DNA of 64,000 nucleotides, from assembly GCA_019753105.1 (NCBI GenBank), contig JAIELJ010000006.1:124001-188000 (forward strand), written 5' to 3'. This document shows, in pieces, positions 1-64,000 of the stretch (position 1 is the stretch's first letter; every line of letters begins with the position of its first letter). Both the position numbers and the translations under genes were made by a program. This DNA comes from Hyphomonadaceae bacterium. GTDB lineage: Bacteria; Pseudomonadota; Alphaproteobacteria; Caulobacterales; Aquidulcibacteraceae. The notes under the pieces are model-generated. The model did not search any database and was not told the DNA's origin. It saw only the letters and a program-made list of their open reading frames with translations.

Positions 1-495
1 CCGGTCGAATGGGTGCTTGCCAAGCGTACGCGCGAGCGCACGCGCGTGACGCTCAAGATGACGGATGAAGCCTTCGAGCAGAAGCGTCCGATCTCGATCT
101 TCCCAGCGGGACGCCTCGCACGCATGCGCGACGGCCTGCTCACCGATCCGGAATGGATGCCGACAGCCGCGTCGCTCTCACGCAAGTACGAGTTGCCGAT
201 CCTGCCGGTACACATGAGCGGCCCCTACTCATTTTGGTTTCACACCTTTGCCAAAATTTCCGCGGAGCTGCGCGACATCACGCTCTTCCACGAATTGCTA
301 AACAAACGCGGCAAGACCTTCAGGCTGACTGTAGGCCCGCTCATTCCGTGGGAGCACGCCAACGGCGATGCGACATCGGTCATTCGCAAACTGAAGCATT
401 ACGTCGAGCGCGTGCTGCCAACCGCGCCAGACACGCCGTTCGATCCGAACGGTCCCGAATGCCAATGGCGCGATCCGCCGCCCGTTAAGACTTGA
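1..495 (+). CDS. PlsC-like phospholipid acyltransferase, C-terminal part (5' end outside window)
   Basis: The frame is open from base 1 (P-V-E-W before the first GTG at 13), so the gene starts upstream of the window. The visible residues contain an FPAGR segment, which corresponds to the substrate-binding block of PlsC-type glycerolipid acyltransferases, followed by a conserved stretch with PVHMSGPYSFWF and LRDITLFHELLNKRG. This family transfers an acyl chain to a lysophospholipid or similar acceptor at the inner membrane. The N-terminal HX4D catalytic motif is not visible, so the assignment rests on the C-terminal half. The frame ends in TGA at 493-495. Confidence 0.6.
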   Translation, partial: PVEWVLAKRTRERTRVTLKMTDEAFEQKRPISIFPAGRLARMRDGLLTDPEWMPTAASLSRKYELPILPVHMSGPYSFWFHTFAKISAELRDITLFHELLNKRGKTFRLTVGPLIPWEHANGDATSVIRKLKHYVERVLPTAPDTPFDPNGPECQWRDPPPVKT

Positions 496-603
496 GGCGC
501 GTTTCACTCACGCCCGCGTGATTGTGAAAATTTGGCCATGGACGAAGGCAGCAACGCGGCGCATGGTGGCAATGCGAGGGCGGGTGTCGGACGGAGACTT
601 CCA

Positions 604-1827
604 ATGCGCGCCCAGTTTTTGGCGATTGCATTCTGGATCGGCTTGGCCGCGAGCACGGCCGCGATCCCCTTCATTCCGCCGGCTCGTCCGGTGTACGAAG
701 CGCCGATTGATCGCGCGCTTGCCAACATCTCCGCAATGGAAGGGCTTGAGCCGCTGCAGCGCGAATTGCTGCTGGCGCGCCTGAACCTTCTTGCCTACGC
801 GCGTAACGACGGCGCGTTCACTTACACACGCGACTCCAATGAATTCATCGAAGCCGGCAGCGCGCTTTGCACGGACGTAGGATCGGGGCGCTATCCGCAG
901 CCCGACCCGCCGGAAGTCTTTGCACCCGACGCACGCTGCGCGGCGCTGAATTTTCGCCTTGGCCCGCAAGAAGAGCTGCCGGGCGATATCTCCGCGAGCA
1001 CTGGCGAAAATGCGGCTGCGCGGCTTGAAGCGGCGCGCGGCCACTACCAGCGTGCGCTCGCACTTGACCGGAACAATCTGCGCGCCCGCTTGGGCTACGC
1101 TTACGTGCTGGACCGCATGGGGCGCACAAGCGACGCGCGCCGGCAGCTGCGCGACATCATTAAGCGCGGCTTGCCAAGGCTCGATGCGGAGCAATCTGAG
1201 TGGGAAGATTATGCGGTGCTGACCGAAACCGCAGAGCATCTCTCGCACTTGGCCGAGTCACGCGGCGACCGCGCGCGCGTGCAGCGTTTGCGCACACGCT
1301 TGGGTGAAAGCCGGCCGATCATGTACGTCACGCCGATTGTCGTGCCGCTGTCGGATGCCTCGTTTGATCGCCTTGTCGACAATGGCTCGCCGGTCGCGTT
1401 CGATTTCGCCGGCACTGGCGATGCGCGCGCGCAAGGCTGGCTCACAGCCGATGCCGCGTGGCTGGTCTGGGATCCGGAATGGCGCGGCGATATCCGCTCC
1501 GGCTTTGATCTCATCGGCGCGCGGACATGGAGCGTGTTTTGGAGCGATGGGTTTGAGGCGCTACGCGCGCTCGATGACAATCGCGATGGCGAATTGACAG
1601 GCGCTGAACTCGGCGGCTTGGCGCTTTGGCGCGATGCCAACGCCGATGGCGTCAGCGATCCAGGTGAAGTCGTGCCGGCCAACGTTCATGGCATTGTAGC
1701 ACTCAGTGTCCGCGGGCGAGACACGCGGCCGGGCCTGATCACTGCGCCAAACGGCGTGCGTTTCGATAACGGCGTGACGCGGCCGCTCTACGATTGGACG
1801 CCTGGCTTAAGCGCCCCCGTTTCGTGA
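604..1827 (+). CDS. secreted protein with TPR-like helices and a C-terminal EF-hand pair
   Basis: I chose the ATG at 604 over the in-frame ATG at 532 because it is preceded by a GGAG sequence and begins a clear signal peptide (MRAQFLAIAFWIGLAAS, cut near TAA). The mature protein has a helical region around residues 120-215 (HYQRALALDRNNLRARLGYAYVLDRMG) that reads like one or two tetratricopeptide repeats. The C-terminal third has two DxNxDG-type loops (DDNRDGELTGAEL and DANADGVSDPGE), typical of EF-hand or dockerin-like calcium sites. The function is unknown; an exported calcium-binding scaffold is an inference. The 3' end overlaps the convergent response regulator by 40 bp. Confidence 0.7.
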   Translation: MRAQFLAIAFWIGLAASTAAIPFIPPARPVYEAPIDRALANISAMEGLEPLQRELLLARLNLLAYARNDGAFTYTRDSNEFIEAGSALCTDVGSGRYPQPDPPEVFAPDARCAALNFRLGPQEELPGDISASTGENAAARLEAARGHYQRALALDRNNLRARLGYAYVLDRMGRTSDARRQLRDIIKRGLPRLDAEQSEWEDYAVLTETAEHLSHLAESRGDRARVQRLRTRLGESRPIMYVTPIVVPLSDASFDRLVDNGSPVAFDFAGTGDARAQGWLTADAAWLVWDPEWRGDIRSGFDLIGARTWSVFWSDGFEALRALDDNRDGELTGAELGGLALWRDANADGVSDPGEVVPANVHGIVALSVRGRDTRPGLITAPNGVRFDNGVTRPLYDWTPGLSAPVS

Positions 1828-2192
1828 ACCTTGAGCTTCAGCAGCGCATGGGAGAGCTCTGACTCCTGAAACGGCTTCTGGACGACAGGCACGTGCGACC
1901 ATTCCTGAGCGACCCCCGCAGCGCCATAGCCAGTCGCAAACATGAACGGAATGCCGCGCGCCCGGAGAACCTCCGCAACAGGGTCGGTGCGTTGGCCAGC
2001 TAAATTGAGATCGAGAATAGCAAGATCCGCGACGACGCTGCGCGCGGTATCAAGCGCCTGATCAATGCGCGCCGCAACGGCGACCACTTCATAGCCCATA
2101 TCGCTCAGCATATCCTCGATCAGCATGGCGACGAGCGACTCGTCTTCAACCACCAGCACACGCGGTCTCTGCGTCGCACTCATCGCACTCAT
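1788..2192 (-). CDS. single-domain response regulator (REC)
   Basis: The 134-residue protein is a stand-alone receiver domain. It has the acidic pair in VLVVEDES, the phosphoacceptor Asp in LAILDLNLAG, the conserved Thr/Ala switch region (FMFATGYG) and the Lys in VVQKPF. There is no output domain, so it probably acts through protein contacts or as a phosphate sink. Its ATG overlaps the TGA of the upstream HWE kinase by 4 nt (ATGA at 2189-2192), so the two are translationally coupled and almost certainly partners. A second possible ATG lies 9 nt downstream. Single-domain receivers next to HWE kinases are common in alphaproteobacterial general stress and light signalling. Confidence 0.9.
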   Translation of the reverse strand: MSAMSATQRPRVLVVEDESLVAMLIEDMLSDMGYEVVAVAARIDQALDTARSVVADLAILDLNLAGQRTDPVAEVLRARGIPFMFATGYGAAGVAQEWSHVPVVQKPFQESELSHALLKLKVHETGALKPGVQS

Positions 2193-4141
2193 TGCCCCAC
2201 CCTCTTGTGCGCCTCGACCGGCGCATTGATTTCGGCGTAAAGCCCCTCTCGCCGATACTCGATGATGGCCGAGCCACCAAGCTCAGCCGCCAAACTACGT
2301 TGAATGAGGCGCGATCCGAAGCCTGCCCGCGTCGGCTTCTCGACGGGCGGCCCTTCGCTCTCGGTCCATGTCAGGCGCAGAGTGCCGTCCGCTGAAGACC
2401 AGCGTACATCGACATAGCCCCAATCGCCGGAAAGAGCGCCATACTTGGCGGCGTTCGTCGCCAACTCATGCAATGCGATCGATAGTGCTAGCGCTTGCCT
2501 GGGCGTGAGGCGCACATACGATCCCTGCATACGAATGCGGTTGCCGCCCGCATCGAACGGCGTGAGTGCGCGATGGACAACTTCGGCAAGGCTGGCGCCT
2601 TCCCAGTTTTCCGCCGTGAGAAGATCGTGCGCGCGCGACAACGCGGTGAGACGCGATTCAAAAAGCGCACGCGCATCCTCGCTGCGCTCAGTATTGCGCA
2701 GCGTTTGCATCGCCAAAGATTGCACCGTGGCGAGCGTGTTCTTTACGCGATGATTAAGCTCGTTGATCAGCAGCGTGCGCTGCTCCTCGGCGCGTTTGCG
2801 CTCGGTGATATCGCGCGCGATCTTAGAAGCGCCCGTTATGCGCCCTTCGGCATCTTTCACCGGAGAGATAGAGAGCGAGATTTGAACCCGTTCGCCAGTC
2901 TTGCGAACGCGAACGGTTTCAAAGTGCTCGATCCGCTCGCCACGGCTGATGCGCCGGATGATATCCGGCTCTTCATGATGAAGCTCCGGCGGGATCAGCG
3001 TGAGCACCGGGCAGCCGATGATTTCGTCCGGCTGATAGCCAAACAGGCGCTCAGCACCTTTATTCCAGCTTCGGATGATCCCGTTCAGATCCTTACTGAT
3101 GATCGCGTCGCTTGAATTCTCGACGATGGAGATCAGGCGCTGTTGCGTCTGTTCTGCAGCTTTGCGCTCCGAGATATCGATCCCCGTCGATTGAGCCTCA
3201 AGCCATCGGCCTTGCGCATCGAAGCGCAAGACGCGGTTGGTCCAGAGCATCCAGCGCTCGCCCGCTGTCGTGAGGAAGCGGTTTTCGATGCGTACCTCTG
3301 GCGCCTGCGGCGTGAGCTGATCGAGCATCGAGCGCACGTGCGGCCGATCCGAGTCGGCGACGAAATCCCAGAGGTTAGCGCGATGAAGCGCCTGCGGCGT
3401 CGTTCCACGCGCATCCGCATAAGCGCGATTGACGAACTGAATCTCGCCGTCCGCCGTGAAACGGCACACCATCTCGGTCAGGCTGTCGAGAACAGCGCGG
3501 TGGCGCTCTTCGCTCGCTGCAAGCGATGCGGACGCGCGCCTGTGCTCGATGCTGAACGCAAGCTGGCGCGCGATCGTGAGACCAAGGTCGACCTCGCCAG
3601 GCGAAAAGACGTGTGGCGCATCATAGTACGCCATGAACTTCCCGATCACGCCGCCATCAGCAACGAGCGGAATGAAGGCGAGTGCGGCAATGCCCTCGCC
3701 GGCGATGATGGCTCTGGTCGCGGGATCCACTTCAAGCGCGCCAATGTTCGGCGCCAAGATTGGCTTGGCTTCACGTTCGCCGCGCCGCCACGGCGAATGG
3801 CCGTCGACGGCTGCGCGATAGTCCGCGGAAAGCGCACGAGACGCGACGAAGCGCATGACCCCCGCCTCGTCAAACAGCAGGATCGAGGCGCGTTGGCAGT
3901 TCAGGCCGTCAACGATGGCGGAAAGCGCTGCGTCGTAAGCGGCTTCGCTGGTTTCGGCACGAAAGAGGCGATCGGTGAAATCGAACAAAGTTCGCAGTTC
4001 GACAGGCCGGGGCGCGACCACCGAACTAGCCGGGCTAATCTGTAGATTTTCACGTGTATTTTCAGAGCCGTACAGCTCTCCCTCGTCGCAACGAGATTCC
4101 GCGACGTTGCTCACCGCACTCCCCAGACAAACCTCACCCAC
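2189..4141 (-). CDS. GAF-PAS-PAS HWE-family sensor histidine kinase
   Basis: The 650-residue protein has no membrane segment and is probably cytoplasmic. Domains in order are GAF (about 50-200), PAS (about 210-328, ending in DISERKAAE), PAS (about 332-450, ending in DITERKRAEE), then a HWE kinase core. The phosphoacceptor is His464 in ELNHRVKN. The Trp-Glu pair that helps name the family is in ENWEG (about 512-514), and the N box is HELATNAAKYGALS (about 558-571). These kinases autophosphorylate and pass phosphate to a receiver, here presumably the coupled REC protein. The start is a GTG at 4141 and is uncertain. The GAF and PAS ligands cannot be told from sequence. Confidence 0.9.
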   Translation of the reverse strand: MGEVCLGSAVSNVAESRCDEGELYGSENTRENLQISPASSVVAPRPVELRTLFDFTDRLFRAETSEAAYDAALSAIVDGLNCQRASILLFDEAGVMRFVASRALSADYRAAVDGHSPWRRGEREAKPILAPNIGALEVDPATRAIIAGEGIAALAFIPLVADGGVIGKFMAYYDAPHVFSPGEVDLGLTIARQLAFSIEHRRASASLAASEERHRAVLDSLTEMVCRFTADGEIQFVNRAYADARGTTPQALHRANLWDFVADSDRPHVRSMLDQLTPQAPEVRIENRFLTTAGERWMLWTNRVLRFDAQGRWLEAQSTGIDISERKAAEQTQQRLISIVENSSDAIISKDLNGIIRSWNKGAERLFGYQPDEIIGCPVLTLIPPELHHEEPDIIRRISRGERIEHFETVRVRKTGERVQISLSISPVKDAEGRITGASKIARDITERKRAEEQRTLLINELNHRVKNTLATVQSLAMQTLRNTERSEDARALFESRLTALSRAHDLLTAENWEGASLAEVVHRALTPFDAGGNRIRMQGSYVRLTPRQALALSIALHELATNAAKYGALSGDWGYVDVRWSSADGTLRLTWTESEGPPVEKPTRAGFGSRLIQRSLAAELGGSAIIEYRREGLYAEINAPVEAHKRVGQ

Positions 4142-4197
4142 GAACGGAGAACGCCGACCGACGGGTCAGGTTCCCTCCTTCCGGGACCGGGGGCCGT

Positions 4198-4983
4198 CTA
4201 GAGTTTGCGTTCGACCATCGCCTTCTTGATCTCGGCGATGGCCTTGGCCGGGTTCAGGCCCTTCGGGCAGACCTGAGCGCAATTCATGATCGTGTGGCAG
4301 CGATAGAGCTTGAACGGATCTTCGAGCGCATCGAGACGCTCACCCTGCTTCTCATCGCGGCTATCGGCGATCCAGCGATAAGCCTGCAGCAAAGCCGCCG
4401 GGCCATAGAAGCGGTCGCTGTTCCACCAATAGGATGGGCACGATGTCGAGCAGCAGGCGCAGAGGATGCACTCATAGAGGCCGTCGAGCTTGGTGCGCTC
4501 CTCCGGGCTTTGGCGCCATTCGGCGTCCGGCTCCGGCGTCACCGTCTGCAGGTAGGGCTGGATGGCGGCGTATTGCGCTGTGAAATTCGTGAGGTCCGGG
4601 ACCAAGTCTTTCAGCACCGGCTGGTGCGGCAACGGCGAAATGCTGATGGCCCCCTTGCCCGAGCATTCGTCGATGCCCTTGGTGCAGGCGAGCGTGTTGC
4701 GGCCATCGATGTTCATCGCGCACGAGCCGCAGACGCCCTCGCGACACGAGCGGCGGAAAGTGAGCGTGGAATCGGTCTCGTTCTTGATGGCAATCAGCGC
4801 GTCCAGAACCATCGGACCGCAAGCGTCGAGATCGACCGTGAACGTGTCCCAGTGCGGGTTCTCGCCGGTGTCGGGATCGTAGCGATAGACCTTGAATTCC
4901 CGCGTACGCTTGGCGCCGGCTGGGGCCGCATGCGTGCGGCCCTTTTTGACCTTGGAATTCTTCGGCAGAGTAAGTTCGACCAT
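4198..4983 (-). CDS. sdhB: succinate dehydrogenase iron-sulfur subunit SdhB
   Basis: The 261-residue protein starts at the ATG at 4983 (MVELTLPKN). It carries the [2Fe-2S] cysteines (CREGVCGSC and a later Cys in NTLAC) and the two C-terminal clusters in [12 protein letters not shown] and [17 protein letters not shown]. SdhB carries electrons from the SdhA flavin to quinone within complex II on the cytoplasmic face of the inner membrane. The gene is not in the sdhCDA cluster but about 4.3 kb away on the same strand, with three unrelated genes between. The last codons KAMVERKL are typical of alphaproteobacterial SdhB. Confidence 0.97.
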
Positions 4984-5054
4984 GCCGGTTTGATGGCGAG
5001 CGCCGCTAGGGCCGTCAAGGCGACACGTCGCCCTAACGGCCCTGTTTTTGCGGC

Positions 5055-6515
5055 CTATTCCGAATTCGCCGTGGCCGTCGGAACACCCCTGCCATACCAG
5101 TCGATCCGGCGTGTGGCGATCATCGTCGCCGCGATCACGGCGAAGGCGACAACCGAGCCGGCCAGCAGCGCAAAGTCCTCCAGCGTCATCAGCACGTACA
5201 TGGCGAGATAGAGCGCGCCGAGCCCGATGAGAGCGCGAACGCCAACCTGCGCCGATTGGAACGATGTCCCGGCATAATAGCCCAGCAACGCAACAGTCGC
5301 CGCAGCGGCAATGATGAAGGCGGTGGCAAAGCCGATGATCTCGGTCAGCGAGAGCAGCAGCAGGTAGAACACACACTGCGCGAGGCCGACCAGGATGTAC
5401 TGCGCCGGGTGCGCCTTGCGACCGCTGACGGCTTCGAAAATCAGCGTCGAGAGAAATACGATGCCGATGAACATGATGCCGTAGCGCACCGCGCGAGCGA
5501 CGCCGGTGTAGATGTCGTCGGACGCAACGAAACTCACCGCCATATCGCGGCCGGCGGCTTGGCCAAGATTGAAGCTGGCGAGATCGGCCGCCTTCTCGAT
5601 GCCCCGCGCCACGTAGGGCACGCGCCATGACGCAGCGAAGCCGCCATCGGGCGCAGTTTGCGTAGCGCCTTCGCGTTCGGCGCCGGAGACGACGATCTCG
5701 TTATTCTGGAAGAAGCCTTCCGCCCGCACATCGCGACGATCGCCGCGTATCGTGGTCGTGGTGTCCTGCGCGAAAGCGGCGATCGAAAAACGCTGAGCGC
5801 CGGTGAGTTCAAGCCGGGTCTCGACTGTAAAGTCCTGCGGCGTCGCGCCGAAACGCGCCGGCGCGGCGAAGGCTTGAAGGTTCGTCGGCAGTGGCGCTTG
5901 CGGCGATGAGAATATGCCCGGGCGCGCATAATCCTGTGCCGGCGCCGCAAGGCTCAAATCCGAGATCGGCTCCAGCGTTGCCGTCGAGCCATCTGGGAAG
6001 CGCAGTTCAGCGACATTGCGGATGGCGCGGCTGTCGGAGACGAACATGACAATACGTGCGCCCGACCAATCGAGCCGGTAGCTTTCGTCAAGACCGTCGA
6101 CAGCCTCGGCAGGCGTGAAGCTTGCGTCGAATTCGGTGTTCGCCTCGTAGATCGCGGCTCGGTAGATGCCAAGCCTGCGGTCGCTGACAGCGAGCGTCGT
6201 GTCGGCCGTACCTGTCTCTGGGAAGATGACGTACGAACCGCGCTCAGTGCGCCGTTGCGTTCGGCCTTGATCGTCAGTGCTTTCGACATCGCGCTGATAC
6301 GGCACCAACAACATCGGTCCGCCGACGGTTTGCGGTCCGCCGGCAGCCGAACCGATCTCGTGTGTCACCGCAATCGCGCGATTCTGCCGCTCAGAGACCA
6401 AGCCGCCGACGATGAGCAACGGAACGCCCATCACCAGCACAAGCAAACAGACAAGCAAAAGCTTCAGGCCCAATGATCCGCGCGGGATCAGGCCTGAGAT
6501 CGGATTGGCGGCCAC
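5055..6515 (-). CDS. creD: CreD family inner-membrane protein
   Basis: The 486-residue protein starts at a GTG (6515) behind an AGGGAGG ribosome-binding site. It has one N-terminal membrane segment (about 15-40), a long periplasmic domain (about 45-330) and a cluster of five or six membrane segments at the C terminus, which is the CreD/CET topology. CreD proteins are linked to cell-envelope integrity, and in enterobacteria they are targets of CreBC, but no CreBC pair is seen here. The gene sits between sdhB and a small membrane-protein gene in the same orientation. Confidence 0.85.
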
Positions 6516-6579
6516 GATACTTCCCTCCCTGGCGGACGCTTTTGGCTCGTCGTCCGCGCTACGGTATTTCTCGTTGCGA

Positions 6580-7011
6580 TCAAGGCGAGATGTCGACGGG
6601 GATCGAGTTTTCTGGCGGCGTCCACACGTCTTCGGGGGGTGGCGCCGGCGGCGCGGAGGTCCACGCGATCACAAACGCGGCAACGCCCAAAAGCGCGCAG
6701 CCGAGCGACCACCAAAGCGCCCACCAGTCGTACGTTTGTGACGTCTTCTCCGCATCGTCACCACGCGCGAGCGCGCCTTGGCGGCGTCCGTCAATAAGGA
6801 CATAGCCGATCAGGAAAACGAACGGCACGGCAAAACCCCACGGCGCGGCCGCCGGCATCCAATCGCGCACGACAAGGCCGAGCGAGCCAATCAAAAGCCC
6901 GCCCATGATCAGGAATTCGAAGACGCCCTGCGCGCGGTCGCCGAAGGCTAAGCGGAGCCGCTTTCGGCGCGCGCCTATTTCGCTGAACATAGAGGACAAA
7001 AAACCGGCCAT
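6580..7011 (-). CDS. small membrane protein of unknown function (143 aa)
   Basis: The ATG at 7011 gives MAGFLSSMFSEIGARRKRL, a basic cytoplasmic start, followed by three hydrophobic spans (about 32-47, 58-72 and 101-117). The tail is proline-rich (APPAPPPEDVWTPP). A much longer in-frame extension upstream is antisense to the AsmA gene and is not believed. The gene lies directly upstream of creD on the same strand, with a 64-nt gap, so they may be co-transcribed. No family was recognised. Confidence 0.65.
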   Translation of the reverse strand: MAGFLSSMFSEIGARRKRLRLAFGDRAQGVFEFLIMGGLLIGSLGLVVRDWMPAAAPWGFAVPFVFLIGYVLIDGRRQGALARGDDAEKTSQTYDWWALWWSLGCALLGVAAFVIAWTSAPPAPPPEDVWTPPENSIPVDISP

Positions 7012-7104
7012 AGCGCTGGGGCATAGCTCACCCGCACCGCGCCGCAAAGGCTCGCTTTCAGAACAGCCAGCCTCTATTTTCGGGGTTCGGATAAGGATGA
7101 CGCG

Positions 7105-9198
7105 ATGCCCAAGCTCAATTGGAAACTGATCGGCATTGTCGCCGGCGCCGTGATCGGCGTGCTGGTGCTGGCGGTCGTGTTGTTCTTCGTGTTCTTTCCG
7201 AAGGATCTGGCCGCCCGCGAAGCGGAGCGCCGTATTGAGGAAGCGACACAGCGCGACCTCGTGCTCGGCGGCGAGATCGAACTCACCTTTTTCCCAGCGC
7301 TCGGCTTCTCGGTCGAGAATGCATCGCTCTCCAATCCTGAAGGCTTCGACGAACCAGCCCGCCGCGGCGGCGCCGAGGAAGCGGAGACGCCGTTCATTGC
7401 GGCTGACCGCATCGTCTTTGCAGTGGCGCTGATGCCGTTGCTCAGCGGCGACATTCAAGTGAAGCATTTGGTGTTCGAAGGCGCCGAGCTTCGCCTGCGC
7501 GCCAAGGCGGACGGGACCACGAACTGGACCTTCCCAACCGAAGAAGAGCAAGAAACCACGCTCGAAGACCTGCAGCTGGATAACGTGCAGCTGATCGACA
7601 GCTTGATCACGTTCCAAGGCGCCGAGGGCGAACCGCTCTCGTTCGAAGATGTCGATGCGCGCTTGACGCTCGCTTCGCTCGATGAGCCGGCCAACTTGGA
7701 AGCAGCGTTGGACTATCGCGGCGAGCGGCTCAACATCGAGAGCGCAGTCGCCCAACCGCGCGCAATCATCGAGCAAGGCACATCTCCCCTCACCGCAACC
7801 GTGCGCAGCGCTCTGCTCGAAGCCAGCTATGACGGCACGTTCGACAGCGCAGCTGGAGCGCTTGCCGGAAGCGTCCAAGCGGAAGGTTCGAGCTTGCGGC
7901 GCCTGCTTGCTTGGCTCGGCACGCCGATGGAGGGCGACCGCGGCTTTGGCCCGTTCAGCGTCGCCAGCCAGATGACGAGCGAAGGCAATACAATCGCGCT
8001 GACCGAAGCTGTTTTGCGCCTCGATGCGCTGGAAGCACGCGGCGCGCTCAATCTGATCACGCAAGAGAGCGGGCGCCTAAACGTCACCGGCGCACTGAGT
8101 GCCGCGAACCTCGATCTCAACGCCTATCTGCCTGAGCCCGCGCAAGGCGGCGAAGGTGTTGAAGTGAGCAGCGGCTGGGACACGGCGCCGATGGATCTCA
8201 CCGGCCTGCGCGCGCTCGACGCCAATCTCAATCTCACGCTCGGGCGCTTGATCTTCCAGCGCATGAACTTCACCGACGTGGCGCTGGGCTTGCGCGTCGC
8301 CAACGGGGCGCTCGATGCCCGGCTCTCGCGCATTGCGTTGTATGACGGCAGCGGCTCGGCGCGGCTGATCGCGGATGGATCGGGCGCCGTGCCGCGCGTA
8401 GCAGTCGAGCTGAATGTGCAAGACATTCAAGCCGAACCCCTGCTTCGCGACGCGATCGGCTTCGACCGCATCACTGGGCGCGGCCGCATTGCGGCTTCGC
8501 TGGTTGGCGTTGGCCGTTCCCAGGATGCGATCATGCGAAGCCTCTCCGGCAATGCGTCGTTCAACTTCAACGATGGCCAATGGAAAGGCGTGAACCTCGC
8601 GCAAATGGCGCGCACGCTGCAAAGCTTCGCTTCCGGCCAAGCTGCGACCTCGGAAGGCGGCGCGACCGATTTCGCCGAACTCTCCGCGACGTTTGCCGTC
8701 GCGGATGGCGCAATGGCGACGGACAATCTGCGTATGCTCAATCCGTATGTGCGGCTGGACGGGCGCGGCCTTATCAATGTCGGCGCACAAACGATCGACA
8801 TGCGCATAGCGCCGCGCGCGGTGAACTCGATCGAAGGCCAAGGCGGCAACGCAACGGTTGCGGGGCTCGGCATTCCGTTCCGCGTCGTCGGCCCGTGGTC
8901 GCGCGTACAGTTCCGGCCGGCGCTTGAGGACATCGTACAAAACCAGATGCGCGACATCCTCTCGCGACAAGGCACGGACAATCCGCTCGGCCGCTTAGGC
9001 GATACGCTGTTCGGGCGGACGCCGGCTGCGCCCGCTGCTCCGGCTGAAGGTACGGAGGCGCCAGCTGCAGAAGGCGAAACGCCCGCGCCCGCGCAACCCG
9101 CGCCGCAACAAGAACGCCCGCGCAATCCGCTCGAAGATATCTTCCGGCGTGCAACGCAAGGCGAGGAGAAACAGGCAGAGCCGCCGCCGGGGAATTAG
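7105..9198 (+). CDS. AsmA family protein
   Basis: The 697-residue protein has an N-terminal membrane anchor (about 7-30) and then a long beta-rich periplasmic region. It shows the AsmA N-terminal signature (RIEEATQRDLVLGGEIE, VENASLSNPEGF) and the AsmA C-terminal domain around FNDGQWKGVNLAQMARTL. AsmA-like proteins are thought to help lipid transport or outer-membrane assembly in the periplasm. The end is a low-complexity Ala/Pro/Glu tail. The gene is on the opposite strand to its neighbours and interrupts the sdhCDA-to-sdhB interval. A perfect hairpin element follows it. Confidence 0.88.
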   Translation: MPKLNWKLIGIVAGAVIGVLVLAVVLFFVFFPKDLAAREAERRIEEATQRDLVLGGEIELTFFPALGFSVENASLSNPEGFDEPARRGGAEEAETPFIAADRIVFAVALMPLLSGDIQVKHLVFEGAELRLRAKADGTTNWTFPTEEEQETTLEDLQLDNVQLIDSLITFQGAEGEPLSFEDVDARLTLASLDEPANLEAALDYRGERLNIESAVAQPRAIIEQGTSPLTATVRSALLEASYDGTFDSAAGALAGSVQAEGSSLRRLLAWLGTPMEGDRGFGPFSVASQMTSEGNTIALTEAVLRLDALEARGALNLITQESGRLNVTGALSAANLDLNAYLPEPAQGGEGVEVSSGWDTAPMDLTGLRALDANLNLTLGRLIFQRMNFTDVALGLRVANGALDARLSRIALYDGSGSARLIADGSGAVPRVAVELNVQDIQAEPLLRDAIGFDRITGRGRIAASLVGVGRSQDAIMRSLSGNASFNFNDGQWKGVNLAQMARTLQSFASGQAATSEGGATDFAELSATFAVADGAMATDNLRMLNPYVRLDGRGLINVGAQTIDMRIAPRAVNSIEGQGGNATVAGLGIPFRVVGPWSRVQFRPALEDIVQNQMRDILSRQGTDNPLGRLGDTLFGRTPAAPAAPAEGTEAPAAEGETPAPAQPAPQQERPRNPLEDIFRRATQGEEKQAEPPPGN

Positions 9199-9204
9199 TC
9201 GCCT

Positions 9205-9267
9205 CGTACGCCGGCTTCCAGCCGCCGGACTAGCGTCAGCGACTGCCGGCTGGAAGCCGGCGGTACG
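9205..9267. repeat. REP-like inverted repeat between asmA-like gene and sdhA
   Basis: The two arms, starting at 9206 and ending at 9266, share GCCGGCTTCCAGCCG and its complement flanked by GTAC, with a one-base bulge and a loop of about 22 nt. It lies between two converging genes. There is no T-tract on either strand, so it looks more like a mobile REP-type palindrome than an ordinary terminator, although it could also stop transcripts from both sides. Confidence 0.7.
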
Positions 9268-9279
9268 TTAGCGCGCAGT

Positions 9280-11067
9280 CTAATAAACCCGCTTCTTCGG
9301 TGGGATCGGCTCTACTTCGTTGGTCATCGTGTTTGAATGAACAGGCCGATAATCGATCTTCGCTTCGCCGGTTTTGAGATCGAGCCAAGCGAGTGTGTGC
9401 TTCATCCAGTTCACGTCGTCGCGATCGGGATAATCTTCTCGCGCGTGGGCGCCGCGTGACTCGGTGCGGTTGGCGCCGCCTGCGACGGTGACGACGGCTT
9501 GGCCGAGCAGATTGTCGAACTCAAGCGTCTCGACCAGATCAGTGTTCCAGATCATCGAGCGATCGGTGACGCGCACATCCGGCGCCTCGGCCCAGAGCTT
9601 CTTCATGCGCTCGACGCCTTCGTTCAACACCGGCCCAGTGCGATAGACAGCGCAAGTATCTTGCATCGTGCGCTGCATCTTGTCGCGGAGCTTGGCGGTT
9701 GGCGTTTTGCCATTGGCATTTCGGAAGCGATCGAAGCGCGCGAGGTGATCGTCGCCCGCGCCCTTCGGTAGCGTCGGCTGCGAAGCGTTGACTTCCAACT
9801 TCTCGCCACAGCGCAGGCCGACAGCACGGCCGAAGACGACCAAGTCGATCAGCGAGTTCGACCCCAATCGATTGGCGCCGTGCACTGAAACGCACGCCGC
9901 TTCACCCACAGCCATCAAGCCCGGCACGACGCTATCGGGGTCAGCGCCGACCTTGGTCAGCACTTCGCCGTGATAGTTCGTGGGGATGCCGCCCATATTG
10001 TAGTGCACCGTTGGCAGCACCGGGATCGGCTGACGCGTAACATCAACGCCCGCGAAAACCTTGGCGCTTTCGGAAATGCCAGGCAGGCGCTCGTGCAGGA
10101 TTTTCGGATCGAGGTGATCGAGGTAGAGATTGATGTGGTCCTTGTTGGGACCAACACCACGTCCATCGCGGATTTCCATTGTCATGGCGCGCGAGACCAT
10201 GTCGCGCGGCGCGAGATCCTTCACGGTCGGCGCGTAGCGCTCCATGAAGCGCTCGCCGTTTGAATTCGTGAGATAGCCGCCCTCGCCGCGCGCGCCCTCA
10301 GTGATGAGGCAGCCCGCGGGGAAAATACCGGTCGGGTGGAATTGCACGAATTCCATGTCTTGCAGTGGCAAGCCAGCGCGCAGAACCATCGCGCCGCCAT
10401 CGCCGGTGCAGGTGTGTGCGCTCGTGCAAGAGAGATAAGCGCGGCCATAACCACCGGTGGCGAGCACAACCGTTTGTGCGCGGAAGCGATGCAGTGTGCC
10501 GTCATCGAGCTTCCAGGCCGTCACGCCACGGCAGACGCCATTGTCCATAATGAGATCGAGCGCGAAGTACTCGATGAAGAAATCGACGCTGTGGCGCAGC
10601 GATTGGCCATACATGGTGTGCAGCATGGCGTGACCGGTGCGGTCAGCCGCAGCGCACGTGCGCTGCACCGGCGCTTCGCCATAATTGCGCGTCATGCCGC
10701 CGAAGGCGCGCTGATAGATCTTGCCTTCTTCGGTGCGCGAGAACGGCACGCCCCAGTGTTCAAGTTCATAAACGGCAGCCGGCGCGTTGCGCGTGAGGTA
10801 CTCGATCGCGTCTTGGTCACCCAGCCAGTCCGAACCCTTCACGGTATCGAACATGTGCCACTGCCAGTGATCCTCGCCCATATTGCCGAGCGCTGCCGAG
10901 ATGCCGCCTTGGGCGGCGACGGTGTGCGAGCGCGTCGGGAAAACTTTGCTGACGCAGGCCGTCTTCAAGCCTGCTTGTGCGGCGCCGAGGGCAGCGCGCA
11001 AACCCGAACCGCCCGCGCCGACAACAACGACGTCAAACGTATGATCGACCCAAGTGTAAGCGGCCAA
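9280..11067 (-). CDS. sdhA: succinate dehydrogenase flavoprotein subunit SdhA
   Basis: The 595-residue protein has the FAD-binding start [21 protein letters not shown], the covalent-FAD histidine region SHTVAAQGG, and the active-site segments [21 protein letters not shown] and [16 protein letters not shown], all in family order. It oxidises succinate to fumarate at the cytoplasmic face of complex II. It is four bases downstream of sdhD on the same strand. The length is normal for SdhA (about 590-600 residues). Confidence 0.98.
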
Positions 11068-11071
11068 GGCG

Positions 11072-11467
11072 TCAGGCTCCGAAATTGACGAGCAGCACGG
11101 CGAAGATAGCGCCGGCGGCGAGAACGGTCAGGCCGAAGCCGTTGAGCAGCATCAGCGTGATTTTGGTGAAGGGCTTCAGGATGTAGTCGACGATCACTTC
11201 CTGCATGCCGAGCGCCATATGATAGAACGACACCGTGACAAGCAGGATGACGCCTATGGCGTTTACGGGGTCGGTGAGGAAATCGATCACCGACGTGTAA
11301 GACGGGCCGATCGAAAGCGCGGCGTTGAAAACGAACCAAGGCGCCAGGACCGCGAGCGCGATGCCGGTCCAGCGCGAGGCGATGAAGTGGCCGGTGCCCT
11401 CGCCCGACGCGCCATGATGGCGCACGCGGCCGAGCGGGGTGCGCATCGAGTTTTGCGGTCCGCTCAT
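11072..11467 (-). CDS. sdhD: succinate dehydrogenase membrane anchor SdhD
   Basis: The start at 11467 ([19 protein letters not shown]) overlaps the sdhC stop by 4 nt. Three hydrophobic spans follow, with the haem-ligand region [16 protein letters not shown] that is characteristic of alphaproteobacterial SdhD. With SdhC it anchors the complex and forms the quinone and haem b site. It is followed directly by sdhA. Confidence 0.93.
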
Positions 11468-11868
11468 TGGAGGCCTCCGAACGTGAGCAACGCCCACAAG
11501 CCGATCGGCACAGCGACGGCGAAGAGAATGGCGAACCAGGCGGTGAGGTCAGCGTCGCCCGGGTTCAGCCCTGCGCCAGTGTCAAACACGAGGTGTCGAA
11601 TGCCGTTGGCGAGGTGATAGGCGAGCGCCGCAACCACGAGATAGAGCGCGACCTGCCCTAGCGGCGACAGCAGCACCGCCATCAGCGGCTCGTACATTTC
11701 GGGACCAGCGGCAGCGGCCATTAGCCAAAGCGCGAAGACCAGCGCGGCCCCATAGAGCGCCACGCCCGTCGCGCGGTGTAAGATCGAACTCGCCATCGTG
11801 ACGTGCCAGCGCCAGATCGAGACGTGTGGCGAAAGCGGTCGATTTTGCGGGCTAGGCGCTCCGGCCAT
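11464..11868 (-). CDS. sdhC: succinate dehydrogenase cytochrome b556 subunit SdhC
   Basis: I chose the ATG at 11868 (MAGAPSPQNRPLSPHVSIW), since the SdhC signature RPLSPH-x-IWRW starts just after it and an AGAGG sequence precedes it. A longer in-frame start at 11982 exists but adds a poorly supported 38-residue tail. The family signature SSILHRATGVAL is present, and the haem-ligand histidine is in LAYHLANGIRHL. There are three membrane segments. It is the first gene of sdhCDA. Confidence 0.93.
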   Translation of the reverse strand: MAGAPSPQNRPLSPHVSIWRWHVTMASSILHRATGVALYGAALVFALWLMAAAAGPEMYEPLMAVLLSPLGQVALYLVVAALAYHLANGIRHLVFDTGAGLNPGDADLTAWFAILFAVAVPIGLWALLTFGGLQ

Positions 11869-12010
11869 TCGGGCCTCTTGCTCTTGATAAGGGTACGGAA
11901 TCTGACGGGGCGGACCATGGTCGCCGCCGCCCTTGGCGTCAACCGAAGCTATTGCCGCATTTGGCTTGAGCGTCCCGCTCACCTAGCTTGTCGGCTTGGG
12001 AGGACAGGCC

Positions 12011-12598
12011 ATGGACTATTTGCTGCTGGCGCGCGTGAGCAAGCTTGTAGGCTTGATCGGCTTCCTGCTGCCTTGGGTCACGGTTTCGTGCTCCGGCAAC
12101 GTGATTCTCGAGGCGACTGGCCTGCAGCTGATGACGGGCGACCCGCAACCGGCCGGCATGCTCGAAGGCGCCGACCGGAGCGAAATGGACGATGCCGAAC
12201 CGGCTATAGGCGTCATCCTGGCGTGCGCGGCTGCCGTCGTGGGCCTCGGACTGAGCTTCGTTCTAAAGAACAAACAGGCCGCGGCGGCGATCCTCGCTGG
12301 CGCGGTACTGACGATCGGGCTCTCCTACTTCAGCATCGAGAACATGCGTTCGGAGATGACGCGCCAGCTGAACGAGCAACAAGCCGAGGCGCCAACCGAA
12401 GATAACCCGCTCTTCCCGGCCGAACAGCAGCGCGCCATGGCCCGCGCCATGGCGAACGCGATCCGCATCGAAGAGGAAGAAGGCTTCCTGCTGACGATCG
12501 GCGGTATGGGCGTGGCGGGAATTCTGGCGCTGATCGTGCTCGCGGGCGCAGGTGGAGCGCAGCGCAAACCCCACGAAGCGGAAGCGCCCTCGCCTTAG
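12011..12598 (+). CDS. membrane protein of unknown function (195 aa)
   Basis: The ATG at 12011 has a GGGAGG site 7 nt upstream. The protein begins MDYLLLARVSKLVGLIG with a first membrane span, then two central spans (about 70-85 and 92-110), an acidic and Gln-rich cytoplasmic or periplasmic stretch (about 118-155), and a last span (about 163-182). The domain pattern does not match a family I recognise. It diverges from sdhC and converges with the mesaconyl-CoA hydratase gene, overlapping its end by 4 nt. Confidence 0.7.
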   Translation: MDYLLLARVSKLVGLIGFLLPWVTVSCSGNVILEATGLQLMTGDPQPAGMLEGADRSEMDDAEPAIGVILACAAAVVGLGLSFVLKNKQAAAAILAGAVLTIGLSYFSIENMRSEMTRQLNEQQAEAPTEDNPLFPAEQQRAMARAMANAIRIEEEEGFLLTIGGMGVAGILALIVLAGAGGAQRKPHEAEAPSP

Positions 12599-13638
12599 CG
12601 TTTCGGAATCGCTGCCCAGTAGTCGAAATCGAGAACGACGTTTTCGTCGTAGGCGCCATCCTCGCCCTTGAAGGCGAAATCTTTTGCTGGTTTGTTCTTG
12701 AGCGCCACGAGCCGCAAGCGCAACGCGCCGGCTTCGCCTAAGTCTTCTTTGTCCAGCACTTCCGACCACGCATAGAGCGTGTCGCCGGCGAACAGCGGGT
12801 TCACGTGGCGGCCGCCATTGATGCCGAGCATCAGCTGTGCGTTGGCGAGGCCATTGAACGAAAGCGCACGCGCGATCGAAATGGTGACGCCGCCATAGAT
12901 GAGCCGCTTGCCGAAGCGCGAGCCTTGCTGACCGAACGCATCGAAATGCACTTTCGCGGTGTTCTGATAGAGACGCGTCGCGATCTGATGCTCGGCCTCC
13001 TCCACAGTCATGCCATCGACGTGATCGATCTTCTCGCCGATCTCGTAATCTTGATAGCGATATGGTGAGCCGGCGAGCCCATCGTCGTAGCCGCTGAAAT
13101 CGAGCGCAGGCGGCAGCACGAGTTCGCTCGATGAGACGAGCGCCGCGGGCGTCTTCGGCGGCGCATCGGTCACAGGCGCGCTTTCATCGCGCTTATTGAC
13201 CATCACCCAGCGCACATAAGAGAGCACCGGGACTTCTTCTTGATTGAAACCGGTCGTGCGCACGGTGACGACGCCGGTCTTGCCGTTCGAGTTCTGCTTG
13301 ACGCCAAGGACTTCAGAGACGGCGTTCAGCGTGTCGCCGGGATAGACGGGCGCGAGAAAGCGCCCCTCGGCATAACCAAGATTGGCGACGGCGTTCAGCG
13401 AAATGTCCGGCACGGTTTTGCCGAACACAGTGTGAAACACGAGCAGTGGATCGATCGGCGCGCCGGGCAGCCCGCAATTCTGCGCGAAGCTGTCGGCTGA
13501 GAACATCGCGTGGCGCGCGCCGGTCAGCGCGATGTTGAGCGCAGCATCCGCCTCCGACAGCGTGCGCGGCGTCGCGTGATTGATCACGTCGCCTTGGCGG
13601 AAGTCTTCGAGGAAATTGCCAGGATTGGATTTGGTCAT
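12595..13638 (-). CDS. mch: mesaconyl-CoA (2-methylfumaryl-CoA) hydratase, MaoC-like
   Basis: The 347-residue protein is a double hot-dog MaoC-type hydratase. The motifs GKTVPDISLNAVANLGYAEG, FLAPVYPGDTL and NSNGKTGVV match mesaconyl-CoA hydratases of the ethylmalonyl-CoA pathway, where the enzyme interconverts mesaconyl-CoA and beta-methylmalyl-CoA. A second hot-dog region has RLIYGGVTISIARALSFNG. Its ATG overlaps the stop of an 83-codon gene, which in turn follows a CoA-lyase gene, so the three form one unit. The neighbouring CitE-type enzyme could act on the product. Assignment by family memory is strong but untested. Confidence 0.85.
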   Translation of the reverse strand: MTKSNPGNFLEDFRQGDVINHATPRTLSEADAALNIALTGARHAMFSADSFAQNCGLPGAPIDPLLVFHTVFGKTVPDISLNAVANLGYAEGRFLAPVYPGDTLNAVSEVLGVKQNSNGKTGVVTVRTTGFNQEEVPVLSYVRWVMVNKRDESAPVTDAPPKTPAALVSSSELVLPPALDFSGYDDGLAGSPYRYQDYEIGEKIDHVDGMTVEEAEHQIATRLYQNTAKVHFDAFGQQGSRFGKRLIYGGVTISIARALSFNGLANAQLMLGINGGRHVNPLFAGDTLYAWSEVLDKEDLGEAGALRLRLVALKNKPAKDFAFKGEDGAYDENVVLDFDYWAAIPKR

Positions 13639-13886
13639 TCGGGTGGCAGCGACGCTAGTTTCTTCTCAAGCAGATTCTTGAGGACGCGCATTTGCGGCAC
13701 ACCGAGTTGGAAGCTCTGACTGATCTTTCCAGGCATGTCGCGTGAGGATCTACCATAAGTGTCGATCTGCAGTATCAAACGATCGTCCGCTTCCGTCGCA
13801 AAGAAAAAGAACTCCGCCTCGATTTCATCGTGCTTCTTGGGGCTTACCGGAGCACTCTTCTCGGAGAGCTTTGTAACAAACGCCAT
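13635..13886 (-). CDS. conserved hypothetical protein (83 aa) between two ethylmalonyl-CoA-type genes
   Basis: This small soluble protein has a beta-rich centre (FFFFATEADDRLILQIDTYGRSSRDMPGKISQSFQL) and a helical end (LKNLLEKKL). The stop overlaps the start of the hydratase gene by 4 nt and the start follows the CoA-lyase stop by 1 nt, so it is very probably translated as part of the operon. The function is not known. There is no signal peptide, membrane segment or metal-binding motif. Confidence 0.7.
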   Translation of the reverse strand: MAFVTKLSEKSAPVSPKKHDEIEAEFFFFATEADDRLILQIDTYGRSSRDMPGKISQSFQLGVPQMRVLKNLLEKKLASLPPE

Positions 13887-13887
13887 C

Positions 13888-14763
13888 CTATCCTCCTAAT
13901 GCCTCGATCGCCTCAGCCACACCGACAACACGCTTCGCCTCTTCCAAGTGGAGCAACTCCGTCATCTTCCCATCGACCTTGATCACGCCCTTGCCTGCAT
14001 TCTCGGGCAGCGCGAACGCGTCGATCACAGCGCGGGCGCGGGAGACTTCTTCCGGCGTTGGCGCGAAAACGGTGTTGCAGGCCTCGATCTGGCTTGGATG
14101 GATGAGCGTTTTGCCGTCGAAGCCGAACTCTAAGCCTTGGCGGCACTCGGCTTCGAAACCGGCTTGATCGGCGATGTCGTTATAGACGCCGTCGATTGCG
14201 GTGAGCCCTTCGGCGCGGGCGGCGGTAACGGCGAGTGAAAGCGGGGCGAAGAAGGCGGCGCGATTGGCGCCTGCGCGGGCGCGGGTTTCTTTTGCGAGGT
14301 CGTTCAGGCCCATGACGAATACGGAGAGGCGCGTGCCTTTTGCGGCAGCGGCGATCTCTGCAAGATTCAAAATTGCGCGCGGCGTTTCGATCATGATCCA
14401 GAGCGCTGCGTGCGCTGGAAAGCCCGCCGCCGTCATCGCGGCGTCGAGCGTTCGCACTTCTTCGGCGCTTTCCACCTTCGGCGCGAGCAAACCATCCGGG
14501 CCCGCAGGCCCAGCAGCGGCGATGTCGTCCCGACCCCACGGCGTCGCCAGCGCGTTGCAGCGGATAATCACCTCGCGCTTTCCGTAACCGCCGGCTTTCA
14601 CCGCAGCGGCGACTTGCGCACGCGCGTCAGCCTTCGCCTCAGGTGCTACGGAATCTTCCAAGTCGAGCAGCAAAACGTCGGCGGGAAGCGTCTTCGCCTT
14701 CTCCAGCGCTTTCGCATTGGCCCCCGGCATATAGAGGCAGGAGCGGCGCGGGCGTGCGGTCAT
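13888..14763 (-). CDS. CitE-family CoA lyase (malyl-CoA lyase or malyl-CoA thioesterase type)
   Basis: The 291-residue TIM-barrel protein has the HpcH/HpaI-CitE features: RRSCLYMPGANAKALEKA at the start, LLLDLEDSVAP for the metal and substrate site, IRCNAL, a second acidic ligand in WIMIETPRAILNL, and GFDGKTLIHPSQIE. These enzymes cleave or make malyl-CoA-type esters with Mg2+. The length (291) is closer to the thioesterase or short lyase forms than to the 310-325 residues of Mcl1, so the exact reaction is uncertain. The position before mesaconyl-CoA hydratase supports a role in the ethylmalonyl-CoA pathway. Confidence 0.8.
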   Translation of the reverse strand: MTARPRRSCLYMPGANAKALEKAKTLPADVLLLDLEDSVAPEAKADARAQVAAAVKAGGYGKREVIIRCNALATPWGRDDIAAAGPAGPDGLLAPKVESAEEVRTLDAAMTAAGFPAHAALWIMIETPRAILNLAEIAAAAKGTRLSVFVMGLNDLAKETRARAGANRAAFFAPLSLAVTAARAEGLTAIDGVYNDIADQAGFEAECRQGLEFGFDGKTLIHPSQIEACNTVFAPTPEEVSRARAVIDAFALPENAGKGVIKVDGKMTELLHLEEAKRVVGVAEAIEALGG

Positions 14764-14835
14764 TGCGGGTATCTCTTGCTTGGCGGCGCTGGGGCTGCGA
14801 GATTCGCCTTCGCGCTATTCGAGGTTTCTAGCCGC

Positions 14836-15669
14836 GTGAAGACTGTTCTGTCGATCCAGAGCCAAGTGGCTGGCGCGCGCGTCGGCAATTCGGTCGCAGC
14901 CTTCGCGATGGAGCGGCTGGGCGTGCGCGTGTTTCAGCTGCCGACGACGATTCTCGGCCGCCGTCCCGACCACGGCGCGCCCGGCGGCGGCGCTCTCCCC
15001 GCGGCAACCTTAGCTTCAATTCTCGACGGCCTCGCCGAAGACGGGCTCTTTGCCGAGATCGACGCTGTGCTCAGCGGCTATCTCGGCCAAGCCGATCATG
15101 CTGCCGTCATTGTGGATGCGGTTACGCGCATCAAAGCCGCCAACCCGAAGGCGCTCTTCATTTGCGATCCGGTGCTTGGCGATGAGGGCAAGCTCTTCGT
15201 CAGCGAAGGCATCGCCGATGCGGTGATGAATGGTCTCGTCCCACATGCCGATTGGCTCATGCCGAACGCGTTTGAACTCGGCCTGCTGACGGGCGCGACA
15301 ATTGACGGGCTTGAGACAGCGCGCAAAGCGGCGCGCCGGATCGGCAAACCGGTTCTGGTCTCCTCGATCCGCACGGCGATCGGCCTGGGCAATCTCTTGT
15401 GCGCGCCGCAGAGCGAATGGTTTTGCGAAACAGCGCGCCTGCCCCGCGCGCCGAAGGGTACGGGCGACCTGCTTTCCGCACTCTATGTCGGCCGCCGTGT
15501 ACGCGGCGATGCGCCGGCGATTGCGCTCGAGGGCGCGACGGGCTCGGTGTACGACGTGATCGTTCGCTCACTCGCGGCGGAGAGCGAGGACTTGCTGCTG
15601 CCGGGTGCGCAAGACGTGCTTTCCGATCCCGTAACCTGGCCGCGCGCGCGCTCGTTGGAGCTGACGTGA
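14836..15669 (+). CDS. pdxY: pyridoxal kinase
   Basis: The GTG start at 14836 gives (M)KTVLSIQSQVAGARVGNSV, which is the PdxK/PdxY N-terminal signature. The ribokinase-fold motifs follow: CDPVLGDEGKLF, ADWLMPNAFELGLLTG, and the anion-hole and catalytic-Asp motif GTGD in PKGTGDLLSALYVG. The enzyme phosphorylates pyridoxal in B6 salvage. The product is 277 residues. Its TGA overlaps the ATG of the next gene by one base (TGATG). Confidence 0.9.
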   Translation: MKTVLSIQSQVAGARVGNSVAAFAMERLGVRVFQLPTTILGRRPDHGAPGGGALPAATLASILDGLAEDGLFAEIDAVLSGYLGQADHAAVIVDAVTRIKAANPKALFICDPVLGDEGKLFVSEGIADAVMNGLVPHADWLMPNAFELGLLTGATIDGLETARKAARRIGKPVLVSSIRTAIGLGNLLCAPQSEWFCETARLPRAPKGTGDLLSALYVGRRVRGDAPAIALEGATGSVYDVIVRSLAAESEDLLLPGAQDVLSDPVTWPRARSLELT

Positions 15670-16775
15670 TGGCGGACGGTTACGTAGCGCCGGGCTTCGA
15701 ACGCGTGCGTGAGACTTTTGATGCTGGGCTTGCAGAAGAGCTTGGCGCAGGGCTTGCGGTCGTGCGCGATGGCGAGGTCGTCGTCGACATCTGGGGCGGC
15801 TGGTTCAATCGCGAACAGACAAAGCCTTGGGCGCAAGACACGATTGTTCCGGTCTATTCGACGACCAAGGGCGTGAGTGCGCTGATCATTGCGATGCTCG
15901 CCGATCAGGGCTTGTTGGACTATGACGCCGCGACCGCGTCGCTGTGGCCCGCGTTCGGCGCGCAGAGCAAAGACCGCGTCACGATCAGGCAAACGCTGGC
16001 GCATCAAGCCGGCGTCCCCGGCTTTCTCGCACCGATCGATCCCGATCTATGGCTCGATCCGCCGGCGTGCGCTGAAGCGATCGCAGCGCTTGCGCCACTC
16101 TGGCCGCCTGGAAGCGCCAGCGGCTATCATCCACTCACCTGGGGCTACATCGCGGGCCATATCGCGCAACGCGCGGCGGGCCGCTCGCTCGGCACAATAT
16201 TGCGCGAAGATATATGCGAGCCGCTTGGCATCGACTTCCGCATCGGCACGCCGGAAAGCGAACACCCGCGCTGCGCAGAGATGAAGAAGCCGACCAAAGC
16301 GGGCGAGTTCGGCGAGATCACACCGCCGCGCAAGGCGGCGTTCTTTTCGAAGTGGGCCGCACCCGTGCGCGGCTCGACACAATGGCGCAAGATCGAGATC
16401 CCTTCGGCCAACGGCCATGGCACAGCGCTTGGCGTTGCCCGCTTGTATGAAGCGTACACAACGGGTGGCATGATTGGCGGCATGCGTGTGCTGAGCCAGG
16501 AAGGCTTCGACAATCTGACGCGCCGGGTGTGGAAGGGCGACGATCTAGTACTGCCGTTCAATGTCGATTGGCGCGCGGGGATCATCGGCAATTCTAACAG
16601 ACTCTACGGGCCGAACCTTGAAGCCTTCGGGCACTCGGGCGCTGGCGGCTCAGTCGGCTTCGGCGATCCGGTGGCGGGCGTGTCCGTCGGCTATGTGATG
16701 AACAAACAATCGCATCACATTATGGGCGATCCGCGCTCGCTGGCGCTGATCGACGCGATCTATTCATGCTTATGA
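15669..16775 (+). CDS. beta-lactamase-fold serine hydrolase (EstB/family VIII type)
   Basis: The 368-residue protein has the S-x-x-K nucleophile Ser64-Thr-Thr-Lys67 in VYSTTKG, a tyrosine motif near GYHPLTWGY, and a C-terminal HSGAGGSVGFGDP box equivalent to the third class C motif. No signal peptide is seen, so it is probably a cytoplasmic esterase rather than a secreted beta-lactamase. It is translationally linked to pdxY upstream and to the GT87-type gene downstream. Confidence 0.85.
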   Translation: MADGYVAPGFERVRETFDAGLAEELGAGLAVVRDGEVVVDIWGGWFNREQTKPWAQDTIVPVYSTTKGVSALIIAMLADQGLLDYDAATASLWPAFGAQSKDRVTIRQTLAHQAGVPGFLAPIDPDLWLDPPACAEAIAALAPLWPPGSASGYHPLTWGYIAGHIAQRAAGRSLGTILREDICEPLGIDFRIGTPESEHPRCAEMKKPTKAGEFGEITPPRKAAFFSKWAAPVRGSTQWRKIEIPSANGHGTALGVARLYEAYTTGGMIGGMRVLSQEGFDNLTRRVWKGDDLVLPFNVDWRAGIIGNSNRLYGPNLEAFGHSGAGGSVGFGDPVAGVSVGYVMNKQSHHIMGDPRSLALIDAIYSCL

Positions 16776-17923
16776 GCCGCCGCGCGCTGGAGATCGGCGC
16801 GATTGGCGTGACTTTGGCTTTGCTGGCGACGTTCGCGCATCTGCTCTCGCAGGCAAACGGCATGGTGCTCGCCAATGGCCAGCCCGTATTCGGCGACTTC
16901 ATCGCCTTCTGGAGCGGCGGTCGCGCCGCGCTTGAAGGGCATGTTGCCGACGTTCACACACGCGCGCTGATCGAGCAGTATCACCAGCAAGCTGCGCCCG
17001 GCGTGCAGTTCACAGCGCCATGGAATTCGCCGCCGACGTTTTTGCTCATCGCATCGGCGCTCGCTGTTCTGCCCTATCCCGCCGCAGCGCTGACATTCCT
17101 CGCACTTGGCGCTGCGCTCTACGCCGCAGCGGCGCGGGCGATTCTGCCGGACACGCGGGCGATGATATTCGCGCTGACTGTTCCCGCAGCGGTCTACCAC
17201 ATTGGCTCCGTGCAGACCGGCCTGGTGATCGCCGGCGTCTCTGGCCTCGCGTTTGTGATGCTCGACAAGCGGCCGCTTGCGGCAGGCGCACTTGTTGGCA
17301 TGCTCGCGATCAAGCCGCATTTGGCGCTGCTTTGGCCGCTGATGCTGGCGCTCTCGGGCCGGTGGCGCGCGTTTGCGGCGGCGGCGGCGAGCACGCTCTG
17401 CTTTGTCGCGCTGGCGGGCTTTGTTTTTGGTTTCGACGCGTATCCACGCTTTCTGGAGAATCTCGGCGCGACGCAGAATCTCGTCAGCAGCCAGCTGATC
17501 ACGACGCCCGCTTATGCGAGCCTTTATGCAAGCCTGCTCCAACTCGGCGCGCCTCAGACGATCGCTCTTGGCATACATGGCGCCGCGGCACTGATCGCGC
17601 TCTTCATCGCTGCCAGAGTCTTTCGCTATCGCGATCGCGCCGTCGCAGGTGCTGCGCTCTGCGCGGCGACATTAATCGTCCTGCCCTATTCTTTCTTTTA
17701 CGACTTCACGCTGCTCGCAATTGGCGCTGCACTGCTCGGCGCGCCGCGAACCAATCTCGAGCGCGCGGCAATGATTGCCGCATGGGGCGCGGGGCTGTCT
17801 TTGCCGCTCAGCTACGCGCTGCCGCTGCCCTATTGCGCCGCCGCCGCTTGGCTCGTCCTGTTGGCCGCTAGCGTGCGTGCAGGAAACGGGGCGCTGCGCC
17901 ACGCGCCAGCACTACAGCCGTGA
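16766..17923 (+). CDS. GT87-type (DUF2029) polytopic membrane glycosyltransferase
   Basis: The 385-residue protein has about ten membrane spans. It carries the family's early acidic motif DFIAFWSGGRAAL followed by a periplasmic loop and PWNSPPTFLL. Later it has AIKPHLALLWPL and LPYSFFYDFTLL, typical of GT87 polyprenyl-phosphate-sugar mannosyltransferases. Two ATGs are possible, at 16766 and at 16772; the latter forms an ATGA overlap with the upstream stop. The acceptor is unknown. The 3' end overlaps the convergent phosphatase gene by 56 bp. Confidence 0.8.
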   Translation: MLMSRRALEIGAIGVTLALLATFAHLLSQANGMVLANGQPVFGDFIAFWSGGRAALEGHVADVHTRALIEQYHQQAAPGVQFTAPWNSPPTFLLIASALAVLPYPAAALTFLALGAALYAAAARAILPDTRAMIFALTVPAAVYHIGSVQTGLVIAGVSGLAFVMLDKRPLAAGALVGMLAIKPHLALLWPLMLALSGRWRAFAAAAASTLCFVALAGFVFGFDAYPRFLENLGATQNLVSSQLITTPAYASLYASLLQLGAPQTIALGIHGAAALIALFIAARVFRYRDRAVAGAALCAATLIVLPYSFFYDFTLLAIGAALLGAPRTNLERAAMIAAWGAGLSLPLSYALPLPYCAAAAWLVLLAASVRAGNGALRHAPALQP

Positions 17924-18575
17924 GCGGACCGCCATAGCAAGCGCCGGTATCGACATTGATGCGGCGCGGATTGACGTGCGGCTCGAAGTCGGAAGTAGGC
18001 GTATGGCCGTGCACGACAACAAGGCCCTCAGTCTCCGCCCGTTTCGGCCAACGCCCGGGATCAAAGAATTTCGGCGAGCGCGTCCACATACGCACTTCAT
18101 CACTGCAAAGCGGAAACTTCGCTGGGTCGATGCCGCCATGAACAAAGACCAAGCGGCGCTCTTCGTCCTGAAACGTGACCGGCAGCTTATCGAGCCACGC
18201 TATATGCTCATCATCGATGGCCTCGCGCCAATCTCCATAATCGCCGTTGACGCGCTTGTAGGATGCGATCGTCTCGTCGCCGCCATTCTCAGCCCAGAAA
18301 TAGACGCCGGTCGAATCCCAGTTTCGGAACGCATTCAGCATCAGCTCTTCGTGATTGCCTCGCACGGTTACGGCTTCACCGGCTAAGGTTGCGCGCATCG
18401 CGCGGTCAACGACGGCGCGGCTATCTGGTCCGCGATCAATCAAGTCACCGAGATAGACAATCTTGTGCGCGCCGCCGATGCGGCGGGCGTCTTCGCGGAC
18501 ATACGTCAACAGCTCGTCGAGTTTTTCGATTTCGCCGTGAACATCGCCGATTGCGTAATAGATATAACCGCTCAT
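17868..18575 (-). CDS. PPP-family metallophosphatase (ApaH/PrpA-like)
   Basis: The 235-residue protein starts at the ATG at 18575, which overlaps the rarD stop (ATGA). The three phosphoesterase blocks are present in order: GDVHGEIEKL, GDLIDRGPDS and GNHEELML. The distal metal-binding histidines are in FVHGGIDP and VVVHGHTPT. It is a bimetal-dependent serine/threonine phosphatase or diadenosine tetraphosphatase-like hydrolase; the substrate cannot be told. Confidence 0.88.
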   Translation of the reverse strand: MSGYIYYAIGDVHGEIEKLDELLTYVREDARRIGGAHKIVYLGDLIDRGPDSRAVVDRAMRATLAGEAVTVRGNHEELMLNAFRNWDSTGVYFWAENGGDETIASYKRVNGDYGDWREAIDDEHIAWLDKLPVTFQDEERRLVFVHGGIDPAKFPLCSDEVRMWTRSPKFFDPGRWPKRAETEGLVVVHGHTPTSDFEPHVNPRRINVDTGACYGGPLTAVVLARGAAPRFLHAR

Positions 18576-19489
18576 GCCGTCTTTGCGCGGCGCAGAGTAT
18601 CCCATGAGAAGAACACCAAGCCCACCCAGATCAACATGAAACTGACGCCACGCAACAGCGTGAAAGGCTCGCCGTATGCGATCCCGGTAGCGAATTGCAG
18701 CGTCGGCGCGAGGAACTGCAGCAAGCCGAGTGTCGTGAACGACACGCGGCGCGCGCCGAACGCAAAGGCAACAAGCGGAATCGCCGTCACCGGGCCTGCG
18801 AGCACCATCAGGGCGGTCGCGGAAAAATCGCTGCCGAACGCCAGCGGCGCTTCACCCGCGGCCCAGATCAACAGGCCGATCGCCACCGGCGCCAAGGCCA
18901 AGCTCTCGATCAACAAACCCACCGCGGCGGGCACCGGCGCTCTCTTGCGGATGACCGCGTACGCCGACCACGTCGCGCACAAAGCCAGCGCCATCCACGG
19001 CGGCGCGCCGAGTGCAACGCCTTGGACGATCACGCCGACAAGCGCGAGTGAGAGAGCGATGATCTGCGCCGTCGAGATCTTCTCACGGAAGAAAAGCACG
19101 CCGACCGCAACGCTCACGAGCGGCGCCAGAAAGTAAGCCAACGAAGACTCGATCACGCGCGCGTTGAGCACGAGATAGACGTAGATGCCCCAGTTCATGA
19201 AAATGAACAGCGCCGAGGCCGTCAGCGTTGCGAGCATACGCGGGCGCAAGGCCGTAGCGATGTCGCGCCAGCCGATTTTGACGCCGCTCATCACAAACAC
19301 GGCGATGAGCGCCGAGGGGGCCGCCCAGATAATCCGCTGCGACAGCACCTCGCGCACGTCGAACGCTGCGAGCAGCTTCAAATAGAGGGGCATGAATCCC
19401 CACAATACGTATGCCGAAGCGGCAGCGAGGAAACCTATGCGGCGCTCCTCTTCCGACGGACTTGTCGATATGGGCGCAGCTTCGCTCAT
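18572..19489 (-). CDS. rarD: EamA-family transporter RarD
   Basis: The 305-residue protein has ten membrane segments arranged as two EamA repeats. The RarD signature is visible in GFLAAASAYVLWGFMPLYLKLL, EVLSQRIIWAAP and NWGIYVYLVLNARVIESSLAYF. RarD proteins are inner-membrane drug/metabolite transporters of uncertain substrate. The gene is coupled by 4-nt overlaps to the acetyltransferase upstream and the phosphatase downstream. Confidence 0.9.
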   Translation of the reverse strand: MSEAAPISTSPSEEERRIGFLAAASAYVLWGFMPLYLKLLAAFDVREVLSQRIIWAAPSALIAVFVMSGVKIGWRDIATALRPRMLATLTASALFIFMNWGIYVYLVLNARVIESSLAYFLAPLVSVAVGVLFFREKISTAQIIALSLALVGVIVQGVALGAPPWMALALCATWSAYAVIRKRAPVPAAVGLLIESLALAPVAIGLLIWAAGEAPLAFGSDFSATALMVLAGPVTAIPLVAFAFGARRVSFTTLGLLQFLAPTLQFATGIAYGEPFTLLRGVSFMLIWVGLVFFSWDTLRRAKTA

Positions 19490-19917
19490 GACGCCGGCGC
19501 GCCGTAAGGGTTGGCGCTTCGGATGTGCATGAGCCGATGCGGCTCCTCGATCGACGTAAAGCCCAGCGGCGCATAGACGCCGTGCGCGTCTTTCGTGCCG
19601 AGCAGCCAGCGGCGCAGACCGTGTAGTTCAGGATGCGACTGCAACGCCCGCACCAGCGCGCGGGCGATGCCCTGCCCCTGATGTTGGGGGAGAACAACAA
19701 CATCGCACAACCAAGCGAACGTCGCGCGATCACTGACGACGCGGGCAAAGCCGATCAATGCGCCTTGCTCATCGCGCGCTACGGCGCAGATCGAGTGATT
19801 GATCGCGCGCTCCACGGTTTCGCGCGGGATGCCGGGTGACCAATAGGCCTCGCGCAACACGGCGTGAATAATGTCGATATCCGCCGGCGACGGCTGTTCG
19901 ATCGCGATGTGCGGCAT
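19486..19917 (-). CDS. GNAT family N-acetyltransferase
   Basis: I chose the ATG at 19917 because it has a GAGGGA site just upstream and starts the fold cleanly (MPHIAIEQPS). The acetyl-CoA-binding motif A is VVLPQHQGQGIARALVRAL, followed by YAPLGFTSIEEP near the end. Similar small GNATs are annotated as YhbS- or ArgA-like acetyltransferases, but the substrate is unknown. First gene of the acetyltransferase-rarD-phosphatase operon. Confidence 0.85.
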   Translation of the reverse strand: MPHIAIEQPSPADIDIIHAVLREAYWSPGIPRETVERAINHSICAVARDEQGALIGFARVVSDRATFAWLCDVVVLPQHQGQGIARALVRALQSHPELHGLRRWLLGTKDAHGVYAPLGFTSIEEPHRLMHIRSANPYGAPAS

Positions 19918-20017
19918 GCATCCCTCATCCGCTACATAATGAGCGGAGCGCGCGCCCGCCACGGTTCAGCGTGGAAAGCGCGTACACTTATTGTAACAGC
20001 AGATGTCAGCCGCCTAT

Positions 20018-20449
20018 TCAGTGGCGCTGTTGCACGGCCAAGCGATAGGCCTCGAACGCGTCGATATAGCGATCGACGGCAGCCTTCTCAGTCGGCGTCA
20101 ACGCGCGCGCCTTGCCGTCGCCGAAGATCACGCGCGTTTCTTGCGGACCAGCCATGATGAGCACCGGGCCGATCTCATCGTCGACGCGCAAATGCGCCGA
20201 TGCAAAGGCCTCGTGTGCGGCTTCAGGCGCACGCGACCAGAATGTGTCGATCGAGTCCGTGCAATTGTTGAAAAACTGCCAGCGCACCGTGAACTCGCGC
20301 TCTTCGCGTGAGAGCGGCTCGGTCTTGCCATCGGTGCGATGCCATTGCGGCACGCTGATCTGAAGTTCGCGGCCTTTCGCGGACGCGGTGAGCTGCTCAA
20401 GACTGCGTGCCGCGCGTTCCTTCACAGCATGGATCATTGGGGTTGGCAT
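20018..20449 (-). CDS. conserved hypothetical protein (143 aa)
   Basis: The gene begins 2 nt after the asd stop and is therefore probably co-transcribed with asd. The predicted product, MPTPMIHAVKERAARSLEQ at the N terminus, is soluble and helical at both ends with a central FNNCTDSIDTFWSRAPEAAHEAF stretch. There is no signal peptide or known motif. A longer frame upstream is antisense to asd and is not believed. Confidence 0.6.
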   Translation of the reverse strand: MPTPMIHAVKERAARSLEQLTASAKGRELQISVPQWHRTDGKTEPLSREEREFTVRWQFFNNCTDSIDTFWSRAPEAAHEAFASAHLRVDDEIGPVLIMAGPQETRVIFGDGKARALTPTEKAAVDRYIDAFEAYRLAVQQRH

Positions 20450-20451
20450 TG

Positions 20452-21483
20452 TCAGGCAGCCCGCAATCTCTTGAACAAACCCTTGTTGAGCATGAGCTCG
20501 GCGATCTGCACGGCGTTGAGCGCAGCACCCTTGCGTAGGTTGTCGCTGACGCACCAGAGCGAAAGCCCGTTCTCCACCGTGGAGTCGGTGCGAACGCGGC
20601 TCACGAACGTGGCGAACTCGCCGACGGCTTCCACCGGCGTGATGTAGCCCTCGTCCTCGCGCCGATCGATCAACATGATGCCCGGCGCTTCGCGCAGAAT
20701 TTCTTGCGCTTCTTCGGCACTGATCGGATTCTCGAACTCGATGTTCACGGCTTCCGAGTGGCCGACGAACACTGGCACACGCACGCAAGTGGCCGTGAGC
20801 TTGATCGAGGTGTCCAAGATCTTCTTGGTCTCGACCATCATCTTCCACTCTTCCTTCGTGTAGCCATCCTCCATGAACACATCGATGTGCGGGATGACGT
20901 TGAAGGCGATCTGCTTGGTGAAATGCTCTTTGACCATCTCGTCGTTGACGTAGAGCTTCTTGGTTTGATTGAAGAGCTCATCCATCGCGTCTTTGCCGGC
21001 GCCGGAGACGGACTGATACGTCGCGACCACCACGCGCTTGATCTTGGCGTGATCATGCAGCGGCTTTAGCGCGACGACGAGTTGTGCGGTGGAGCAATTC
21101 GGGTTGGCGATGATGTTGAGCTTGTCATAGCCGTGCACCGCGTCCGGATTTACTTCCGGCACCACGAGCGGCACGCGCGGGTCCATGCGCCAAGCGCTCG
21201 AATTATCGATGACGACAGCGCCGGTCGCGCCGATCTTGGGCGCCCATTCCTTCGCGACTTCGCTGCCCGCGCTCATCAGCACAAGGTCGATGCCGGTGAA
21301 ATCGAACGTCTCGATGTCTTTGATCTTCAGCGTCTTCTCGCCGTAGCTCACTTCGACGCCAACTGAACGGCGCGACGCGAGGGCGATCACCTCGTCGGCC
21401 GGAAACAGGCGCTCTTCGAGAATTGTGAGAATCTCTCGGCCCACGGCCCCCGTGGCGCCGACGACAGCTACGCGCAAACCCAT
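20452..21483 (-). CDS. asd: aspartate-semialdehyde dehydrogenase
   Basis: The 343-residue protein has the NADP-binding start VAVVGATGAVGREIL, the catalytic cysteine in ANPNCSTAQLV, and the catalytic histidine region VFVGHSEAVNIEFE. It makes aspartate semialdehyde from aspartyl phosphate for lysine, methionine, threonine and diaminopimelate synthesis in the cytoplasm. The length is normal for the Gram-negative enzyme. Confidence 0.97.
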   Translation of the reverse strand: MGLRVAVVGATGAVGREILTILEERLFPADEVIALASRRSVGVEVSYGEKTLKIKDIETFDFTGIDLVLMSAGSEVAKEWAPKIGATGAVVIDNSSAWRMDPRVPLVVPEVNPDAVHGYDKLNIIANPNCSTAQLVVALKPLHDHAKIKRVVVATYQSVSGAGKDAMDELFNQTKKLYVNDEMVKEHFTKQIAFNVIPHIDVFMEDGYTKEEWKMMVETKKILDTSIKLTATCVRVPVFVGHSEAVNIEFENPISAEEAQEILREAPGIMLIDRREDEGYITPVEAVGEFATFVSRVRTDSTVENGLSLWCVSDNLRKGAALNAVQIAELMLNKGLFKRLRAA

Positions 21484-21621
21484 AAAACTTGCTCCCGCGG
21501 CCGCAAACGGCGCGCCGCATCCAGCTAACTAGGCAGAATCCCCGGTTTTTCCAAGGCGAATGGAGAGACAAGTGTCGCCACACGGCGGTAAAATGGCAGC
21601 GCGATTGCGGGGGATCAGCGC

Positions 21622-22113
21622 ATGGCCGACGGAGTCACGTTCGAAGTCTATAAGCTTCTGGTCGAGGACGTACGCGAGGCGCGACGCGCGCGACGCGAAC
21701 TGTCCAATATCTTTCTGACGCTCAACCTTGCCGGGATTGGCGCTCTGGGGCTCATCGCCCAGGAGAACGGCGATCTCGATCCGGCCCTGTTCGCTCTGCT
21801 TACACTGGCGCTCGCGACGACGTGTGCGATCTGGCAAACCAGCATGGCTTACTACACCCGCGTGTTGAAGGCGAAGTACGAGGTCATCGGCCGCTACGAA
21901 GACGAGATCGGCCATGCGCCATTACGCGATGAGTACAATGCCATGGGCCGCTTGAAAGCCATGCGCTCATTCACACTGGAGCGGATCATGCCGCTTCTGT
22001 TCGTTTTCGCGTACGTCGTCTTCTTCATCGTGCAGACGATTGGCGTGGCTGAACTGCTGACCAACATGCAGACTTGGTTCGGCAACGTGCTCAGCCAGCT
22101 TGGCGCCGGCTGA
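21622..22113 (+). CDS. small membrane protein of unknown function (163 aa)
   Basis: An N-terminal charged helix (EVYKLLVEDVREARRARRELS) is followed by two spans (about 29-45 and 53-72), a cytoplasmic helical loop with YTRVLKAKYEVIGRYEDEIG, and a further hydrophobic segment (about 122-142). The ATG at 21622 has a GGGGGA upstream. The two-helix pattern resembles octameric RipA-like membrane proteins, but I am not sure of the family. It lies alone between asd and an acetyltransferase. Confidence 0.7.
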   Translation: MADGVTFEVYKLLVEDVREARRARRELSNIFLTLNLAGIGALGLIAQENGDLDPALFALLTLALATTCAIWQTSMAYYTRVLKAKYEVIGRYEDEIGHAPLRDEYNAMGRLKAMRSFTLERIMPLLFVFAYVVFFIVQTIGVAELLTNMQTWFGNVLSQLGAG

Positions 22114-22128
22114 GCACGCGCCTCACAC

Positions 22129-22692
22129 CTAGTGCAGCACCGCGCTGGCGCGCTCGCTGATCGCGCTACGCAAGTCCGGTGCGAACGTCATCCGTTTGCA
22201 CGGCACGCTTTCGCCGCGCGCCAGCGAGAAAAGCCTTGGCGTTTCGCCCGTATAGGCAAAGCCGCCCTTCTCCAGAACGCGACCCGACGCCGGGTTATCG
22301 ACGAAGTGGCCAGCCTGCAGATCGCCGAGCGTGTGCGCTTTTGCCGTGAAGCTGCGCAAGGCTTCGGTGGCGAAGCCGTTGCCCCAGAACGGACGGCCGA
22401 ACCAATAGCCGATCTCAAACACGCCATCCTGCTTCTGGTGCACGCCCATGCAGCCGATCATGCCTTCGCCAGGAAGGTCGATCGCATAGACGAACTCGCG
22501 CGCCAGCGGCTCTCTGGCCTTGAGAGTCATGATCCAGCCTTCGGCTGCGGTTTCGAGATACGGAAGCGGCGTCATCGCGAGATTGCGGCCGACGCCCGGA
22601 TCGCCGCAGAAGCGGGCAATGCGCTGCGCATCGCTCATGCGCACGGGGCGTAGTGTCAGTCGCTTCGTCTTGATCTCATTCACGTCACGCAT
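22129..22692 (-). CDS. RimJ/RimL-type GNAT acetyltransferase
   Basis: The 187-residue protein begins with the ITTKRLTLRPVRMSDA-like start typical of ribosomal-protein-type GNATs, here as IKTKRLTLRPVRMSDAQRI. It continues with IGYWFGRPFWGNGFATEALRSF (acetyl-CoA loop) and NPASGRVLEKGGFAYTGE. The substrate is unknown. Its position next to the rpmA-rplU operon is suggestive but not proof of a ribosomal target. Confidence 0.85.
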   Translation of the reverse strand: MRDVNEIKTKRLTLRPVRMSDAQRIARFCGDPGVGRNLAMTPLPYLETAAEGWIMTLKAREPLAREFVYAIDLPGEGMIGCMGVHQKQDGVFEIGYWFGRPFWGNGFATEALRSFTAKAHTLGDLQAGHFVDNPASGRVLEKGGFAYTGETPRLFSLARGESVPCKRMTFAPDLRSAISERASAVLH

Positions 22693-22730
22693 CGCGAGCT
22701 CCTCAGGTTGGCTCGAGTGGTGCGTGGGGC

Positions 22731-22763
22731 AAAGAAAATGGGGCGCCTTGATCCGGGCGCCCC
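22731..22763 (-). terminator. probable intrinsic terminator of rplU-rpmA
   Basis: Read on the minus strand, a perfect 8-bp stem (GGGGCGCC / GGCGCCCC, 22763-22756 with 22747-22740) is followed by ATTTTCTTT, the usual U-rich tail. It lies 62 nt beyond the rpmA stop. Confidence 0.75.
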
Positions 22764-22779
22764 ACGCAAACTTTGGGAA

Positions 22780-22806
22780 CCGGATCGCCCTTTTCAGGCG
22801 ATCCGG
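22780..22806. other. perfect 10-bp hairpin downstream of rpmA
   Basis: CCGGATCGCC and GGCGATCCGG pair around a 7-nt loop. There is no T-tract, so this may protect the 3' end or act together with the terminator further on. Confidence 0.6.
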
Positions 22807-22824
22807 GAAACTTTCCGGTATCGC

Positions 22825-23094
22825 CTACTCGGCTGCTACCTGTGCCGGGAGAATTGACACATAGGTGCGGCCGTCTCGTTTAGTCGCGAACGCGACTTTG
22901 CCGTGACAAAGGGCAAAGAGCGTATGATCGCGGCCAAGGCCGACGTTTGAACCCGGATGGAATTTGGTGCCGCGCTGGCGCACGAGGATCTCGCCGCCAC
23001 TGACGGCTTGGCCGCCAAAACGCTTCACGCCAAGGCGCTGACCCGGCGAGTCGCGACCGTTGCGAGAGCTACCGCCTGCTTTTTTGTGAGCCAT
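22825..23094 (-). CDS. rpmA: 50S ribosomal protein L27
   Basis: The 89-residue protein has the L27 signature [22 protein letters not shown] and continues through [20 protein letters not shown]. The N-terminal tail of L27 reaches the peptidyl-transferase centre; no cleavable extension is present here. It follows rplU by 9 nt in the usual order. Confidence 0.98.
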
Positions 23095-23103
23095 GACGCC
23101 CTC

Positions 23104-23427
23104 TTATTCCTTGTCGGACTTACCGCCGATGGCGGTGATCTTGATGTGGCTTTCGGCCTGACGATGACCGATCTTGCGGCGATAAGTGTTGCGGCGGCGC
23201 TTCTTGAACACCGTGACCTTGTCGCCCTTCTTGGTTTCAACCAGCGTGCCCGTGACAGTGACGCCGTTCAGATCCTTACCGAGCTTCAGGGTCTTGCCGT
23301 CGCCAGTCATCAGGACGTTGTCGAACGTGACCTTCGCGCCGGCGTCGCCCGCCAGCTTCTCGACGACGATCACGTCGTCCTTGGCCACCCGGTATTGCTT
23401 ACCGCCCGTCTTGATTACCGCGAACAT
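23104..23427 (-). CDS. rplU: 50S ribosomal protein L21
   Basis: The usual start MFAVIKTGGKQYRV is at 23427; an ATG four codons upstream is less likely. The signature KRRRNTYRRKIGHRQ is present near the C terminus. The protein binds 23S rRNA with L20. The operon continues with rpmA; obgE, which often follows, is not here. Confidence 0.97.
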   Translation of the reverse strand: MFAVIKTGGKQYRVAKDDVIVVEKLAGDAGAKVTFDNVLMTGDGKTLKLGKDLNGVTVTGTLVETKKGDKVTVFKKRRRNTYRRKIGHRQAESHIKITAIGGKSDKE

Positions 23428-23486
23428 GGTTGCTTCCAAAAAACTATAGGCGCCCGGACGAGAGGCTCGCCGGGCGGGAGGGGGCG

Positions 23487-23515
23487 ATATAAGGGAAGCC
23501 CCCCGCGCCCGTCAA
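23487..23515 (-). promoter_or_regulatory. strong sigma70-type promoter for rplU-rpmA
   Basis: On the minus strand TTGACG (23515-23510) and TTATAT (23492-23487) are separated by 17 nt, very close to the housekeeping consensus. The leader to the rplU ATG is about 50 nt and contains a GC-rich inverted region. Confidence 0.75.
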
Positions 23516-24047
23516 TGCGCCTCCGGGATGTTTTCGGGGAAGGTTCAGTCCCGTTTTGGGGGCTGAGCCCGCCGCCCCGGGTCTGCCGCCCTGGCCCTAT
23601 CCGCCGGCGGGCCTTTGACGCGCGCGGCCGCGCACGATGACTGAGCGCCAAGCACGCGGAAAACCGGCTCACCACCATAGGTCTGAGAATGCATGATCTG
23701 GCGGAGAGGGAGTCCGTCAATGTCGTTCTTTAAGCACAGGAAAGACTTGATCTTTTCATGAATAAGATAGTTGGGGTAGCGTTTTTGCACGCATTTTGAA
23801 CCCTCCCGAACCGCTTGCTCAGCTGGTGGGAGGTGCCGCGCGCCTAATAGTTCCCGCCGTTCAACAATTGTTGGACGGCTTAAGGATTGGGATTGGTTGC
23901 GCCCCTTAATCAAGAAGCAGTCATTGGCCTGCAAGTGGCGCATCACAGACGTTCGCGTTCTGCGGTGCGACCGGCAAGAACTCGCCGAAACACTACGCTC
24001 GGGTCAGAGCAGAACGCGTATGCGATCAAGCCGTCGGCGTAGCTGGC
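23516..24047. other. 530-nt stretch without a convincing gene
   Basis: Open frames on both strands are short and lack family resemblance or good ribosome-binding sites. The notable content is a near-perfect 24-bp palindrome at 23856-23879. No tRNA was recognised here. Confidence 0.5.
23856..23879. promoter_or_regulatory. 24-bp palindrome, possible operator or hairpin
   Basis: The arms around the centre CAACAATTGTTG extend to GCCGT/ACGGC with one mismatched pair, which would be a G-U wobble in RNA. It has the length and symmetry of a dimeric repressor operator, but no gene start is close on either strand. Confidence 0.4.
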
Positions 24048-24632
24048 TCAACGGCCGCGGCGGCCGTCGCCGACGGGATCGCTTGGATCATTGTCGGTCA
24101 GGCCGGATTGCCCGCGGCGTCCGCCGCGGCCGTAGCCGGCGCGATCCGCGTACGCTCCGGAGTCAGTATCCGTGAAGCCTGTGCCGCCGCCGCGGCCGCG
24201 ACCTCTGCCGACGGGATCGGCGTATTCGCCGGAATCTGAGTCCGTCACGCCGGTGCGGCCGCCGCGGCCGCGGCCGGCCGGGTCGGCGTACCTGCCGCTA
24301 TCGCTATCGGTGATGCCGCTTGAACCGCGGCCGCGCCCGACGGGATCACCATAAGGGCCACTGTCATTGTCAGTGACGCCAGCTTGGCCGCCACGGCCTT
24401 GTCCGGCCGGATCCGCGTACTGACCGGAATCGGAATCCGAAAAGCCACTGCGACCGTAGCCCGCGCGATCCGCGTTAGGTCCACCGTCAGCGTCGGTGCG
24501 GCCAGTGTAATAGCCGTTGCCGCCTGTTGCGGTGGCGCAGCCAGTCAATGACGCGAGCGATCCGCCAACGACCGTGACGCCCAGTATCCGGCTCATGAAA
24601 GAGCGCCGGTTTAGCTGGCTCTTATCCAACAT
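24048..24632 (-). CDS. Tat-type lipoprotein built of tandem D-S-D-S-G repeats
   Basis: The 194-residue protein starts with a twin-arginine segment (NRRSFMSRI) and a hydrophobic stretch ending in a lipobox (SLTGC, Cys32), with an AGGAG site before the ATG. The rest is about seven degenerate repeats of 20-25 residues built on TDSDSGxYADPxGRGRGG. The repeats are rich in Asp, Ser, Gly and Arg and look disordered or calcium-binding. No known family was recognised. It is probably an exported surface or periplasmic protein. Confidence 0.75.
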   Translation of the reverse strand: MLDKSQLNRRSFMSRILGVTVVGGSLASLTGCATATGGNGYYTGRTDADGGPNADRAGYGRSGFSDSDSGQYADPAGQGRGGQAGVTDNDSGPYGDPVGRGRGSSGITDSDSGRYADPAGRGRGGRTGVTDSDSGEYADPVGRGRGRGGGTGFTDTDSGAYADRAGYGRGGRRGQSGLTDNDPSDPVGDGRRGR

Positions 24633-24843
24633 AGCGCGTCTCCTGACGCATTCTGACGACTAACCCACCTTAGTGACCATGGAACGCCGCGCAAGCCGCG
24701 CGGGAGAACACTGAGGTGGCGACGCGTTCGGCGAACCAGGTTCGCATGGCCGGAAAATGCCCACTCCCGAAGGGAAGCCATCGAGGACTTGCGCCCGGTC
24801 ACGGATGTCAAACTGCCGTTCCCGGTTTTCGGTCTGCGGAGCA

Positions 24844-24930
24844 ATGAGCCAAGCCGTAGCGCAAATTTTGCGATCGGCCTACTCGCTCAATTGCTACCGC
24901 CCTGCCCACGCGATCGGCTCACGATCGCCG
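24844..24930 (+). repeat. intergenic repeat family, copy 1
   Basis: It contains the family core CTACTCGCTCAATTGCT and the 3' block GGCTCACGATCGCCGA. The central spacer is shorter than in other copies. It lies between the divergent Tat lipoprotein and cytochrome genes. Confidence 0.75.
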
Positions 24931-24978
24931 ATACTGGACGTCAGTGACCGAGTGCCTTCGTGCCCGACAAACGCCTCT

Positions 24979-24992
24979 TTGCGCGCGATCAA
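24979..24992. promoter_or_regulatory. weak FNR/FixK-like dyad before cytochrome gene
   Basis: TTGCGCGCGATCAA fits the relaxed TTG(A/C)-N6-(T/G)CAA pattern. It lies only 14-35 nt before the possible starts, which is poor spacing for class II activation. Confidence 0.25.
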
Positions 24993-25005
24993 CACGCGGC
25001 GGCCG

Positions 25006-25383
25006 ATGCGTCGCATTCTGCAGGGCATGTCGAAAGCTATCTTGTTCAGCGTCATAATGATCATGGCACTCTCAGCGTCCGGCTGTGGCAGCATCGTGCG
25101 GACGAGAGGACTCCCTGCAGTTGACGATGGCAACGCTGTGCTAGGTCGCGCCTATGCGGAACACACTTGCGCCACTTGCCACGCAGTGGACCCCGGAGAG
25201 ATGCGCTCACCGGATCCACGAGCGCGACCCTTCGATGCGATCGCCAACACGCCAGGCATGACGCGCACAGCATTGAACGCGTGGCTCAATTCATCTCACA
25301 CAAACATGCCCGACCTTATCGTCGAGCCAGAGAATGTAGACAATCTGTACGCTTATCTCTTCACGCTAAAGCGCAGGCTTTGA
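25006..25383 (+). CDS. small c-type cytochrome lipoprotein
   Basis: The start is either the ATG at 25006 (MRRILQGMSKAIL) or the one at 25027. Both give a lipoprotein signal ending in SASGC. A single haem site CATCH follows, then a possible Met ligand in NMPDLI, and the domain ends LYAYLFTLKRR. It is a monohaem class I cytochrome, probably tethered in the periplasm. It is one of four related genes in the window (also 36673, 37761 and 46312). No partner oxidase is adjacent. Confidence 0.8.
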   Translation: MRRILQGMSKAILFSVIMIMALSASGCGSIVRTRGLPAVDDGNAVLGRAYAEHTCATCHAVDPGEMRSPDPRARPFDAIANTPGMTRTALNAWLNSSHTNMPDLIVEPENVDNLYAYLFTLKRRL

Positions 25384-25497
25384 GCCGCGAGCGTTGCGGC
25401 GCGCCTCGCTCACTGAAGACCTTGAAGCATCGGCTTGGCGCCGGATGCATTCCGCTGCACATCTTCAATGAAAATGTGTATCCAATAGAGCCCAGGC

Positions 25498-26119
25498 ATG
25501 AACCTCTATGAACGCTACGTTCTTCCGCCGCTGCTTAGCATGGCCTGTTCGTGCAATCCGGTGCCGCATGCAGCGCGACAAGATTGTGCCGCAAGCACAA
25601 GGCGTCGTGCTCGAACTGGGTTTTGGCGCTGGTCTGAACCTCCCACACTAAGATCCGCGCAAGGTGGTCAAACTTTATGCTCTAGAGCCAGCGCTAGGTA
25701 TGCTGGCGCGCGCCCGCAAAGCAGCGCGTGGCACGGCTTTCCCCATCGAAATCCTCGCTGAGAGAGCCGAGGCATTATCTCTTCCAAATGCCAGTGTAGA
25801 CACCGTGCTCGTCACCTATTCCCTATGCACGATCCCAAACGCCGTCACAGCACTTGAGGGCGCGCGGCGCGCGCTTAAGCCAAGCGGACGCCTGCTGTTT
25901 TGCGAACATGGGTTGGCGCCCGATGACGGCGTGCGCCGCTGGCAGCAACGCATCGAGCCCGTCTGGAGCATTGTCGGCGGCGGCTGCCATCTGACGCGTG
26001 ACATACCAAAGCTGATCCGCGACGGCGGATTCAGCATCGATAAGTTGGACACGATGTACCTACCCAAGTCGCCGAAATGGGCTGGCTTCAATTACTGGGG
26101 CACGGCGCAACCGTGTTGA
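25498..26119 (+). pseudogene. broken SAM-dependent methyltransferase
   Basis: The start MNLYERYVLPPLLSMAC is followed after about 22 codons by a frame change near 25560. The reading continues in the next frame as RDKIVPQAQGVVLELGFGAGLNLPH, which is the SAM-binding motif I. A TAA at 25649-25651 then stands where Tyr is expected in LPHYDP. After it the same frame runs on cleanly as KLYALEPALGML, LAERAEALSLP and AGFNYWGTAQP. Two lesions in one gene suggest real decay rather than a single sequencing error. The intact family is class I methyltransferases of unknown substrate. Confidence 0.8.
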
Positions 26120-26134
26120 TGGCCGCCCGGTAGA

Positions 26135-26230
26135 ACCAGCGCACGCGACCTGGACATAATTCGCGATGGGCTAAGTCGCTCCACTCGCGACATTGGTCAT
26201 GATGAAGCAGCTACGGCCAGCCATCGCCGA
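26135..26230 (+). repeat. intergenic repeat family, degenerate copy
   Basis: CCAGCGCACG, GGGCTAAGTCGCTCCA and CCATCGCCGAAC fall in the family order and spacing, but overall similarity is low. It lies between the methyltransferase remnant and the next minus-strand gene. Confidence 0.4.
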
Positions 26231-26256
26231 ACTGCGTCATTCCCCAGAGCTTGGGG

Positions 26257-26808
26257 TCATAGTGCCGGCACGTACCTAATCGCGTACCAGCCGAGTAGCA
26301 GGTAGCTTCCAGCGAGCGCACTGACTTGGACGCGAGGATCTCGCCAGAGCCAAGCGGCTCCAATCAAACCCAGGAACGCGATGCTCACAAGCGCTGCAGA
26401 CTGCAGCGTCGCTACGGTCAGATTGCCGAACAATCCAATCGCAATGTAGGCGAAGAAGGCCCCGAGAAAATTCCGTCGATTCTCGTCATAGAACGTCGCG
26501 AGATTTACGCGCACCGCAGTATCGCGCTCTGACGGCACCACCAACCAGCTCGTCAGATAGAGCGCCGTGGCCAACAGCAACCAGAATGCGACGTAGCCGA
26601 GAGACCAAAGCGCGGTCGTGCGCGCCTGCCACAGCGAGAACCAATAATCGACGCAACAAAAAAGAAAGATGCCCATCCAACCGATGTAGACCCAGGAAAT
26701 CCTGGCGACTTTGGACTGAATCAGCCGCGCAATTCCTGTCAACAGATGCGCGAACGCCAAGGATACAACGATGGACAACAGCACGCTTACAAATTCGAAG
26801 GTCGTCAT
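26257..26808 (-). CDS. polytopic membrane protein, paralogue of the protein at 28148
   Basis: The ATG at 26808 gives MTTFEFVSVLLSIVVSLAFAHLL. The 183-residue product has six hydrophobic spans. The first 30 residues match the protein at 28148 (FxxxSVLLSIVxxLAxxxLLTGxARLI), and the length and topology match too. The family is not recognised. The two copies flank an alpha/beta hydrolase gene. Confidence 0.7.
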   Translation of the reverse strand: MTTFEFVSVLLSIVVSLAFAHLLTGIARLIQSKVARISWVYIGWMGIFLFCCVDYWFSLWQARTTALWSLGYVAFWLLLATALYLTSWLVVPSERDTAVRVNLATFYDENRRNFLGAFFAYIAIGLFGNLTVATLQSAALVSIAFLGLIGAAWLWRDPRVQVSALAGSYLLLGWYAIRYVPAL

Positions 26809-26950
26809 TAATTGTAGCCGAGCCCCTTTCGAGCAAGGGTGCAGCGTTTGCAGCCCTCGAAACTGAGTCAACGTAGCCGACTGGCAGAATGGCTCCTAGC
26901 CGGTCATTCGCGCTCACGCGCGGCGGCTGTCTCGTTCTCGCCGGAATGCG

Positions 26951-27895
26951 TCACTGGGACACTAGAAGCTGAAACTCCCGGCGCAGTTCGACGTGGTGCC
27001 CCAGCAGTAGGTGGCCTCCCTGGTCCACCGCCAAAAACCGACTTCGTGGAATCCGGCCTGCAATGGTTTCTCCGACTGCGAATGGATTCAGTCTGTCGTC
27101 GCGGGCGTGCACAACCAGAACTTCGGCCTGTATCACTTCAAGATCATAGCTCGCCGCGGGATCGACTGCGGCACCCTCGTTTTTTACCCCGTCGAGGCGT
27201 CGCGATGCGGGGAGAAATGTGTCGACGAGTTCAAGGACGAACAGCGACTCTTCGTCTGACAGACCCTCACGGAGATCGGCGCGGGCGTCGAACGCTTCCG
27301 CCAACTGATCGCGTCCCACCTTGGTCATCACCCAATAAATCACATCATTCCCGAGAAGCGCCGAATACGCCCAAGTCGGGATCGGCCGATCCTCGACCGC
27401 GGGAGTGAATGGCGTGAACGGCGCCGAAGACAGCAACATCATCCGGTCGACCCTCTCGGGAAACATCTCTGCAAATTTGAGCGAGGGGGGAACTCCGCCT
27501 GACATGGCCAGGATACTCACCCGTTCTATGCCCATCGCATCCAGCAGATCGACAAAGGCTTCGGCCTGTGCCGCTGTCGATGGCGCCTCAGGCATGGCGC
27601 TGCCAAGATATCCAAAACGCGAAACCGCGATCCATCTGAACCCGTCGCCGCCAACTGCCTGCGCTAGCAAGCGTCCTTGATCAAATCCGCCACCGGCGCC
27701 GTGGACGACAAGCACAGGCGGCCCCTCACCCCAGGTCATATACTCGATTTGCCCATATCGGGTTTCGACAAGCGATCGCTCCGCCTCCAATACCGAGATC
27801 CGTTTCCGCGTCTCAACCAACGCCAACATAGAGAGAGCAAACACGGCCAAGAGCAGAAGGGCGCTCGCCGCCAGCGATATGCGAAAAATACTCAT
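26951..27895 (-). CDS. membrane-anchored alpha/beta hydrolase
   Basis: The start at 27895 (MSIFRISLAASALLLL) leads into an N-terminal membrane anchor. The alpha/beta fold shows the oxyanion segment VHGAGGGFDQG, the nucleophile elbow in LAMSGGVPP, an Asp in HARDDRLNPF and a His in GGHLLLGH. The catalytic domain would face the periplasm. The substrate is unknown. An ATG ten codons upstream is also possible. Confidence 0.8.
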   Translation of the reverse strand: MSIFRISLAASALLLLAVFALSMLALVETRKRISVLEAERSLVETRYGQIEYMTWGEGPPVLVVHGAGGGFDQGRLLAQAVGGDGFRWIAVSRFGYLGSAMPEAPSTAAQAEAFVDLLDAMGIERVSILAMSGGVPPSLKFAEMFPERVDRMMLLSSAPFTPFTPAVEDRPIPTWAYSALLGNDVIYWVMTKVGRDQLAEAFDARADLREGLSDEESLFVLELVDTFLPASRRLDGVKNEGAAVDPAASYDLEVIQAEVLVVHARDDRLNPFAVGETIAGRIPRSRFLAVDQGGHLLLGHHVELRREFQLLVSQ

Positions 27896-28147
27896 GAGTC
27901 GGGTCGGGCCTCCCCACCGCATCAATGATGGCAGCGGCCATCGAAGGGACTACACGGCCGCGATTGGAACGCTTACCAATAAAATCCGCAAGCGCTTCAT
28001 CAGCGCCGTCGATCCAATGCAGTCGTTCGCTTAGCGCCGGCAGCACCGGAGTAATTTCGCTGAAGCAGGCCCTTGACTGAGGGACAGCTTCAGTCGCTTG
28101 GATGCGGTTGAACATGTGTCGCTTCAATTTCTCGCCAGGTACCCATC

Positions 28148-28711
28148 GTGTCGGCCTTTGACTATCTTTCGGTATTGCTCTCGATAGTCCTCGGACTTGC
28201 GCTCACACAATTGCTGACTGGAACTGCCCGCCTCATCAAGGCCCGCGACAGAGTGCGTCCCTACTCACCGCCCATCATCTGGATGGCCGTTCTGTTTGTG
28301 GTGATTGTGCAAAGTTGGTGGACCATGTTTGGTTTGCGTGAGCAAAACGACTGGACCATTCTGAGCTTTTTGGTGGTTATGTCCCACCCGGTCATTCTGT
28401 TCTTGATGGTTGAGCTGTTGGTGCCAGAGATCGACCCGCAAAAGGAAATTGATCTGCGCAATGCATACGAGCGACAGGCGCCATTATTCTTTACTGCAAT
28501 TCTGATGCTGCTGACCTCAAGTCTGCTTCGCCCAGTCATGCTGAGTGGCCGATTGTCCGAACCCCTCGATGTGCTTATGCAGGCGGCGTTCTTTGCCTCT
28601 GCAGCCGTTGCTATCTTCTGGCGGAGCAGCCTCTACCACAGGGTGCTAGCCCCGCTCACGGCGCTTCTTGTCGTCGCGTACATCGCTTTGCTGTTTCTGG
28701 ACCTGCGATGA
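28148..28711 (+). CDS. polytopic membrane protein, paralogue of the protein at 26257
   Basis: The 187-residue protein starts (GTG at 28148) SAFDYLSVLLSIVLGLALTQLL and has about six membrane spans. It resembles the opposite-strand gene at 26257-26808 in start, length and topology. The family is unknown. It lies divergent from the alpha/beta hydrolase. Confidence 0.7.
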   Translation: MSAFDYLSVLLSIVLGLALTQLLTGTARLIKARDRVRPYSPPIIWMAVLFVVIVQSWWTMFGLREQNDWTILSFLVVMSHPVILFLMVELLVPEIDPQKEIDLRNAYERQAPLFFTAILMLLTSSLLRPVMLSGRLSEPLDVLMQAAFFASAAVAIFWRSSLYHRVLAPLTALLVVAYIALLFLDLR

Positions 28712-28965
28712 CGTGCATCTTGACCGGTGGCGCGGGACGCTGCCCAGCTCACACATCCAAAGCGCTGGCCGCTACGAATCTCGGACCATGGCCACGCCGA
28801 CCTGATCGTCACTTTCCTGCGAAGGGTTTAGCCAATTCAATTCTGCTCCGCGACGCCGCGAGTACATCGGCTCGGTGGCGCCGGACCGTGCCATTGAGCA
28901 TCCGCGGGCGAACGTCTCGTCTGCCGTGCTTTTGACGTGAGGGGTCAAACTCTTGCGTTAGAGTC
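28712..28965. other. 254-nt intergenic stretch
   Basis: No convincing gene. A stretch near 28826-28850 (GGGTTTAGCCAATTCAATTC) may be a very decayed member of the intergenic repeat family, but the match is too weak to call. Confidence 0.3.
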
Positions 28966-29991
28966 TCAGCCTCCCGAGTAGTCCAATCGCCGAGAAAAGA
29001 AGGACACAACCTCGGTGTTGAAAGTCCGGTGAAAAGCTTCGCGATCAAAGCCACGTTCGTCGGCGCATACCATTGGCGGCATCAGCACTCGTGTGACGCC
29101 GCACGGCGCGAGGAATGAAGCGTGGCTGGCGCCCTCGATGATGTGAACGCTCGGATGCGTGGGCAAGCGTTGGGCGATGGCAGCGGCGTTCGTGCTGAAC
29201 GGCGTGTTGATGTCAGCTGCACCGACCCAAACATCCACAGGGATAGACACCCTCTCTAGCCCAGCCGCCGTGAACGCCATCCCAAAACCTGGCGCCGCTA
29301 TTAGCGCGGCTTTAATGCGCTGGTCCTGCACTTCCACGCTCGGGTTGGAAAGCACTGTCCCCGGCGGCAATAGTTGACAAGCGAACTCGGGGTTCGTCCG
29401 GCAGGCATCCGCGACAAGTGCGAAATCCGGCGCGGCGCCAATATTTGCGAGCACCGTTGTGGCGCCCGCGGAGAATCCAAACAATCCGACACGATTTGAA
29501 TCAATCGAAGATCGCTGATCCCACGCACCGAGCATGTAATCAGTCACGCGGACAACTTCGTGCGCACGATCGCTTATCCAATTCGTCGCGCCGACGGACG
29601 ATTGATCGCGATAATTGTCGCCGTTGTGCACTAGAGCGGCGACGATGAACCCTTGCTCGGCCAACGCCAGCGCGGTGTCGAGGTGACTGGTGGGCGAGCC
29701 GGCGGTTCCGTGTGAAATCAGGATCAGTGGATGCTGACCAACGGCGACCGGGGCGTCGCGCGCAAGCATGGCTGGCGTAAGACCGAGCCACGTCAGCTTC
29801 GCTTCGCCCTGCGCCGGATAATAAATCACCGTAGAGATCGGCCGATTTTGGCCGTCAGTCGCGCTCGCAACCTGCACGCCGACGGTTCTCGCTGGTCGGA
29901 TGGCGCTCTGCACCAGCGCCACACCAAGTCCAATGACCGACACGACAAGGAGCGCGCCCAAGCCCAACAAAACTCTGACAAACATTTTCAT
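28966..29991 (-). CDS. secreted or membrane-anchored dienelactone-hydrolase-like esterase
   Basis: The 341-residue protein has an N-terminal hydrophobic segment (MKMFVRVLLGLGALLVVSVIG). The alpha/beta hydrolase motifs are ILISHGTAGSP, the nucleophile elbow GLFGFSAGATT, an Asp in VWVGAADINTPF, and a His in EGASHASFLAPC. Two cysteine pairs in the insertion (ADACRTNPEFACQ) fit an exported enzyme. Similar proteins are annotated as predicted dienelactone hydrolases or platelet-activating-factor acetylhydrolase-like. The substrate is unknown. Confidence 0.8.
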   Translation of the reverse strand: MKMFVRVLLGLGALLVVSVIGLGVALVQSAIRPARTVGVQVASATDGQNRPISTVIYYPAQGEAKLTWLGLTPAMLARDAPVAVGQHPLILISHGTAGSPTSHLDTALALAEQGFIVAALVHNGDNYRDQSSVGATNWISDRAHEVVRVTDYMLGAWDQRSSIDSNRVGLFGFSAGATTVLANIGAAPDFALVADACRTNPEFACQLLPPGTVLSNPSVEVQDQRIKAALIAAPGFGMAFTAAGLERVSIPVDVWVGAADINTPFSTNAAAIAQRLPTHPSVHIIEGASHASFLAPCGVTRVLMPPMVCADERGFDREAFHRTFNTEVVSFFSRRLDYSGG

Positions 29992-30006
29992 TGGCCATCC
30001 TCCCTT

Positions 30007-30450
30007 TCAGTTGAGCCATTGCCGTGGCGAGCGTGCAACGTCGATCAGATCGGCGAGATCGTCGGGTATCGGCATCGCCTTGAACGCGCTCACATTGGCG
30101 CCGCCGGTGTTTCCTTGAGGAATAAGCCCGAGCCAGGTCTTGGTCGCCGCGCCGATCAAACGTGTGATCTGGCCCATGACTTCACGGGTGCTGTGGTGGC
30201 GTAGCCCCCAGAAGAGCATCCGCATGTGCACGCGGACATGCTGCACGGTCGATCCTTGGCCTAGGACGTGAGCCCGCTCGAGGTGACGAAAGGCGGTGAG
30301 CGGCTCGCCAGCTCGCTCAGCTGCTTGCGCGGCGTTGAGTTCGATTTCCACGTAAGCGCGGATACGATTGCCGAACGTTAGGCGATTGTGCTCGTCGATC
30401 CGCCTTAACAAGCAGCCGCCACGCAAGATAAACGGCGGCAAACGCGTCAA
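30007..30450 (-). CDS. DUF3703 family protein
   Basis: The conserved part reads AERAGEPLTAFRHLERAHVLGQ, then a histidine-rich stretch HVRVHMRMLFWGLRHH, then GQITRLIGAATKTWLG and GNTGGANVSAFKAMPIP, all typical of DUF3703. The true start is uncertain. The TTG at 30411 is an alternative to 30450, and the gene overlaps the end of the upstream membrane-protein gene. DUF3703 genes often sit near metal-resistance genes, which fits the metallothionein-like gene in this operon. Confidence 0.75.
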   Translation of the reverse strand: MTRLPPFILRGGCLLRRIDEHNRLTFGNRIRAYVEIELNAAQAAERAGEPLTAFRHLERAHVLGQGSTVQHVRVHMRMLFWGLRHHSTREVMGQITRLIGAATKTWLGLIPQGNTGGANVSAFKAMPIPDDLADLIDVARSPRQWLN

Positions 30451-30790
30451 TACTTGCGCAGAACATCGGCCACCAGGCTGGGACGCCTACATTTGTCACC
30501 ACGCCGCCGTGAACCAGATCGAGGCTGGCATGACCCAACAAGGCCGCTGCAACGATCCAAAGGTTGGTCCTGAAGCCGATCACTGCCAGGCCAATGAACA
30601 CCATCGAGATCGCGACTTCGACGCCAAGGGCGTGTCCGCCGCCGCCAACGACAGCAAACAAAACATAGTACGAGGCGATCACCATCATCATGACGGGGTA
30701 GAAGGCCCGGTCTCGCTCGAATCCCGCGACCGTTCCAAGAGCGCAAACACCGAGCCCAAGAATAACACCAACGACGTATTCCATGATCAT
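30317..30790 (-). CDS. membrane protein in metallothionein operon
   Basis: The start is the ATG at 30790 or 30784 (MEYVVGVILGLGVCALG), after a GAGAGA sequence. Four or five membrane spans follow, with LLGHASLDLVHGGVVTNVGVPAWWP near the fourth. The C-terminal 35 residues are basic and overlap the DUF3703 frame, so the real stop could be affected by a sequence error. The conserved His/Asp/Trp residues would suit a metal-related or small-molecule role, but the function is unknown. Confidence 0.65.
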   Translation of the reverse strand: MIMEYVVGVILGLGVCALGTVAGFERDRAFYPVMMMVIASYYVLFAVVGGGGHALGVEVAISMVFIGLAVIGFRTNLWIVAAALLGHASLDLVHGGVVTNVGVPAWWPMFCASIDAFAAVYLAWRLLVKADRRAQSPNVRQSYPRLRGNRTQRRASS

Positions 30791-30870
30791 TCTCTCTCGG
30801 TCGACGAGGGATTGAAGAGTCCGGCGAGCGACCCGAGCCTCTCGCGTGCGGGAGACCCGGGCCTGCTCCT

Positions 30871-31005
30871 TCAGGACGAGCAACGGCAGTTCGAGCCGCA
30901 CGCGCCTTTGTCGCAGCGGCAAGCATCACCGCAGCGGCAGTTGGGGCCGCACGCGCACGCGTCGCTGCTCATTTTCTTGATGATCGTCTGTGGGGCGTAG
31001 CGCAT
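30871..31005 (-). CDS. metallothionein-like cysteine-rich small protein (44 aa)
   Basis: This short gene reads on the minus strand from the ATG at 31005, with GGAGAAG placed 6 nt before it, to a TGA at 30871-30873. The product has a short basic head (MRYAPQTIIKK) and a tail with nine cysteines in C-x-C and lone-C pattern (ACACGPNCRC, DACRCDKGACGSNCRC). This is the composition of a bacterial metallothionein that would bind Zn, Cd or Cu in clusters. Another in-frame ATG lies at 31017. It heads an operon with a membrane protein and a DUF3703 protein. Confidence 0.8.
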   Translation of the reverse strand: MRYAPQTIIKKMSSDACACGPNCRCGDACRCDKGACGSNCRCSS

Positions 31006-31020
31006 TGTCTTCTCCATGGG

Positions 31021-31062
31021 TTTAGGCGTCTGGGTGGTCCGTGAGGACACGCCCTACCTAAA
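31021..31062. promoter_or_regulatory. imperfect inverted repeat before the metallothionein-like gene
   Basis: TTTAGG and CCTAAA bound a 42-nt dyad whose inner arms (GGGTGGTCC and GGACACGCCC) pair with small bulges. It may be the terminator of the AraC gene or an operator for the metal operon. Confidence 0.4.
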
Positions 31063-31094
31063 TCCAGGAACGCCAAGCCGCTTGAACGAAACGG

Positions 31095-31880
31095 CTACGA
31101 CATTTCGAGCGCGGCGGCCGGCAAGCCGAACATCCGCTTGAACGTCCGGCTAAGGTGCGCAGAATCGGAAAAGCCAGCTTCTTGGGCCGCTTCGGTGAGC
31201 GTGCTGCCGGCAATGCGTGCATCGACGGCGCGCACCAGACGCAACCAAAGCACGTAAGTGCGAAATGGGAGGCCGGTTTCCTCTACAAAAAGATGGCTTG
31301 CCCGGCTTGCAGACAGTCCAACGCCTCGCGCGGCCTCGTCGATGCCGAGAGAACTATCCAGATTGTCGGTCGCCCATTTGATGATTTGACGCACGCGACG
31401 GTCAGGTTCGGCAACGCGTGCATGGCCAGCGATCCTATCGCTGAGCTTCCTCCCTACCTCGCGTAGCGCGCTTCTTGGATCTTGCGGATGCCGAAATGCC
31501 GTGAGGATTAGATGGGGCGAGTCTTGTGCCTGTGCAGCGGTCATGGTCGCCGCGGGCCGACCTTGCATCAATTGCTCAAGCGTGCGCCCTGCGCGGCTCT
31601 CCGGTTCTACAAACAGATGCGAGACCAAGCCGCGCGCCTCGAAAGCGTGAAGCGTATCCGGCGCCACGATGGCGAAGGGGCCTGGCACGACGCCATCCTC
31701 AACATTGAACGTGAAGCTACCACCAAGTGAAAATGTGAGCTGAAACGCATGGTGGGCGTGCATCTCAGTGCGGCTGGGCGCGCCTGCAGCACCGGGCACG
31801 TCGAACACCCAAAGGCTGCCCCCTTCCCAAAAGGCTATACGACCGGCCGCAATCGTCTCCATGGGAGCAGCATACGGCAC
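31095..31880 (-). CDS. AraC-family transcriptional regulator
   Basis: The 261-residue protein has an N-terminal cupin-like sensor region (MHAHHAFQLTFSLGGSF) and a C-terminal double helix-turn-helix. The second helix-turn-helix has the AraC signature AAQEAGFSDSAHLSRTFKRMFGLPAA. It is divergent from the hydrolase/oxidoreductase operon at 32039, which is its most likely target. The start may be at 31880 or six codons later at 31862. Confidence 0.88.
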   Translation of the reverse strand: MPYAAPMETIAAGRIAFWEGGSLWVFDVPGAAGAPSRTEMHAHHAFQLTFSLGGSFTFNVEDGVVPGPFAIVAPDTLHAFEARGLVSHLFVEPESRAGRTLEQLMQGRPAATMTAAQAQDSPHLILTAFRHPQDPRSALREVGRKLSDRIAGHARVAEPDRRVRQIIKWATDNLDSSLGIDEAARGVGLSASRASHLFVEETGLPFRTYVLWLRLVRAVDARIAGSTLTEAAQEAGFSDSAHLSRTFKRMFGLPAAALEMS

Positions 31881-32038
31881 TCTCGCGGGTGCTGCAGCGC
31901 AAAACAGGAGGGTCTGCGGCCTACCCGCCGCGCTTTCGCTCCCGCTGAGGGGACGAAGATAGCTGTTACGTTCAAGCGTGCGCCGGGCGAGCGGACTTAG
32001 AACCTCAGTCGACGTCCCCGAGAATCAGTGAGGTCCCG

Positions 32039-32911
32039 ATGAGTCTCCGCCGACAGCAGCCACTGGCGCCCGTCGCCGTCTTAGTCGCGACCGCAGTCCG
32101 AAAAGCCGCCGGCGTGACCCTGGCGCTGGGCATGGTGCTAAGCGCCGCATCTTGTGAAACCGCGTCACGCGACGTTCGGTTCGCTCAAGTCGACGGTCAT
32201 CGCATTGCCTATCGGGTGCTCGGTGCGGGCGAGCCCACGATCGTGATGATCGCCGGTTTGGGTGATGGTATGGCGACCTTTCAGGATGTCGCTCCAGAAC
32301 TCGCCGCGACAGCGACTGTGATCCTCTACGATCGGGCCGGCTATGGCGGCAGTGACACGACAGCGGGCGCGCGTGATGCGGAGGCCGCTGAACGAGAGCT
32401 GTCCGCAGTGTTGGAGCAATCCGGCGTCAACGGTCCCTATGTGTTGATCGGCCACTCGCTGGGTGGACTTTATGCGGAGTACTTCGCGGCCCAGCACCCC
32501 GATCAGGTCTTGGGCGTTGTCCTGGAGGAGTCTCGGCCCGCGGATTTCACTCACCGCTGCGAGGCCGCCGGAATATCGCCGTGCACGCTGCCTGCATCAA
32601 TGGCCTGGACCCTGCCCGCGGGCGGCCGCGCCGAACTGGCAGCGCTGCCGATGACCGTCAGCGAGGTCGACGGCATCAACACGGCGCGCGACTTACCCAC
32701 GCTTGTTCTATCTCGGCCGACGCCCGCAAACCCAAGCGCCTTCGACGTTTTGTGGACGACAACTCAGCGCGACCTCGCCGCGCGCTATCCTCGCGCTCGT
32801 CAACTCGTCCCACAAAGCGGCGGGCACTATGTTCATCTTGATCAACGCGTGTGGTTTGTTGATTCGGTGCGTACGTTTATCAATGAAGCTCGCGCGCGAG
32901 CCGCGACATGA
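32039..32911 (+). CDS. alpha/beta hydrolase lipoprotein-like
   Basis: The 290-residue protein has an N-terminal signal that ends in LSAASC, a plausible lipobox, so it may be a periplasmic lipoprotein. The fold motifs are MIAGLGDGMATF, nucleophile elbow VLIGHSLGGLYAEYFA, and a late His in SGGHYVHLDQ. A GAGG site precedes the ATG. It starts an operon in which each following gene overlaps by 4 nt, and lies divergent from the AraC regulator. Confidence 0.82.
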   Translation: MSLRRQQPLAPVAVLVATAVRKAAGVTLALGMVLSAASCETASRDVRFAQVDGHRIAYRVLGAGEPTIVMIAGLGDGMATFQDVAPELAATATVILYDRAGYGGSDTTAGARDAEAAERELSAVLEQSGVNGPYVLIGHSLGGLYAEYFAAQHPDQVLGVVLEESRPADFTHRCEAAGISPCTLPASMAWTLPAGGRAELAALPMTVSEVDGINTARDLPTLVLSRPTPANPSAFDVLWTTTQRDLAARYPRARQLVPQSGGHYVHLDQRVWFVDSVRTFINEARARAAT

Positions 32912-33924
32912 GAGCCGCGATCTATCGAAGGTATGGCCCCCCAGAGGTGGTCAGCATCGAAAACGTCTCAAAGCCGGCGCCGAAGCCACACGAAGTCCTA
33001 ATCAAAATCCACGCAACCACGGTGTCGTCTGGCGATTGGCGGGCGCGATCGCTTTCGATGCCTCCAGGCTTCGGTCCGATTGCTCCTTTGGTGTTCGGCG
33101 TGCGGGGGCCACGACAGCCGATCTTGGGCACGGAGCTCTCTGGTGTGATCGAGGCCATCGGCGCGCATGTCGCTAAGTTCAAAGTCGACGACGCTGTCTT
33201 CGCCTTCCCAAGCTTCGCCATGGGCGCCCACGCCGAGTATCTCGCCCTGCCGCAATACGGACCAATCGCACTCAGGCCGCGCAATCTGAGCTTTCCGGAA
33301 GCCGCCGCAATCTCATTCGGCGGGGTGGCGGCGCTGCAATTCCTCCGCGACCGCGCCAAGGTGCGCGCTGGCGAGAAAGTTTTGGTGATCGGCGCGTCGG
33401 GCGCTGTCGGGAGCGCGGCAGTCCAGCTAGCCAAGAATTTCGGCGCCTCAGTGACGGGCGTCTGCAGCGGCGCCAATTTGGATTTGGTAGAGTCCATCGG
33501 TGCTGATCGCGTGATCGATTACGCAAAGGACGATTTCATCAAGTCTGGAGATCAGTACGACATCATTTGCGACACGATTGGCGTGACGTCATTTGCAGCC
33601 TGCAAAGACGCGCTGAGCCCAGGCGGGCGCCTACTCCTCGTCGCCTCCGGTTTGGCGCAAGTACTGAGGGCAGGTCGGAAGCCAAACAGTAAAGCCGTGA
33701 TAGCGGGCACAGGGAACGCAACGGTCGAGCACCTCTTGTTTCTGAAAGAACTCGCTGAAGCCGGAAGGTTCAAGCCTGTGATCGATCGGCGTCTGTCGTT
33801 CGAGCAGATCGTGGAAGCCCATCGACGCGTCGATACGGGTCGTAAGGCAGGGAGTGTCGTCATTCTCGTCTCGAACGATCCCGAGCCGTCCTTCGCGCGA
33901 TCACTTCCGGGCGCGGCGCCATGA
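32908..33924 (+). CDS. MDR-family NAD(P)-dependent alcohol dehydrogenase / quinone oxidoreductase
   Basis: The 338-residue protein starts MRAAIYRRYGPPEVVSIEN, typical of medium-chain dehydrogenases of the quinone-oxidoreductase branch. The nucleotide-binding motif is VIGASGAVGSAAVQLAK. The structural-zinc cysteine cluster is absent, which fits the zinc-free group. The substrate is unknown. Its ATG overlaps the hydrolase stop by 4 nt. Confidence 0.88.
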   Translation: MRAAIYRRYGPPEVVSIENVSKPAPKPHEVLIKIHATTVSSGDWRARSLSMPPGFGPIAPLVFGVRGPRQPILGTELSGVIEAIGAHVAKFKVDDAVFAFPSFAMGAHAEYLALPQYGPIALRPRNLSFPEAAAISFGGVAALQFLRDRAKVRAGEKVLVIGASGAVGSAAVQLAKNFGASVTGVCSGANLDLVESIGADRVIDYAKDDFIKSGDQYDIICDTIGVTSFAACKDALSPGGRLLLVASGLAQVLRAGRKPNSKAVIAGTGNATVEHLLFLKELAEAGRFKPVIDRRLSFEQIVEAHRRVDTGRKAGSVVILVSNDPEPSFARSLPGAAP

Positions 33925-34421
33925 CCGATGGCCTGATCGTCGGTTTCCGAATTGCGTTGATCGGCATTGGTGCGACCCTCGCCCTGGATATCTGGTCGCT
34001 CTTACTCCGAGCCGCTTTTCGTGCGCCCTTCCCCAATTATGCGATGGTCGGACGCTGGATCGGAGGCTTTCCGCGCGGGCGTTTTGTTCACGAGGACATA
34101 GCAAGCGCGCCTGCTGTCGCGAGCGAGCGTCTGATGGGTTGGACGGCGCATTACGTCACTGGAATCCTCTACGCGTTTCTTCTCATTGCGATCGCGGGCG
34201 TGAATTGGCTGAGCGCGCCGACCTTGCTGCCTGCATTGATGGTTGGCGTCGCTACAGTCGCCGCGCCGCTCTTCATTATGCAGCCGGCCATGGGCTTGGG
34301 CGTGGCGGCGTCGAAAGCGATAGACCCAAACGGCGCCCGCCTGCGCAGCCTGCTTGCCCACATAGTATTCGGGATCGGGCTTTACCTCTCAGCCACGCTG
34401 ACGGCGAGCTTCTTCCTTTGA
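33921..34421 (+). CDS. DUF2938 family membrane protein
   Basis: The 166-residue protein has four membrane spans and the DUF2938 landmarks ALDIWSLLLR, NYAMVGRWIGGFPRGRFVHEDI and HYVTGILYAFLLI. The function is unknown. The ATG overlaps the oxidoreductase stop by 4 nt, completing a three-gene operon. Confidence 0.85.
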   Translation: MTDGLIVGFRIALIGIGATLALDIWSLLLRAAFRAPFPNYAMVGRWIGGFPRGRFVHEDIASAPAVASERLMGWTAHYVTGILYAFLLIAIAGVNWLSAPTLLPALMVGVATVAAPLFIMQPAMGLGVAASKAIDPNGARLRSLLAHIVFGIGLYLSATLTASFFL

Positions 34422-34536
34422 TCTCTTCCAGCCCCTGCGTGGTTCGGCATCATCGCGAGCGTTGTGGTCGACGGGCCTCAGCGCGCGGAACGATCCTGTG
34501 TGCGGATTGTTGGCTCTCCACAACAGGAGACTTGCA

Positions 34537-35034
34537 ATGCGCAAAATCATCTTCGCGGTGTTGAGCGTCGTTGCGCTTGGCGTCGCTCTTCCAGCCGCCG
34601 CTCAGCAGCCCGATCGGGACCGCAGAGGTGAAGACACCCAATCCCGTGATTGGGATAGAAATGGCGCTACACAGGCAGAGCTAGCAGCGGCCGACCGCCG
34701 TCTAAACCAAATCTACCAACGCCGCATCATTGAAGCTCGCGCTGCGGATCGTGCATATGGCCGTCGGAACGGCGATGACCGCTACGATCGAGACCGAGAG
34801 GGTCGCTCTGACGAGCGCTACGGTCGGACACGGGATTGGTATAGTCAGGAAGCTGCGTTGCGAGAGGCCGAGCGCAACTGGATTGCCTATCGCGACAACG
34901 ATTGCCGTTACATCGCACAACCGGATGTAGGCCGACGTTGGTACACCGGCACGCTGCGTGGCTGCCTTCTAGACCGCACCAACGAACGTATTGTCATTCT
35001 TCGCGAAGCGCGGATGGAAATGAGTTCACGTTAA
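34537..35034 (+). CDS. LprI-like (DUF1311) secreted protein
   Basis: The ATG at 34537 has an AGGAG site and begins a signal peptide (MRKIIFAVLSVVALGVALPAAAQ). The mature part has an Arg/Asp-rich linker and a C-terminal lysozyme-inhibitor LprI-type domain with LREAERNWIAYRDNDCRYIA and GCLLDRTNERIVILR. Two cysteines could form a disulfide. It is predicted to be periplasmic. A strong terminator follows. Confidence 0.8.
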   Translation: MRKIIFAVLSVVALGVALPAAAQQPDRDRRGEDTQSRDWDRNGATQAELAAADRRLNQIYQRRIIEARAADRAYGRRNGDDRYDRDREGRSDERYGRTRDWYSQEAALREAERNWIAYRDNDCRYIAQPDVGRRWYTGTLRGCLLDRTNERIVILREARMEMSSR

Positions 35035-35087
35035 GCCATCACACTTCCCGGAATTGAGTTTGGTCGCTTCCGACTGGCTCAGCTACG

Positions 35088-35121
35088 AACGGCCTCCCTC
35101 ACCAAGGAGGCCGTTTGTTTT
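35088..35121 (+). terminator. intrinsic terminator after the LprI-like gene
   Basis: A perfect 10-bp stem (AACGGCCTCC / GGAGGCCGTT) with an 8-nt loop is followed by TGTTTTGG. Confidence 0.8.
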
Positions 35122-35153
35122 GGCAGAAAGGTCCTCGCCTCGCGACTGGCCGA

Positions 35154-35253
35154 TTTGGGCCAGCGTAGGCCGTCGCACGAAATTCCGCGACTGACCTAGT
35201 CGCTCCAAAGCTGCCGACCGCGCCCTACTTCGTTGAATGGCTCACGATCGCCG
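35154..35253 (+). repeat. intergenic repeat family, copy 2 (near-identical to copy 3)
   Basis: It runs from TTTGGGCCAGCGTAGGCCG to GGCTCACGATCGCCG. It matches the copy at 35604-35702 at all but two or three positions over about 98 nt, so the pair is a recent duplication. Confidence 0.9.
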
Positions 35254-35271
35254 ACAACGGACGTTCCGCAG

Positions 35272-35547
35272 TCAAGCGAACCGGTTCACCGCCACTAGAA
35301 CCGAGATGATCAATGCAAGGACGCCCACCACAACCGCGGTCCCTACGAGATCTTGCTGCCCCGTTCGACGTTGCTCGTCGCGCGAGCCGGAGTACGGAAG
35401 AAAAATCAGAAGTAAGGCACCCATAAGAGTGAGGATTCCGCCTGCGACGAAGCTCAAGTCGAAAATCAGGCCGTCACGGTCGGCGGCCATGCCATAGAGA
35501 AAAAGTGGAGGTCCCACCAAAAGGAAAGGGATGGCCCACCACTTCAC
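35272..35547 (-). CDS. small membrane protein flanked by direct repeats (91 aa)
   Basis: The product starts MKWWAIPFLLVGPPLFLYG and has three hydrophobic spans (about 4-20, 31-50 and 68-86) separated by a charged loop (SGSRDEQRRTGQQD). The function and family are unknown. The gene is framed on both sides by nearly identical 98-bp repeats in direct orientation. Confidence 0.6.
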   Translation of the reverse strand: MKWWAIPFLLVGPPLFLYGMAADRDGLIFDLSFVAGGILTLMGALLLIFLPYSGSRDEQRRTGQQDLVGTAVVVGVLALIISVLVAVNRFA

Positions 35548-35603
35548 AAAAGTGCTCCTGAGCCGCCGATCATAACGTTCGTGCGCCCGCCAGCAATGTC
35601 CGC

Positions 35604-35702
35604 ATTGGGCCAGCGTAGGCCGCGCACGAAATTCCGCGACTGACCTAGTCGCTCCGAAGCTGCCGACCGCGCCCTACTTCGTTGAATGGCTCACGATCGC
35701 CG
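35604..35702 (+). repeat. intergenic repeat family, copy 3
   Basis: Same sequence as copy 2 with one missing base in the CCGTCGCACG segment and one A-to-G change. It is followed directly by the hairpin element at 35725. Confidence 0.9.
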
Positions 35703-35724
35703 GATCCTGCCGATGGGAAACATT

Positions 35725-35757
35725 CGGTGACGGCGACAAACACACTCGCCCTCACCG
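35725..35757 (+). repeat. hairpin element, copy 1
   Basis: CGGTGACGGCGA pairs with TCGCCCTCACCG (11 of 12) around the loop CAAACACAC, with ATT before it. A second copy with a perfect stem lies at 52918-52950. No T-tract follows. Confidence 0.75.
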
Positions 35758-35935
35758 TGTGGCGCCTGGTGCGTGCTGATCGATGGTTTTCTCGATAACC
35801 GCACTGTTCCGGACCGCCGCCAGTATTCGCTTCGGCGTCTTTGCAATCTTTTTCCGTGCCCGCCTTATGGGGAGCTGCTTTTACAAAACCTTCAGACCAT
35901 CGGGGGCCAAGGCTTTCTCTTCGGCACTTTCACCA
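35758..35935. other. 178-nt gap upstream of META lipoprotein gene
   Basis: No gene seen; short open frames here lack starts with ribosome-binding sites. The FNR-like dyad follows. Confidence 0.4.
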
Positions 35936-35949
35936 TTGAGCTATATCAA
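35936..35949. promoter_or_regulatory. FNR/FixK-type dyad before META lipoprotein gene
   Basis: TTGAGCTATATCAA differs from TTGAT-N4-ATCAA at one half-site base. Its centre is about 81 nt before the ATG at 36024, which leaves room for a class II promoter and a 40-nt leader. Confidence 0.5.
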
Positions 35950-36023
35950 AGTTCGTGAGCGAAGGGAGCGTACGGTGTTCATTGTGCCTGACCGGGCGCA
36001 GTTGATCCGAACATGAGGCTCCT

Positions 36024-36503
36024 ATGCGGCGCACGAATTACCTGCCCCGTCTCACTCTCTTGAGTTTGGCGGCATTAGGATTGTCGAGTTGTGGCTTGTC
36101 TGCTCAGGGCGAGCTGCCCGATGAGCTTGGTGGATCGTGGGTGGTCCAGCAGATAGCCGGCGCATCCTTGGGAGAAGGCGTGGAAGTCTACATGGAAATC
36201 GACGCGAGCACCGGCGCGATCATAGGCTTCACCGGCTGCAATCAATTCTCATCATCGATGACGGCGTTCTCTGACGCCCTTGCCGTAGGACCGATCCAAG
36301 AAGAGCCAGGTGAATGTACGAGCCCCGAGGCCGCCACTGACGAGGCCCGCTTCCTCGGCGTGCTGCCCTCAGTGCATCGCTTCCGGCGCCGGGGCCAGGC
36401 GCTTGAGCTCTTGCCTCAAGAACAGGGCGAAGCCTTGCTAAACTTGCGTGTCGATGACTTTGCCACGCTCACTCACCCCGCGACGACTGCGCCGTCTCGC
36501 TAA
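36024..36503 (+). CDS. META/HslJ-domain lipoprotein
   Basis: The N terminus has a lipoprotein signal ending in GLSSC. The domain contains the META landmarks LGGSWVVQQIAG and the GFTGCNQFSSS core, plus a late Cys in GECTSPE. HslJ/META proteins are heat- or stress-linked periplasmic lipoproteins of unknown reaction. The 159-residue length is normal for one domain. A cytochrome lipoprotein gene follows in the same direction. Confidence 0.8.
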   Translation: MRRTNYLPRLTLLSLAALGLSSCGLSAQGELPDELGGSWVVQQIAGASLGEGVEVYMEIDASTGAIIGFTGCNQFSSSMTAFSDALAVGPIQEEPGECTSPEAATDEARFLGVLPSVHRFRRRGQALELLPQEQGEALLNLRVDDFATLTHPATTAPSR

Positions 36504-36536
36504 GCGATTGCGCACCTAACCAGGATAACGCCGCCT

Positions 36537-36630
36537 CGGGCCAGGGTCGGCCCAATCGCAAATTTTCTCCAATGACCGGCGCGCTCCAAACTACCTATCG
36601 TTCTCTACCCGCCCATTCGGCTTCTCGCCG
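36537..36630 (+). repeat. intergenic repeat family, degenerate copy 4
   Basis: TCGGGCCAGGGTCGG, CGCAAATTTTCT, ATGACCGGCGCGCTCCAA and TTCTCGCCG fall in family order and spacing. Confidence 0.6.
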
Positions 36631-36672
36631 CTTGCGGTTATTGTGGAGGATCAAGGCGATCACGGTGCCGTC

Positions 36673-37074
36673 ATGCAAATTCGCCCTATGCTGAAGGCCT
36701 TTCCGCTTATGGCCCTTGTGTTCGTCGCGCTTGCGGCCGCCGCGTGCACAACTCAAACGCAGCTCCGATTTGAACCTCTGACGCCTGCCGAAAGGATGGC
36801 GCGGATTGAGGAAGGTCGTGAGATCGCTACGAGCCAGTGCGGGAGCTGCCATGCGGTCGCGCTCGCGGACGCTAGTCCACGACCCGACGCCCCACCACTA
36901 CGCAGCGTGCTTGAACGTTATGACTCGGCCGCCCTTACCGGAAATCTGATGATCGGAGTTCGGGTTGGTCATCCTGATATGCCTCTGTTCCACATGGGCC
37001 CACGCGGCGCAGACGCCTTGGTCGAGTACCTTTATTCGATCAGATCCCCGAACCAGCAAGGTCCGGAGCGATGA
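36673..37074 (+). CDS. small c-type cytochrome lipoprotein
   Basis: I chose the ATG at 36673 (MQIRPMLKAFPLMALV); 36688 is also possible. The signal ends at the lipobox LAAAAC. The haem site is CGSCH, with a probable Met ligand in HPDMPLFHM and the end ALVEYLYSIRSP. The C-terminal half matches the dihaem protein at 46312 closely. It is a periplasmic monohaem electron carrier. A weak dyad (TTGTGGAGGATCAA at 36641) lies very close to the start. Confidence 0.85.
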   Translation: MQIRPMLKAFPLMALVFVALAAAACTTQTQLRFEPLTPAERMARIEEGREIATSQCGSCHAVALADASPRPDAPPLRSVLERYDSAALTGNLMIGVRVGHPDMPLFHMGPRGADALVEYLYSIRSPNQQGPER

Positions 37075-37099
37075 GCGTCGGGCTCGATCCAGAGCAAGG

Positions 37100-37426
37100 T
37101 TACCGCTCGCTGTTAGCGCAGGCGAAGCAGAGCGCCGCTTCCGGACGCGCCTCAAGACGCTTGGGAGCGATCCCATCGCCGCAACGCACACATTCTCCAT
37201 AGCTACCGTGTTCGATGCGCAGCAGCGCCCGGTTCACGGAGGCAATCTCGCGGCTGATCAACGCAGCCTGTCCTTCGAGGGACTCATCGTCTTCCAATTC
37301 TACCGCTTGCTCGGACAGGTCACGGTTGAGGGGTTCAGCTAGCTCCACGTAGATCCGATTCTGCCGCTCCTTGAGTTCCGCGAGTTGTTGTTCCAGACGA
37401 ACTCTCGCTGCATCGGTATTCGGCAT
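37100..37426 (-). CDS. DksA/TraR-type zinc-finger protein
   Basis: The 108-residue protein has an N-terminal coiled coil (RVRLEQQLAELKERQNRIYVEL), the DxxDxA-like acidic tip region LEDDESLEGQ, and a C4 zinc finger CVRC-x17-CFAC at the end. DksA/TraR proteins bind the RNA polymerase secondary channel. It is shorter than DksA (about 150 residues) and closer to TraR/YbiI-type proteins. It converges on the cytochrome gene. Confidence 0.85.
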   Translation of the reverse strand: MPNTDAARVRLEQQLAELKERQNRIYVELAEPLNRDLSEQAVELEDDESLEGQAALISREIASVNRALLRIEHGSYGECVRCGDGIAPKRLEARPEAALCFACANSER

Positions 37427-37610
37427 CTACGCACTCCTCTCATGGCTACTGAAGCATCCTTCACAGCCTGAACTGACAAGGGACGCTGACGGGTTGCAAG
37501 CTTCCGAGGCAGGCAAGGATGCCAATTCTCTGATCTCGCCGCAAAACGAAAACCCGGCATGCCGAAATGGGCTGTCATGATCCAAAAGGCGCTGACATGC
37601 TCTCGCGTGG

Positions 37611-37697
37611 ACCGTAGCGCCGATTTCGCGGAGAGGCCTAGTCGGTTCAATGCTGTCACTGAGACCCTGCCCTTCACAACGGCGGGTCATCGCCGAA
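37611..37697 (+). repeat. intergenic repeat family, degenerate copy 5
   Basis: ACCGTAGCGCCGATTTCGCG, GGCCTAGTCGGTTCAATGCTG and CATCGCCGAAG follow the family order. Confidence 0.55.
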
Positions 37698-37760
37698 GAC
37701 GGTCGCGCTTAGAACACGGAGTTATGCTCCAATTTGCCTTTATCTTTCCAGGAGGGTCGC

Positions 37761-38153
37761 ATGCGCCGACTGCACTCAGAGTTTCTCTTGGCTGGCGTAA
37801 CAGCCCTGGCGCTCTCCGCATGCGCGCTCGCTCCGCGACAAGACTCCGGAGCTAGCTCATCCACACCGGCGGCTTCGAGCCTACCGAATGAGCAGGATGG
37901 TGCAACGACCGGCCTGCGCCTGGCAGAGTCCCGATGCTCCGGATGTCACGCAGTCACGCCAGGCCAAGTTTCGCCCAACTCGGATGCACCTCCGTTTGCG
38001 TCGATTGCTCAACGGTCAGGTTTGACCCAGTCGTCTGCCGGCAGCTGGCTGCGTGAGTCCCACAACTTCCCTGACCAAATGAATTTCTATTTGGATTCCG
38101 ATCAAGCCAAACAACTGGCGGCGTATCTGTGGACATTGCGCGAAGCGGAGTGA
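37761..38153 (+). CDS. small c-type cytochrome lipoprotein
   Basis: The ATG at 37761 has an AGGAGGG site. The signal ends in ALSAC (Cys21), then a Ser/Ala/Pro-rich linker, the haem site CSGCH and a Met in FPDQMNFYL. The final segment AYLWTLREAE matches the other cytochromes in this window. It is a periplasmic lipid-anchored carrier. Confidence 0.85.
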   Translation: MRRLHSEFLLAGVTALALSACALAPRQDSGASSSTPAASSLPNEQDGATTGLRLAESRCSGCHAVTPGQVSPNSDAPPFASIAQRSGLTQSSAGSWLRESHNFPDQMNFYLDSDQAKQLAAYLWTLREAE

Positions 38154-38299
38154 GCCGCTGCGATGCTCCGATCGCCATATTGTTGCGAATGGCTGAGCCG
38201 ATCCAATCGTGTCGCCGGTAATGCTGCGGGTGCTTCGGCGCGAGACGCGCAGGAAGATAGCCTTGCTCGGCCACGATCCGCTACGGTGTGGTCAGTGTA

Positions 38300-38313
38300 T
38301 TGATGGGGCTCAA
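38300..38313. promoter_or_regulatory. FNR/FixK-type dyad before membrane protein gene
   Basis: TTGATGGGGCTCAA has one perfect half-site and one with a single mismatch. TATTGC lies at the expected -10 distance for a class II promoter, about 67 nt before the ATG at 38415. Confidence 0.5.
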
Positions 38314-38414
38314 GTTGGCTAACTGTGAGCTGACGTATTGCTGAGCCGCTGGCGCCCCCTCTCTGGCAGCGCCAGCCGCGCCGCTACAGCGGGTGCCGGG
38401 TTCGAGGATGATTC

Positions 38415-38804
38415 ATGATCTTGCGTGGTATGGGACTGGGCTTTGTTTTGTGGCTTATCAATGCCGCTTTGTTCCGCTTCGCCGGACAACATTTTTTCAC
38501 GCCGAGCGTCGCGCCGCCGGTGCTCATGTTCGCGATCACCGCCATCATTGGCACCGCGATCACTTTCGTTCTGCTGAAGCTACTGCGTGAGGCGCATGGA
38601 GACGAGGGTGAAGCGGCCGTGAGCGTGGCGTTCCCGAGCCTGCTGCTAAACGCGTTGCTCACCTACGATTTCGCCACGATCTTTCCCAATCTTGATGGGG
38701 CTTTAGATGGCGTCTATGGCGCGATGGCGATGGTTTATTCGGCAGCGATGGTGTTCACTGGACTCATTATGACGCGGTTGGCGGACAAAGATCTGCGCCT
38801 TTGA
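38415..38804 (+). CDS. DUF5367-like small membrane protein
   Basis: The 129-residue protein has four hydrophobic spans, beginning MILRGMGLGFVLWLINAALFRFAGQ and including LLLNALLTYDFATIFPN. This pattern resembles DUF5367 proteins. The function is unknown. An FNR/FixK-like site precedes it. Confidence 0.65.
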   Translation: MILRGMGLGFVLWLINAALFRFAGQHFFTPSVAPPVLMFAITAIIGTAITFVLLKLLREAHGDEGEAAVSVAFPSLLLNALLTYDFATIFPNLDGALDGVYGAMAMVYSAAMVFTGLIMTRLADKDLRL

Positions 38805-38984
38805 GGCGACGCGATCTGGGCTATCTATGGCCTGCGTCCAGCGACCTGATGCCGCCATCGTGTGAAACAGCCAAGCTCGCATCTGCGATTTATACCAGAC
38901 GTTGTGTCACAGACAGCGCCGGTACTATGCCGTACAACTTACCACCGCACCGCTATCGCGTCAGCGCACCCTCATGCCCTCCAA

Positions 38985-39815
38985 TCAGTGTGACATAAAC
39001 ACCGGCACTTGCGCGTTTTCGATCACGGCCCGCGTGACGCCGCCGAAGATCCATTCCCGCAGCCGCGCGCGACCATAGCCGCCCATGACGATGAGGTCGG
39101 CGCCGATGCGGGCGGCGCCTTCCATCAGAATGTCGCTGCTGTCGCGGCCCAAGCCGTCGAGATTGCGGACTTCGACTCTGAGACCGCGGCGCGCCAGATG
39201 CGCGGCGATATCCGCACCGGGCGCCGGTCCCACGCCGTCGACGCTCGGTTGCGCATCAACGGTCATGATGGTGACGAGGTCGGCCTTATCGAGCAATGGC
39301 GCCGCATCAGCCAACGCACGCGCGGCCTCGCGTTTGCCGTTCCAGGCAACAACGACATTGCGTCCGAGCTCTGGTCCCTTCCAACTTGGTGGCACAAGCA
39401 AGACAGGCCGTCCCGAACCGAACAACACGCCTTCAAATACAGCGATGCGCCAATTGTCACCACCGGGACGCATCATCACAGTGAGGTCGGCATGACGAGC
39501 GTGAACCGCTGCAACTCCGGCGGCGAGCCCAGAGGCGACAACCAGTTCACGTACCGCAATCGCGCGTTCAGAACGCTTAGTGCGAGCATCCAGAAGGGCC
39601 CGCTCCTTTGCAAAGCCTTCGCGCGCCTGAGCAAGGACCTCCGTCCACATCGCCGTCACCATGACGCCTTCAATGGTGTAAATGGGCTCCGGCTCTAATT
39701 CGAGAAGGACAGCTGTCAGATCCGCGTCAGACACGGACGCCAGCGTTTCAGCGGCGGCGAGTGCAGGTTCATCCTCGCTGACCGAAAACAGCGAGACCGC
39801 GATATCCTTGAACAT
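38985..39815 (-). CDS. tandem-domain universal stress protein
   Basis: I chose the ATG at 39815 (MFKDIAVSLFSV), which has an AAGGAGGG site, over the ATG at 39851. The 276-residue protein has two UspA folds. The second has the ATP-binding motif GGYGRARLREWIFGGVT. The first lacks a clear G-2x-G-9x-G motif. UspA proteins accumulate in stress and low oxygen. A dyad TTGAGTTCGCTCAA overlaps its leader but is too close to the start to activate. Confidence 0.88.
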   Translation of the reverse strand: MFKDIAVSLFSVSEDEPALAAAETLASVSDADLTAVLLELEPEPIYTIEGVMVTAMWTEVLAQAREGFAKERALLDARTKRSERAIAVRELVVASGLAAGVAAVHARHADLTVMMRPGGDNWRIAVFEGVLFGSGRPVLLVPPSWKGPELGRNVVVAWNGKREAARALADAAPLLDKADLVTIMTVDAQPSVDGVGPAPGADIAAHLARRGLRVEVRNLDGLGRDSSDILMEGAARIGADLIVMGGYGRARLREWIFGGVTRAVIENAQVPVFMSH

Positions 39816-39904
39816 CTGACCCTCCTTCGGGGATGCCTTGAGTTCGCTCAAAGCTTGAGCAGCCTATAGCAGACAGCGCGATGCTTGATTGTTTCTGAGC
39901 GCTG

Positions 39905-39936
39905 GCGCGCTGATTATTCTGTTACCCGCGCGCTCA
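39905..39936 (+). other. 32-nt segment matching the structured region at 51103
   Basis: GCGCGCTGATT and CCCGCGCG are spaced as at 51103-51134, with about 26 of 32 positions the same. The second stem arm is not kept here. Confidence 0.4.
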
Positions 39937-40167
39937 CGTCGCTGCGGCGCCACTCACGCACTCATGCCGGACGACCTATTGTTTGAGCGAGAACGATGTG
40001 TTGATTACGCCAGCTCATGCTGACGCCTCAGCAAACCGGGCCATGAGCCTTGATAACCTACACAGAGGCGAAGCCCTTAGGTATTGGCAAATGGCGCGCC
40101 TGTGCGCCCGATGCCTGCGCCGCTCGGACCTCCACGAAGCATCTGATGCAAAGGTGCGGTCAGGACC

Positions 40168-40181
40168 TTGATCTGGCGCAA
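40168..40181. promoter_or_regulatory. FNR/FixK-type dyad before phasin-ATPase operon
   Basis: TTGATCTGGCGCAA has one perfect half-site and fits the relaxed FixK pattern TTG(A/C)-N6-(T/G)CAA. It ends 47 nt before the phasin-like ATG. Confidence 0.5.
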
Positions 40182-40228
40182 AGCAGCGACTGAACAGCGG
40201 CCCAGGATGCTGTCGAAGGAGCATCGTA

Positions 40229-40666
40229 ATGAGCCAGGCAGTCATCGACTTCACCGAGCGCCTAAAGACCACTCTATTGACGCTTGAGGAGCGTTTGGGG
40301 AAGGCCAAAGAGGCGATTGACGCCAACGCTTCAAAGGCCAGCGAACAAGCACGCAAACACATTGAAGAAGCTGTCGAGCAGATTGAAACGTTTCGCGCAC
40401 ACGCCAGTGTGATGGCGCAGGCCATTCGAGCGGACCTACCTCAGCAGACTGCAGCAGCAAAAGAGATACTCCAAGAGTTTAGCCAAGAGGCGCAGGTGGC
40501 GATGCGTCACGCCGTCGTTTTTCTTGCGGAGGCGACCTCAAAGGGTGCCGCGAGTGCTGCTGGAGCACTCAACGCTGGCGCGAAGTCAGCCCACCTTCTC
40601 GCCGAAGACCTGAAGCACGAGACCGCCATCACCGTTATCGAACCCAAACCCGACGCACAGAATTAG
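40229..40666 (+). CDS. phasin-like coiled-coil protein
   Basis: The 145-residue protein is almost entirely amphipathic helix, rich in Ala, Glu, Lys and Gln (LKTTLLTLEERLGKAKEAID, KHIEEAVEQIETFRAHA). This is typical of phasins that coat polyhydroxyalkanoate granules and of related stress proteins. An AAGGAG site precedes the ATG. It ends 3 nt before the P-type ATPase gene, so the two are co-transcribed. A role tied to the ATPase rather than PHA is possible. Confidence 0.65.
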   Translation: MSQAVIDFTERLKTTLLTLEERLGKAKEAIDANASKASEQARKHIEEAVEQIETFRAHASVMAQAIRADLPQQTAAAKEILQEFSQEAQVAMRHAVVFLAEATSKGAASAAGALNAGAKSAHLLAEDLKHETAITVIEPKPDAQN

Positions 40667-40669
40667 CGT

Positions 40670-43603
40670 ATGGTCGCGCGCGCGCAGCCTCGAAGCGCAG
40701 GTGTCATTTACGACCATCGGCTCGAGCCGCAGGTGCATATCCATCATGCGCTGCCCGGTCGAACGCGGTTGCGGCTCTCGCCCCTGCGCGGCCAGCCGGA
40801 TCTACTTGCCGCCTTGGCGCGCCGTGTTGCCGCGCGGGATGGAGTTGGATCGGTTCACGACAACTCGTTATCCGGCGGGTTGCTAATTGAGCACGATGCC
40901 GCGCTCTCGTCTGAAACCGTCGCCGCGATGGTGCGTGTCATCTGGCGCCGAGGCTTGACCGCGGCCGCGCCGGCTGTGGCACATGATGGCTTGCAGCGAA
41001 GTTGGCACGCGACGCCCGCCGCGGCCGTTGCAGCTGCTTTTGCCAGTCCGCGTGGCTTGTCAGAGAGCGATGCTGCCGAAAGATTGCACCGCATCGGCGA
41101 AAACCGTTTGGCCGAGACGCCGCCGCCATCGCTGCTTCGGGTTCTCGCTAAGCAACTTGCATCCGTTCCGGTAGCGTTGCTAGGCGGCTCGGCTGTGCTC
41201 TCTATCGCTACCGGCGGATTGATCGACGCGCTGCTGACGCTGGGCGTCATCGGCCTCAACGCCGGCATCGGCGCATCGACCGAAAGTTGGACTGCTAATC
41301 TTATCCGTAGGCTTGCGCGGCAGACCGATCCAGATGCCCTGGTGTTGCGTGACGGAATCGAAACGCACGTACCAACGTCTCGTGTTGCTCCAGGCGACTG
41401 GATCGTCTTGAAGACCGGCTCGGCCGTGGCGGCGGACGCCCGGCTCCTCCAGTCACAAGCCTTGCACGTTGATGAGTCCTCACTGACGGGTGAGAGCTTT
41501 CCTGTTGAGAAAGCTGCAGACGCAATCATTGATGAAAAAGCGCCACTTACAGTACAACGCACGATGGTCCGTCGTGGCAGCGTCGTAACGAACGGATCAG
41601 GTTTAGCGGTCGTAACGGCCACGGGTGCGGCAACCGAGATCGGCCGCGTCCGCAAGCTTGTCGAAACCGCGGACTCGCCAAAGCCGCCCATGGAGCGATC
41701 GCTCGACAAGCTGGGCGTTCGCTTGACTATCGCATGTCTCAGCGCGTCAGCGCTCTTGGCTGTTCTCTTGCGCGCACGCGGCACGCCATGGACCTCGGTG
41801 GCAAAGAGCGCCGTGGCGCTGGCGGTTTCATCCATCCCCGAAGGCCTTCCGGCGCTGGCCGCTTCAACAAAAGCCCTCGCGGCGCGCGCGATGTCTCGCG
41901 AGGGCGCCTATGTGCGCAATGTTAGTGTTATCGAAACCGCGGCGACCATCGACGTAATCTGCCTCGATAAGACCGGTACATTGACTGAGAATCGCATGCA
42001 TGCCTCTGTCGTGCACACGATGGGCAGACGGTACGACTTGCGCGAAAACACTTCCGTTCCGCGCAGCGTGCGCCTTATTTCCAAGTACGCCGCACTCTGC
42101 AATGACGCCGATCTTGGCGATGCCGAAGCGCCGTCGGCCGGCTCAGGGACGGAACGCGCGCTTTTGCATCTTGCGGCTTCGGCGAACATTCCTGTTGAGG
42201 CGCTCCGCGAGCGACACCCGCGCACGAAGACGCTTATGCGATCCGAGCAGCGCCTTTACATGCTCACGGAACATGCCTCGAACGACTCCAGCTTCCTGGC
42301 AGTGAAAGGCGCGCCGCATCAAGTCCTGCAGCTATGCACAACCGCTCGCGTGTCCAAAGGATCGCGCGTGCTCACCAGCGAGGCGCGTGAAGATATCCTG
42401 GCTCAGAACGAAGTCATTGCACGCGAAGGGCTGCGCGTACTCGGCATCGCACGCGGAGTCGGTCCACTGGATGGCGAACCGCGGAACCTGGAATGGCTCG
42501 GACTTATCGGGCTGCGTGATCCACTGCGGGCGGGCGCGAGAGAAACTGTGCAGTCATTACAGCGAGCGGGCCTGCGCACAGTTATTCTCACTGGAGATCA
42601 GGCAGGCACGGCGCATCGCTTAGCGGAGGACTTGGGCTTCTCCATTGACGGCTCGCTCGACGTCATTGACGCTAGCGCCCTTCGTCAAATGGCGCCCGAA
42701 GCGTTGGCCACGGCGGCCCGTACAACAGAAGTGTTCGCGCGCGTCAGCCCTGCTGACAAACTGGCAATCATCCGCGCGCTCCAGGCTCAAGGTCACGTCG
42801 TCGCGATGACTGGCGATGGCGTCAACGATGGTCCAGCCCTGCGCGCAGCCGATATTGGCATCGCTATGGGGAAGTCCGGCGCGGACGTAGCGCGAGACGT
42901 CGCTGATATCGTGATCGCCGACGACGATCTTACGTCTCTCACGCGGGCGTTGGCGCGAGGGCGCACCGCGGAGACCAACCTTCGCAGCGCGGTTCGCTTT
43001 CTACTCGCCACCAACACAAGCGAAGTGGCCTTGCTCCTTGCGGAGGGTCTACACGGACCGGAAGCATTGGAGACGCCAGCTCAACTCTTTTGGCTCAACC
43101 TGATGACCGACGTGTTTCCTGCGCTCGGCTTATCCATGGCGAAGCCACCGAAGGATATCCTCGATCGGCCGCCGCGCAGCGTCGCACGCGATGCGTTTGG
43201 CTCCGCGGCACTTCGTTCTATTGGGCGTGACGCGCTCCGCATTGCGGCCCCGGCAATGATCACTCACATCGTCGGTACGGCACGCTATGGGTCTGGTCCC
43301 CGAACCCGCGGATTGACCTTTCTTGCGTTGGCCAGCCACCAGCTGGCGCAAGCGCTGCGGCTGCGGCCCGGCCACCCGGCAACAGATCTGTTGGATCGCT
43401 CGATCGAATTGGGTGTCGCCGCCGGCTATGGTCTTCTTGCCGCGCCCTTCATGCTGAAGCCACTACGGCATGTGCTGAAGATCGTGCCGCCACGTCCTAT
43501 CGAGGCCGCCGCGATCATTGGGCTCTCGCTAGCGCCACTCGCTCTAAAGATACTTTCCGACCGCGCTAACGACTTTTCTCATCAGCAGCGGGTGGCGGGC
43601 TAG
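40670..43603 (+). CDS. P2-type cation-transporting ATPase with N-terminal HMA-like extension
   Basis: The 977-residue protein starts with about 100 residues that resemble a degenerate heavy-metal-associated domain (VHIHHALPGRTRLRLSPLRG) without the CxxC pair. Then come the cation-ATPase N-terminal region (GLSESDAAERLHRIGENRL), the actuator loop (DESSLTGESFPVEK), the PEGLP membrane motif (SSIPEGLPALAA), the phosphorylation site DKTGTLTENRM (Asp433) and the hinge TGDGVNDGPALRAADIGIAMG. PEGLP places it among P2 (Ca2+/Mn2+/Na+-like) pumps rather than P1B heavy-metal pumps. The cation is unknown. Confidence 0.9.
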   Translation: MVARAQPRSAGVIYDHRLEPQVHIHHALPGRTRLRLSPLRGQPDLLAALARRVAARDGVGSVHDNSLSGGLLIEHDAALSSETVAAMVRVIWRRGLTAAAPAVAHDGLQRSWHATPAAAVAAAFASPRGLSESDAAERLHRIGENRLAETPPPSLLRVLAKQLASVPVALLGGSAVLSIATGGLIDALLTLGVIGLNAGIGASTESWTANLIRRLARQTDPDALVLRDGIETHVPTSRVAPGDWIVLKTGSAVAADARLLQSQALHVDESSLTGESFPVEKAADAIIDEKAPLTVQRTMVRRGSVVTNGSGLAVVTATGAATEIGRVRKLVETADSPKPPMERSLDKLGVRLTIACLSASALLAVLLRARGTPWTSVAKSAVALAVSSIPEGLPALAASTKALAARAMSREGAYVRNVSVIETAATIDVICLDKTGTLTENRMHASVVHTMGRRYDLRENTSVPRSVRLISKYAALCNDADLGDAEAPSAGSGTERALLHLAASANIPVEALRERHPRTKTLMRSEQRLYMLTEHASNDSSFLAVKGAPHQVLQLCTTARVSKGSRVLTSEAREDILAQNEVIAREGLRVLGIARGVGPLDGEPRNLEWLGLIGLRDPLRAGARETVQSLQRAGLRTVILTGDQAGTAHRLAEDLGFSIDGSLDVIDASALRQMAPEALATAARTTEVFARVSPADKLAIIRALQAQGHVVAMTGDGVNDGPALRAADIGIAMGKSGADVARDVADIVIADDDLTSLTRALARGRTAETNLRSAVRFLLATNTSEVALLLAEGLHGPEALETPAQLFWLNLMTDVFPALGLSMAKPPKDILDRPPRSVARDAFGSAALRSIGRDALRIAAPAMITHIVGTARYGSGPRTRGLTFLALASHQLAQALRLRPGHPATDLLDRSIELGVAAGYGLLAAPFMLKPLRHVLKIVPPRPIEAAAIIGLSLAPLALKILSDRANDFSHQQRVAG

Positions 43604-43841
43604 CGGGGCGCGCCGCATCCAAGTCAAGTCTGACTTCAGCAACGAGATCCTCCACGTCCTCCGCCAACTCCGCTGCTGCGGTTCGCGCTTGTTCGTAGAG
43701 CCCCAATCCCCGCTTTAGACCTTCTCTCAAGAGCGGCCGAGCAGTCCTCATGATTTTCGGCGCGCTGAGAACGGCGGCAATCACCAGCGCGCCCCCACCG
43801 AGCAGGAGAGCCGCTCCCACAATGCGTCCCCCAAAAACCAT
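43566..43841 (-). CDS. DUF5132-like small membrane protein
   Basis: The 91-residue protein has a glycine-rich membrane span (VGAALLLGGGALVIAAVLSAP) followed by an amphipathic helix (AELAEDVEDLVAEVRLDLD). Such DUF5132-type proteins are often found beside HMA-like proteins and cation ATPases, as here. It converges on the ATPase gene, overlapping it by 38 bp, and is divergent from the DUF445 gene. Confidence 0.65.
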   Translation of the reverse strand: MVFGGRIVGAALLLGGGALVIAAVLSAPKIMRTARPLLREGLKRGLGLYEQARTAAAELAEDVEDLVAEVRLDLDAARPASPPPAADEKSR

Positions 43842-43891
43842 AAACGAGCCTCCGTTGATGCGAATTTCTAACCGCTCAGCGCACGGCTCCT

Positions 43892-43905
43892 TTGCCTCAG
43901 ATCAA
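43892..43905. promoter_or_regulatory. FNR/FixK-type dyad between DUF5132-like and DUF445 genes
   Basis: TTGCCTCAGATCAA fits the relaxed pattern with one perfect half-site. On the minus strand TAGAAA lies near the expected -10 distance toward 43841. On the plus strand it is about 32 nt before the DUF445 start. Confidence 0.4.
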
Positions 43906-43936
43906 TCACTTCGCACACCAGAACAGTCAGAATTTG

Positions 43937-45196
43937 ATGATGAGCGACACAACGCCTTTGCCGCCTGTCCATGCTTCAAGTTTACGCTCGCTCGCATCCA
44001 TGCGGCTGCTGGCGGGCGTTCTGCTCATCATCATGGCGCTCACCTATCTGCTAGCCGTGTCGCAGGGCGCCCAAGGCAGCTGGGGTTATGTGCGCGCTTT
44101 CGCCGAGGCTGCGCTGGTTGGGGGATTGGCCGACTGGTTCGCTGTGACCGCCATTTTTCGCAGACCGCTTGGCCTGCCCATACCGCACACAGCCGTCATT
44201 CCCCGAAGCAAAGACCGGATTGCCAGTGCTTTGGGAGAGTTCGTCGCCATAAATTTCCTAGCGCCCGAAATCATCGCTGATCGTTTGCGTGACCAGGATC
44301 TCGCTAGCGCTTTGGGCCGGCAACTCTCGGACCAAATAACCGCTCGCCGGTTCGCCGATGGCGTTATGGACGCTCTCCCGGCGTTGGCCGACCTCTTGGA
44401 TGATGAAGTGGTGAGCGCGTTCATACGTCGGCAGATCGGCGACATTAGCCGCGACACGCGGCTCTCAACCGCCATCGGCCGCGGGCTTAGATTGCTCACC
44501 GAGCATGGACGTCATCAACCGATTCTGGACGCTGCACTAGCAGAGGGGTGGAAGGCGCTGGAGGAGAATGAAGCGTCAATACGCTCGCAGGTGCGCGCGC
44601 GCACTTCGTGGGTATGGCGGCTCATCGCTCTCGACGCGCGAGCCTCAGATGCTTTGATTGGCGCCATCGAGCAAACACTGCGTGACGTTGCGGCGCAACC
44701 AGATCACCCCGCTCGCGAGCGCATTACGCAGATGCTGCGGAAGCTATCGGCTGACCTCGAGACCTCGCCGCATCTACGCGAACAGATCGAGCGCGTGGCG
44801 CTCGATGTCCTCGCACATCCCGCTATAGCCACCTATTTCAGCGAACTGTGGGGCGCGCTTAGATCAGCGCTTAGGGAAAGTGGACCGCAGGCGGCTGCAC
44901 GGGAGGCACTGGCAAATGGAATAGCACGGTTCGGTGCCGCGCTGCTTGAAGACGCTGCCGTGCTCGAAACTGTGAACCGTCGCCTTCGTGCATTGCTGAC
45001 AGAAATTTCGGGTCGCCATGGGCGGGACGTCGGGGCTCTGATCTCCGAGACCATTCAGAGTTGGGACACGCAGACTATTGTCGAGAAGCTCGAGCACAAT
45101 GTCGGCCCAGACCTCCAATACATTCGGATAAACGGCACGATCATTGGCGGTTTGATCGGCCTCGGCATTCACCAAACGACACTTTGGTTGACTTGA
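43937..45196 (+). CDS. DUF445 family membrane protein
   Basis: The start is the ATG at 43937 or 43940. The protein has an N-terminal span (MRLLAGVLLIIMALTYLLAV), the DUF445 signature GGLADWFAVTAIFRRPLGLPIPHTAVIP, and KDRIASALGEFVAINFL. A long helical middle follows, and a last span with INGTIIGGLIGLGIH. The function is unknown; YjiN/DUF445 proteins are inner-membrane proteins. 419 residues is normal for the family. Confidence 0.88.
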   Translation: MMSDTTPLPPVHASSLRSLASMRLLAGVLLIIMALTYLLAVSQGAQGSWGYVRAFAEAALVGGLADWFAVTAIFRRPLGLPIPHTAVIPRSKDRIASALGEFVAINFLAPEIIADRLRDQDLASALGRQLSDQITARRFADGVMDALPALADLLDDEVVSAFIRRQIGDISRDTRLSTAIGRGLRLLTEHGRHQPILDAALAEGWKALEENEASIRSQVRARTSWVWRLIALDARASDALIGAIEQTLRDVAAQPDHPARERITQMLRKLSADLETSPHLREQIERVALDVLAHPAIATYFSELWGALRSALRESGPQAAAREALANGIARFGAALLEDAAVLETVNRRLRALLTEISGRHGRDVGALISETIQSWDTQTIVEKLEHNVGPDLQYIRINGTIIGGLIGLGIHQTTLWLT

Positions 45197-45201
45197 ATCA
45201 A
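45188..45201. promoter_or_regulatory. FNR/FixK-type dyad overlapping the DUF445 stop codon
   Basis: TTGACTTGAATCAA is one base from consensus but sits across the stop codon, so it may be fortuitous or serve the small frame that follows. Confidence 0.3.
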
Positions 45202-45351
45202 ACCGTTCGGCCCACGTATCGGGAGCTAAGCGATGCGGCCATCTGGATACGCGGCGATGGCGATGTGATCGCGCGCGAGCATCGAGACCTTAGCGCCAAT
45301 GCACTCGCCATCGCGGACCTATTCTCACAAGACGACGAGGCGTCGGATTAA
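45193..45351 (+). CDS. possible small protein (52 aa), translationally coupled to DUF445
   Basis: A TTG start at 45193 overlaps the DUF445 stop. The frame reads NQTVRPTYRELSDAAIWIRG, then DVIAREHRDLSANALAIADLF and an acidic end, with natural-looking composition. No ribosome-binding site is clear, so this is tentative. Confidence 0.35.
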   Translation: MNQTVRPTYRELSDAAIWIRGDGDVIAREHRDLSANALAIADLFSQDDEASD

Positions 45352-45384
45352 GTTATCGCTCGTTTGAGACCGACCATCGCGGCG

Positions 45385-45789
45385 CTACTTCGTCTGCAGT
45401 GCCTTAAGGATCTCTGGTCCCGTCCGACCGACCAGTTCTTTGTCGAGTTCGTGCACCAAAACAGCCTCGAGTTGCTTGTCGTAGCGCCGGCGCATTTCGC
45501 CCAAGGTTGGGGGCGCAGCGATTATTACCAGATGCTCGATTTCGCCTCTCGATGCCTGTTGGTCAAGCCAGAGTACGACAGCGGCGGCGTGCGAATCCTC
45601 TTCAAGCTGGTGCCTAGCCGGATTGGCTGAACTCGAGAAATGGTGAGCGCCAGCGTTCTTGTTGTGCTCGTCAAGCTTGGGCGCCTGCATCGGCGCGAGC
45701 TCGGGCGCAGCCTCGTTCCCGGTATTGCGATGAAGTTCAAATCTCTCGCCGTCAACCACCGCAATGATGGTCCCATGGGGAAGAAGCAT
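45385..45789 (-). CDS. host-attachment family protein
   Basis: The 134-residue protein matches the family PF10116-type pattern: start TIIAVVDGERFELHRNTG, middle HQLEEDSHAAAVVLWLDQQ, then LVIIAAPPTLGEMRRRY and LVHELDKELVGRTGPEI. These eRF1-like proteins were named from plant attachment in rhizobia, but the biochemical role is unknown and they are common in stress clusters. It is the last gene of a four-gene minus-strand unit with TerB, the dihaem cytochrome and DUF350. Confidence 0.8.
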   Translation of the reverse strand: MLLPHGTIIAVVDGERFELHRNTGNEAAPELAPMQAPKLDEHNKNAGAHHFSSSANPARHQLEEDSHAAAVVLWLDQQASRGEIEHLVIIAAPPTLGEMRRRYDKQLEAVLVHELDKELVGRTGPEILKALQTK

Positions 45790-45822
45790 ATCGTCTCCTA
45801 ATGAAATGTGTGGTGACGCGTA

Positions 45823-46245
45823 TCAGGGCACCCAGCACGCGGCTTGTAGAATACCCAATGAGAGCGCGATGCCTGACTGGACTATTGCCGCCGAAAACTT
45901 TCCGGCGACAATGTCGGTGGTCAGGCTTGGAAACAGCAGGCGCGCACTAAACTGACCAATGGTCTGAACCAGAAGCGCGCCGGTGCCCCATATCGTCGTT
46001 TGCATCAATGAGCCGCTCACACTGATGACAAGAGCGAGGGGAATGACAAACCCGATCAGCGCGCCGGTGAGGCCGAGAGCGGCTGCGCCATTGCCCTCGC
46101 GCATGAGCTTGAATTCACTGTGCGGCGTAGTCCAAACATAAATAAAAACGAAGAGCGCCGTTAGAGCCACCGCGACGGCGAAATAAGTGACGAATGAGGA
46201 GAGAGAACTCACCAAACCGGGTTCGTCATAGGTCATGTTGTTCAC
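45823..46245 (-). CDS. DUF350 family membrane protein
   Basis: The 140-residue protein has four membrane spans arranged as two DUF350 repeats. Landmarks are FVTYFAVAVALTALFVFIYVW, GNGAAALGLTGALIGFVIPLA and GKFSAAIVQSGIALSLGILQAACW. The function is unknown. It lies between the dihaem cytochrome and the host-attachment gene on the same strand. Confidence 0.82.
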   Translation of the reverse strand: MNNMTYDEPGLVSSLSSFVTYFAVAVALTALFVFIYVWTTPHSEFKLMREGNGAAALGLTGALIGFVIPLALVISVSGSLMQTTIWGTGALLVQTIGQFSARLLFPSLTTDIVAGKFSAAIVQSGIALSLGILQAACWVP

Positions 46246-46311
46246 TCACAAGATTGGTCACAACCTGCTTCAAGCTTATCGGTCGTTTAAGGTTGGTGTA
46301 CTCGGTTTTCG

Positions 46312-46950
46312 TCATCCTCCTTGGCGCAATTGGATGCTGTTCAAATAGGCAATCAGATGATCAATCTGGGCGGGCTCCAATTCAAATTCCGGCATGTCCG
46401 GATGACCAACAAGGATGCCCTCAGCGAACGCCTCCTCCAGTGAGTTCAGCGGATAACTTTGCGACAAGTTGCGGAATGGTGGAGCCATGGGATGTCGACT
46501 CTCTCCCGTCCCTCCGATGGCATGACAAGTAGCGCAATTCATCTCAGCAATACGTCGCCCTTCCTCGGCGCTTCCAGAACCAGGTAAAGCCTCGGAGCGG
46601 CGTTCTTGCGTTGGGGTCTCTTGGATGGATCGCATGTATTCGATCAAAGCCCCGGCCCCCTGCGGGTTGAACTGCAAGTCGGGCATAGGGTGCGAGACGC
46701 GGATGCCCGCTATCAGTTCATCTTCAAGCACGTCAGCACGATAGCGCGAGAGGATCGTACGGAAATGCGGGGCCGCGGGATTTGGACTCTCTCCGTAAGC
46801 GCCGACCGCGTGACATGCTGCGCATTGGGCTTCGGCGATATCACGCCCATCGTTGGCGATGCTCTCTGGAGATGGCGCAAGCTCCTCGATTGGCACCGCA
46901 CAGCTAGCGAGAATAACCGCTAAGGCTGCGCTAAGCACGGTCCGGATCAT
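46312..46950 (-). CDS. dihaem c-type cytochrome lipoprotein
   Basis: The ATG at 46950 has AGGAGG 5 nt upstream. The signal peptide ends in VILASC. Two cytochrome domains follow: CAACH with a Met in HPMPDLQF, and CATCH with a Met in HPDMPEFEL. Each ends with an xYMRSIQ or AYLNSIQ helix. The two halves resemble each other and the single-domain protein at 36673, so the gene looks like a tandem fusion of that type. The product is a periplasmic, lipid-anchored electron carrier. Confidence 0.88.
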   Translation of the reverse strand: MIRTVLSAALAVILASCAVPIEELAPSPESIANDGRDIAEAQCAACHAVGAYGESPNPAAPHFRTILSRYRADVLEDELIAGIRVSHPMPDLQFNPQGAGALIEYMRSIQETPTQERRSEALPGSGSAEEGRRIAEMNCATCHAIGGTGESRHPMAPPFRNLSQSYPLNSLEEAFAEGILVGHPDMPEFELEPAQIDHLIAYLNSIQLRQGG

Positions 46951-46993
46951 CGAAACCTCCTGCGGCAAGCTGCTGTTTCGCTGCCCGACTGCA

Positions 46994-47491
46994 TCAGAAT
47001 CGGTTCTTGAGAGCAATCACGCTTGATACACGCTCAACGCTCTCCCGGTCGAGACTAAGGTGGAGAACGATCGAGTCTAGGAACTCGGCCTCGTCCTGCT
47101 TCAATTCGCCGTCCGCGAGCACGAGATCCAAGGCATGTGCGAAAAGCGGAAGGCGCATCTCTTCTGGCAACGACTTGCATGCCTCCTGTAGCGCAGAGTC
47201 GGCATCGCGAAGTCGAGCTACAATCTTTGTATTAATTTCGGCTAGTTCATTCGTACTAAGCGACTTAAGCGCGCGCGAGCGATGCACCAGCGCTAGCAGT
47301 TCCTCGTGCTCCACCGCTGCGAGCTGTCCGTCGCAGGTCGTGGCCGCAAACAAGACGGCCACAAATGCTTCCGGGATCGTCCACCCCTCCTGGGCGCCTT
47401 CCTCTTGAGACGCAAGCAGTCGCGACCAATCCAACGGGTTTTCTTCCCGCCCCCTCCGGGCCCCGAGAGTAGAAACAAAAAAATCCGCCAT
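46994..47491 (-). CDS. TerB-family protein
   Basis: The 165-residue helical protein has the TerB-like acidic metal-binding motifs: PEAFVAVLFAATTCDGQLAAVEHEEL and LDLVLADGELKQDEAEFLDSI. TerB-domain proteins are named from tellurite resistance and are found in stress systems; their reaction is unknown. It begins a minus-strand unit that continues with the dihaem cytochrome. An FNR/FixK-like site lies about 60 nt upstream. Confidence 0.8.
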   Translation of the reverse strand: MADFFVSTLGARRGREENPLDWSRLLASQEEGAQEGWTIPEAFVAVLFAATTCDGQLAAVEHEELLALVHRSRALKSLSTNELAEINTKIVARLRDADSALQEACKSLPEEMRLPLFAHALDLVLADGELKQDEAEFLDSIVLHLSLDRESVERVSSVIALKNRF

Positions 47492-47544
47492 CGACGCCTC
47501 CGAAGTCAGCCGCGCTAGGCTCGGCTAGTTCGGGCCAAAGCGAG

Positions 47545-47558
47545 TTGACTGATATCAA
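47545..47558. promoter_or_regulatory. FNR/FixK-type dyad before terB-cytochrome-DUF350 unit
   Basis: TTGACTGATATCAA has one perfect half-site and one single mismatch. Its centre is about 60 nt before the TerB ATG at 47491, suitable for class II activation with a 19-nt leader. Confidence 0.55.
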
Positions 47559-47651
47559 TCGTCTGGCCGCTAAATGCGCGCCAACTCAGCAGAAGCCAAG
47601 CCTAGCCTGGGCCGCTCGCCAGCGCTGATTATGGCTTGGTCGAGTGTCGCC

Positions 47652-47762
47652 TTTGGGCCAACGTACGACACAGCCACGATTTTCACGACCGGCTTAGTCG
47701 CTCAATTGCTGCCGATTGCACCCTGTCCGCGTGAGCGGCGTAAGTTCGCCGAAATGCGACAT
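47652..47762 (+). repeat. intergenic repeat family, copy 6
   Basis: It has TTTGGGCCAACGTACG, the core GGCTTAGTCGCTCAATTGCT, then CCGCGTGAGCGG and AAGTTCGCCGAAATGCGACA. One of the fullest copies. Confidence 0.85.
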
Positions 47763-47776
47763 ACGTTGCAAAGCGT

Positions 47777-48256
47777 TTAGTCCGCATTGCGCCCGCGGAT
47801 CGTCTCAGCCTCGTTGGCGTCAATCCGACGAAAGCCCTCACTCTCCAGCCAGCGCGCCAAGCATCCGATGCCTTCCTGGCCTCCCCTGGCGCCGTAGTTC
47901 AGCGTTATGAGCGCGCGAGTGGTGAGCATGGTGCGAAGGAACGCGCGGCTGACCGATCGTTGGGCGGGGTCGGAGCCGAATCCCGCCAGCTCGCCAATCT
48001 GCAAAAGTCGCGCGTCGAGAGCAGTGCGTTCTTCATCAGTGCGGGGCGTCGCCTGATATAGTTCTTGAGTGACGCTAAGCGCCTCGGTGTCGAGCCCGCA
48101 GTGGTCCGCTTGGTCAAAGACCGGGTTGGCGCCGAACTCGGTCCATAACGCCGGACCATCAAACGCAGCGTCTTCCGCACGTGCATTGACGGGCCAGAGC
48201 AACGCAACACTGACAAGTGCGCCAAGCAGCCATCGGGACCCATGCCTAACGCTCAT
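47777..48256 (-). CDS. secreted hypothetical protein (159 aa)
   Basis: The ATG at 48256 (GGAAGG upstream) begins a signal peptide MSVRHGSRWLLGALVSVALLW, cut near ARA. The mature protein is helical with two cysteines (DHCGLD, IGCLARW). The function is unknown. It lies 14 nt after the Imm11-like gene. Confidence 0.7.
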   Translation of the reverse strand: MSVRHGSRWLLGALVSVALLWPVNARAEDAAFDGPALWTEFGANPVFDQADHCGLDTEALSVTQELYQATPRTDEERTALDARLLQIGELAGFGSDPAQRSVSRAFLRTMLTTRALITLNYGARGGQEGIGCLARWLESEGFRRIDANEAETIRGRNAD

Positions 48257-48270
48257 TTTTCCTTCCCCGT

Positions 48271-48816
48271 TCATTCCACCACCACTTCCTGAAGCGTGAA
48301 ACCCGTAAGTTCGTGGGCTTGGATCGCGTTGACGATCTCTTCTCCAAGAACGTGATCCCATTGCAGCCCATGGTTTGGCAAACGGAAGATCGGGGACGGG
48401 CCGATATCGGCGTCAACGAGGTGCAGTTCCCTCATCGCGAGCCAGATGCCTGATTGGACGCCGCGTGATCCGCTCGATCGCTCTTCGTCCATCGCGTCAT
48501 AGACATGATTCACGATCGCCAGGACGTGCGTCGGCCGACCATCGACAAGCACATCTGACTGAATGTTTGCCCACGGCGTAAGAAGCGGCAGCAGCACTTC
48601 TGCCGCACGTAGATTCATAAGCACGCCGCCACCAAAAGGATAAGGAAGGTCGGCGGCCTGCCTTGTGCCACCTGTGTTGTTGCTCAGGTATCGAAACGGG
48701 TGAGATTGTCCTGCTTCGCCGATCGCGTGCACCTCTTCCGGCTGAGGTGGCGGCGGCTCATGATACACGCCGTAAAAATCGAGATCGTATTGAGCTCTCC
48801 AATAGCGCCGCGGCAT
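48271..48816 (-). CDS. Imm11-like (DUF1629) immunity-type protein
   Basis: The 181-residue protein has the Imm11-like order: GGGVLMNLRAAEVLLPLL, then THVLAIVNHVYDAMDEERS, then IFRLPNHGLQWDHVLGEE and a closing ELTGFTLQEV. Such proteins are found as immunities of polymorphic toxins, but no toxin gene is next to it. The ATG at 48816 was chosen over a GTG one codon earlier. It sits between two secreted hypothetical genes. Confidence 0.6.
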   Translation of the reverse strand: MPRRYWRAQYDLDFYGVYHEPPPPQPEEVHAIGEAGQSHPFRYLSNNTGGTRQAADLPYPFGGGVLMNLRAAEVLLPLLTPWANIQSDVLVDGRPTHVLAIVNHVYDAMDEERSSGSRGVQSGIWLAMRELHLVDADIGPSPIFRLPNHGLQWDHVLGEEIVNAIQAHELTGFTLQEVVVE

Positions 48817-48819
48817 CAC

Positions 48820-49356
48820 TCACCTATGAGTCACCATTTTGGGCGGATCAGGGACCTCCACCTGCGCGATGCCCAAGGCGTCCAACATGACGTTACAGCG
48901 GCTGCCGATATCGGACAGCCATAGCCCGAGAAAATCCTCCATGACCGCGCGGTCGTCGTCCAGACGCCTGCCGATCTCCTGCGACGGGGCATAGCTTAGC
49001 AGCCCCATATATTCGTTGTTCTCACGCTCGATGCGCTGCAAGTCCGTCGCCGAAAGAGCCGCATTGGCGCGCTCAAGATGCGGAGCGAGCCGAGCCCGAA
49101 GTGAACGCGCCTCCCACTCTCGGCTGGCTCGCAGCGTCGGGGTTGGCTCTTCGGCCGCCTGCGTCATCGCACTCTGTGCAACGAAAGCGCAGAATTGAAC
49201 CCTCCGCGCCGCGTCCATTCGCTCCGTCACCATAGCGAACGCCCGCTCAGCCGGATCGGATTGAGCGGCCGCAGGCGAGAGCGCGGAAACGCCCGCAACT
49301 ATGCAGACGGTGATTAGCGCCAACCCGCGGCCGACTAACTTCGAAAGCCCACTCAT
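48820..49356 (-). CDS. secreted hypothetical protein (178 aa)
   Basis: It has a signal peptide (LVGRGLALITVCIVAGVSALSPAAAQ). The mature protein is helical with two cysteines (QFCAFV, SRCNVML). The function is unknown. It is the first of three close minus-strand genes with the Imm11-like and 159-aa proteins. Confidence 0.7.
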   Translation of the reverse strand: MSGLSKLVGRGLALITVCIVAGVSALSPAAAQSDPAERAFAMVTERMDAARRVQFCAFVAQSAMTQAAEEPTPTLRASREWEARSLRARLAPHLERANAALSATDLQRIERENNEYMGLLSYAPSQEIGRRLDDDRAVMEDFLGLWLSDIGSRCNVMLDALGIAQVEVPDPPKMVTHR

Positions 49357-49407
49357 GGTCCTTGGCTACCAAGAAACCCGTGTTCCGCAAGTGCTTGGTG
49401 TGGCCGC

Positions 49408-49507
49408 TTTGGGCCAACGTACGCCGTCACGTACAAAATCACGAACGGCCAAGTCGCTCAAATCGTGACGCTGGCGTCAGCAGCCGGCGACCGGCCTAAG
49501 TCGCCGA
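49408..49507 (+). repeat. intergenic repeat family, copy 7
   Basis: It has TTTGGGCCAACGTACGCCG, AAAATCACGAACGGCCAAGTCGCTCAA in two blocks, and CCTAAGTCGCCGA. The middle differs from other copies. Confidence 0.75.
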
Positions 49508-49523
49508 GAGCGGACGCTCGCCA

Positions 49524-49937
49524 TCATTCGGATCGGTCGTCCTTTATCGCTTGATCGCGGTAGCTCAGCCACCCGCTTAGCCCAGCTTCAGGCGACTGGG
49601 ACTGTTCGATCATTTCGCCAGTACTGCAATCCAGCGCTGACCAACCATGTCGCCGGCACAGTTCTACAATTAGCGGGACGATTTCTGGGCCCGCACGAAC
49701 GTGCATCATGAACCCCCTCAGCGGTTCAGCACCGCCGTTATTGAACTCAATCGAACCAATTGAGCTGCTGTATTGGCCCCAAGTCGGATCACTCCAGTCA
49801 ACGTCAGCAAACACAGCCGAAATCGCCGCGTGTACGGCAGCGCGCGAACCAAGCTCCAGCCCTTGGACATCTGATGGCATATCGGAAACCGATCTGTACG
49901 GCTCCGCGAACCGCATGATGCTCACGTCCCAACTCAT
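49524..49937 (-). CDS. hypothetical protein (137 aa)
   Basis: The soluble protein begins MSWDVSIMRFAEPYRS and has a central beta-rich part (GSIEFNNGGAEPLRGFMMHV) and a helix-rich VPLIVELCRRHGWSALD segment. This start and layout are common among small uncharacterised proteins that may act as immunity proteins. No function can be assigned. Confidence 0.6.
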   Translation of the reverse strand: MSWDVSIMRFAEPYRSVSDMPSDVQGLELGSRAAVHAAISAVFADVDWSDPTWGQYSSSIGSIEFNNGGAEPLRGFMMHVRAGPEIVPLIVELCRRHGWSALDCSTGEMIEQSQSPEAGLSGWLSYRDQAIKDDRSE

Positions 49938-49978
49938 GCACCATTACTACACCGCGCAAGGCTGATCGCCAGCGTCCG

Positions 49979-50088
49979 CTTCGGGCCAGAGCCCGACATA
50001 ACGACAAATTCTGCGACCGACCTACTCGCTCAATTGCTGCCGCTTGCGTCCTATCCGCGTCAGCGGCTCAAGTTCGCCGAATGCAGAC
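49979..50088 (+). repeat. intergenic repeat family, copy 8
   Basis: It has CTTCGGGCCAGAGC, ACAAATTCTGCGACCG, the core CCTACTCGCTCAATTGCTGC and GGCTCAAGTTCGCCGAA. Very similar to copy 9 over its 3' two thirds. Confidence 0.9.
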
Positions 50089-50168
50089 CTGAGCCCAGTG
50101 CGCAACGGTAGGCGCACGCTCGCCACAGCTCATCCGCATGTGGAGCGCGAAGAAACGGACCAGGCCAT

Positions 50169-50847
50169 TTAATCGGTCGGAACGAAATCAAGCTCATGCG
50201 GAAAGCCGCACTGAGCGAGGCTTGAGTTCTGGCACTCTTCCAGAGCGACATCACGGAGCTGCGGAAAGATGGGCACAACGTCTTTCGCGACGGCGCAACT
50301 TTCCTGCGTCGCAACATATACCATGCCATTGGCAGCTTCCACCTGCGCATTGCGAAGACCTATGTACGGCAAATTGGCCGACACTATCCCAGTCTGTTCC
50401 AGAGGGATCGCCCCTCGAAGAACACGCCCTCGGCTCCGCGTGAGTCCCGAAGGTCCGACCTTCAAGTAATTCCCGCTCAGCCTCGATGGGCGAGATTTCA
50501 AGGAGCCGCGCTTCCGTTACGCCTTGCGTCGCCGATGCAGCGCGGGCCTGCCATGACTGCTCAGCGCAATCGCCGCTGTAGAAACGCAACACCACATCCG
50601 AGTCACTCAGCACGTACAGGTCAGAGCGTGCTACCCCATCGATAATCTGATGCGCGTGGTGGCTCAGGAAGTCCACGCGCTGCTCGGGCGTCGAGAAAGT
50701 CACCTCCGTAACGCACGCGATCGACAAGGATCGGCCCTCGGTGCTCGCATCATGATGGGGAGACCAACATCCACCCATCAGACTTGCGGCACATATAGCT
50801 CCAATCGCGTTCACCTTACTGAGCACAGATGATGATAGCATGCGCAT
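50169..50847 (-). pseudogene. frameshifted lipoprotein gene
   Basis: One frame from 50847 encodes a lipoprotein start (AASLMGGC lipobox) and a folded-looking region to about SPIEAERELLEG. The continuing, natural-looking sequence is in another frame that ends at 50169 (LPYIGLRNAQVEAANGMVYVA, DVALEECQNSSLAQCGF). The shift is near 50440-50480. Either the gene is broken or there is a sequence error. The family was not recognised. Confidence 0.6.
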
Positions 50848-50916
50848 GCGCTGATGCTCCTGGAAGCTCGTCCCGCTCAGCCATGCCCCACTATACTGAG
50901 CTTCCTGAAAGTCTGT

Positions 50917-51027
50917 ATTGGGCCAGCGTGCGTCGTAGCGCGAAATTCTGTGACCGGCCTACTCGCTCAATTGCTGCCGCTTGCGTCCTGCCAGTGTGGA
51001 CGGCTCAAGTTCGCCGAAATGCGACAG
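50917..51027 (+). repeat. intergenic repeat family, copy 9
   Basis: This copy is a good reference: ATTGGGCCAGCGTGCGTCG, GCGCGAAATTCTGTGACCGG, core CTACTCGCTCAATTGCTGCC, then GGCTCAAGTTCGCCGAAATG. Confidence 0.9.
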
Positions 51028-51043
51028 TCAGTGAAACGCCCGA

Positions 51044-51057
51044 TTGACAAGGATCAA
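51044..51057. promoter_or_regulatory. FNR/FixK-type dyad
   Basis: TTGACAAGGATCAA is one base from the consensus dyad. It lies about 450 nt before the Nramp gene but only about 45 nt before a structured segment that ends in a terminator. Confidence 0.5.
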
Positions 51058-51089
51058 TGCCTATCGGTTTCGGAAGTGCTTGCGTGCTG

Positions 51090-51195
51090 AGGCCAGCGCA
51101 CAGCGCGCTGATTGATCAGTTGCCCGCGCGATCAGCGCGGAACGCTTGATTGAGGAGCGCCGCTCCGTAGCCCCCGCACGGAGCGGCATTTCTTT
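51090..51195 (+). ncRNA. candidate small RNA with two hairpins
   Basis: Downstream of the dyad, CGCGCTGAT (51104-51112) pairs with ATCAGCGCG (51131-51139). A 10-bp stem GCCGCTCCGT / ACGGAGCGGC (51159-51187) then has the tail ATTTCTTT. This gives a compact transcript of about 100 nt if transcription starts 41 nt after the dyad centre. No clear -10 element is seen and no open frame fills it. Confidence 0.4.
51159..51195 (+). terminator. intrinsic terminator with perfect 10-bp stem
   Basis: GCCGCTCCGT and ACGGAGCGGC pair around a 9-nt loop and ATTTCTTT follows. No annotated gene lies upstream on this strand, so it suggests an untranslated transcript or a leader attenuator for the Nramp gene. 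Confidence 0.6.
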
Positions 51196-51503
51196 GAGCG
51201 CCTTCACGACACTCGGCCACCTGGATGGCTGAGCGTGAAAACAGCTGCGTTCTGGGAGTGAAAAGTGCTCCGTTGAGGTTCGGCGGCCAAGCTCTCCCAT
51301 GCAAGGCTTGTTGAGACGAACGCTGATTGCGGGGGCCGAACGCGCGCTGCGATCGGCAGACGCATCTCGGCGCAGGTCGAGACGACCTGGTGTCGAGGTC
51401 TGGGTCTTTCTTTGGATCGGCAATCGATTGGCGGATACGGCAAGCTTACTCTCGAAGCGTTCCGTCCACGTGCCTCTACCCGCCCCGCACATGGAGCAGC
51501 ACC
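51196..51503. other. 308-nt leader region of the Nramp gene
   Basis: Open frames occur on both strands, but none has family resemblance. It may be the long 5' leader of the transporter gene; no known Mn riboswitch pattern was seen. Confidence 0.35.
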
Positions 51504-52811
51504 TTGATCGATGAGCCGCGCCCGGCAGACAGCGACGCTCCGCATCCCGTGGTCAAGCGACTCGTAAGCGCCAGCATCTTTAGGCGTATGGGACCCGGCT
51601 TGATCACCGGCGCTGCTGATGACGATCCGGGCGGGATCGCAACCTATTCGCAGGCCGGCGCGCAATTCGGCGTCAACATTCTTGGCGCGATCGTCTTCAC
51701 CTATCCTCTGTTGGCCGCCATCCAATCGATCAGCGCCCGCATCGGTCGCGTTACCGGCCATGGACTTGCGGCAAACATGGCGCGTGTCTTTCCGCGTCCA
51801 ATCCTTGTTGTGATCGTCGCGCTACTCTTCATCGCCAATGCTGTGAACATTGGCGCTGATCTGGCGGCGATGGGTGCGGCCGCGCGTTTGGTCACCGGAT
51901 GGAATGCGCATGTCCTGACGGTCGGGTTCGCATTCGCGTCGCTCGGTCTGCAGATTTTCGTGCCGTACCATCGTTATGTACGGTATCTGAAATGGCTCAC
52001 GCTGGCGCTGTTCGCCTATGTCGGCGTGCTGTTTACGGTGCAGATAGATTGGGCTGAAACGCTCGCTCGCACGTTTTTCCCGCACATTGCGATTACGGGT
52101 GCGCTGGTGACAACGATCGTCGCCATCTTAGGCACCACGATCAGCCCCTACCTCATGTTCTGGCAAGCCTCCGAGGAAGTCGAGGACGAAGAAGCCGACC
52201 CCGAAGCTGGGCCGCTAACGGAGAAGCCCGAGCAAGCTCCTGCAGAATTGTCCCGCATACGATGGGACACTCTACTGGGCATGGGCTTTTCTCACCTGAT
52301 CGCGTTCTTCATCGTCTTGACGACGGCGGTCACTTTGTTTGCCACCGGCCGGACCGACATCGAGACATCCGCGCAGGCAGCCGAAGCGCTGCGACCGATT
52401 GCCGGTGAGTTCGCGTTCGTGCTTTTCACATTGGGTGTTATCGGCACCGGCCTCTTAGCCGTGCCGGTGTTGGCCGGCTCGGCTGCTTACGCCATTAGTG
52501 AAGCGGCGGGTTGGCGCGTTGGCCTCGAGCGGCAATGGCGAGATGCGCGCGGGTTCTATGCGATCTTGGCTCTAGCGACACTTATCGGCCTCGGCATTGA
52601 CTATGCGCCCATCGATCCGATGAAGGCATTATTCTGGAGCGCGGTTCTCAACGGCGTCATCGCGGTGCCGATCATGGCGGCGATGATGATCGTCGTATCG
52701 CGCAGGCAGGAAATGGGTGATTTCATCGCGACCAGGAGCCAGCGAATCTTTGGCTGGGCAGCGACGTTAGTGATGGCGGTCGCTGCCGTCGCAATGATCG
52801 CCCTTTGGTAG
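51504..52811 (+). CDS. Nramp-family divalent metal transporter
   Basis: The TTG at 51504 has GGAG 8 nt upstream and gives a 435-residue protein. The first span carries the metal-site motif GPGLITGAADDDPGGIATYS, which is the Nramp DPGN region in its DDPGG variant. About eleven membrane segments follow, and the conserved segment GTTISPYLMFWQASEEVEDE. The DPG(G) variant and the acidic loop are typical of the Nramp-related group often called Mn/divalent transporters in soil bacteria. The ion is not certain. Confidence 0.85.
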   Translation: MIDEPRPADSDAPHPVVKRLVSASIFRRMGPGLITGAADDDPGGIATYSQAGAQFGVNILGAIVFTYPLLAAIQSISARIGRVTGHGLAANMARVFPRPILVVIVALLFIANAVNIGADLAAMGAAARLVTGWNAHVLTVGFAFASLGLQIFVPYHRYVRYLKWLTLALFAYVGVLFTVQIDWAETLARTFFPHIAITGALVTTIVAILGTTISPYLMFWQASEEVEDEEADPEAGPLTEKPEQAPAELSRIRWDTLLGMGFSHLIAFFIVLTTAVTLFATGRTDIETSAQAAEALRPIAGEFAFVLFTLGVIGTGLLAVPVLAGSAAYAISEAAGWRVGLERQWRDARGFYAILALATLIGLGIDYAPIDPMKALFWSAVLNGVIAVPIMAAMMIVVSRRQEMGDFIATRSQRIFGWAATLVMAVAAVAMIALW

Positions 52812-52823
52812 CTCTTTAGTTGC

Positions 52824-52917
52824 CATCTGGCGACCGGCGGGCCCGCTCCAATCGCGTCGTTGGCGCCCCGCATTCTGAGCGACCCGCCATCGCCGAAAGC
52901 TGCCGGTCGGAAACATT
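52824..52917 (+). repeat. intergenic repeat family, degenerate copy with hairpin extension
   Basis: GGCGACCGGCGGGCCCGCTCCAAT split across the core and CCATCGCCGAAAGCTGCCGG match family order. It leads directly into the hairpin at 52918, as does copy 3 at 35702. Confidence 0.6.
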
Positions 52918-52950
52918 CGGTGACGGCGACAAACACCATCGCCGTCACCG
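52918..52950 (+). repeat. hairpin element, copy 2
   Basis: CGGTGACGGCGA pairs perfectly with TCGCCGTCACCG around CAAACACCA, with GGAAACATT before it. The same element with one mismatch is at 35725-35757. Confidence 0.8.
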
Positions 52951-53043
52951 CGTAGCGCCCGACGAATGCCAGCTGGCGCGATACCTCTCGCTGTTTGCGC
53001 CGCTTCCTATGTGTAGGTGGAAGCGGCTCAGAGAGCGCTACTT

Positions 53044-53514
53044 CTACTGTACGCGCGTGACCTGCATGACGCTGCCATCGTTATAGACCTCGACGCGAAA
53101 ATCTCGCCCGTCTCGGTAGGCGTTAAACAGCGTCTGCATTGCACGGACGCCATCGCCTGCGCCGCTGAAGTCGATCACGGTCAAACGGCCGCCATCGAGC
53201 GTCGATGACGTCGACACGTTCGGAAAGCTACCTCTCATGATCCCGTTTTCGGCGCTGTTCAGCGGCCGGTCCAGCCACGAACACTCCCCGCGCGCCGGTG
53301 GCGTGGCAGCAGTTGCAGATGTACTCATCCGGTCGAAGCTGATTTGAAAGCTGGTGTTGACGCGCCCGCTAGCGTCAACATTGGTCGACACTACCATTTG
53401 TTGGCGATCACCGCCGCCGCGGCACCACAACGTATAGCTCGTCTGCGCGCTCGCCTCCGATGCAGCCGACATCCAGCCCACGATCAAGGCGCAAACTACC
53501 ATTAGCAATCGCAT
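53044..53514 (-). CDS. secreted hypothetical protein (156 aa)
   Basis: It has a signal peptide (MRLLMVVCALIVGWMSAASEASA). The mature protein is beta-rich with two cysteines (TLWCRGGG and GECSWLD) and ends RVEVYNDGSVMQVTRV. The function is unknown. Confidence 0.7.
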   Translation of the reverse strand: MRLLMVVCALIVGWMSAASEASAQTSYTLWCRGGGDRQQMVVSTNVDASGRVNTSFQISFDRMSTSATAATPPARGECSWLDRPLNSAENGIMRGSFPNVSTSSTLDGGRLTVIDFSGAGDGVRAMQTLFNAYRDGRDFRVEVYNDGSVMQVTRVQ

Positions 53515-54188
53515 GTCAGTCCTCCCGCCGGTCCCTCACCTCGGCGACAAGACCTTACGCAAGACCCCTCATGCTGTTCAAGGAACACGTCACGCCGCTC
53601 GTCCTGTTCCTCGATGGGCTCACTTGCCCAAGGGCTGCAGCTGGTCGTGCCCCGCCCGCGATGGCCGGAGATCGCCGAAAGATGCCACCTGCATCCGTAG
53701 GGGATCATTTAAGGCTTCAGCGAGCGCGATCGAGGCTGCACTCTGGGGACGCTCAGACCTTAAGCCGCCGCCACGTTCCATCAGCGCTCGCTGCGCCGGC
53801 TAGTCTACCTTGTCGCGGCAACCCGCCCGTTCGCGGGCGGACACACAACTCAGACTTACGACCATCCTGCACACGGCGTGCACACACTACAAATCGAGAT
53901 CAATCGTGCACTCTATCTTGATGAAAGCACACCCAAGCGTAGTAACAGCTACATACGCGGTCGGGTCGACATGAGCCGCCTGCAGAAGCTCTAAACGCTG
54001 CTGCGCTGCACCAAAATTTGGTGTAAATCACGCGCCTGAGGCTCGGAAGACACGATAGCAACCTATCGTTTCTTGAAACCCAGTTTGAACCTTCAATCCT
54101 TCTGACAATCTTGCCATCTACCGGGAGTCCGGTGTTGGACATTCTGCGGGTGTGTTCACGCCAACAACAAGCACGGGGAAACTCCTCA
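53515..54188. other. 670-nt region without a recognised gene
   Basis: It contains a 7-bp hairpin with a UUCG loop (53823-53840), a perfect 15-nt palindrome CACCAAAATTTGGTG (54009-54023) and a 7-bp hairpin (54052-54069), all within about 370 nt of the porin-like gene. Short open frames lack resemblance to known proteins. Confidence 0.5.
54009..54023. promoter_or_regulatory. perfect palindrome upstream of porin-like gene
   Basis: CACCAAAATTTGGTG is fully symmetric and could be a regulator site for the gene at 54189. Confidence 0.35.
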
Positions 54189-54926
54189 ATGAAAAAGACA
54201 GCACTGCTCGCGGCGGCCGCCGCGTTGTTCGCTGCCTCACCTGCCTTCGCGCAGTCGGGCGGCTCGATCGGATTGAACTACACCAACATCGAAGATGAGG
54301 CCGACAGCTACCAGCTCGACGGCGCATTCGGCAGCGCGAGCGGCTCGTTCGGCTTCCAAATCGACGGCGGTTTCGGCAACATCGAAGATGAGGTCGATAC
54401 GCAAACTATCGCGGGTCACGCATACTGGAATGGCGGCGGTTGGCGCATCGGGGGCGTCTATGCCTACACGAACTTCGATACCGGCAGCGGTTCCGCCTCT
54501 GAGACCGCGTACGGCATCGAGGGCACGTGGGACCTTGGAACGCAAGCCGTGGTGCTCGCTAGCTACACGATCGGCGAAACAGAACTCAGCGGGGACGTTG
54601 ACACGTCCTCGTTCGACATCGGCCTCAACTACTACTTCACAGAGAACTTCCGCGTCGGCGCTTCGTACGGCTTCGGCAAACTCGAAGCGGGTGGTGATGA
54701 GGCAGACACCGGCCACCTGCGCCTCAACACCGAGTGGCAACCCTGGACGACGCCAGTCAGCTTCACTTTAGGCTATAATAGCTTCGACAGTGATGAGCTC
54801 ACTGACGCGGATTCGTGGTCGATCGGGGCGCGTTGGAACTTTGGCGGCTCGCTCCGCGAGCGCGACAACGCCACGCCGTTCGACACGCGCACCGGTTTCT
54901 ATCAACGCATCTACGACATCCGCTAA
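54189..54926 (+). CDS. outer-membrane beta-barrel (porin-like) protein
   Basis: The ATG at 54189 begins a signal peptide (MKKTALLAAAAALFAASPAFA). The 245-residue protein is rich in alternating hydrophobic strands with Gly, Tyr and Asp (IGLNYTNIEDEADSYQLDG, FDIGLNYYFTENFRVGASYG). An Asp/Glu-rich pattern suggests cation contacts. It ends in an internal-looking YQRIYDIR rather than a terminal Phe, so the barrel assembly signal is not typical. The family is a general porin or OmpA-like barrel. Confidence 0.75.
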   Translation: MKKTALLAAAAALFAASPAFAQSGGSIGLNYTNIEDEADSYQLDGAFGSASGSFGFQIDGGFGNIEDEVDTQTIAGHAYWNGGGWRIGGVYAYTNFDTGSGSASETAYGIEGTWDLGTQAVVLASYTIGETELSGDVDTSSFDIGLNYYFTENFRVGASYGFGKLEAGGDEADTGHLRLNTEWQPWTTPVSFTLGYNSFDSDELTDADSWSIGARWNFGGSLRERDNATPFDTRTGFYQRIYDIR

Positions 54927-54953
54927 GCCGCGATCCATTCGCGAGGGATTGGG

Positions 54954-54982
54954 GCGCTCCGCAAGGGGCGCTCTTTTTCTTT
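54954..54982 (+). terminator. terminator after the porin-like gene
   Basis: GCGCTCC and GGGGCGC form a 7-bp stem (one G-U) with a GCAA loop, followed by TCTTTTTCTTT. Confidence 0.75.
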
Positions 54983-55080
54983 GCGCGCACCACGAGCGCC
55001 ATGGCCGCCGACAAACAGCGAGCGGAATGGCTCGAACCGGGCGCCATCAAGCCGCTAGCGCGATCACGCCATGGGGCTCG

Positions 55081-55180
55081 ATTGGGCCAGCCTGAGCCTA
55101 AGCGACAAATTCCGTCAACGGCGTAGTCGATCGATTGCGGTCAATCGCTTAGCGCCCGCAGCTATGTCGTGATCTCGCCG
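55081..55180 (+). repeat. intergenic repeat family, copy 10 (second subtype)
   Basis: ATTGGGCCAGCCTGAGCC, GCGTAGTCGATCGATTGCGG, TCAATCGCTTAGCGCCCGCA and ATCTCGCCG. The middle block is shared with copies 11 and 12. Confidence 0.8.
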
Positions 55181-55270
55181 TCTTGCGTCATTCCTTCCTG
55201 CCTGCCTCGCGCTTAAGGACGGCCGTGGCTTCGCCTTAGGGAGCTCATTTACGAGACGCCCACGACGCCT

Positions 55271-55819
55271 TCATTCTATGCCTGCGAACAACAGGACGTA
55301 GTTCAACGCAAGCAACGCAACGAAGAATACGATCGGCGTAAAGTAGACGTACATTCTATCCAAAAATCTTCCCCACGTTGCCGCACCGTGAGTTTCGCTC
55401 GCGTTGATCCAAACCACCGCCAGTACAAACGCCGGCCACGCGACTATCGCGATAATGAACAGGATGCCGTACGAAAGAACGGCGGGGGCGACTGCTCCCG
55501 GATTGGCGATCCGGCCAAAACGGCGACTATACCAAAGCGCATAACGCGGCACGCCCAGGGCCATTAAAATGCCGATCACCAAGTAATCATAAAACGCGTC
55601 GACAAGCCCAATTCGCAGTAACGGCCCAACCCACGAGAACAACAATGCCATCGTGGAAGTCACATACTCGCGCCAAACGTCAGCGACGCCATTAAACAGG
55701 CCCCGCCATTCAATAATGTCGCGAAAAAGGTTGATAAGGCCAACGGCACCTGCCAACCCCGACAGGTTCGTGTACAGCACCATCAACGGTGATTGAGCGC
55801 TCTCCGCTCGGTCCGCCAT
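55271..55819 (-). CDS. membrane protein of unknown function (182 aa)
   Basis: It has four hydrophobic spans (about 18-34, 56-72, 112-134 and 158-178). An amphipathic loop holds PRYALWYSRRFGRIANPG. The function is unknown. Confidence 0.65.
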   Translation of the reverse strand: MADRAESAQSPLMVLYTNLSGLAGAVGLINLFRDIIEWRGLFNGVADVWREYVTSTMALLFSWVGPLLRIGLVDAFYDYLVIGILMALGVPRYALWYSRRFGRIANPGAVAPAVLSYGILFIIAIVAWPAFVLAVVWINASETHGAATWGRFLDRMYVYFTPIVFFVALLALNYVLLFAGIE

Positions 55820-56097
55820 ACCCGCTCCCAGTTCGGTACCAGGGACAGTTTAGCCAACACATTTCGAAGCGGAAGCGCCTTTCTGAGTAGCCCGACACTA
55901 GTCAGGGGCTTTGCACTGGCAATCGGCGAGCTGCCGGCGCGCTCCGATGCCGCCGCTGGTCACACTGCATAAGCAGGCCGTCGCCGAAAGGCGCCGTTCG
56001 AGTGATCGCGGATGTAAAGCGCTGTCGCAATGTGACGTCGTGACGACAGCCTGAGCGAGCCTTGAGTACTGCCGCCGCCACCGGTCGCGGGACCACC
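55820..56097. other. 278-nt gap upstream of P450 stop
   Basis: No gene seen. The segment 55937-55998 (CGCGCTCCGATGCCGCCG, CCGTCGCCGAAAG) may be a decayed repeat-family copy. Confidence 0.3.
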
Positions 56098-57429
56098 CTA
56101 GCCGTCGAGTCTCACACCCAGACGTGAAATCGCGTGCACGAAGTTGTTTGGGGCGATGTCAATGTCGCCAGTCCAAGTGGCGTTCGGAAAACGCGCCAAG
56201 ATTTGCCTGTACGCTTCTTGAAGCTGGATTTGCGCCACCCGCTTGCCGATGCACACGTGGGGCCCGTAACCGAAAGCGATGTGCTTGTCGGCGTTGGCGC
56301 GTTCAACGTTCAGAGTATCTGGATATTCAAACACAGCCGGATCGCGATTTGCGGCGCCATAATACATGATAACTTTCTCGCCCTCGGCGATGGTTTGTCC
56401 TCCGATCTCGGCGTCGCACGTCGCGGTGCGGCGCATGTAGATGACCGGGCTGACCATGCGGATGAACTCATTTGCGGCGTTCGCGCCAAGTTCTGGCCTT
56501 GCAGCCAACTTCGCTCGCTCATCAGGAAACTCGGTCAAAAGCTTCATCGTGCCTGACAGCGTGTTGCGCGTCGTGTCGTTGCCGGCAAACACTATCAACA
56601 ACCAGGATCCATCGAGGTATTCGTCGCGCAGGAGTTCGTCATCGAGCTTGGCGTGCGCGATTGCCGTAAGCAGATCTTCTTTGGGGTCAGCGCGACGTTT
56701 GTGCAAAAGGTCACGCCCATAAGCGAACATCTCTTCAACATTGGAGTTGAAGTTCTGGATGAACGCAATCAAGTCCGGTGACATCTGCAGCGTGCCGATA
56801 CGCTGCTGCAACGCCAAGTCTTGCGCGCGCTCCAGATAATGCATCCACTCCAGAAACTTCTCGCGATCGGCTTCCGGGACGCCGAGCAACTCGCAAAGAG
56901 TGAATAAAGGCAGGCGCGAGGAGAAATGTTCGACCATATCGATCTCTTCGCCGGCGTGTGGGGCCATAGCGTCGAGCAATTGCGTGATCTTGTCGGCAAT
57001 CCGTCCCTTGATGGCCTCCAGATACTTTGGCGTGAAGAACGCCATATGCTCGCGGCGAAGCTCCAAATGCCAGGGCGCATCCATATTGATCATGGCGTCG
57101 AGTGAGGCGCGTGTGAGCAGCGGATGTCCTTGCTCCGGCCTAGGCGTCACCATCAGGATCCCACCGCGTTGTGACGAGAATGTCTGCGGGTCACCGTTGA
57201 CCTTCATCACATCGTCGTAACGGGTAAGCGCCCAGAAACCAGCGCCGCTCAGCGGCTCGTCAACCCAAACGACCGGCGCTTTCTCACGCAGCTCTCGGTA
57301 GAGATCGTAAGGCTGGCCTTTGGCAAAGACGTGCAGATCTGTGAGACCCGAAGCGTTCAGCTGCGGGCAGCTGCGGGCGAAGGTCGGACCAACACGACCT
57401 TCCACAGCCGTCTGACTAATAAGTTGCAT
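56098..57429 (-). CDS. cytochrome P450
   Basis: The 443-residue soluble protein has all P450 landmarks: the I-helix oxygen motif AGNDTTRNT, the K-helix EFIR (ExxR), and the haem-binding loop FGYGPHVCIGKRVA with the Cys ligand. It resembles bacterial soluble class I P450s that need a ferredoxin and reductase, and none is adjacent. The substrate is unknown. It lies alone among hypothetical genes. Confidence 0.93.
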   Translation of the reverse strand: MQLISQTAVEGRVGPTFARSCPQLNASGLTDLHVFAKGQPYDLYRELREKAPVVWVDEPLSGAGFWALTRYDDVMKVNGDPQTFSSQRGGILMVTPRPEQGHPLLTRASLDAMINMDAPWHLELRREHMAFFTPKYLEAIKGRIADKITQLLDAMAPHAGEEIDMVEHFSSRLPLFTLCELLGVPEADREKFLEWMHYLERAQDLALQQRIGTLQMSPDLIAFIQNFNSNVEEMFAYGRDLLHKRRADPKEDLLTAIAHAKLDDELLRDEYLDGSWLLIVFAGNDTTRNTLSGTMKLLTEFPDERAKLAARPELGANAANEFIRMVSPVIYMRRTATCDAEIGGQTIAEGEKVIMYYGAANRDPAVFEYPDTLNVERANADKHIAFGYGPHVCIGKRVAQIQLQEAYRQILARFPNATWTGDIDIAPNNFVHAISRLGVRLDG

Positions 57430-57595
57430 CGCGCGCTCCGTTTTCGAGCGAGCCTATCTGCACACAGCGACCGCGCAAGGACGCGACGCTACGTCATGGC
57501 CTTGGCTTGAGCATTTCTCGCTGCAATCTTTCGCGAGCGGTTCAGCGCACATAATCATCGGTGCTTCAGAGTAGCACTCGACCGATCCTAGAGAC

Positions 57596-57874
57596 TCAAC
57601 TGCGACGCCGCCGCGCGGTCTTGGCTTTGCTCGAAACCAAGCCCTCGAAGAAATCGGCTACCGGCATTTCCAACACGGTGGCAATGTCCAGGAGGCGGCT
57701 TGCGGAGATCCGATTGGCGCCTTTCTCATACTTTTGAACTTGCTGGAACGTGATCCCCAGTCGATCACCAAGCACCTCTTGGCTCATGCCGATCTCAAAG
57801 CGTCGCGCGCGGACACGCTCACCAATGCGGAGATCAATGGCATTGGGCGCTCGCCCCTTTTTTTGTTCGATCAT
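57596..57874 (-). CDS. XRE-family helix-turn-helix regulator
   Basis: The ATG at 57874 gives a 92-residue protein with one helix-turn-helix (GERVRARRFEIGMSQEVLGDRLGITFQQVQKYEKGANRI split over residues 17-52). A longer in-frame extension upstream is not supported. The tail is basic (KAKTARRRRS). Related alphaproteobacterial proteins of this size act as small repressors. Confidence 0.85.
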   Translation of the reverse strand: MIEQKKGRAPNAIDLRIGERVRARRFEIGMSQEVLGDRLGITFQQVQKYEKGANRISASRLLDIATVLEMPVADFFEGLVSSKAKTARRRRS

Positions 57875-58174
57875 AGACTTCCCTGCACTATACGCGCGTC
57901 GCGTCGCGTCCGACGACGATGTCCCGATCTCTTGCGGCACAAATTGCTCTGGATCAACACACCACCATCCTACGCTCGCACAGCGCGCCGTCAGTTTGAC
58001 GGGCAAAAAGGCGTTGCGTCTCATCTGCCCGAATGTCTTGGTCGATCCAATCCAGCCGCTCAACCAGGTCGGCTCCGGCACTGGCGAACCGGTCGGAGCG
58101 CCATCCGTCTCACACGCCGCGCGCGTCATGATTGCCGATACCGATCACAGCCATAACACGATCTCATGATCGAT
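57875..58174. other. 300-nt gap between XRE and UspA genes
   Basis: No gene seen apart from antisense open frames. The FNR/FixK-like dyad lies at its right end. Confidence 0.4.
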
Positions 58175-58188
58175 TTGCGCAAGCGCAA
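58175..58188. promoter_or_regulatory. FixK-like dyad before UspA gene
   Basis: TTGCGCAAGCGCAA is a perfect palindrome that fits the relaxed FixK pattern. Its centre is about 86 nt before the ATG at 58268. Confidence 0.45.
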
Positions 58189-58267
58189 TGCCGCTATCGC
58201 GCGTGGAGACCCATCTGAACGCAAGGCCGGCCAGGTTCAAAGAAATTGCCATCGTTGGAGCACGAAC

Positions 58268-59089
58268 ATGACATTGCGACGAGTTTTGATGTGGCTGCAG
58301 GCAGACGCTGCAAATAGGCAGTTGATCGCCACCGGCGCCAGGATCGCCGCCGAACACGGCGCCGAACTTAACGCTATCATCACCACGCCCAAGCTCTCCA
58401 GATCAGGCCATTGGGCCGTCGGCGGCATGGTTTCAGGCATGGCCTCAGAGGTGGAGACGAGAGCCGAACGGGCTGCCGTTGAATTGGCCGGCGCAGTTGC
58501 GCAAGCGCGCGCACCGGCCGCACTCACGGGCGCCACAATCACCCAGGCCTTGTCGCCGCATCTCTATGGCGAATTCGTCGCGGTGAAGGGACGGACGTCG
58601 GACTTGGTCATTGCCCGAGCGACAGCGGACGAAGACGCGCGCGGTCAGATTGAAGCGCTAGTGTTTGCCGCCGCACGACCCGTCTTGCTTCTCCCCACCG
58701 ACCATGAGTTCGATCCCCACAAGATCGCATTAGCATGGGACGGCAGCCGCACCGCCACGCGCGCGACTTTCGACGCTTTGCCTTTGCTGAAACGCGCACA
58801 CCAGGTGACGCTCATCCAAGTCACCGATGACAAGGATCTCAGCCGATCAGGAACCGCAGCCGAACTCAGCACGCTGCTGGCGGGTCATGGCGTCAAGTCG
58901 ACAACGTTGGAGGTTCTGGGCCGCGGGCGCCCCACCGCCGAAGCGCTAAAAGATGCGTTCGAGCAAAGCGGCGCCGGTCTGCTTGTCATGGGCGCCTACG
59001 GTCACTCGCGCGCCCGCGAGTTTATCCTGGGGGGCGCGACGTTGGGCACGCTTCAGGCTTGCGCCTTTCCTGTCCTGCTTTCACATTGA
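58268..59089 (+). CDS. tandem-domain universal stress protein
   Basis: The ATG at 58268 has GGAG 7 nt upstream. The 273-residue protein has two UspA folds. The second has the ATP-binding motif GAYGHSRAREFILGGAT and the preceding DGSRTATRATFDALP. It is a paralogue of the UspA at 38985 in length and end (PVLLSH). UspA proteins are induced under stress or low oxygen, which fits the FixK-like dyad in front. Confidence 0.9.
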   Translation: MTLRRVLMWLQADAANRQLIATGARIAAEHGAELNAIITTPKLSRSGHWAVGGMVSGMASEVETRAERAAVELAGAVAQARAPAALTGATITQALSPHLYGEFVAVKGRTSDLVIARATADEDARGQIEALVFAAARPVLLLPTDHEFDPHKIALAWDGSRTATRATFDALPLLKRAHQVTLIQVTDDKDLSRSGTAAELSTLLAGHGVKSTTLEVLGRGRPTAEALKDAFEQSGAGLLVMGAYGHSRAREFILGGATLGTLQACAFPVLLSH

Positions 59090-59136
59090 TGATTAAGAAG
59101 AGACGTCCCGCCTAAGTCGCGCGCCAAGCTTTGTTG

Positions 59137-59359
59137 ATGGGGGTTGGCGTTCTCGGCGCGATAGGCCAAAGGGCGTCGGATTGTCTCCGCGGTGCTTGCC
59201 TGGGGGCATGAAGTGACCGCCCTTGTTCGCGGTGCAAGCGCCATCACACCCGCACCCGATCCTTTAGTTCATGCGATCGACTTTGCCGGCGCCGACGCTC
59301 TCGGATCATCGATGCGACCTCATTGCGCGCCATCTAAGGCATGTTTGGATTGGCACTGA
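59137..59359 (+). pseudogene. remnant of an NAD(P)-binding epimerase-like protein
   Basis: The ATG at 59137 gives a GxxGxxG-type start (VGVLGAIGQR). After a frame change near 59175 it goes on as RIVSAVLAWGHEVTALVRG, then HAIDFAGADALGSS, and stops at 59357-59359. This is the first 60 or so residues of an NmrA/epimerase-like fold, so the gene is frameshifted and truncated. Confidence 0.6.
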
Positions 59360-59367
59360 CGGGCGCT

Positions 59368-59381
59368 TTGATCTCGATCAA
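59368..59381. promoter_or_regulatory. perfect FNR-type dyad before DUF2189 gene
   Basis: TTGATCTCGATCAA matches TTGAT-N4-ATCAA exactly. TTGAAT (59404-59409) lies at the -10 distance of a class II promoter, and the predicted start leaves a leader of about 39 nt. Confidence 0.65.
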
Positions 59382-59454
59382 ACACTGGTTTGGTCCATGC
59401 CGATTGAATGGGCATGGACGCCCACTGCGCCTTTGAAATCTATCGAGGCCTCAT

Positions 59455-60204
59455 TTGGCTGAAGTGAACAATATCCCTCTAGATGCGCCGTTGCGCTGGC
59501 TCGCGCGAGGCTGGCGGGACATGATGCATGCGCTCGTCCCCTCGCTCATCTATGGAGCAGCACTTGCGCTGGCGAGTTTCGCGATATGGCGCGCGCTCAT
59601 CATCTCCGATCTCGCCTTCTGGGCCCTGAGCTTAAGTTGTGGCTTTGTCTTTGTCGCACCGATGCTCGCCATGGGTCTCTACGAAGCAGGCCGGCGCATA
59701 AGCAATGGCGAGCAGCCCACACTCGCGCACATGATCAAGGTGCGCGGCGCTTTGCGCGCGGATGTCTTCTATCTCGGGCTCGCGCTGCTTTTGATCTATC
59801 TCCTCTGGGGCCGCATCGCTCAGATCGTCTACGGCTTGTCCACCTATCGCCTGCATACGAGTGTGGACGAGTTCATCACTTTCAGCACCCAAACCTCTGA
59901 GGGCCTGACAATGCTCGTGACCGGCGCGATTGTCGGCGGCATCATGGCCTTCTTCACCTTCGCCATCACGGTGGTCTCCGCCCCGATGCTCTTGGATCAA
60001 AGAGCTAACGTGTTCGAAGCCATGTTCATGAGCATTCGGGCCGTCGCCGAGAACTTCATGCCCATGCTGCTATGGGCGGCGCTGATCACGCTGGCGCTGC
60101 TCGCCTGCGCCGCTACGTCCTGGCTTGGTCTCATCGTGATCTTTCCCTGGCTGGGGCTCGCCAGCTGGCGCGCCTATCTCGATATCCTCCCCGTTCGTGC
60201 TTGA
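59455..60204 (+). CDS. DUF2189 family membrane protein
   Basis: A TTG start at 59455 gives a 249-residue protein with about six membrane spans. The DUF2189 landmarks are APLRWLARGWRDMMHALVPSLIYGAAL, FVAPMLAMGLYEAGRRI and FPWLGLASWRAYLDIL. Its function is unknown; in other alphaproteobacteria such genes sit near respiratory clusters. An exact FNR-type dyad lies in front. Confidence 0.85.
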   Translation: MAEVNNIPLDAPLRWLARGWRDMMHALVPSLIYGAALALASFAIWRALIISDLAFWALSLSCGFVFVAPMLAMGLYEAGRRISNGEQPTLAHMIKVRGALRADVFYLGLALLLIYLLWGRIAQIVYGLSTYRLHTSVDEFITFSTQTSEGLTMLVTGAIVGGIMAFFTFAITVVSAPMLLDQRANVFEAMFMSIRAVAENFMPMLLWAALITLALLACAATSWLGLIVIFPWLGLASWRAYLDILPVRA

Positions 60205-60478
60205 ACATACGTCGCATGTGACGCCGCATAGACTGGGCGCGGGCGCAACTGAGTTGGTCCCGTTCCATGCGTGCACCACGTTCAACTGGCCGTTTGTCGC
60301 ACCACCGGACGAACAAGACTTACGGTAGTGTTTTGCGTTCTCGCAGTCCGCTTTAGTCAGGAGCAATAGGCGTCATTGCCGGATTCGATCGTTCGCATTG
60401 CGCTTGTTCATAGCAGAGGGCCGAAGGCTGGGCTTAGTCTTCGCCAAGTGGACGCTGGCAGCTGCGAGAACCCGATCC

Positions 60479-60877
60479 ATGGCGGAAGATTGCGCCGCTG
60501 AGAGTTTAGAACCCCGCGGGCCCAGCAATTCTGACCAGCGTCCACATCCGATACTCTGGGCGATGCCGGTGGTCGTCTTGGCCGTCGCGCTGGTGCTGCT
60601 CGCCGCTGCGCTTCCGCCCGCGCTTGTCTACCTGCCGGATGCGGTTCTCACCCTGGTGCGGCTCGGTGTGAGCTTCTGCGCGGCGCTGATCGCTTATGCA
60701 ATGTGGCACAAAAACGCGGCGTGGAGTTTGGCGTTCGCCGGGCTTGGACTACTCTACAATCCCGTGCTGACGATCCATTTACGTGAGAGTGCTTGGATGA
60801 TCGCGCATTCGGCGGCGCTGCTTCTGTTCGTCCTGCACTGGACGGCCGTGGGCGCGAAGCTTAGCCGCGAGCCTTAG
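60479..60877 (+). CDS. small membrane protein of unknown function
   Basis: The ATG at 60479 gives 132 residues with about four spans (PVVVLAVALVLLAAALPPALVYL, TLVRLGVSFCAALIAYAMW, WSLAFAGLGLLYNP, WMIAHSAALLLFVLHW). The FAGLGLLYNPVLTIHL segment is seen in DUF6804-like proteins, but I am not certain. No clear ribosome-binding site is seen, so the start may differ. Confidence 0.6.
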   Translation: MAEDCAAESLEPRGPSNSDQRPHPILWAMPVVVLAVALVLLAAALPPALVYLPDAVLTLVRLGVSFCAALIAYAMWHKNAAWSLAFAGLGLLYNPVLTIHLRESAWMIAHSAALLLFVLHWTAVGAKLSREP

Positions 60878-61164
60878 GACTGCACACGCGCTGGTCAGGC
60901 CGGAGCCGTCAGCTGCGCACGCCACTCGCCAGGCTAGCCCGCGCGAAGCGGCGCTCTATTTCGCCTCTGCGCGAGGCCGCATAGCGATTTTCTAGCCGCT
61001 CGATTTCTGCTTCCAGTTCACCGTCGCGGCCGGGCGCGCCTCCGCGAGGTCGAAGTCAAACGCGACAAGTGCCCTACTCGCGCGTCCGCACCCTTCCTGG
61101 CGTCTAGCACTTGCACTCGTCTCCGGACCGCCGTCCATCACCGCGTCAGACCGGAGAGTCTCGA
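60878..61164. other. 287-nt gap without a gene
   Basis: No convincing open frame or structure before the repeat copy that follows. Confidence 0.4.
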
Positions 61165-61272
61165 AAGGGCCAGCGTGCGTCGTAGCCGAGATTTTCGCGA
61201 GCGGCCTACTCTCTCGATTGCTGTCAGTCGCTTAGCACCAGCGGCAACGGCGTGTTGTCGCCGAAAGTCGCC
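61165..61272 (+). repeat. intergenic repeat family, copy 11 (second subtype)
   Basis: AAGGGCCAGCGTGCGTCGTAG, GAGATTTTCGCGAGCGGCCTA, CTCTCGATTGCTGTCAGTCG and TGTCGCCGAAAGTCGCC. Confidence 0.85.
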
Positions 61273-61419
61273 ACTAAGCCCGCACCAGCGAAAGTCGCGC
61301 ATGCGACCGACAACGGCCGGTCGACTACTATAGTTCGGGACGACGATCTCCTGGACGGCGATCAATGCAAGAGGCCGCCCTTGCGATCATGATGCTCACG
61401 CTGCGGCGGCTCGGCGGCC

Positions 61420-62193
61420 CTACAGCGCCGCGCGCACTGCGATATCGTCATCAGGCCACATCGGCGTAGGCAATGCAGCCAGGCCAGGCTTGGAAAACAA
61501 ATAGCCCTGCATCAGGTCCACGCCGAGATCACGCAGCGCGTCAAACTCAGCGGCCGTTTCTACGCCCTCGCAGATCGCCGTGACGCCCAGATCGCGCAAC
61601 ATGTTGAGCGTGTTGCGTACGATGGTCTGCTTCACCGCACTTTTCTCGATGCCGCGAATGAGATCCATATCAAGCTTGACGAGATCAGGCTGAAAGTTGG
61701 CAAGCAAGCCAAGGCCGGCATAGCCCGCGCCGAAATCGTCGATCGCAGTCTTAAAGCCCATCGCCCGATAGCTGCGCAGGATATTGAGCACGTGCGCGGT
61801 ATCGAGCCGCTCAACCTCGGTAAATTCGAAGATAATGCGCTGGACTGGAAATCCCGTGCGTAGCGCGGCGGCCAAAGTCAGCCGAATGCAGGCGCGTGGC
61901 TCATAGACGGCGTTCGGCAGGAAATTGATCGAGAGCAGCGCGTCTTGATCAGCCAGCTTCAGGTCGGACGCCAACTCGATGGCCTTGACGCGGCACTTCT
62001 GATCGAAGGCATACCGATTGGCATCGGACACCTGCGCCAGGACGACCCCGGCACCTTCGCCGCCCTGGCCACGCACCAGCGCCTCGTGCGCGAACACACG
62101 TCGATCTGCGACGTGCACGATCGGTTGAAACGCCATGGTGAGCGGCAAGTCGAACGCTGCGCCATCGCGGCAGCCTTGGCAGGTCGTAGGCAT
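61420..62193 (-). CDS. EAL-domain cyclic di-GMP phosphodiesterase
   Basis: The 257-residue protein is a stand-alone EAL domain. It begins after a short Cys-containing head (PTTCQGCRDG) with LTMAFQPIVHV, the signature HEALVRG, the metal-binding Asn in LSINFLP, Glu in FEFTEVERL, the Asp pair in DDFGAGYAGLGLL, Lys in LVKLDMDLI, and EGVETAAEF. Catalytic residues appear complete, so it should hydrolyse c-di-GMP. There is no receiver or GGDEF domain. Confidence 0.9.
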   Translation of the reverse strand: MPTTCQGCRDGAAFDLPLTMAFQPIVHVADRRVFAHEALVRGQGGEGAGVVLAQVSDANRYAFDQKCRVKAIELASDLKLADQDALLSINFLPNAVYEPRACIRLTLAAALRTGFPVQRIIFEFTEVERLDTAHVLNILRSYRAMGFKTAIDDFGAGYAGLGLLANFQPDLVKLDMDLIRGIEKSAVKQTIVRNTLNMLRDLGVTAICEGVETAAEFDALRDLGVDLMQGYLFSKPGLAALPTPMWPDDDIAVRAAL

Positions 62194-62371
62194 CAGGCAG
62201 ATCCGCTCTCTAGTCAGCGGAGCTTAACGAGTGACTGCAAACAAATCGTCGTGCTCGTACGGTTTACAAGCCATAAACCAGTAGGCCTGGATGAGGCGCT
62301 CCGTCGATCAGAGCGTCCACAAGAGCCGCCGTCACGGCGTCACTCACCACTGAGCGGCGTGGGTCGGTGAC

Positions 62372-62453
62372 TTCCAATGGACGGCCCACTCTCTCGATTG
62401 CGGTCAGTCGCTATGCGCCCGCAGCAACGGCACGATCTGGCCGAATGCAGCCA
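62372..62453 (+). repeat. intergenic repeat family, copy 12 (second subtype)
   Basis: GGACGGCCCACTCTCTCGAT, TGCGGTCAGTCGCTATGCGC and TGGCCGAATGCAGCCA. The 5' third is degraded. Confidence 0.75.
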
Positions 62454-63128
62454 CTATCCTTGTTCCCTGGATCGGCGCGCTTTCACCATGGCTGGCGCGA
62501 GAAGCAGGCCGAGCGCATCCACAACGAAGTGCGCCAACACGCATGCCCAGAGATCGCCGCTAACAAGAAAAAGCGCAGTCAGCACTGCACCTGCCGCTGC
62601 AACCGTTGGCAGATGCGACCACTTCCAACGCAAATGGGCGGCCGTAAACGCAGCAAGCGACAGGGCTGCGGCGAGATGCGTATCTCCCGTTAGCGCGGCT
62701 CCCACGCCGATGCCTACGCCACGATACAGCAGTTCTTCCACGCCCGCCGCCGTCGTCACGAGGAACAAGCGAAGCGGCCATGGACGCGTGGCGATCTCAG
62801 CGAAACTCTCACGATCGCCGACGGACAGCTTTAGGATGCGTTGCAGCCCAATGGCGAGGCCCGATGCGGCCAAAACCGCCAATGCGCCACCAAGCCCCCA
62901 GTAGAGCGTATTTGCTGAAAGCTGATCAGCGCCCAACATCGACAGCACTTGTTGGTTCGCAGGAGATGCGACGAGCAGACCAACGACCACAGACGCGACC
63001 AGCCAAAACAAAAGCCGAGTCCGCACAGACAGGGTATCTGCCTGGAAGCTGCGGGCCATCCAAAGAACAAGCGGCATCCCCAAGAGCGCAAGCCCGAGCG
63101 CCATCCAGTCGACAATCACAACGCCCAC
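62454..63128 (-). CDS. CPBP-family intramembrane protease
   Basis: The 224-residue protein has about seven membrane spans. The CPBP (Rce1-like) motifs are EELLYRG and the later histidine segments FTAAHLRWKW and LAHFVVDALGLLLAP. These are intramembrane endopeptidases, often for maturation or immunity of peptide toxins; no target is adjacent. Confidence 0.88.
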   Translation of the reverse strand: MGVVIVDWMALGLALLGMPLVLWMARSFQADTLSVRTRLLFWLVASVVVGLLVASPANQQVLSMLGADQLSANTLYWGLGGALAVLAASGLAIGLQRILKLSVGDRESFAEIATRPWPLRLFLVTTAAGVEELLYRGVGIGVGAALTGDTHLAAALSLAAFTAAHLRWKWSHLPTVAAAGAVLTALFLVSGDLWACVLAHFVVDALGLLLAPAMVKARRSREQG

Positions 63129-63227
63129 CTATCGCGCATCCCGCAGCCCAGCACAGAAACAGGGCGAAAGTGGAACGCCTGCCGCGAAGACGGCCCTTAG
63201 AAAGCTCTGGCTACCAAGCAAACGGCC

Positions 63228-63330
63228 GTGTTGGACCAGTGTTGGACCAGTGTTGGACGTAGCACAGATTTGCGCGGGTAACCTACAACGCCCGGCCCTG
63301 TTGACGGCTCAAGTTCGTCGAAGATTGCCG
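63228..63330 (+). repeat. intergenic repeat family, copy 13, with an 11-bp tandem triplication
   Basis: The 5' end has the unit GTGTTGGACCA twice and a third partial unit (63228-63258). The 3' end GACGGCTCAAGTTCGTCGAA matches copies 8 and 9. Confidence 0.7.
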
Positions 63331-63586
63331 TTTGGCCTCGGGTTCAGTCCGTTCAATTCAGTCCGAGACGTTGCCATGAGTTACCTCGCCGCATCGTGCT
63401 CTACCGTGATACGTCTATGAATCGGGATTGGCGAAGGCAGCGGCGAATGCGCTAGCTGACCAGCATTCGAGGATAGCCCGTGTCGTCACAGCTTTCGGCA
63501 AGTTCGAACGCGTTTAGCCGAGTAGGCTTTCGACGCACGCCAAGCTCGCGATTTGATGGTCCAGTCTATCACTCTCAACCATCGGC
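63331..63586. other. 256-nt gap upstream of threonylcarbamoyl-AMP synthase gene
   Basis: No gene is seen. A promoter for the next gene is likely within it but is not obvious. Confidence 0.3.
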
Positions 63587-64000
63587 ATGCGGCACATGAT
63601 CGTCCCAGGCGAAGCAACGAGCATCCATGAAGCCGCAAGGCTCCTCGCCGCCGGCGACATTGTCGCGTTTCCCACGGAAACCGTCTACGCTTTAGGCGCC
63701 GATGCCGCCGACGCAGCTGCCGTGGCGAAGATCTTCGCCGCAAAGGATCGGCCACACTTCAATCCGCTCATCAGCCACGCTGCCGACATGAGCCTGCTGC
63801 GCACAGAGGCTCTCTTTGACGATCGCGCAGATCTACTGGCGGCGCATTTCTGGCCGGGCCCGCTCACGCTGGTGCTCAACAAGCATCCTTCCGCGCGGGG
63901 CGCGAGCATCACTAACGCGGGGTTGCCGTCCGTCAGCGTGCGCATCCCGGCGCATCCGGTCGCGCTGGCGATGCTGGAAGAATTCGGGCGTATCGGCAGC
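63587..64000 (+). CDS. tsaC: L-threonylcarbamoyladenylate synthase, N-terminal part (3' end outside window)
   Basis: The frame is open to the window edge. It starts at the ATG at 63587 or 63596 and reads IHEAARLLAAGDIVAFPTET, then VYALGADA, KIFAAKDRPHFNPLISH and HFWPGPLTLVLNKH, VRIPAHPVA. This is the YrdC/Sua5 signature with the ATP and threonine-binding residues. The enzyme makes threonylcarbamoyl-AMP for the t6A tRNA modification. Whether it is the short TsaC or long Sua5 form cannot be told. Confidence 0.93.
   Translation, partial: MRHMIVPGEATSIHEAARLLAAGDIVAFPTETVYALGADAADAAAVAKIFAAKDRPHFNPLISHAADMSLLRTEALFDDRADLLAAHFWPGPLTLVLNKHPSARGASITNAGLPSVSVRIPAHPVALAMLEEFGRIGS

Follow-up and report, generated by a model that had tools for sequence, protein, structure and literature searches.

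Genes and predicted sites in the island

The window, which denotes the whole 64,000-nt stretch of DNA analyzed, contains a 23.4-kb island (35936-59381) in which genes for stress, ion-transport, cytochrome and membrane proteins are accompanied by dyads of the FNR/FixK type (Table 1). Seven of these dyads follow the strict pattern TTGA-N6-TCAA. The sequence-only reading had listed six strict sites, all of which are real, and had overlooked a seventh, at 39838; its three degenerate sites (40168, 43892 and 58175) are likewise present. The island also contains a predicted structured RNA. Gene limits are taken from open reading frames and family matches; the home-made gene caller used for the genome-wide survey below misses island genes.

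Table 1. Predicted FixK boxes, associated genes and elements of the structured RNA (window coordinates)
Feature	Position	Strand	Basis
Strict box, META lipoprotein gene (36024-36503)	35936..35949	+	pattern scan
Strict box, DUF5367 gene (38415-38804)	38300..38313	+	pattern scan
Strict box between UspA gene (38985-39815, - strand) and phasin unit	39838..39851	.	pattern scan
Degenerate box TTGATCTGGCGCAA, phasin-like gene (40229-40666) and P-type ATPase gene (40670-43603)	40168..40181	+	
Degenerate box TTGCCTCAGATCAA, DUF445 gene (about 43940-45196)	43892..43905	+	
Strict site on DUF445 stop codon	45188..45201	+	pattern scan
Consecutive TerB, dihaem cytochrome c, DUF350 and host-attachment/baeRF family genes	45385..47491	-	
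Strict box, TerB unit	47545..47558	-	pattern scan
Strict FixK box TTGACAAGGATCAA, RNA promoter	51044..51057	+	pattern scan and RNA-locus comparison
Extended -10 element TGCTTGCGT	51077..51085	+	position fits activator at -41.5
Predicted structured RNA, ~104 nt	51092..51195	+	putative start and end
SL1; SL2; SL3 with U-rich tail	51094-51110; 51112-51153; 51159-51195	+	predicted fold
Degenerate box, second UspA gene	58175..58188	+	pattern scan
Strict box, DUF2189 gene (59455-60204)	59368..59381	+	pattern scan

Two of the strict sites may not be activator sites. The box at 39838 is kept in G011, where UspA is 97% identical, and it is doubtful as a UspA activator site because, at ~30 bp, it lies too close to the start codon for ordinary activation. 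The site at 45188 is doubtful because it overlaps the DUF445 stop codon and has no clear downstream gene; it is possibly a chance occurrence.

Enrichment of strict sites

Shuffling the window 100 times gave a mean of 0.56 strict sites for its whole length and a maximum of 3, in line with an earlier rough estimate of less than one. No strict site occurs in positions 1-33000. Among all 256 tetramers arranged as X-N6-X' in positions 33001-60500, TTGA ranks first by observed over expected (7 versus 0.46) and joint first by count, level with AGCG. The excess is limited to the six-nucleotide spacer, as each other spacer from 0 to 20 yields 0 or 1 TTGA sites. The wide pattern TTG-N8-CAA shows a mild excess as a class, with 22 sites versus 13.7 expected and equally high counts in 3 of 100 shuffles.

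Genome-wide, 56 strict sites occur in 3.87 Mb, compared with 15 for the reversed pattern and ~34 expected at the window's shuffle rate, indicating a modest overall excess. When 56 sites were placed uniformly at random 20,000 times, seven never fell within 23.4 kb and six did so in 22 placements. The shuffles, the genome-wide count and the placement test all show the island excess that had been proposed from the sequence. Outside the window, 43 of the 49 sites were examined; by the home-made gene caller, 26 lie within predicted genes and 17 are intergenic.

Conservation of boxes at orthologous genes

Boxes recur at the orthologues of four island units, as expected if the sites noted in the sequence-only reading are maintained in related genomes. 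A box is present at 11 of 13 same-genus DUF2189 orthologues and at all six TerB orthologues of 61-87% identity, in a check that covered the 17 TerB loci other than L307, L310 and L311; the background for both units is 70 strict boxes in 4135 overlapping 300-bp stretches. TTGA(T/C)-N4-CGCAA lies upstream of 9/11 orthologous phasin-ATPase units; a scan of named genomes for the ATPase returned one close orthologue, the rest being distant P-type ATPases. TTGCC-N4-ATCAA is found in five of the eight stretches from relatives that contain DUF445. META and DUF5367 may also be conserved targets, on thin support from sequence comparison: a strict counterpart lies upstream of META in G022 (L106), and the DUF5367 box in G011, where the protein is 98% identical, is strict with a different middle.

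FixK as the candidate regulator

The genome has 13 matches to the Crp/Fnr-type family, 10 of them above the cut-off. By eye, a single one of the 13 proteins has an E-x-x-S-R recognition helix, which we take to mark a fitting regulator for TTGA-N6-TCAA. The genome thus contains one fitting regulator of the type that the sequence-only reading had presupposed, and it is of the FixK kind. The neighbors of its gene are fixL and fixJ, with cbb3 oxidase genes nearby, and a strict box lies 116 bp upstream of ccoN (cbb3 oxidase). The best NCBIfam matches of FixK (238 bits, equivalog cut-off 300) and FixL (558 bits, cut-off 850) both fall below their cut-offs. FixL carries R-x-x-H-D-x-Y, the heme-binding PAS motif, in its PAS region. 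FixK is present in 27/30 genomes of the genus, and no box was found upstream of fixK in 10 genomes.

The FNR-type Fe-S cysteine cluster is absent from FixK, whose two cysteines both lie in the C-terminal part. The signal is most likely oxygen, because a regulator that lacks this cluster and adjoins FixLJ belongs to the FixK kind. Reading the recognition helices of the genome's Crp-type proteins gave no sign of a nitric-oxide regulator. The earlier proposal of a single oxygen- or nitric-oxide-responsive regulon is well supported as a FixK (oxygen) regulon and not in its nitric-oxide form.

A predicted structured RNA behind a putative FixK-type promoter

The box at 51044 is followed, at the spacing that an activator at -41.5 would call for, by an extended -10 element. 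In 15/15 loci, positions +33, +34 and +41 from the box start are T, G and T, and no -10 at a fixed distance was found at 29 other boxes outside RNA promoters. The RNA at 51092, as modeled, appears to be the product of this promoter; the sequence-only reading had correctly placed a box before a structured segment and had not seen an RNA as its product. A sigma-70 scan of 44500-60500 found no promoter. A terminator scan of the same region gave 16 candidates versus 15.6 in shuffles. The SL3 stem was not among them; its loop of 9 exceeds the limit of that scan. Reading frames with a start codon in the RNA span 10-33 codons and their length is not conserved.

An Rfam search of part of the window (E up to 1) gave no match. 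In eight other loci (E up to 0.5) the RNA likewise had none, and the only hits, outside the RNA, were tRNAs and a single tRNA-like one. The RNA is listed in no RNA database that was searched. The segment behind the box at 39838 resembles a second copy and is at best a doubtful one: it folds no better than shuffles (z-score 0.13; -0.98 for the G011 counterpart), and its score with model R2 (13.4 bits, E 0.015) is level with a chance match of 13.5 bits at 10572.

Two models, R1 and R2, were used to find relatives of the RNA. The box was left out of R1. At E<=1e-6 this model returned ten new matches, and in eight of them a strict box stands at the matching position; one of these eight, on contig C3, had been recognized earlier by its box. 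R2 added four further loci, all four with the box. The family comprises 16 loci in 12 related genomes at E<=2e-18, with a strict box at an identical distance in 15/16; G011:C9:76681 is a member by score and has no box. The RNA is present in 10/30 genomes of the genus, fewer than the 27 that have FixK. G139, matched by R1 at E 1e-7 and without a box, is not among the R2 matches, which come from a draw of genomes that may or may not include it. Among 27 weaker matches (E 2e-8 to 1e-3), the 25 with loci show no strict box and one degenerate box.

The stems covary, chiefly between the two subfamilies; the double changes represent few events, and the number of pairs with double changes was reached by 60 of 500 shuffles. 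Type B folds are only modestly more stable than shuffles (z -1.1 to -3.4), and some of their minimum-energy folds lack the full set of three stems. The RNA copies of the window are free-standing.

Proposed mechanism and alternative explanations

Taken together, the island is very probably a FixK-activated promoter cluster with a separate ~104-nt RNA. In the proposed mechanism, the heme sensor FixL would phosphorylate FixJ at low oxygen and FixJ would raise FixK, which would bind TTGA-N6-TCAA as well as the TTGAT-N4-CGCAA and TTGCC-N4-ATCAA variants. Bound FixK would turn on the proteins encoded in the island and, outside it, the cbb3 oxidase. The box at 51044 would drive the separate RNA, predicted to start at SL1 and stop at the terminator-like stem. 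The family probably arose as an AhpD-like gene leader and later became a free-standing regulatory RNA in the genome, one that may act in trans.

A cluster produced by regional base composition or repeats, without regulation, deserves hardly any credence. GC is somewhat lower in the region, a dispersed repeat exists in many copies and the META locus is duplicated (copy in L016), but the shuffles and the 256-tetramer control speak against this origin, boxes are kept at orthologues in other genomes above background, and the box is not contained in the repeat core. It is also quite unlikely that the boxes serve a nitric-oxide regulator or some other protein of the Crp/Fnr type instead of FixK. The family is large in this genome and, in the available portion of PMC2908626, FNR, FixK and DNR recognize a common site; however, only one of the 13 proteins has the E-x-x-S-R helix, and FixLJ and cbb3 genes adjoin it.

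The RNA itself allows a further reading, possible at somewhat less than even chances, as a cis-acting leader or attenuator whose free-standing copies are relics spread with a repeat and lack a trans function. This agrees with the AhpD-like gene that lies 27-35 nt downstream of SL3 in 9/11 type B loci, and with the dispersed repeat, which immediately precedes the box in all four type A copies. However, free-standing copies retain the box, the -10 and the fold; U-rich tails occur in all four copies of type A and in G029 and are absent from most type B copies; and in G005, as at one of the G011 copies, the RNA and the adjoining gene are convergent. Chances are about even that the RNAs form a new low-oxygen regulatory family, switched by FixK through a constant promoter geometry, with structured leader forms before an AhpD-like gene and multiplied free-standing forms in FixK islands.

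Relation to known regulons

FnrS is an FNR-activated enteric small RNA of ~100 nt, expressed at low oxygen from a TTGA-N6-TCAA activator site. The RNA predicted here shares this size and activator site, whereas the regulators differ, and it had no match in the Rfam searches above and has a second form before an AhpD-like gene. FixL-FixJ-FixK genes, TTGA-N6-TCAA boxes and cbb3 oxidase targets are common to this genome and the hypoxia regulon of Caulobacter crescentus (PMC4999443, PMC3751524, PMC7078487). To that regulon the island adds the phasin-ATPase, DUF445, TerB-dihaem-DUF350, DUF2189, META and Usp genes and the structured RNA; in section 24 of PMC4999443, the FixK targets of Caulobacterales are said to be confined to redox processes, and no RNA is named. 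The alphaproteobacterial FNR/FixK/DNR core regulons in the accessible part of PMC2908626 list uspA, cbb3 genes, a P-type ATPase and cytochromes; in comparison, FixK replaces FNR here and most island genes are not seen in that part of the source.

The constant box-to-RNA distance singles out a well-defined group of promoters in which FixK is predicted at -41.5, and the FixK regulon would gain a stress and transport island together with a structured RNA under its own FixK-type promoter. Oxidases and heme genes are what FixK regulons are chiefly known for, and the FixLJ-FixK pathway also governs nodule bacteria. Should the RNAs form a FixK-switched regulatory family, the FixK pathway would have an RNA arm of independent origin, resembling the one that FnrS gives the FNR pathway.

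A cluster of strict boxes in the island

The cluster of strict boxes (TTGA-N6-TCAA, putative FixK sites) is real. The window contains seven, spanning 35936 to 59381, where the sequence-only reading counted six and expected fewer than one; the shuffle mean is 0.56. Among the 256 tetramers in 33001-60500, TTGA is joint top by count (7, with AGCG) and top by observed/expected (7 vs 0.46), and spacers of 0-20 other than 6 give at most one TTGA site each. The genome (3.87 Mb, 20 contigs) has 56 strict sites vs 15 for the pattern read backwards. The shuffle rate of the window would predict about 34 across the genome, which leaves only a modest excess at that scale and makes many individual sites background; 26 of 43 examined strict sites outside the window (49 in all) lie inside predicted genes. 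The island is enriched against shuffles and against uniform placement of the 56 genome sites, with seven falling within 23.4 kb in 0 of 20,000 trials. The 14-mer at 45188, TTGACTTGAATCAA, also occurs in a relative, G011 (stretch L072, 14750), in a different setting.

The degenerate sites named earlier are also present. Because the class TTG-N8-CAA is only mildly enriched in the window (22 vs 13.7), these sites count only where they are conserved.

Conservation of the boxes

Boxes recur before orthologues of the DUF2189, TerB, phasin-ATPase and DUF445 units, so the conservation check favours the proposed sites. For DUF2189, the 300 bp upstream of the gene include a box in 11 of 13 same-genus orthologues (63-87% identity), 10 of them strict and one degenerate, and no box in the two from stretches L279 and L280; 2 of 14 more distant homologues have one. 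As background, strict boxes number 70 in 4135 overlapping 300-bp stretches taken from relatives. In all six TerB orthologues (61-87% identity), a box precedes the start by 49-67 bp (four strict, two degenerate); none of the seven distant homologues examined has one. TTGA(T/C)-N4-CGCAA is kept upstream of the phasin-like gene in 9 of 11 orthologous units, being absent from those of G008 and G011, and TTGCC-N4-ATCAA is kept in 5 of 8 DUF445 cases. META and DUF5367 each show one further case of the box, in G022 and in a near-identical orthologue in G011, respectively. The matching region of G008 contains nine strict sites in 39.7 kb, of 71 in that genome.

The META locus and its box (35921-36611) are duplicated in the genome at L016 4077-4771 with 89% DNA identity. 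A second P-type ATPase unit (L015 1420; G000:C5:70919, G000 being the window's own genome) has the strict box TTGAGCC-N-GATCAA, which recurs in L105, L109 and L110, from three relatives. A gene that resembles dxs, judging by its start, is preceded at ~27 bp by the strict palindromic box TTGATCTCGATCAA (L018 1680; G000:C12:137179), which is too close for ordinary activation.

A predicted box-associated RNA family

The sequence behind box 51044 folds into stem-loops (z -4.65) as a predicted RNA of ~104 nt; a copy on contig C3 (215656-215785, - strand) and two in G011 fold at z -4.80 to -5.69. Search model R1, built from the window and G011 copies, starts 29 nt past the box start, so the box is outside it. 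Ten new matches reached E<=1e-6 when 299 genomes of the order were searched with R1, and eight of them have a strict box in the same place (one of them, C3, already known from its box); G011:C9:76681 and G139 have no box. A scan of 398 genomes of the order with model R2 (12 sequences) set apart 16 loci, all at E<=2e-18, from the remaining matches at E>=2e-8; these loci come from 12 genomes, 10 in the window's genus and two in other genera of the family. The box lies at -29 in all four loci new to R2 (G029, G045, G044, G024), and that of G005 at -38 by R1 and -29 by R2. Among the 27 weaker matches, none of the 25 checkable has a strict box and one has a degenerate box. A search of 289 genomes of the class gave matches <1e-7 only in the window's own genome, and Rfam has no match to the predicted RNA.

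In an alignment of 15 sequences made without fitting to the structure, 87.8% of cells are paired, and both-sided changes affect seven pairs and 17 cells; slid controls gave 0-3 pairs and 0-6 cells, and shuffles reached the cell count in 0/500 and the pair count in 60/500. The clearest changes are in stem-loop SL2 (C-G to U-A in four sequences, A-U to G-C in three), and represent few events because they mostly separate two subfamilies, type A (including the window copy) and type B. Type B fold z is only -1.1 to -3.4.

Counted from the box start, T, G and T occupy +33, +34 and +41 in all 15 box-bearing loci; position +36 is T in 14 of them and +37 is T in 13. A -10 element is expected at these positions with an activator at -41.5, and this fit would have the RNA begin at 51092, SL1 following two bases later. 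As the -10 region is within both models and the box outside, conservation of the former, and not of the latter, is partly selected for. The 29 boxes upstream of protein genes show no -10 at a fixed distance.

An AhpD-like gene (family match run for G009, other loci assigned by similar sequence) starts 27-35 nt after SL3 in 9 of 11 type B loci, G005 and G024 being without it. Type A comprises the window and C3 copies and two from G011, all apparently free-standing: one of those in G011 faces its neighbouring gene convergently, and downstream of the window copy the first gene in the same orientation encodes an Nramp transporter and begins ~300 nt away, at an inferred start codon. Type A has U-rich tails (ATTTCTTT, TTTTCATT); among type B loci, a clear U run is seen in G029 alone. 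We infer that the leader form is the older, since it is found in more genomes.

A ~100-bp dispersed intergenic repeat lies directly upstream of the box in all four type A copies. Beyond its window copies, tabulated below, searches found four in other G000 stretches, 14 in two G011 stretches and one in 13 other relatives' stretches. Window segment 47777-49937 contains small - strand genes, one of which weakly matches Imm11 immunity proteins, just under the cut-off.

Copies of the dispersed intergenic repeat in the window
Copy	Position	Strand
1	24851	+
2	26156	+
3	27977	+
4	35155	+
5	35605	+
6	37606	+
7	47653	+
8	49409	+
9	49981	+
10	50918	+
11	55082	+
12	61165	+
13	62379	+

No FixK-driven RNA of the kind predicted here was recognised in literature searches on FixK small RNA, FnrS in alphaproteobacteria and CMD-family structured RNA, the material covered including FixK passages of PMC5082802, PMC7143759, PMC2848018, PMC5596092 and PMC2245857. 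Section 24 of PMC4999443, on Caulobacterales, names no RNA. This absence is weak evidence, as it covers open-licence papers only.

FixK as the candidate regulator

The Crp-type HTH family has 13 matches in the genome, 10 above cut-off. Read by eye, only one of the 13 (C5:225374-226045) has an E-x-x-S-R recognition helix, and it lacks the FNR-type cysteine cluster, features that we take as marks of regulator type. In NCBIfam it matches FixK best, at 238 bits and so below the cut-off of 300. The genes fixL and fixJ adjoin fixK, and ccoN, ~5.5 kb off, has a strict box 116 bp upstream; FixL contains PYREAHDGY, the haem PAS motif. The genome has one regulator of the FNR/FixK type that the sequence-only reading called for, of the FixK kind, with FixL and FixJ beside it. 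FixK is present in 27 of 30 genomes of the window's genus, the window's own included.

According to PMC4999443, Caulobacterales have FixK only, with redox targets. The FNR core regulon, as outlined in PMC2908626, includes uspA, cbb3 genes and a P-type ATPase, and passages of PMC3751524 and PMC7078487 describe the Caulobacter pathway.

The island had been proposed to be one oxygen- or nitric-oxide-responsive regulon. The nitric-oxide part is not supported: no such regulator was found among the genome's Crp-type matches from their recognition helices, read by eye. The presence of FixK with FixLJ, and of the ccoN box nearby, supports the oxygen-responsive part, and the island would, on this sequence evidence, constitute a single oxygen-responsive regulon.
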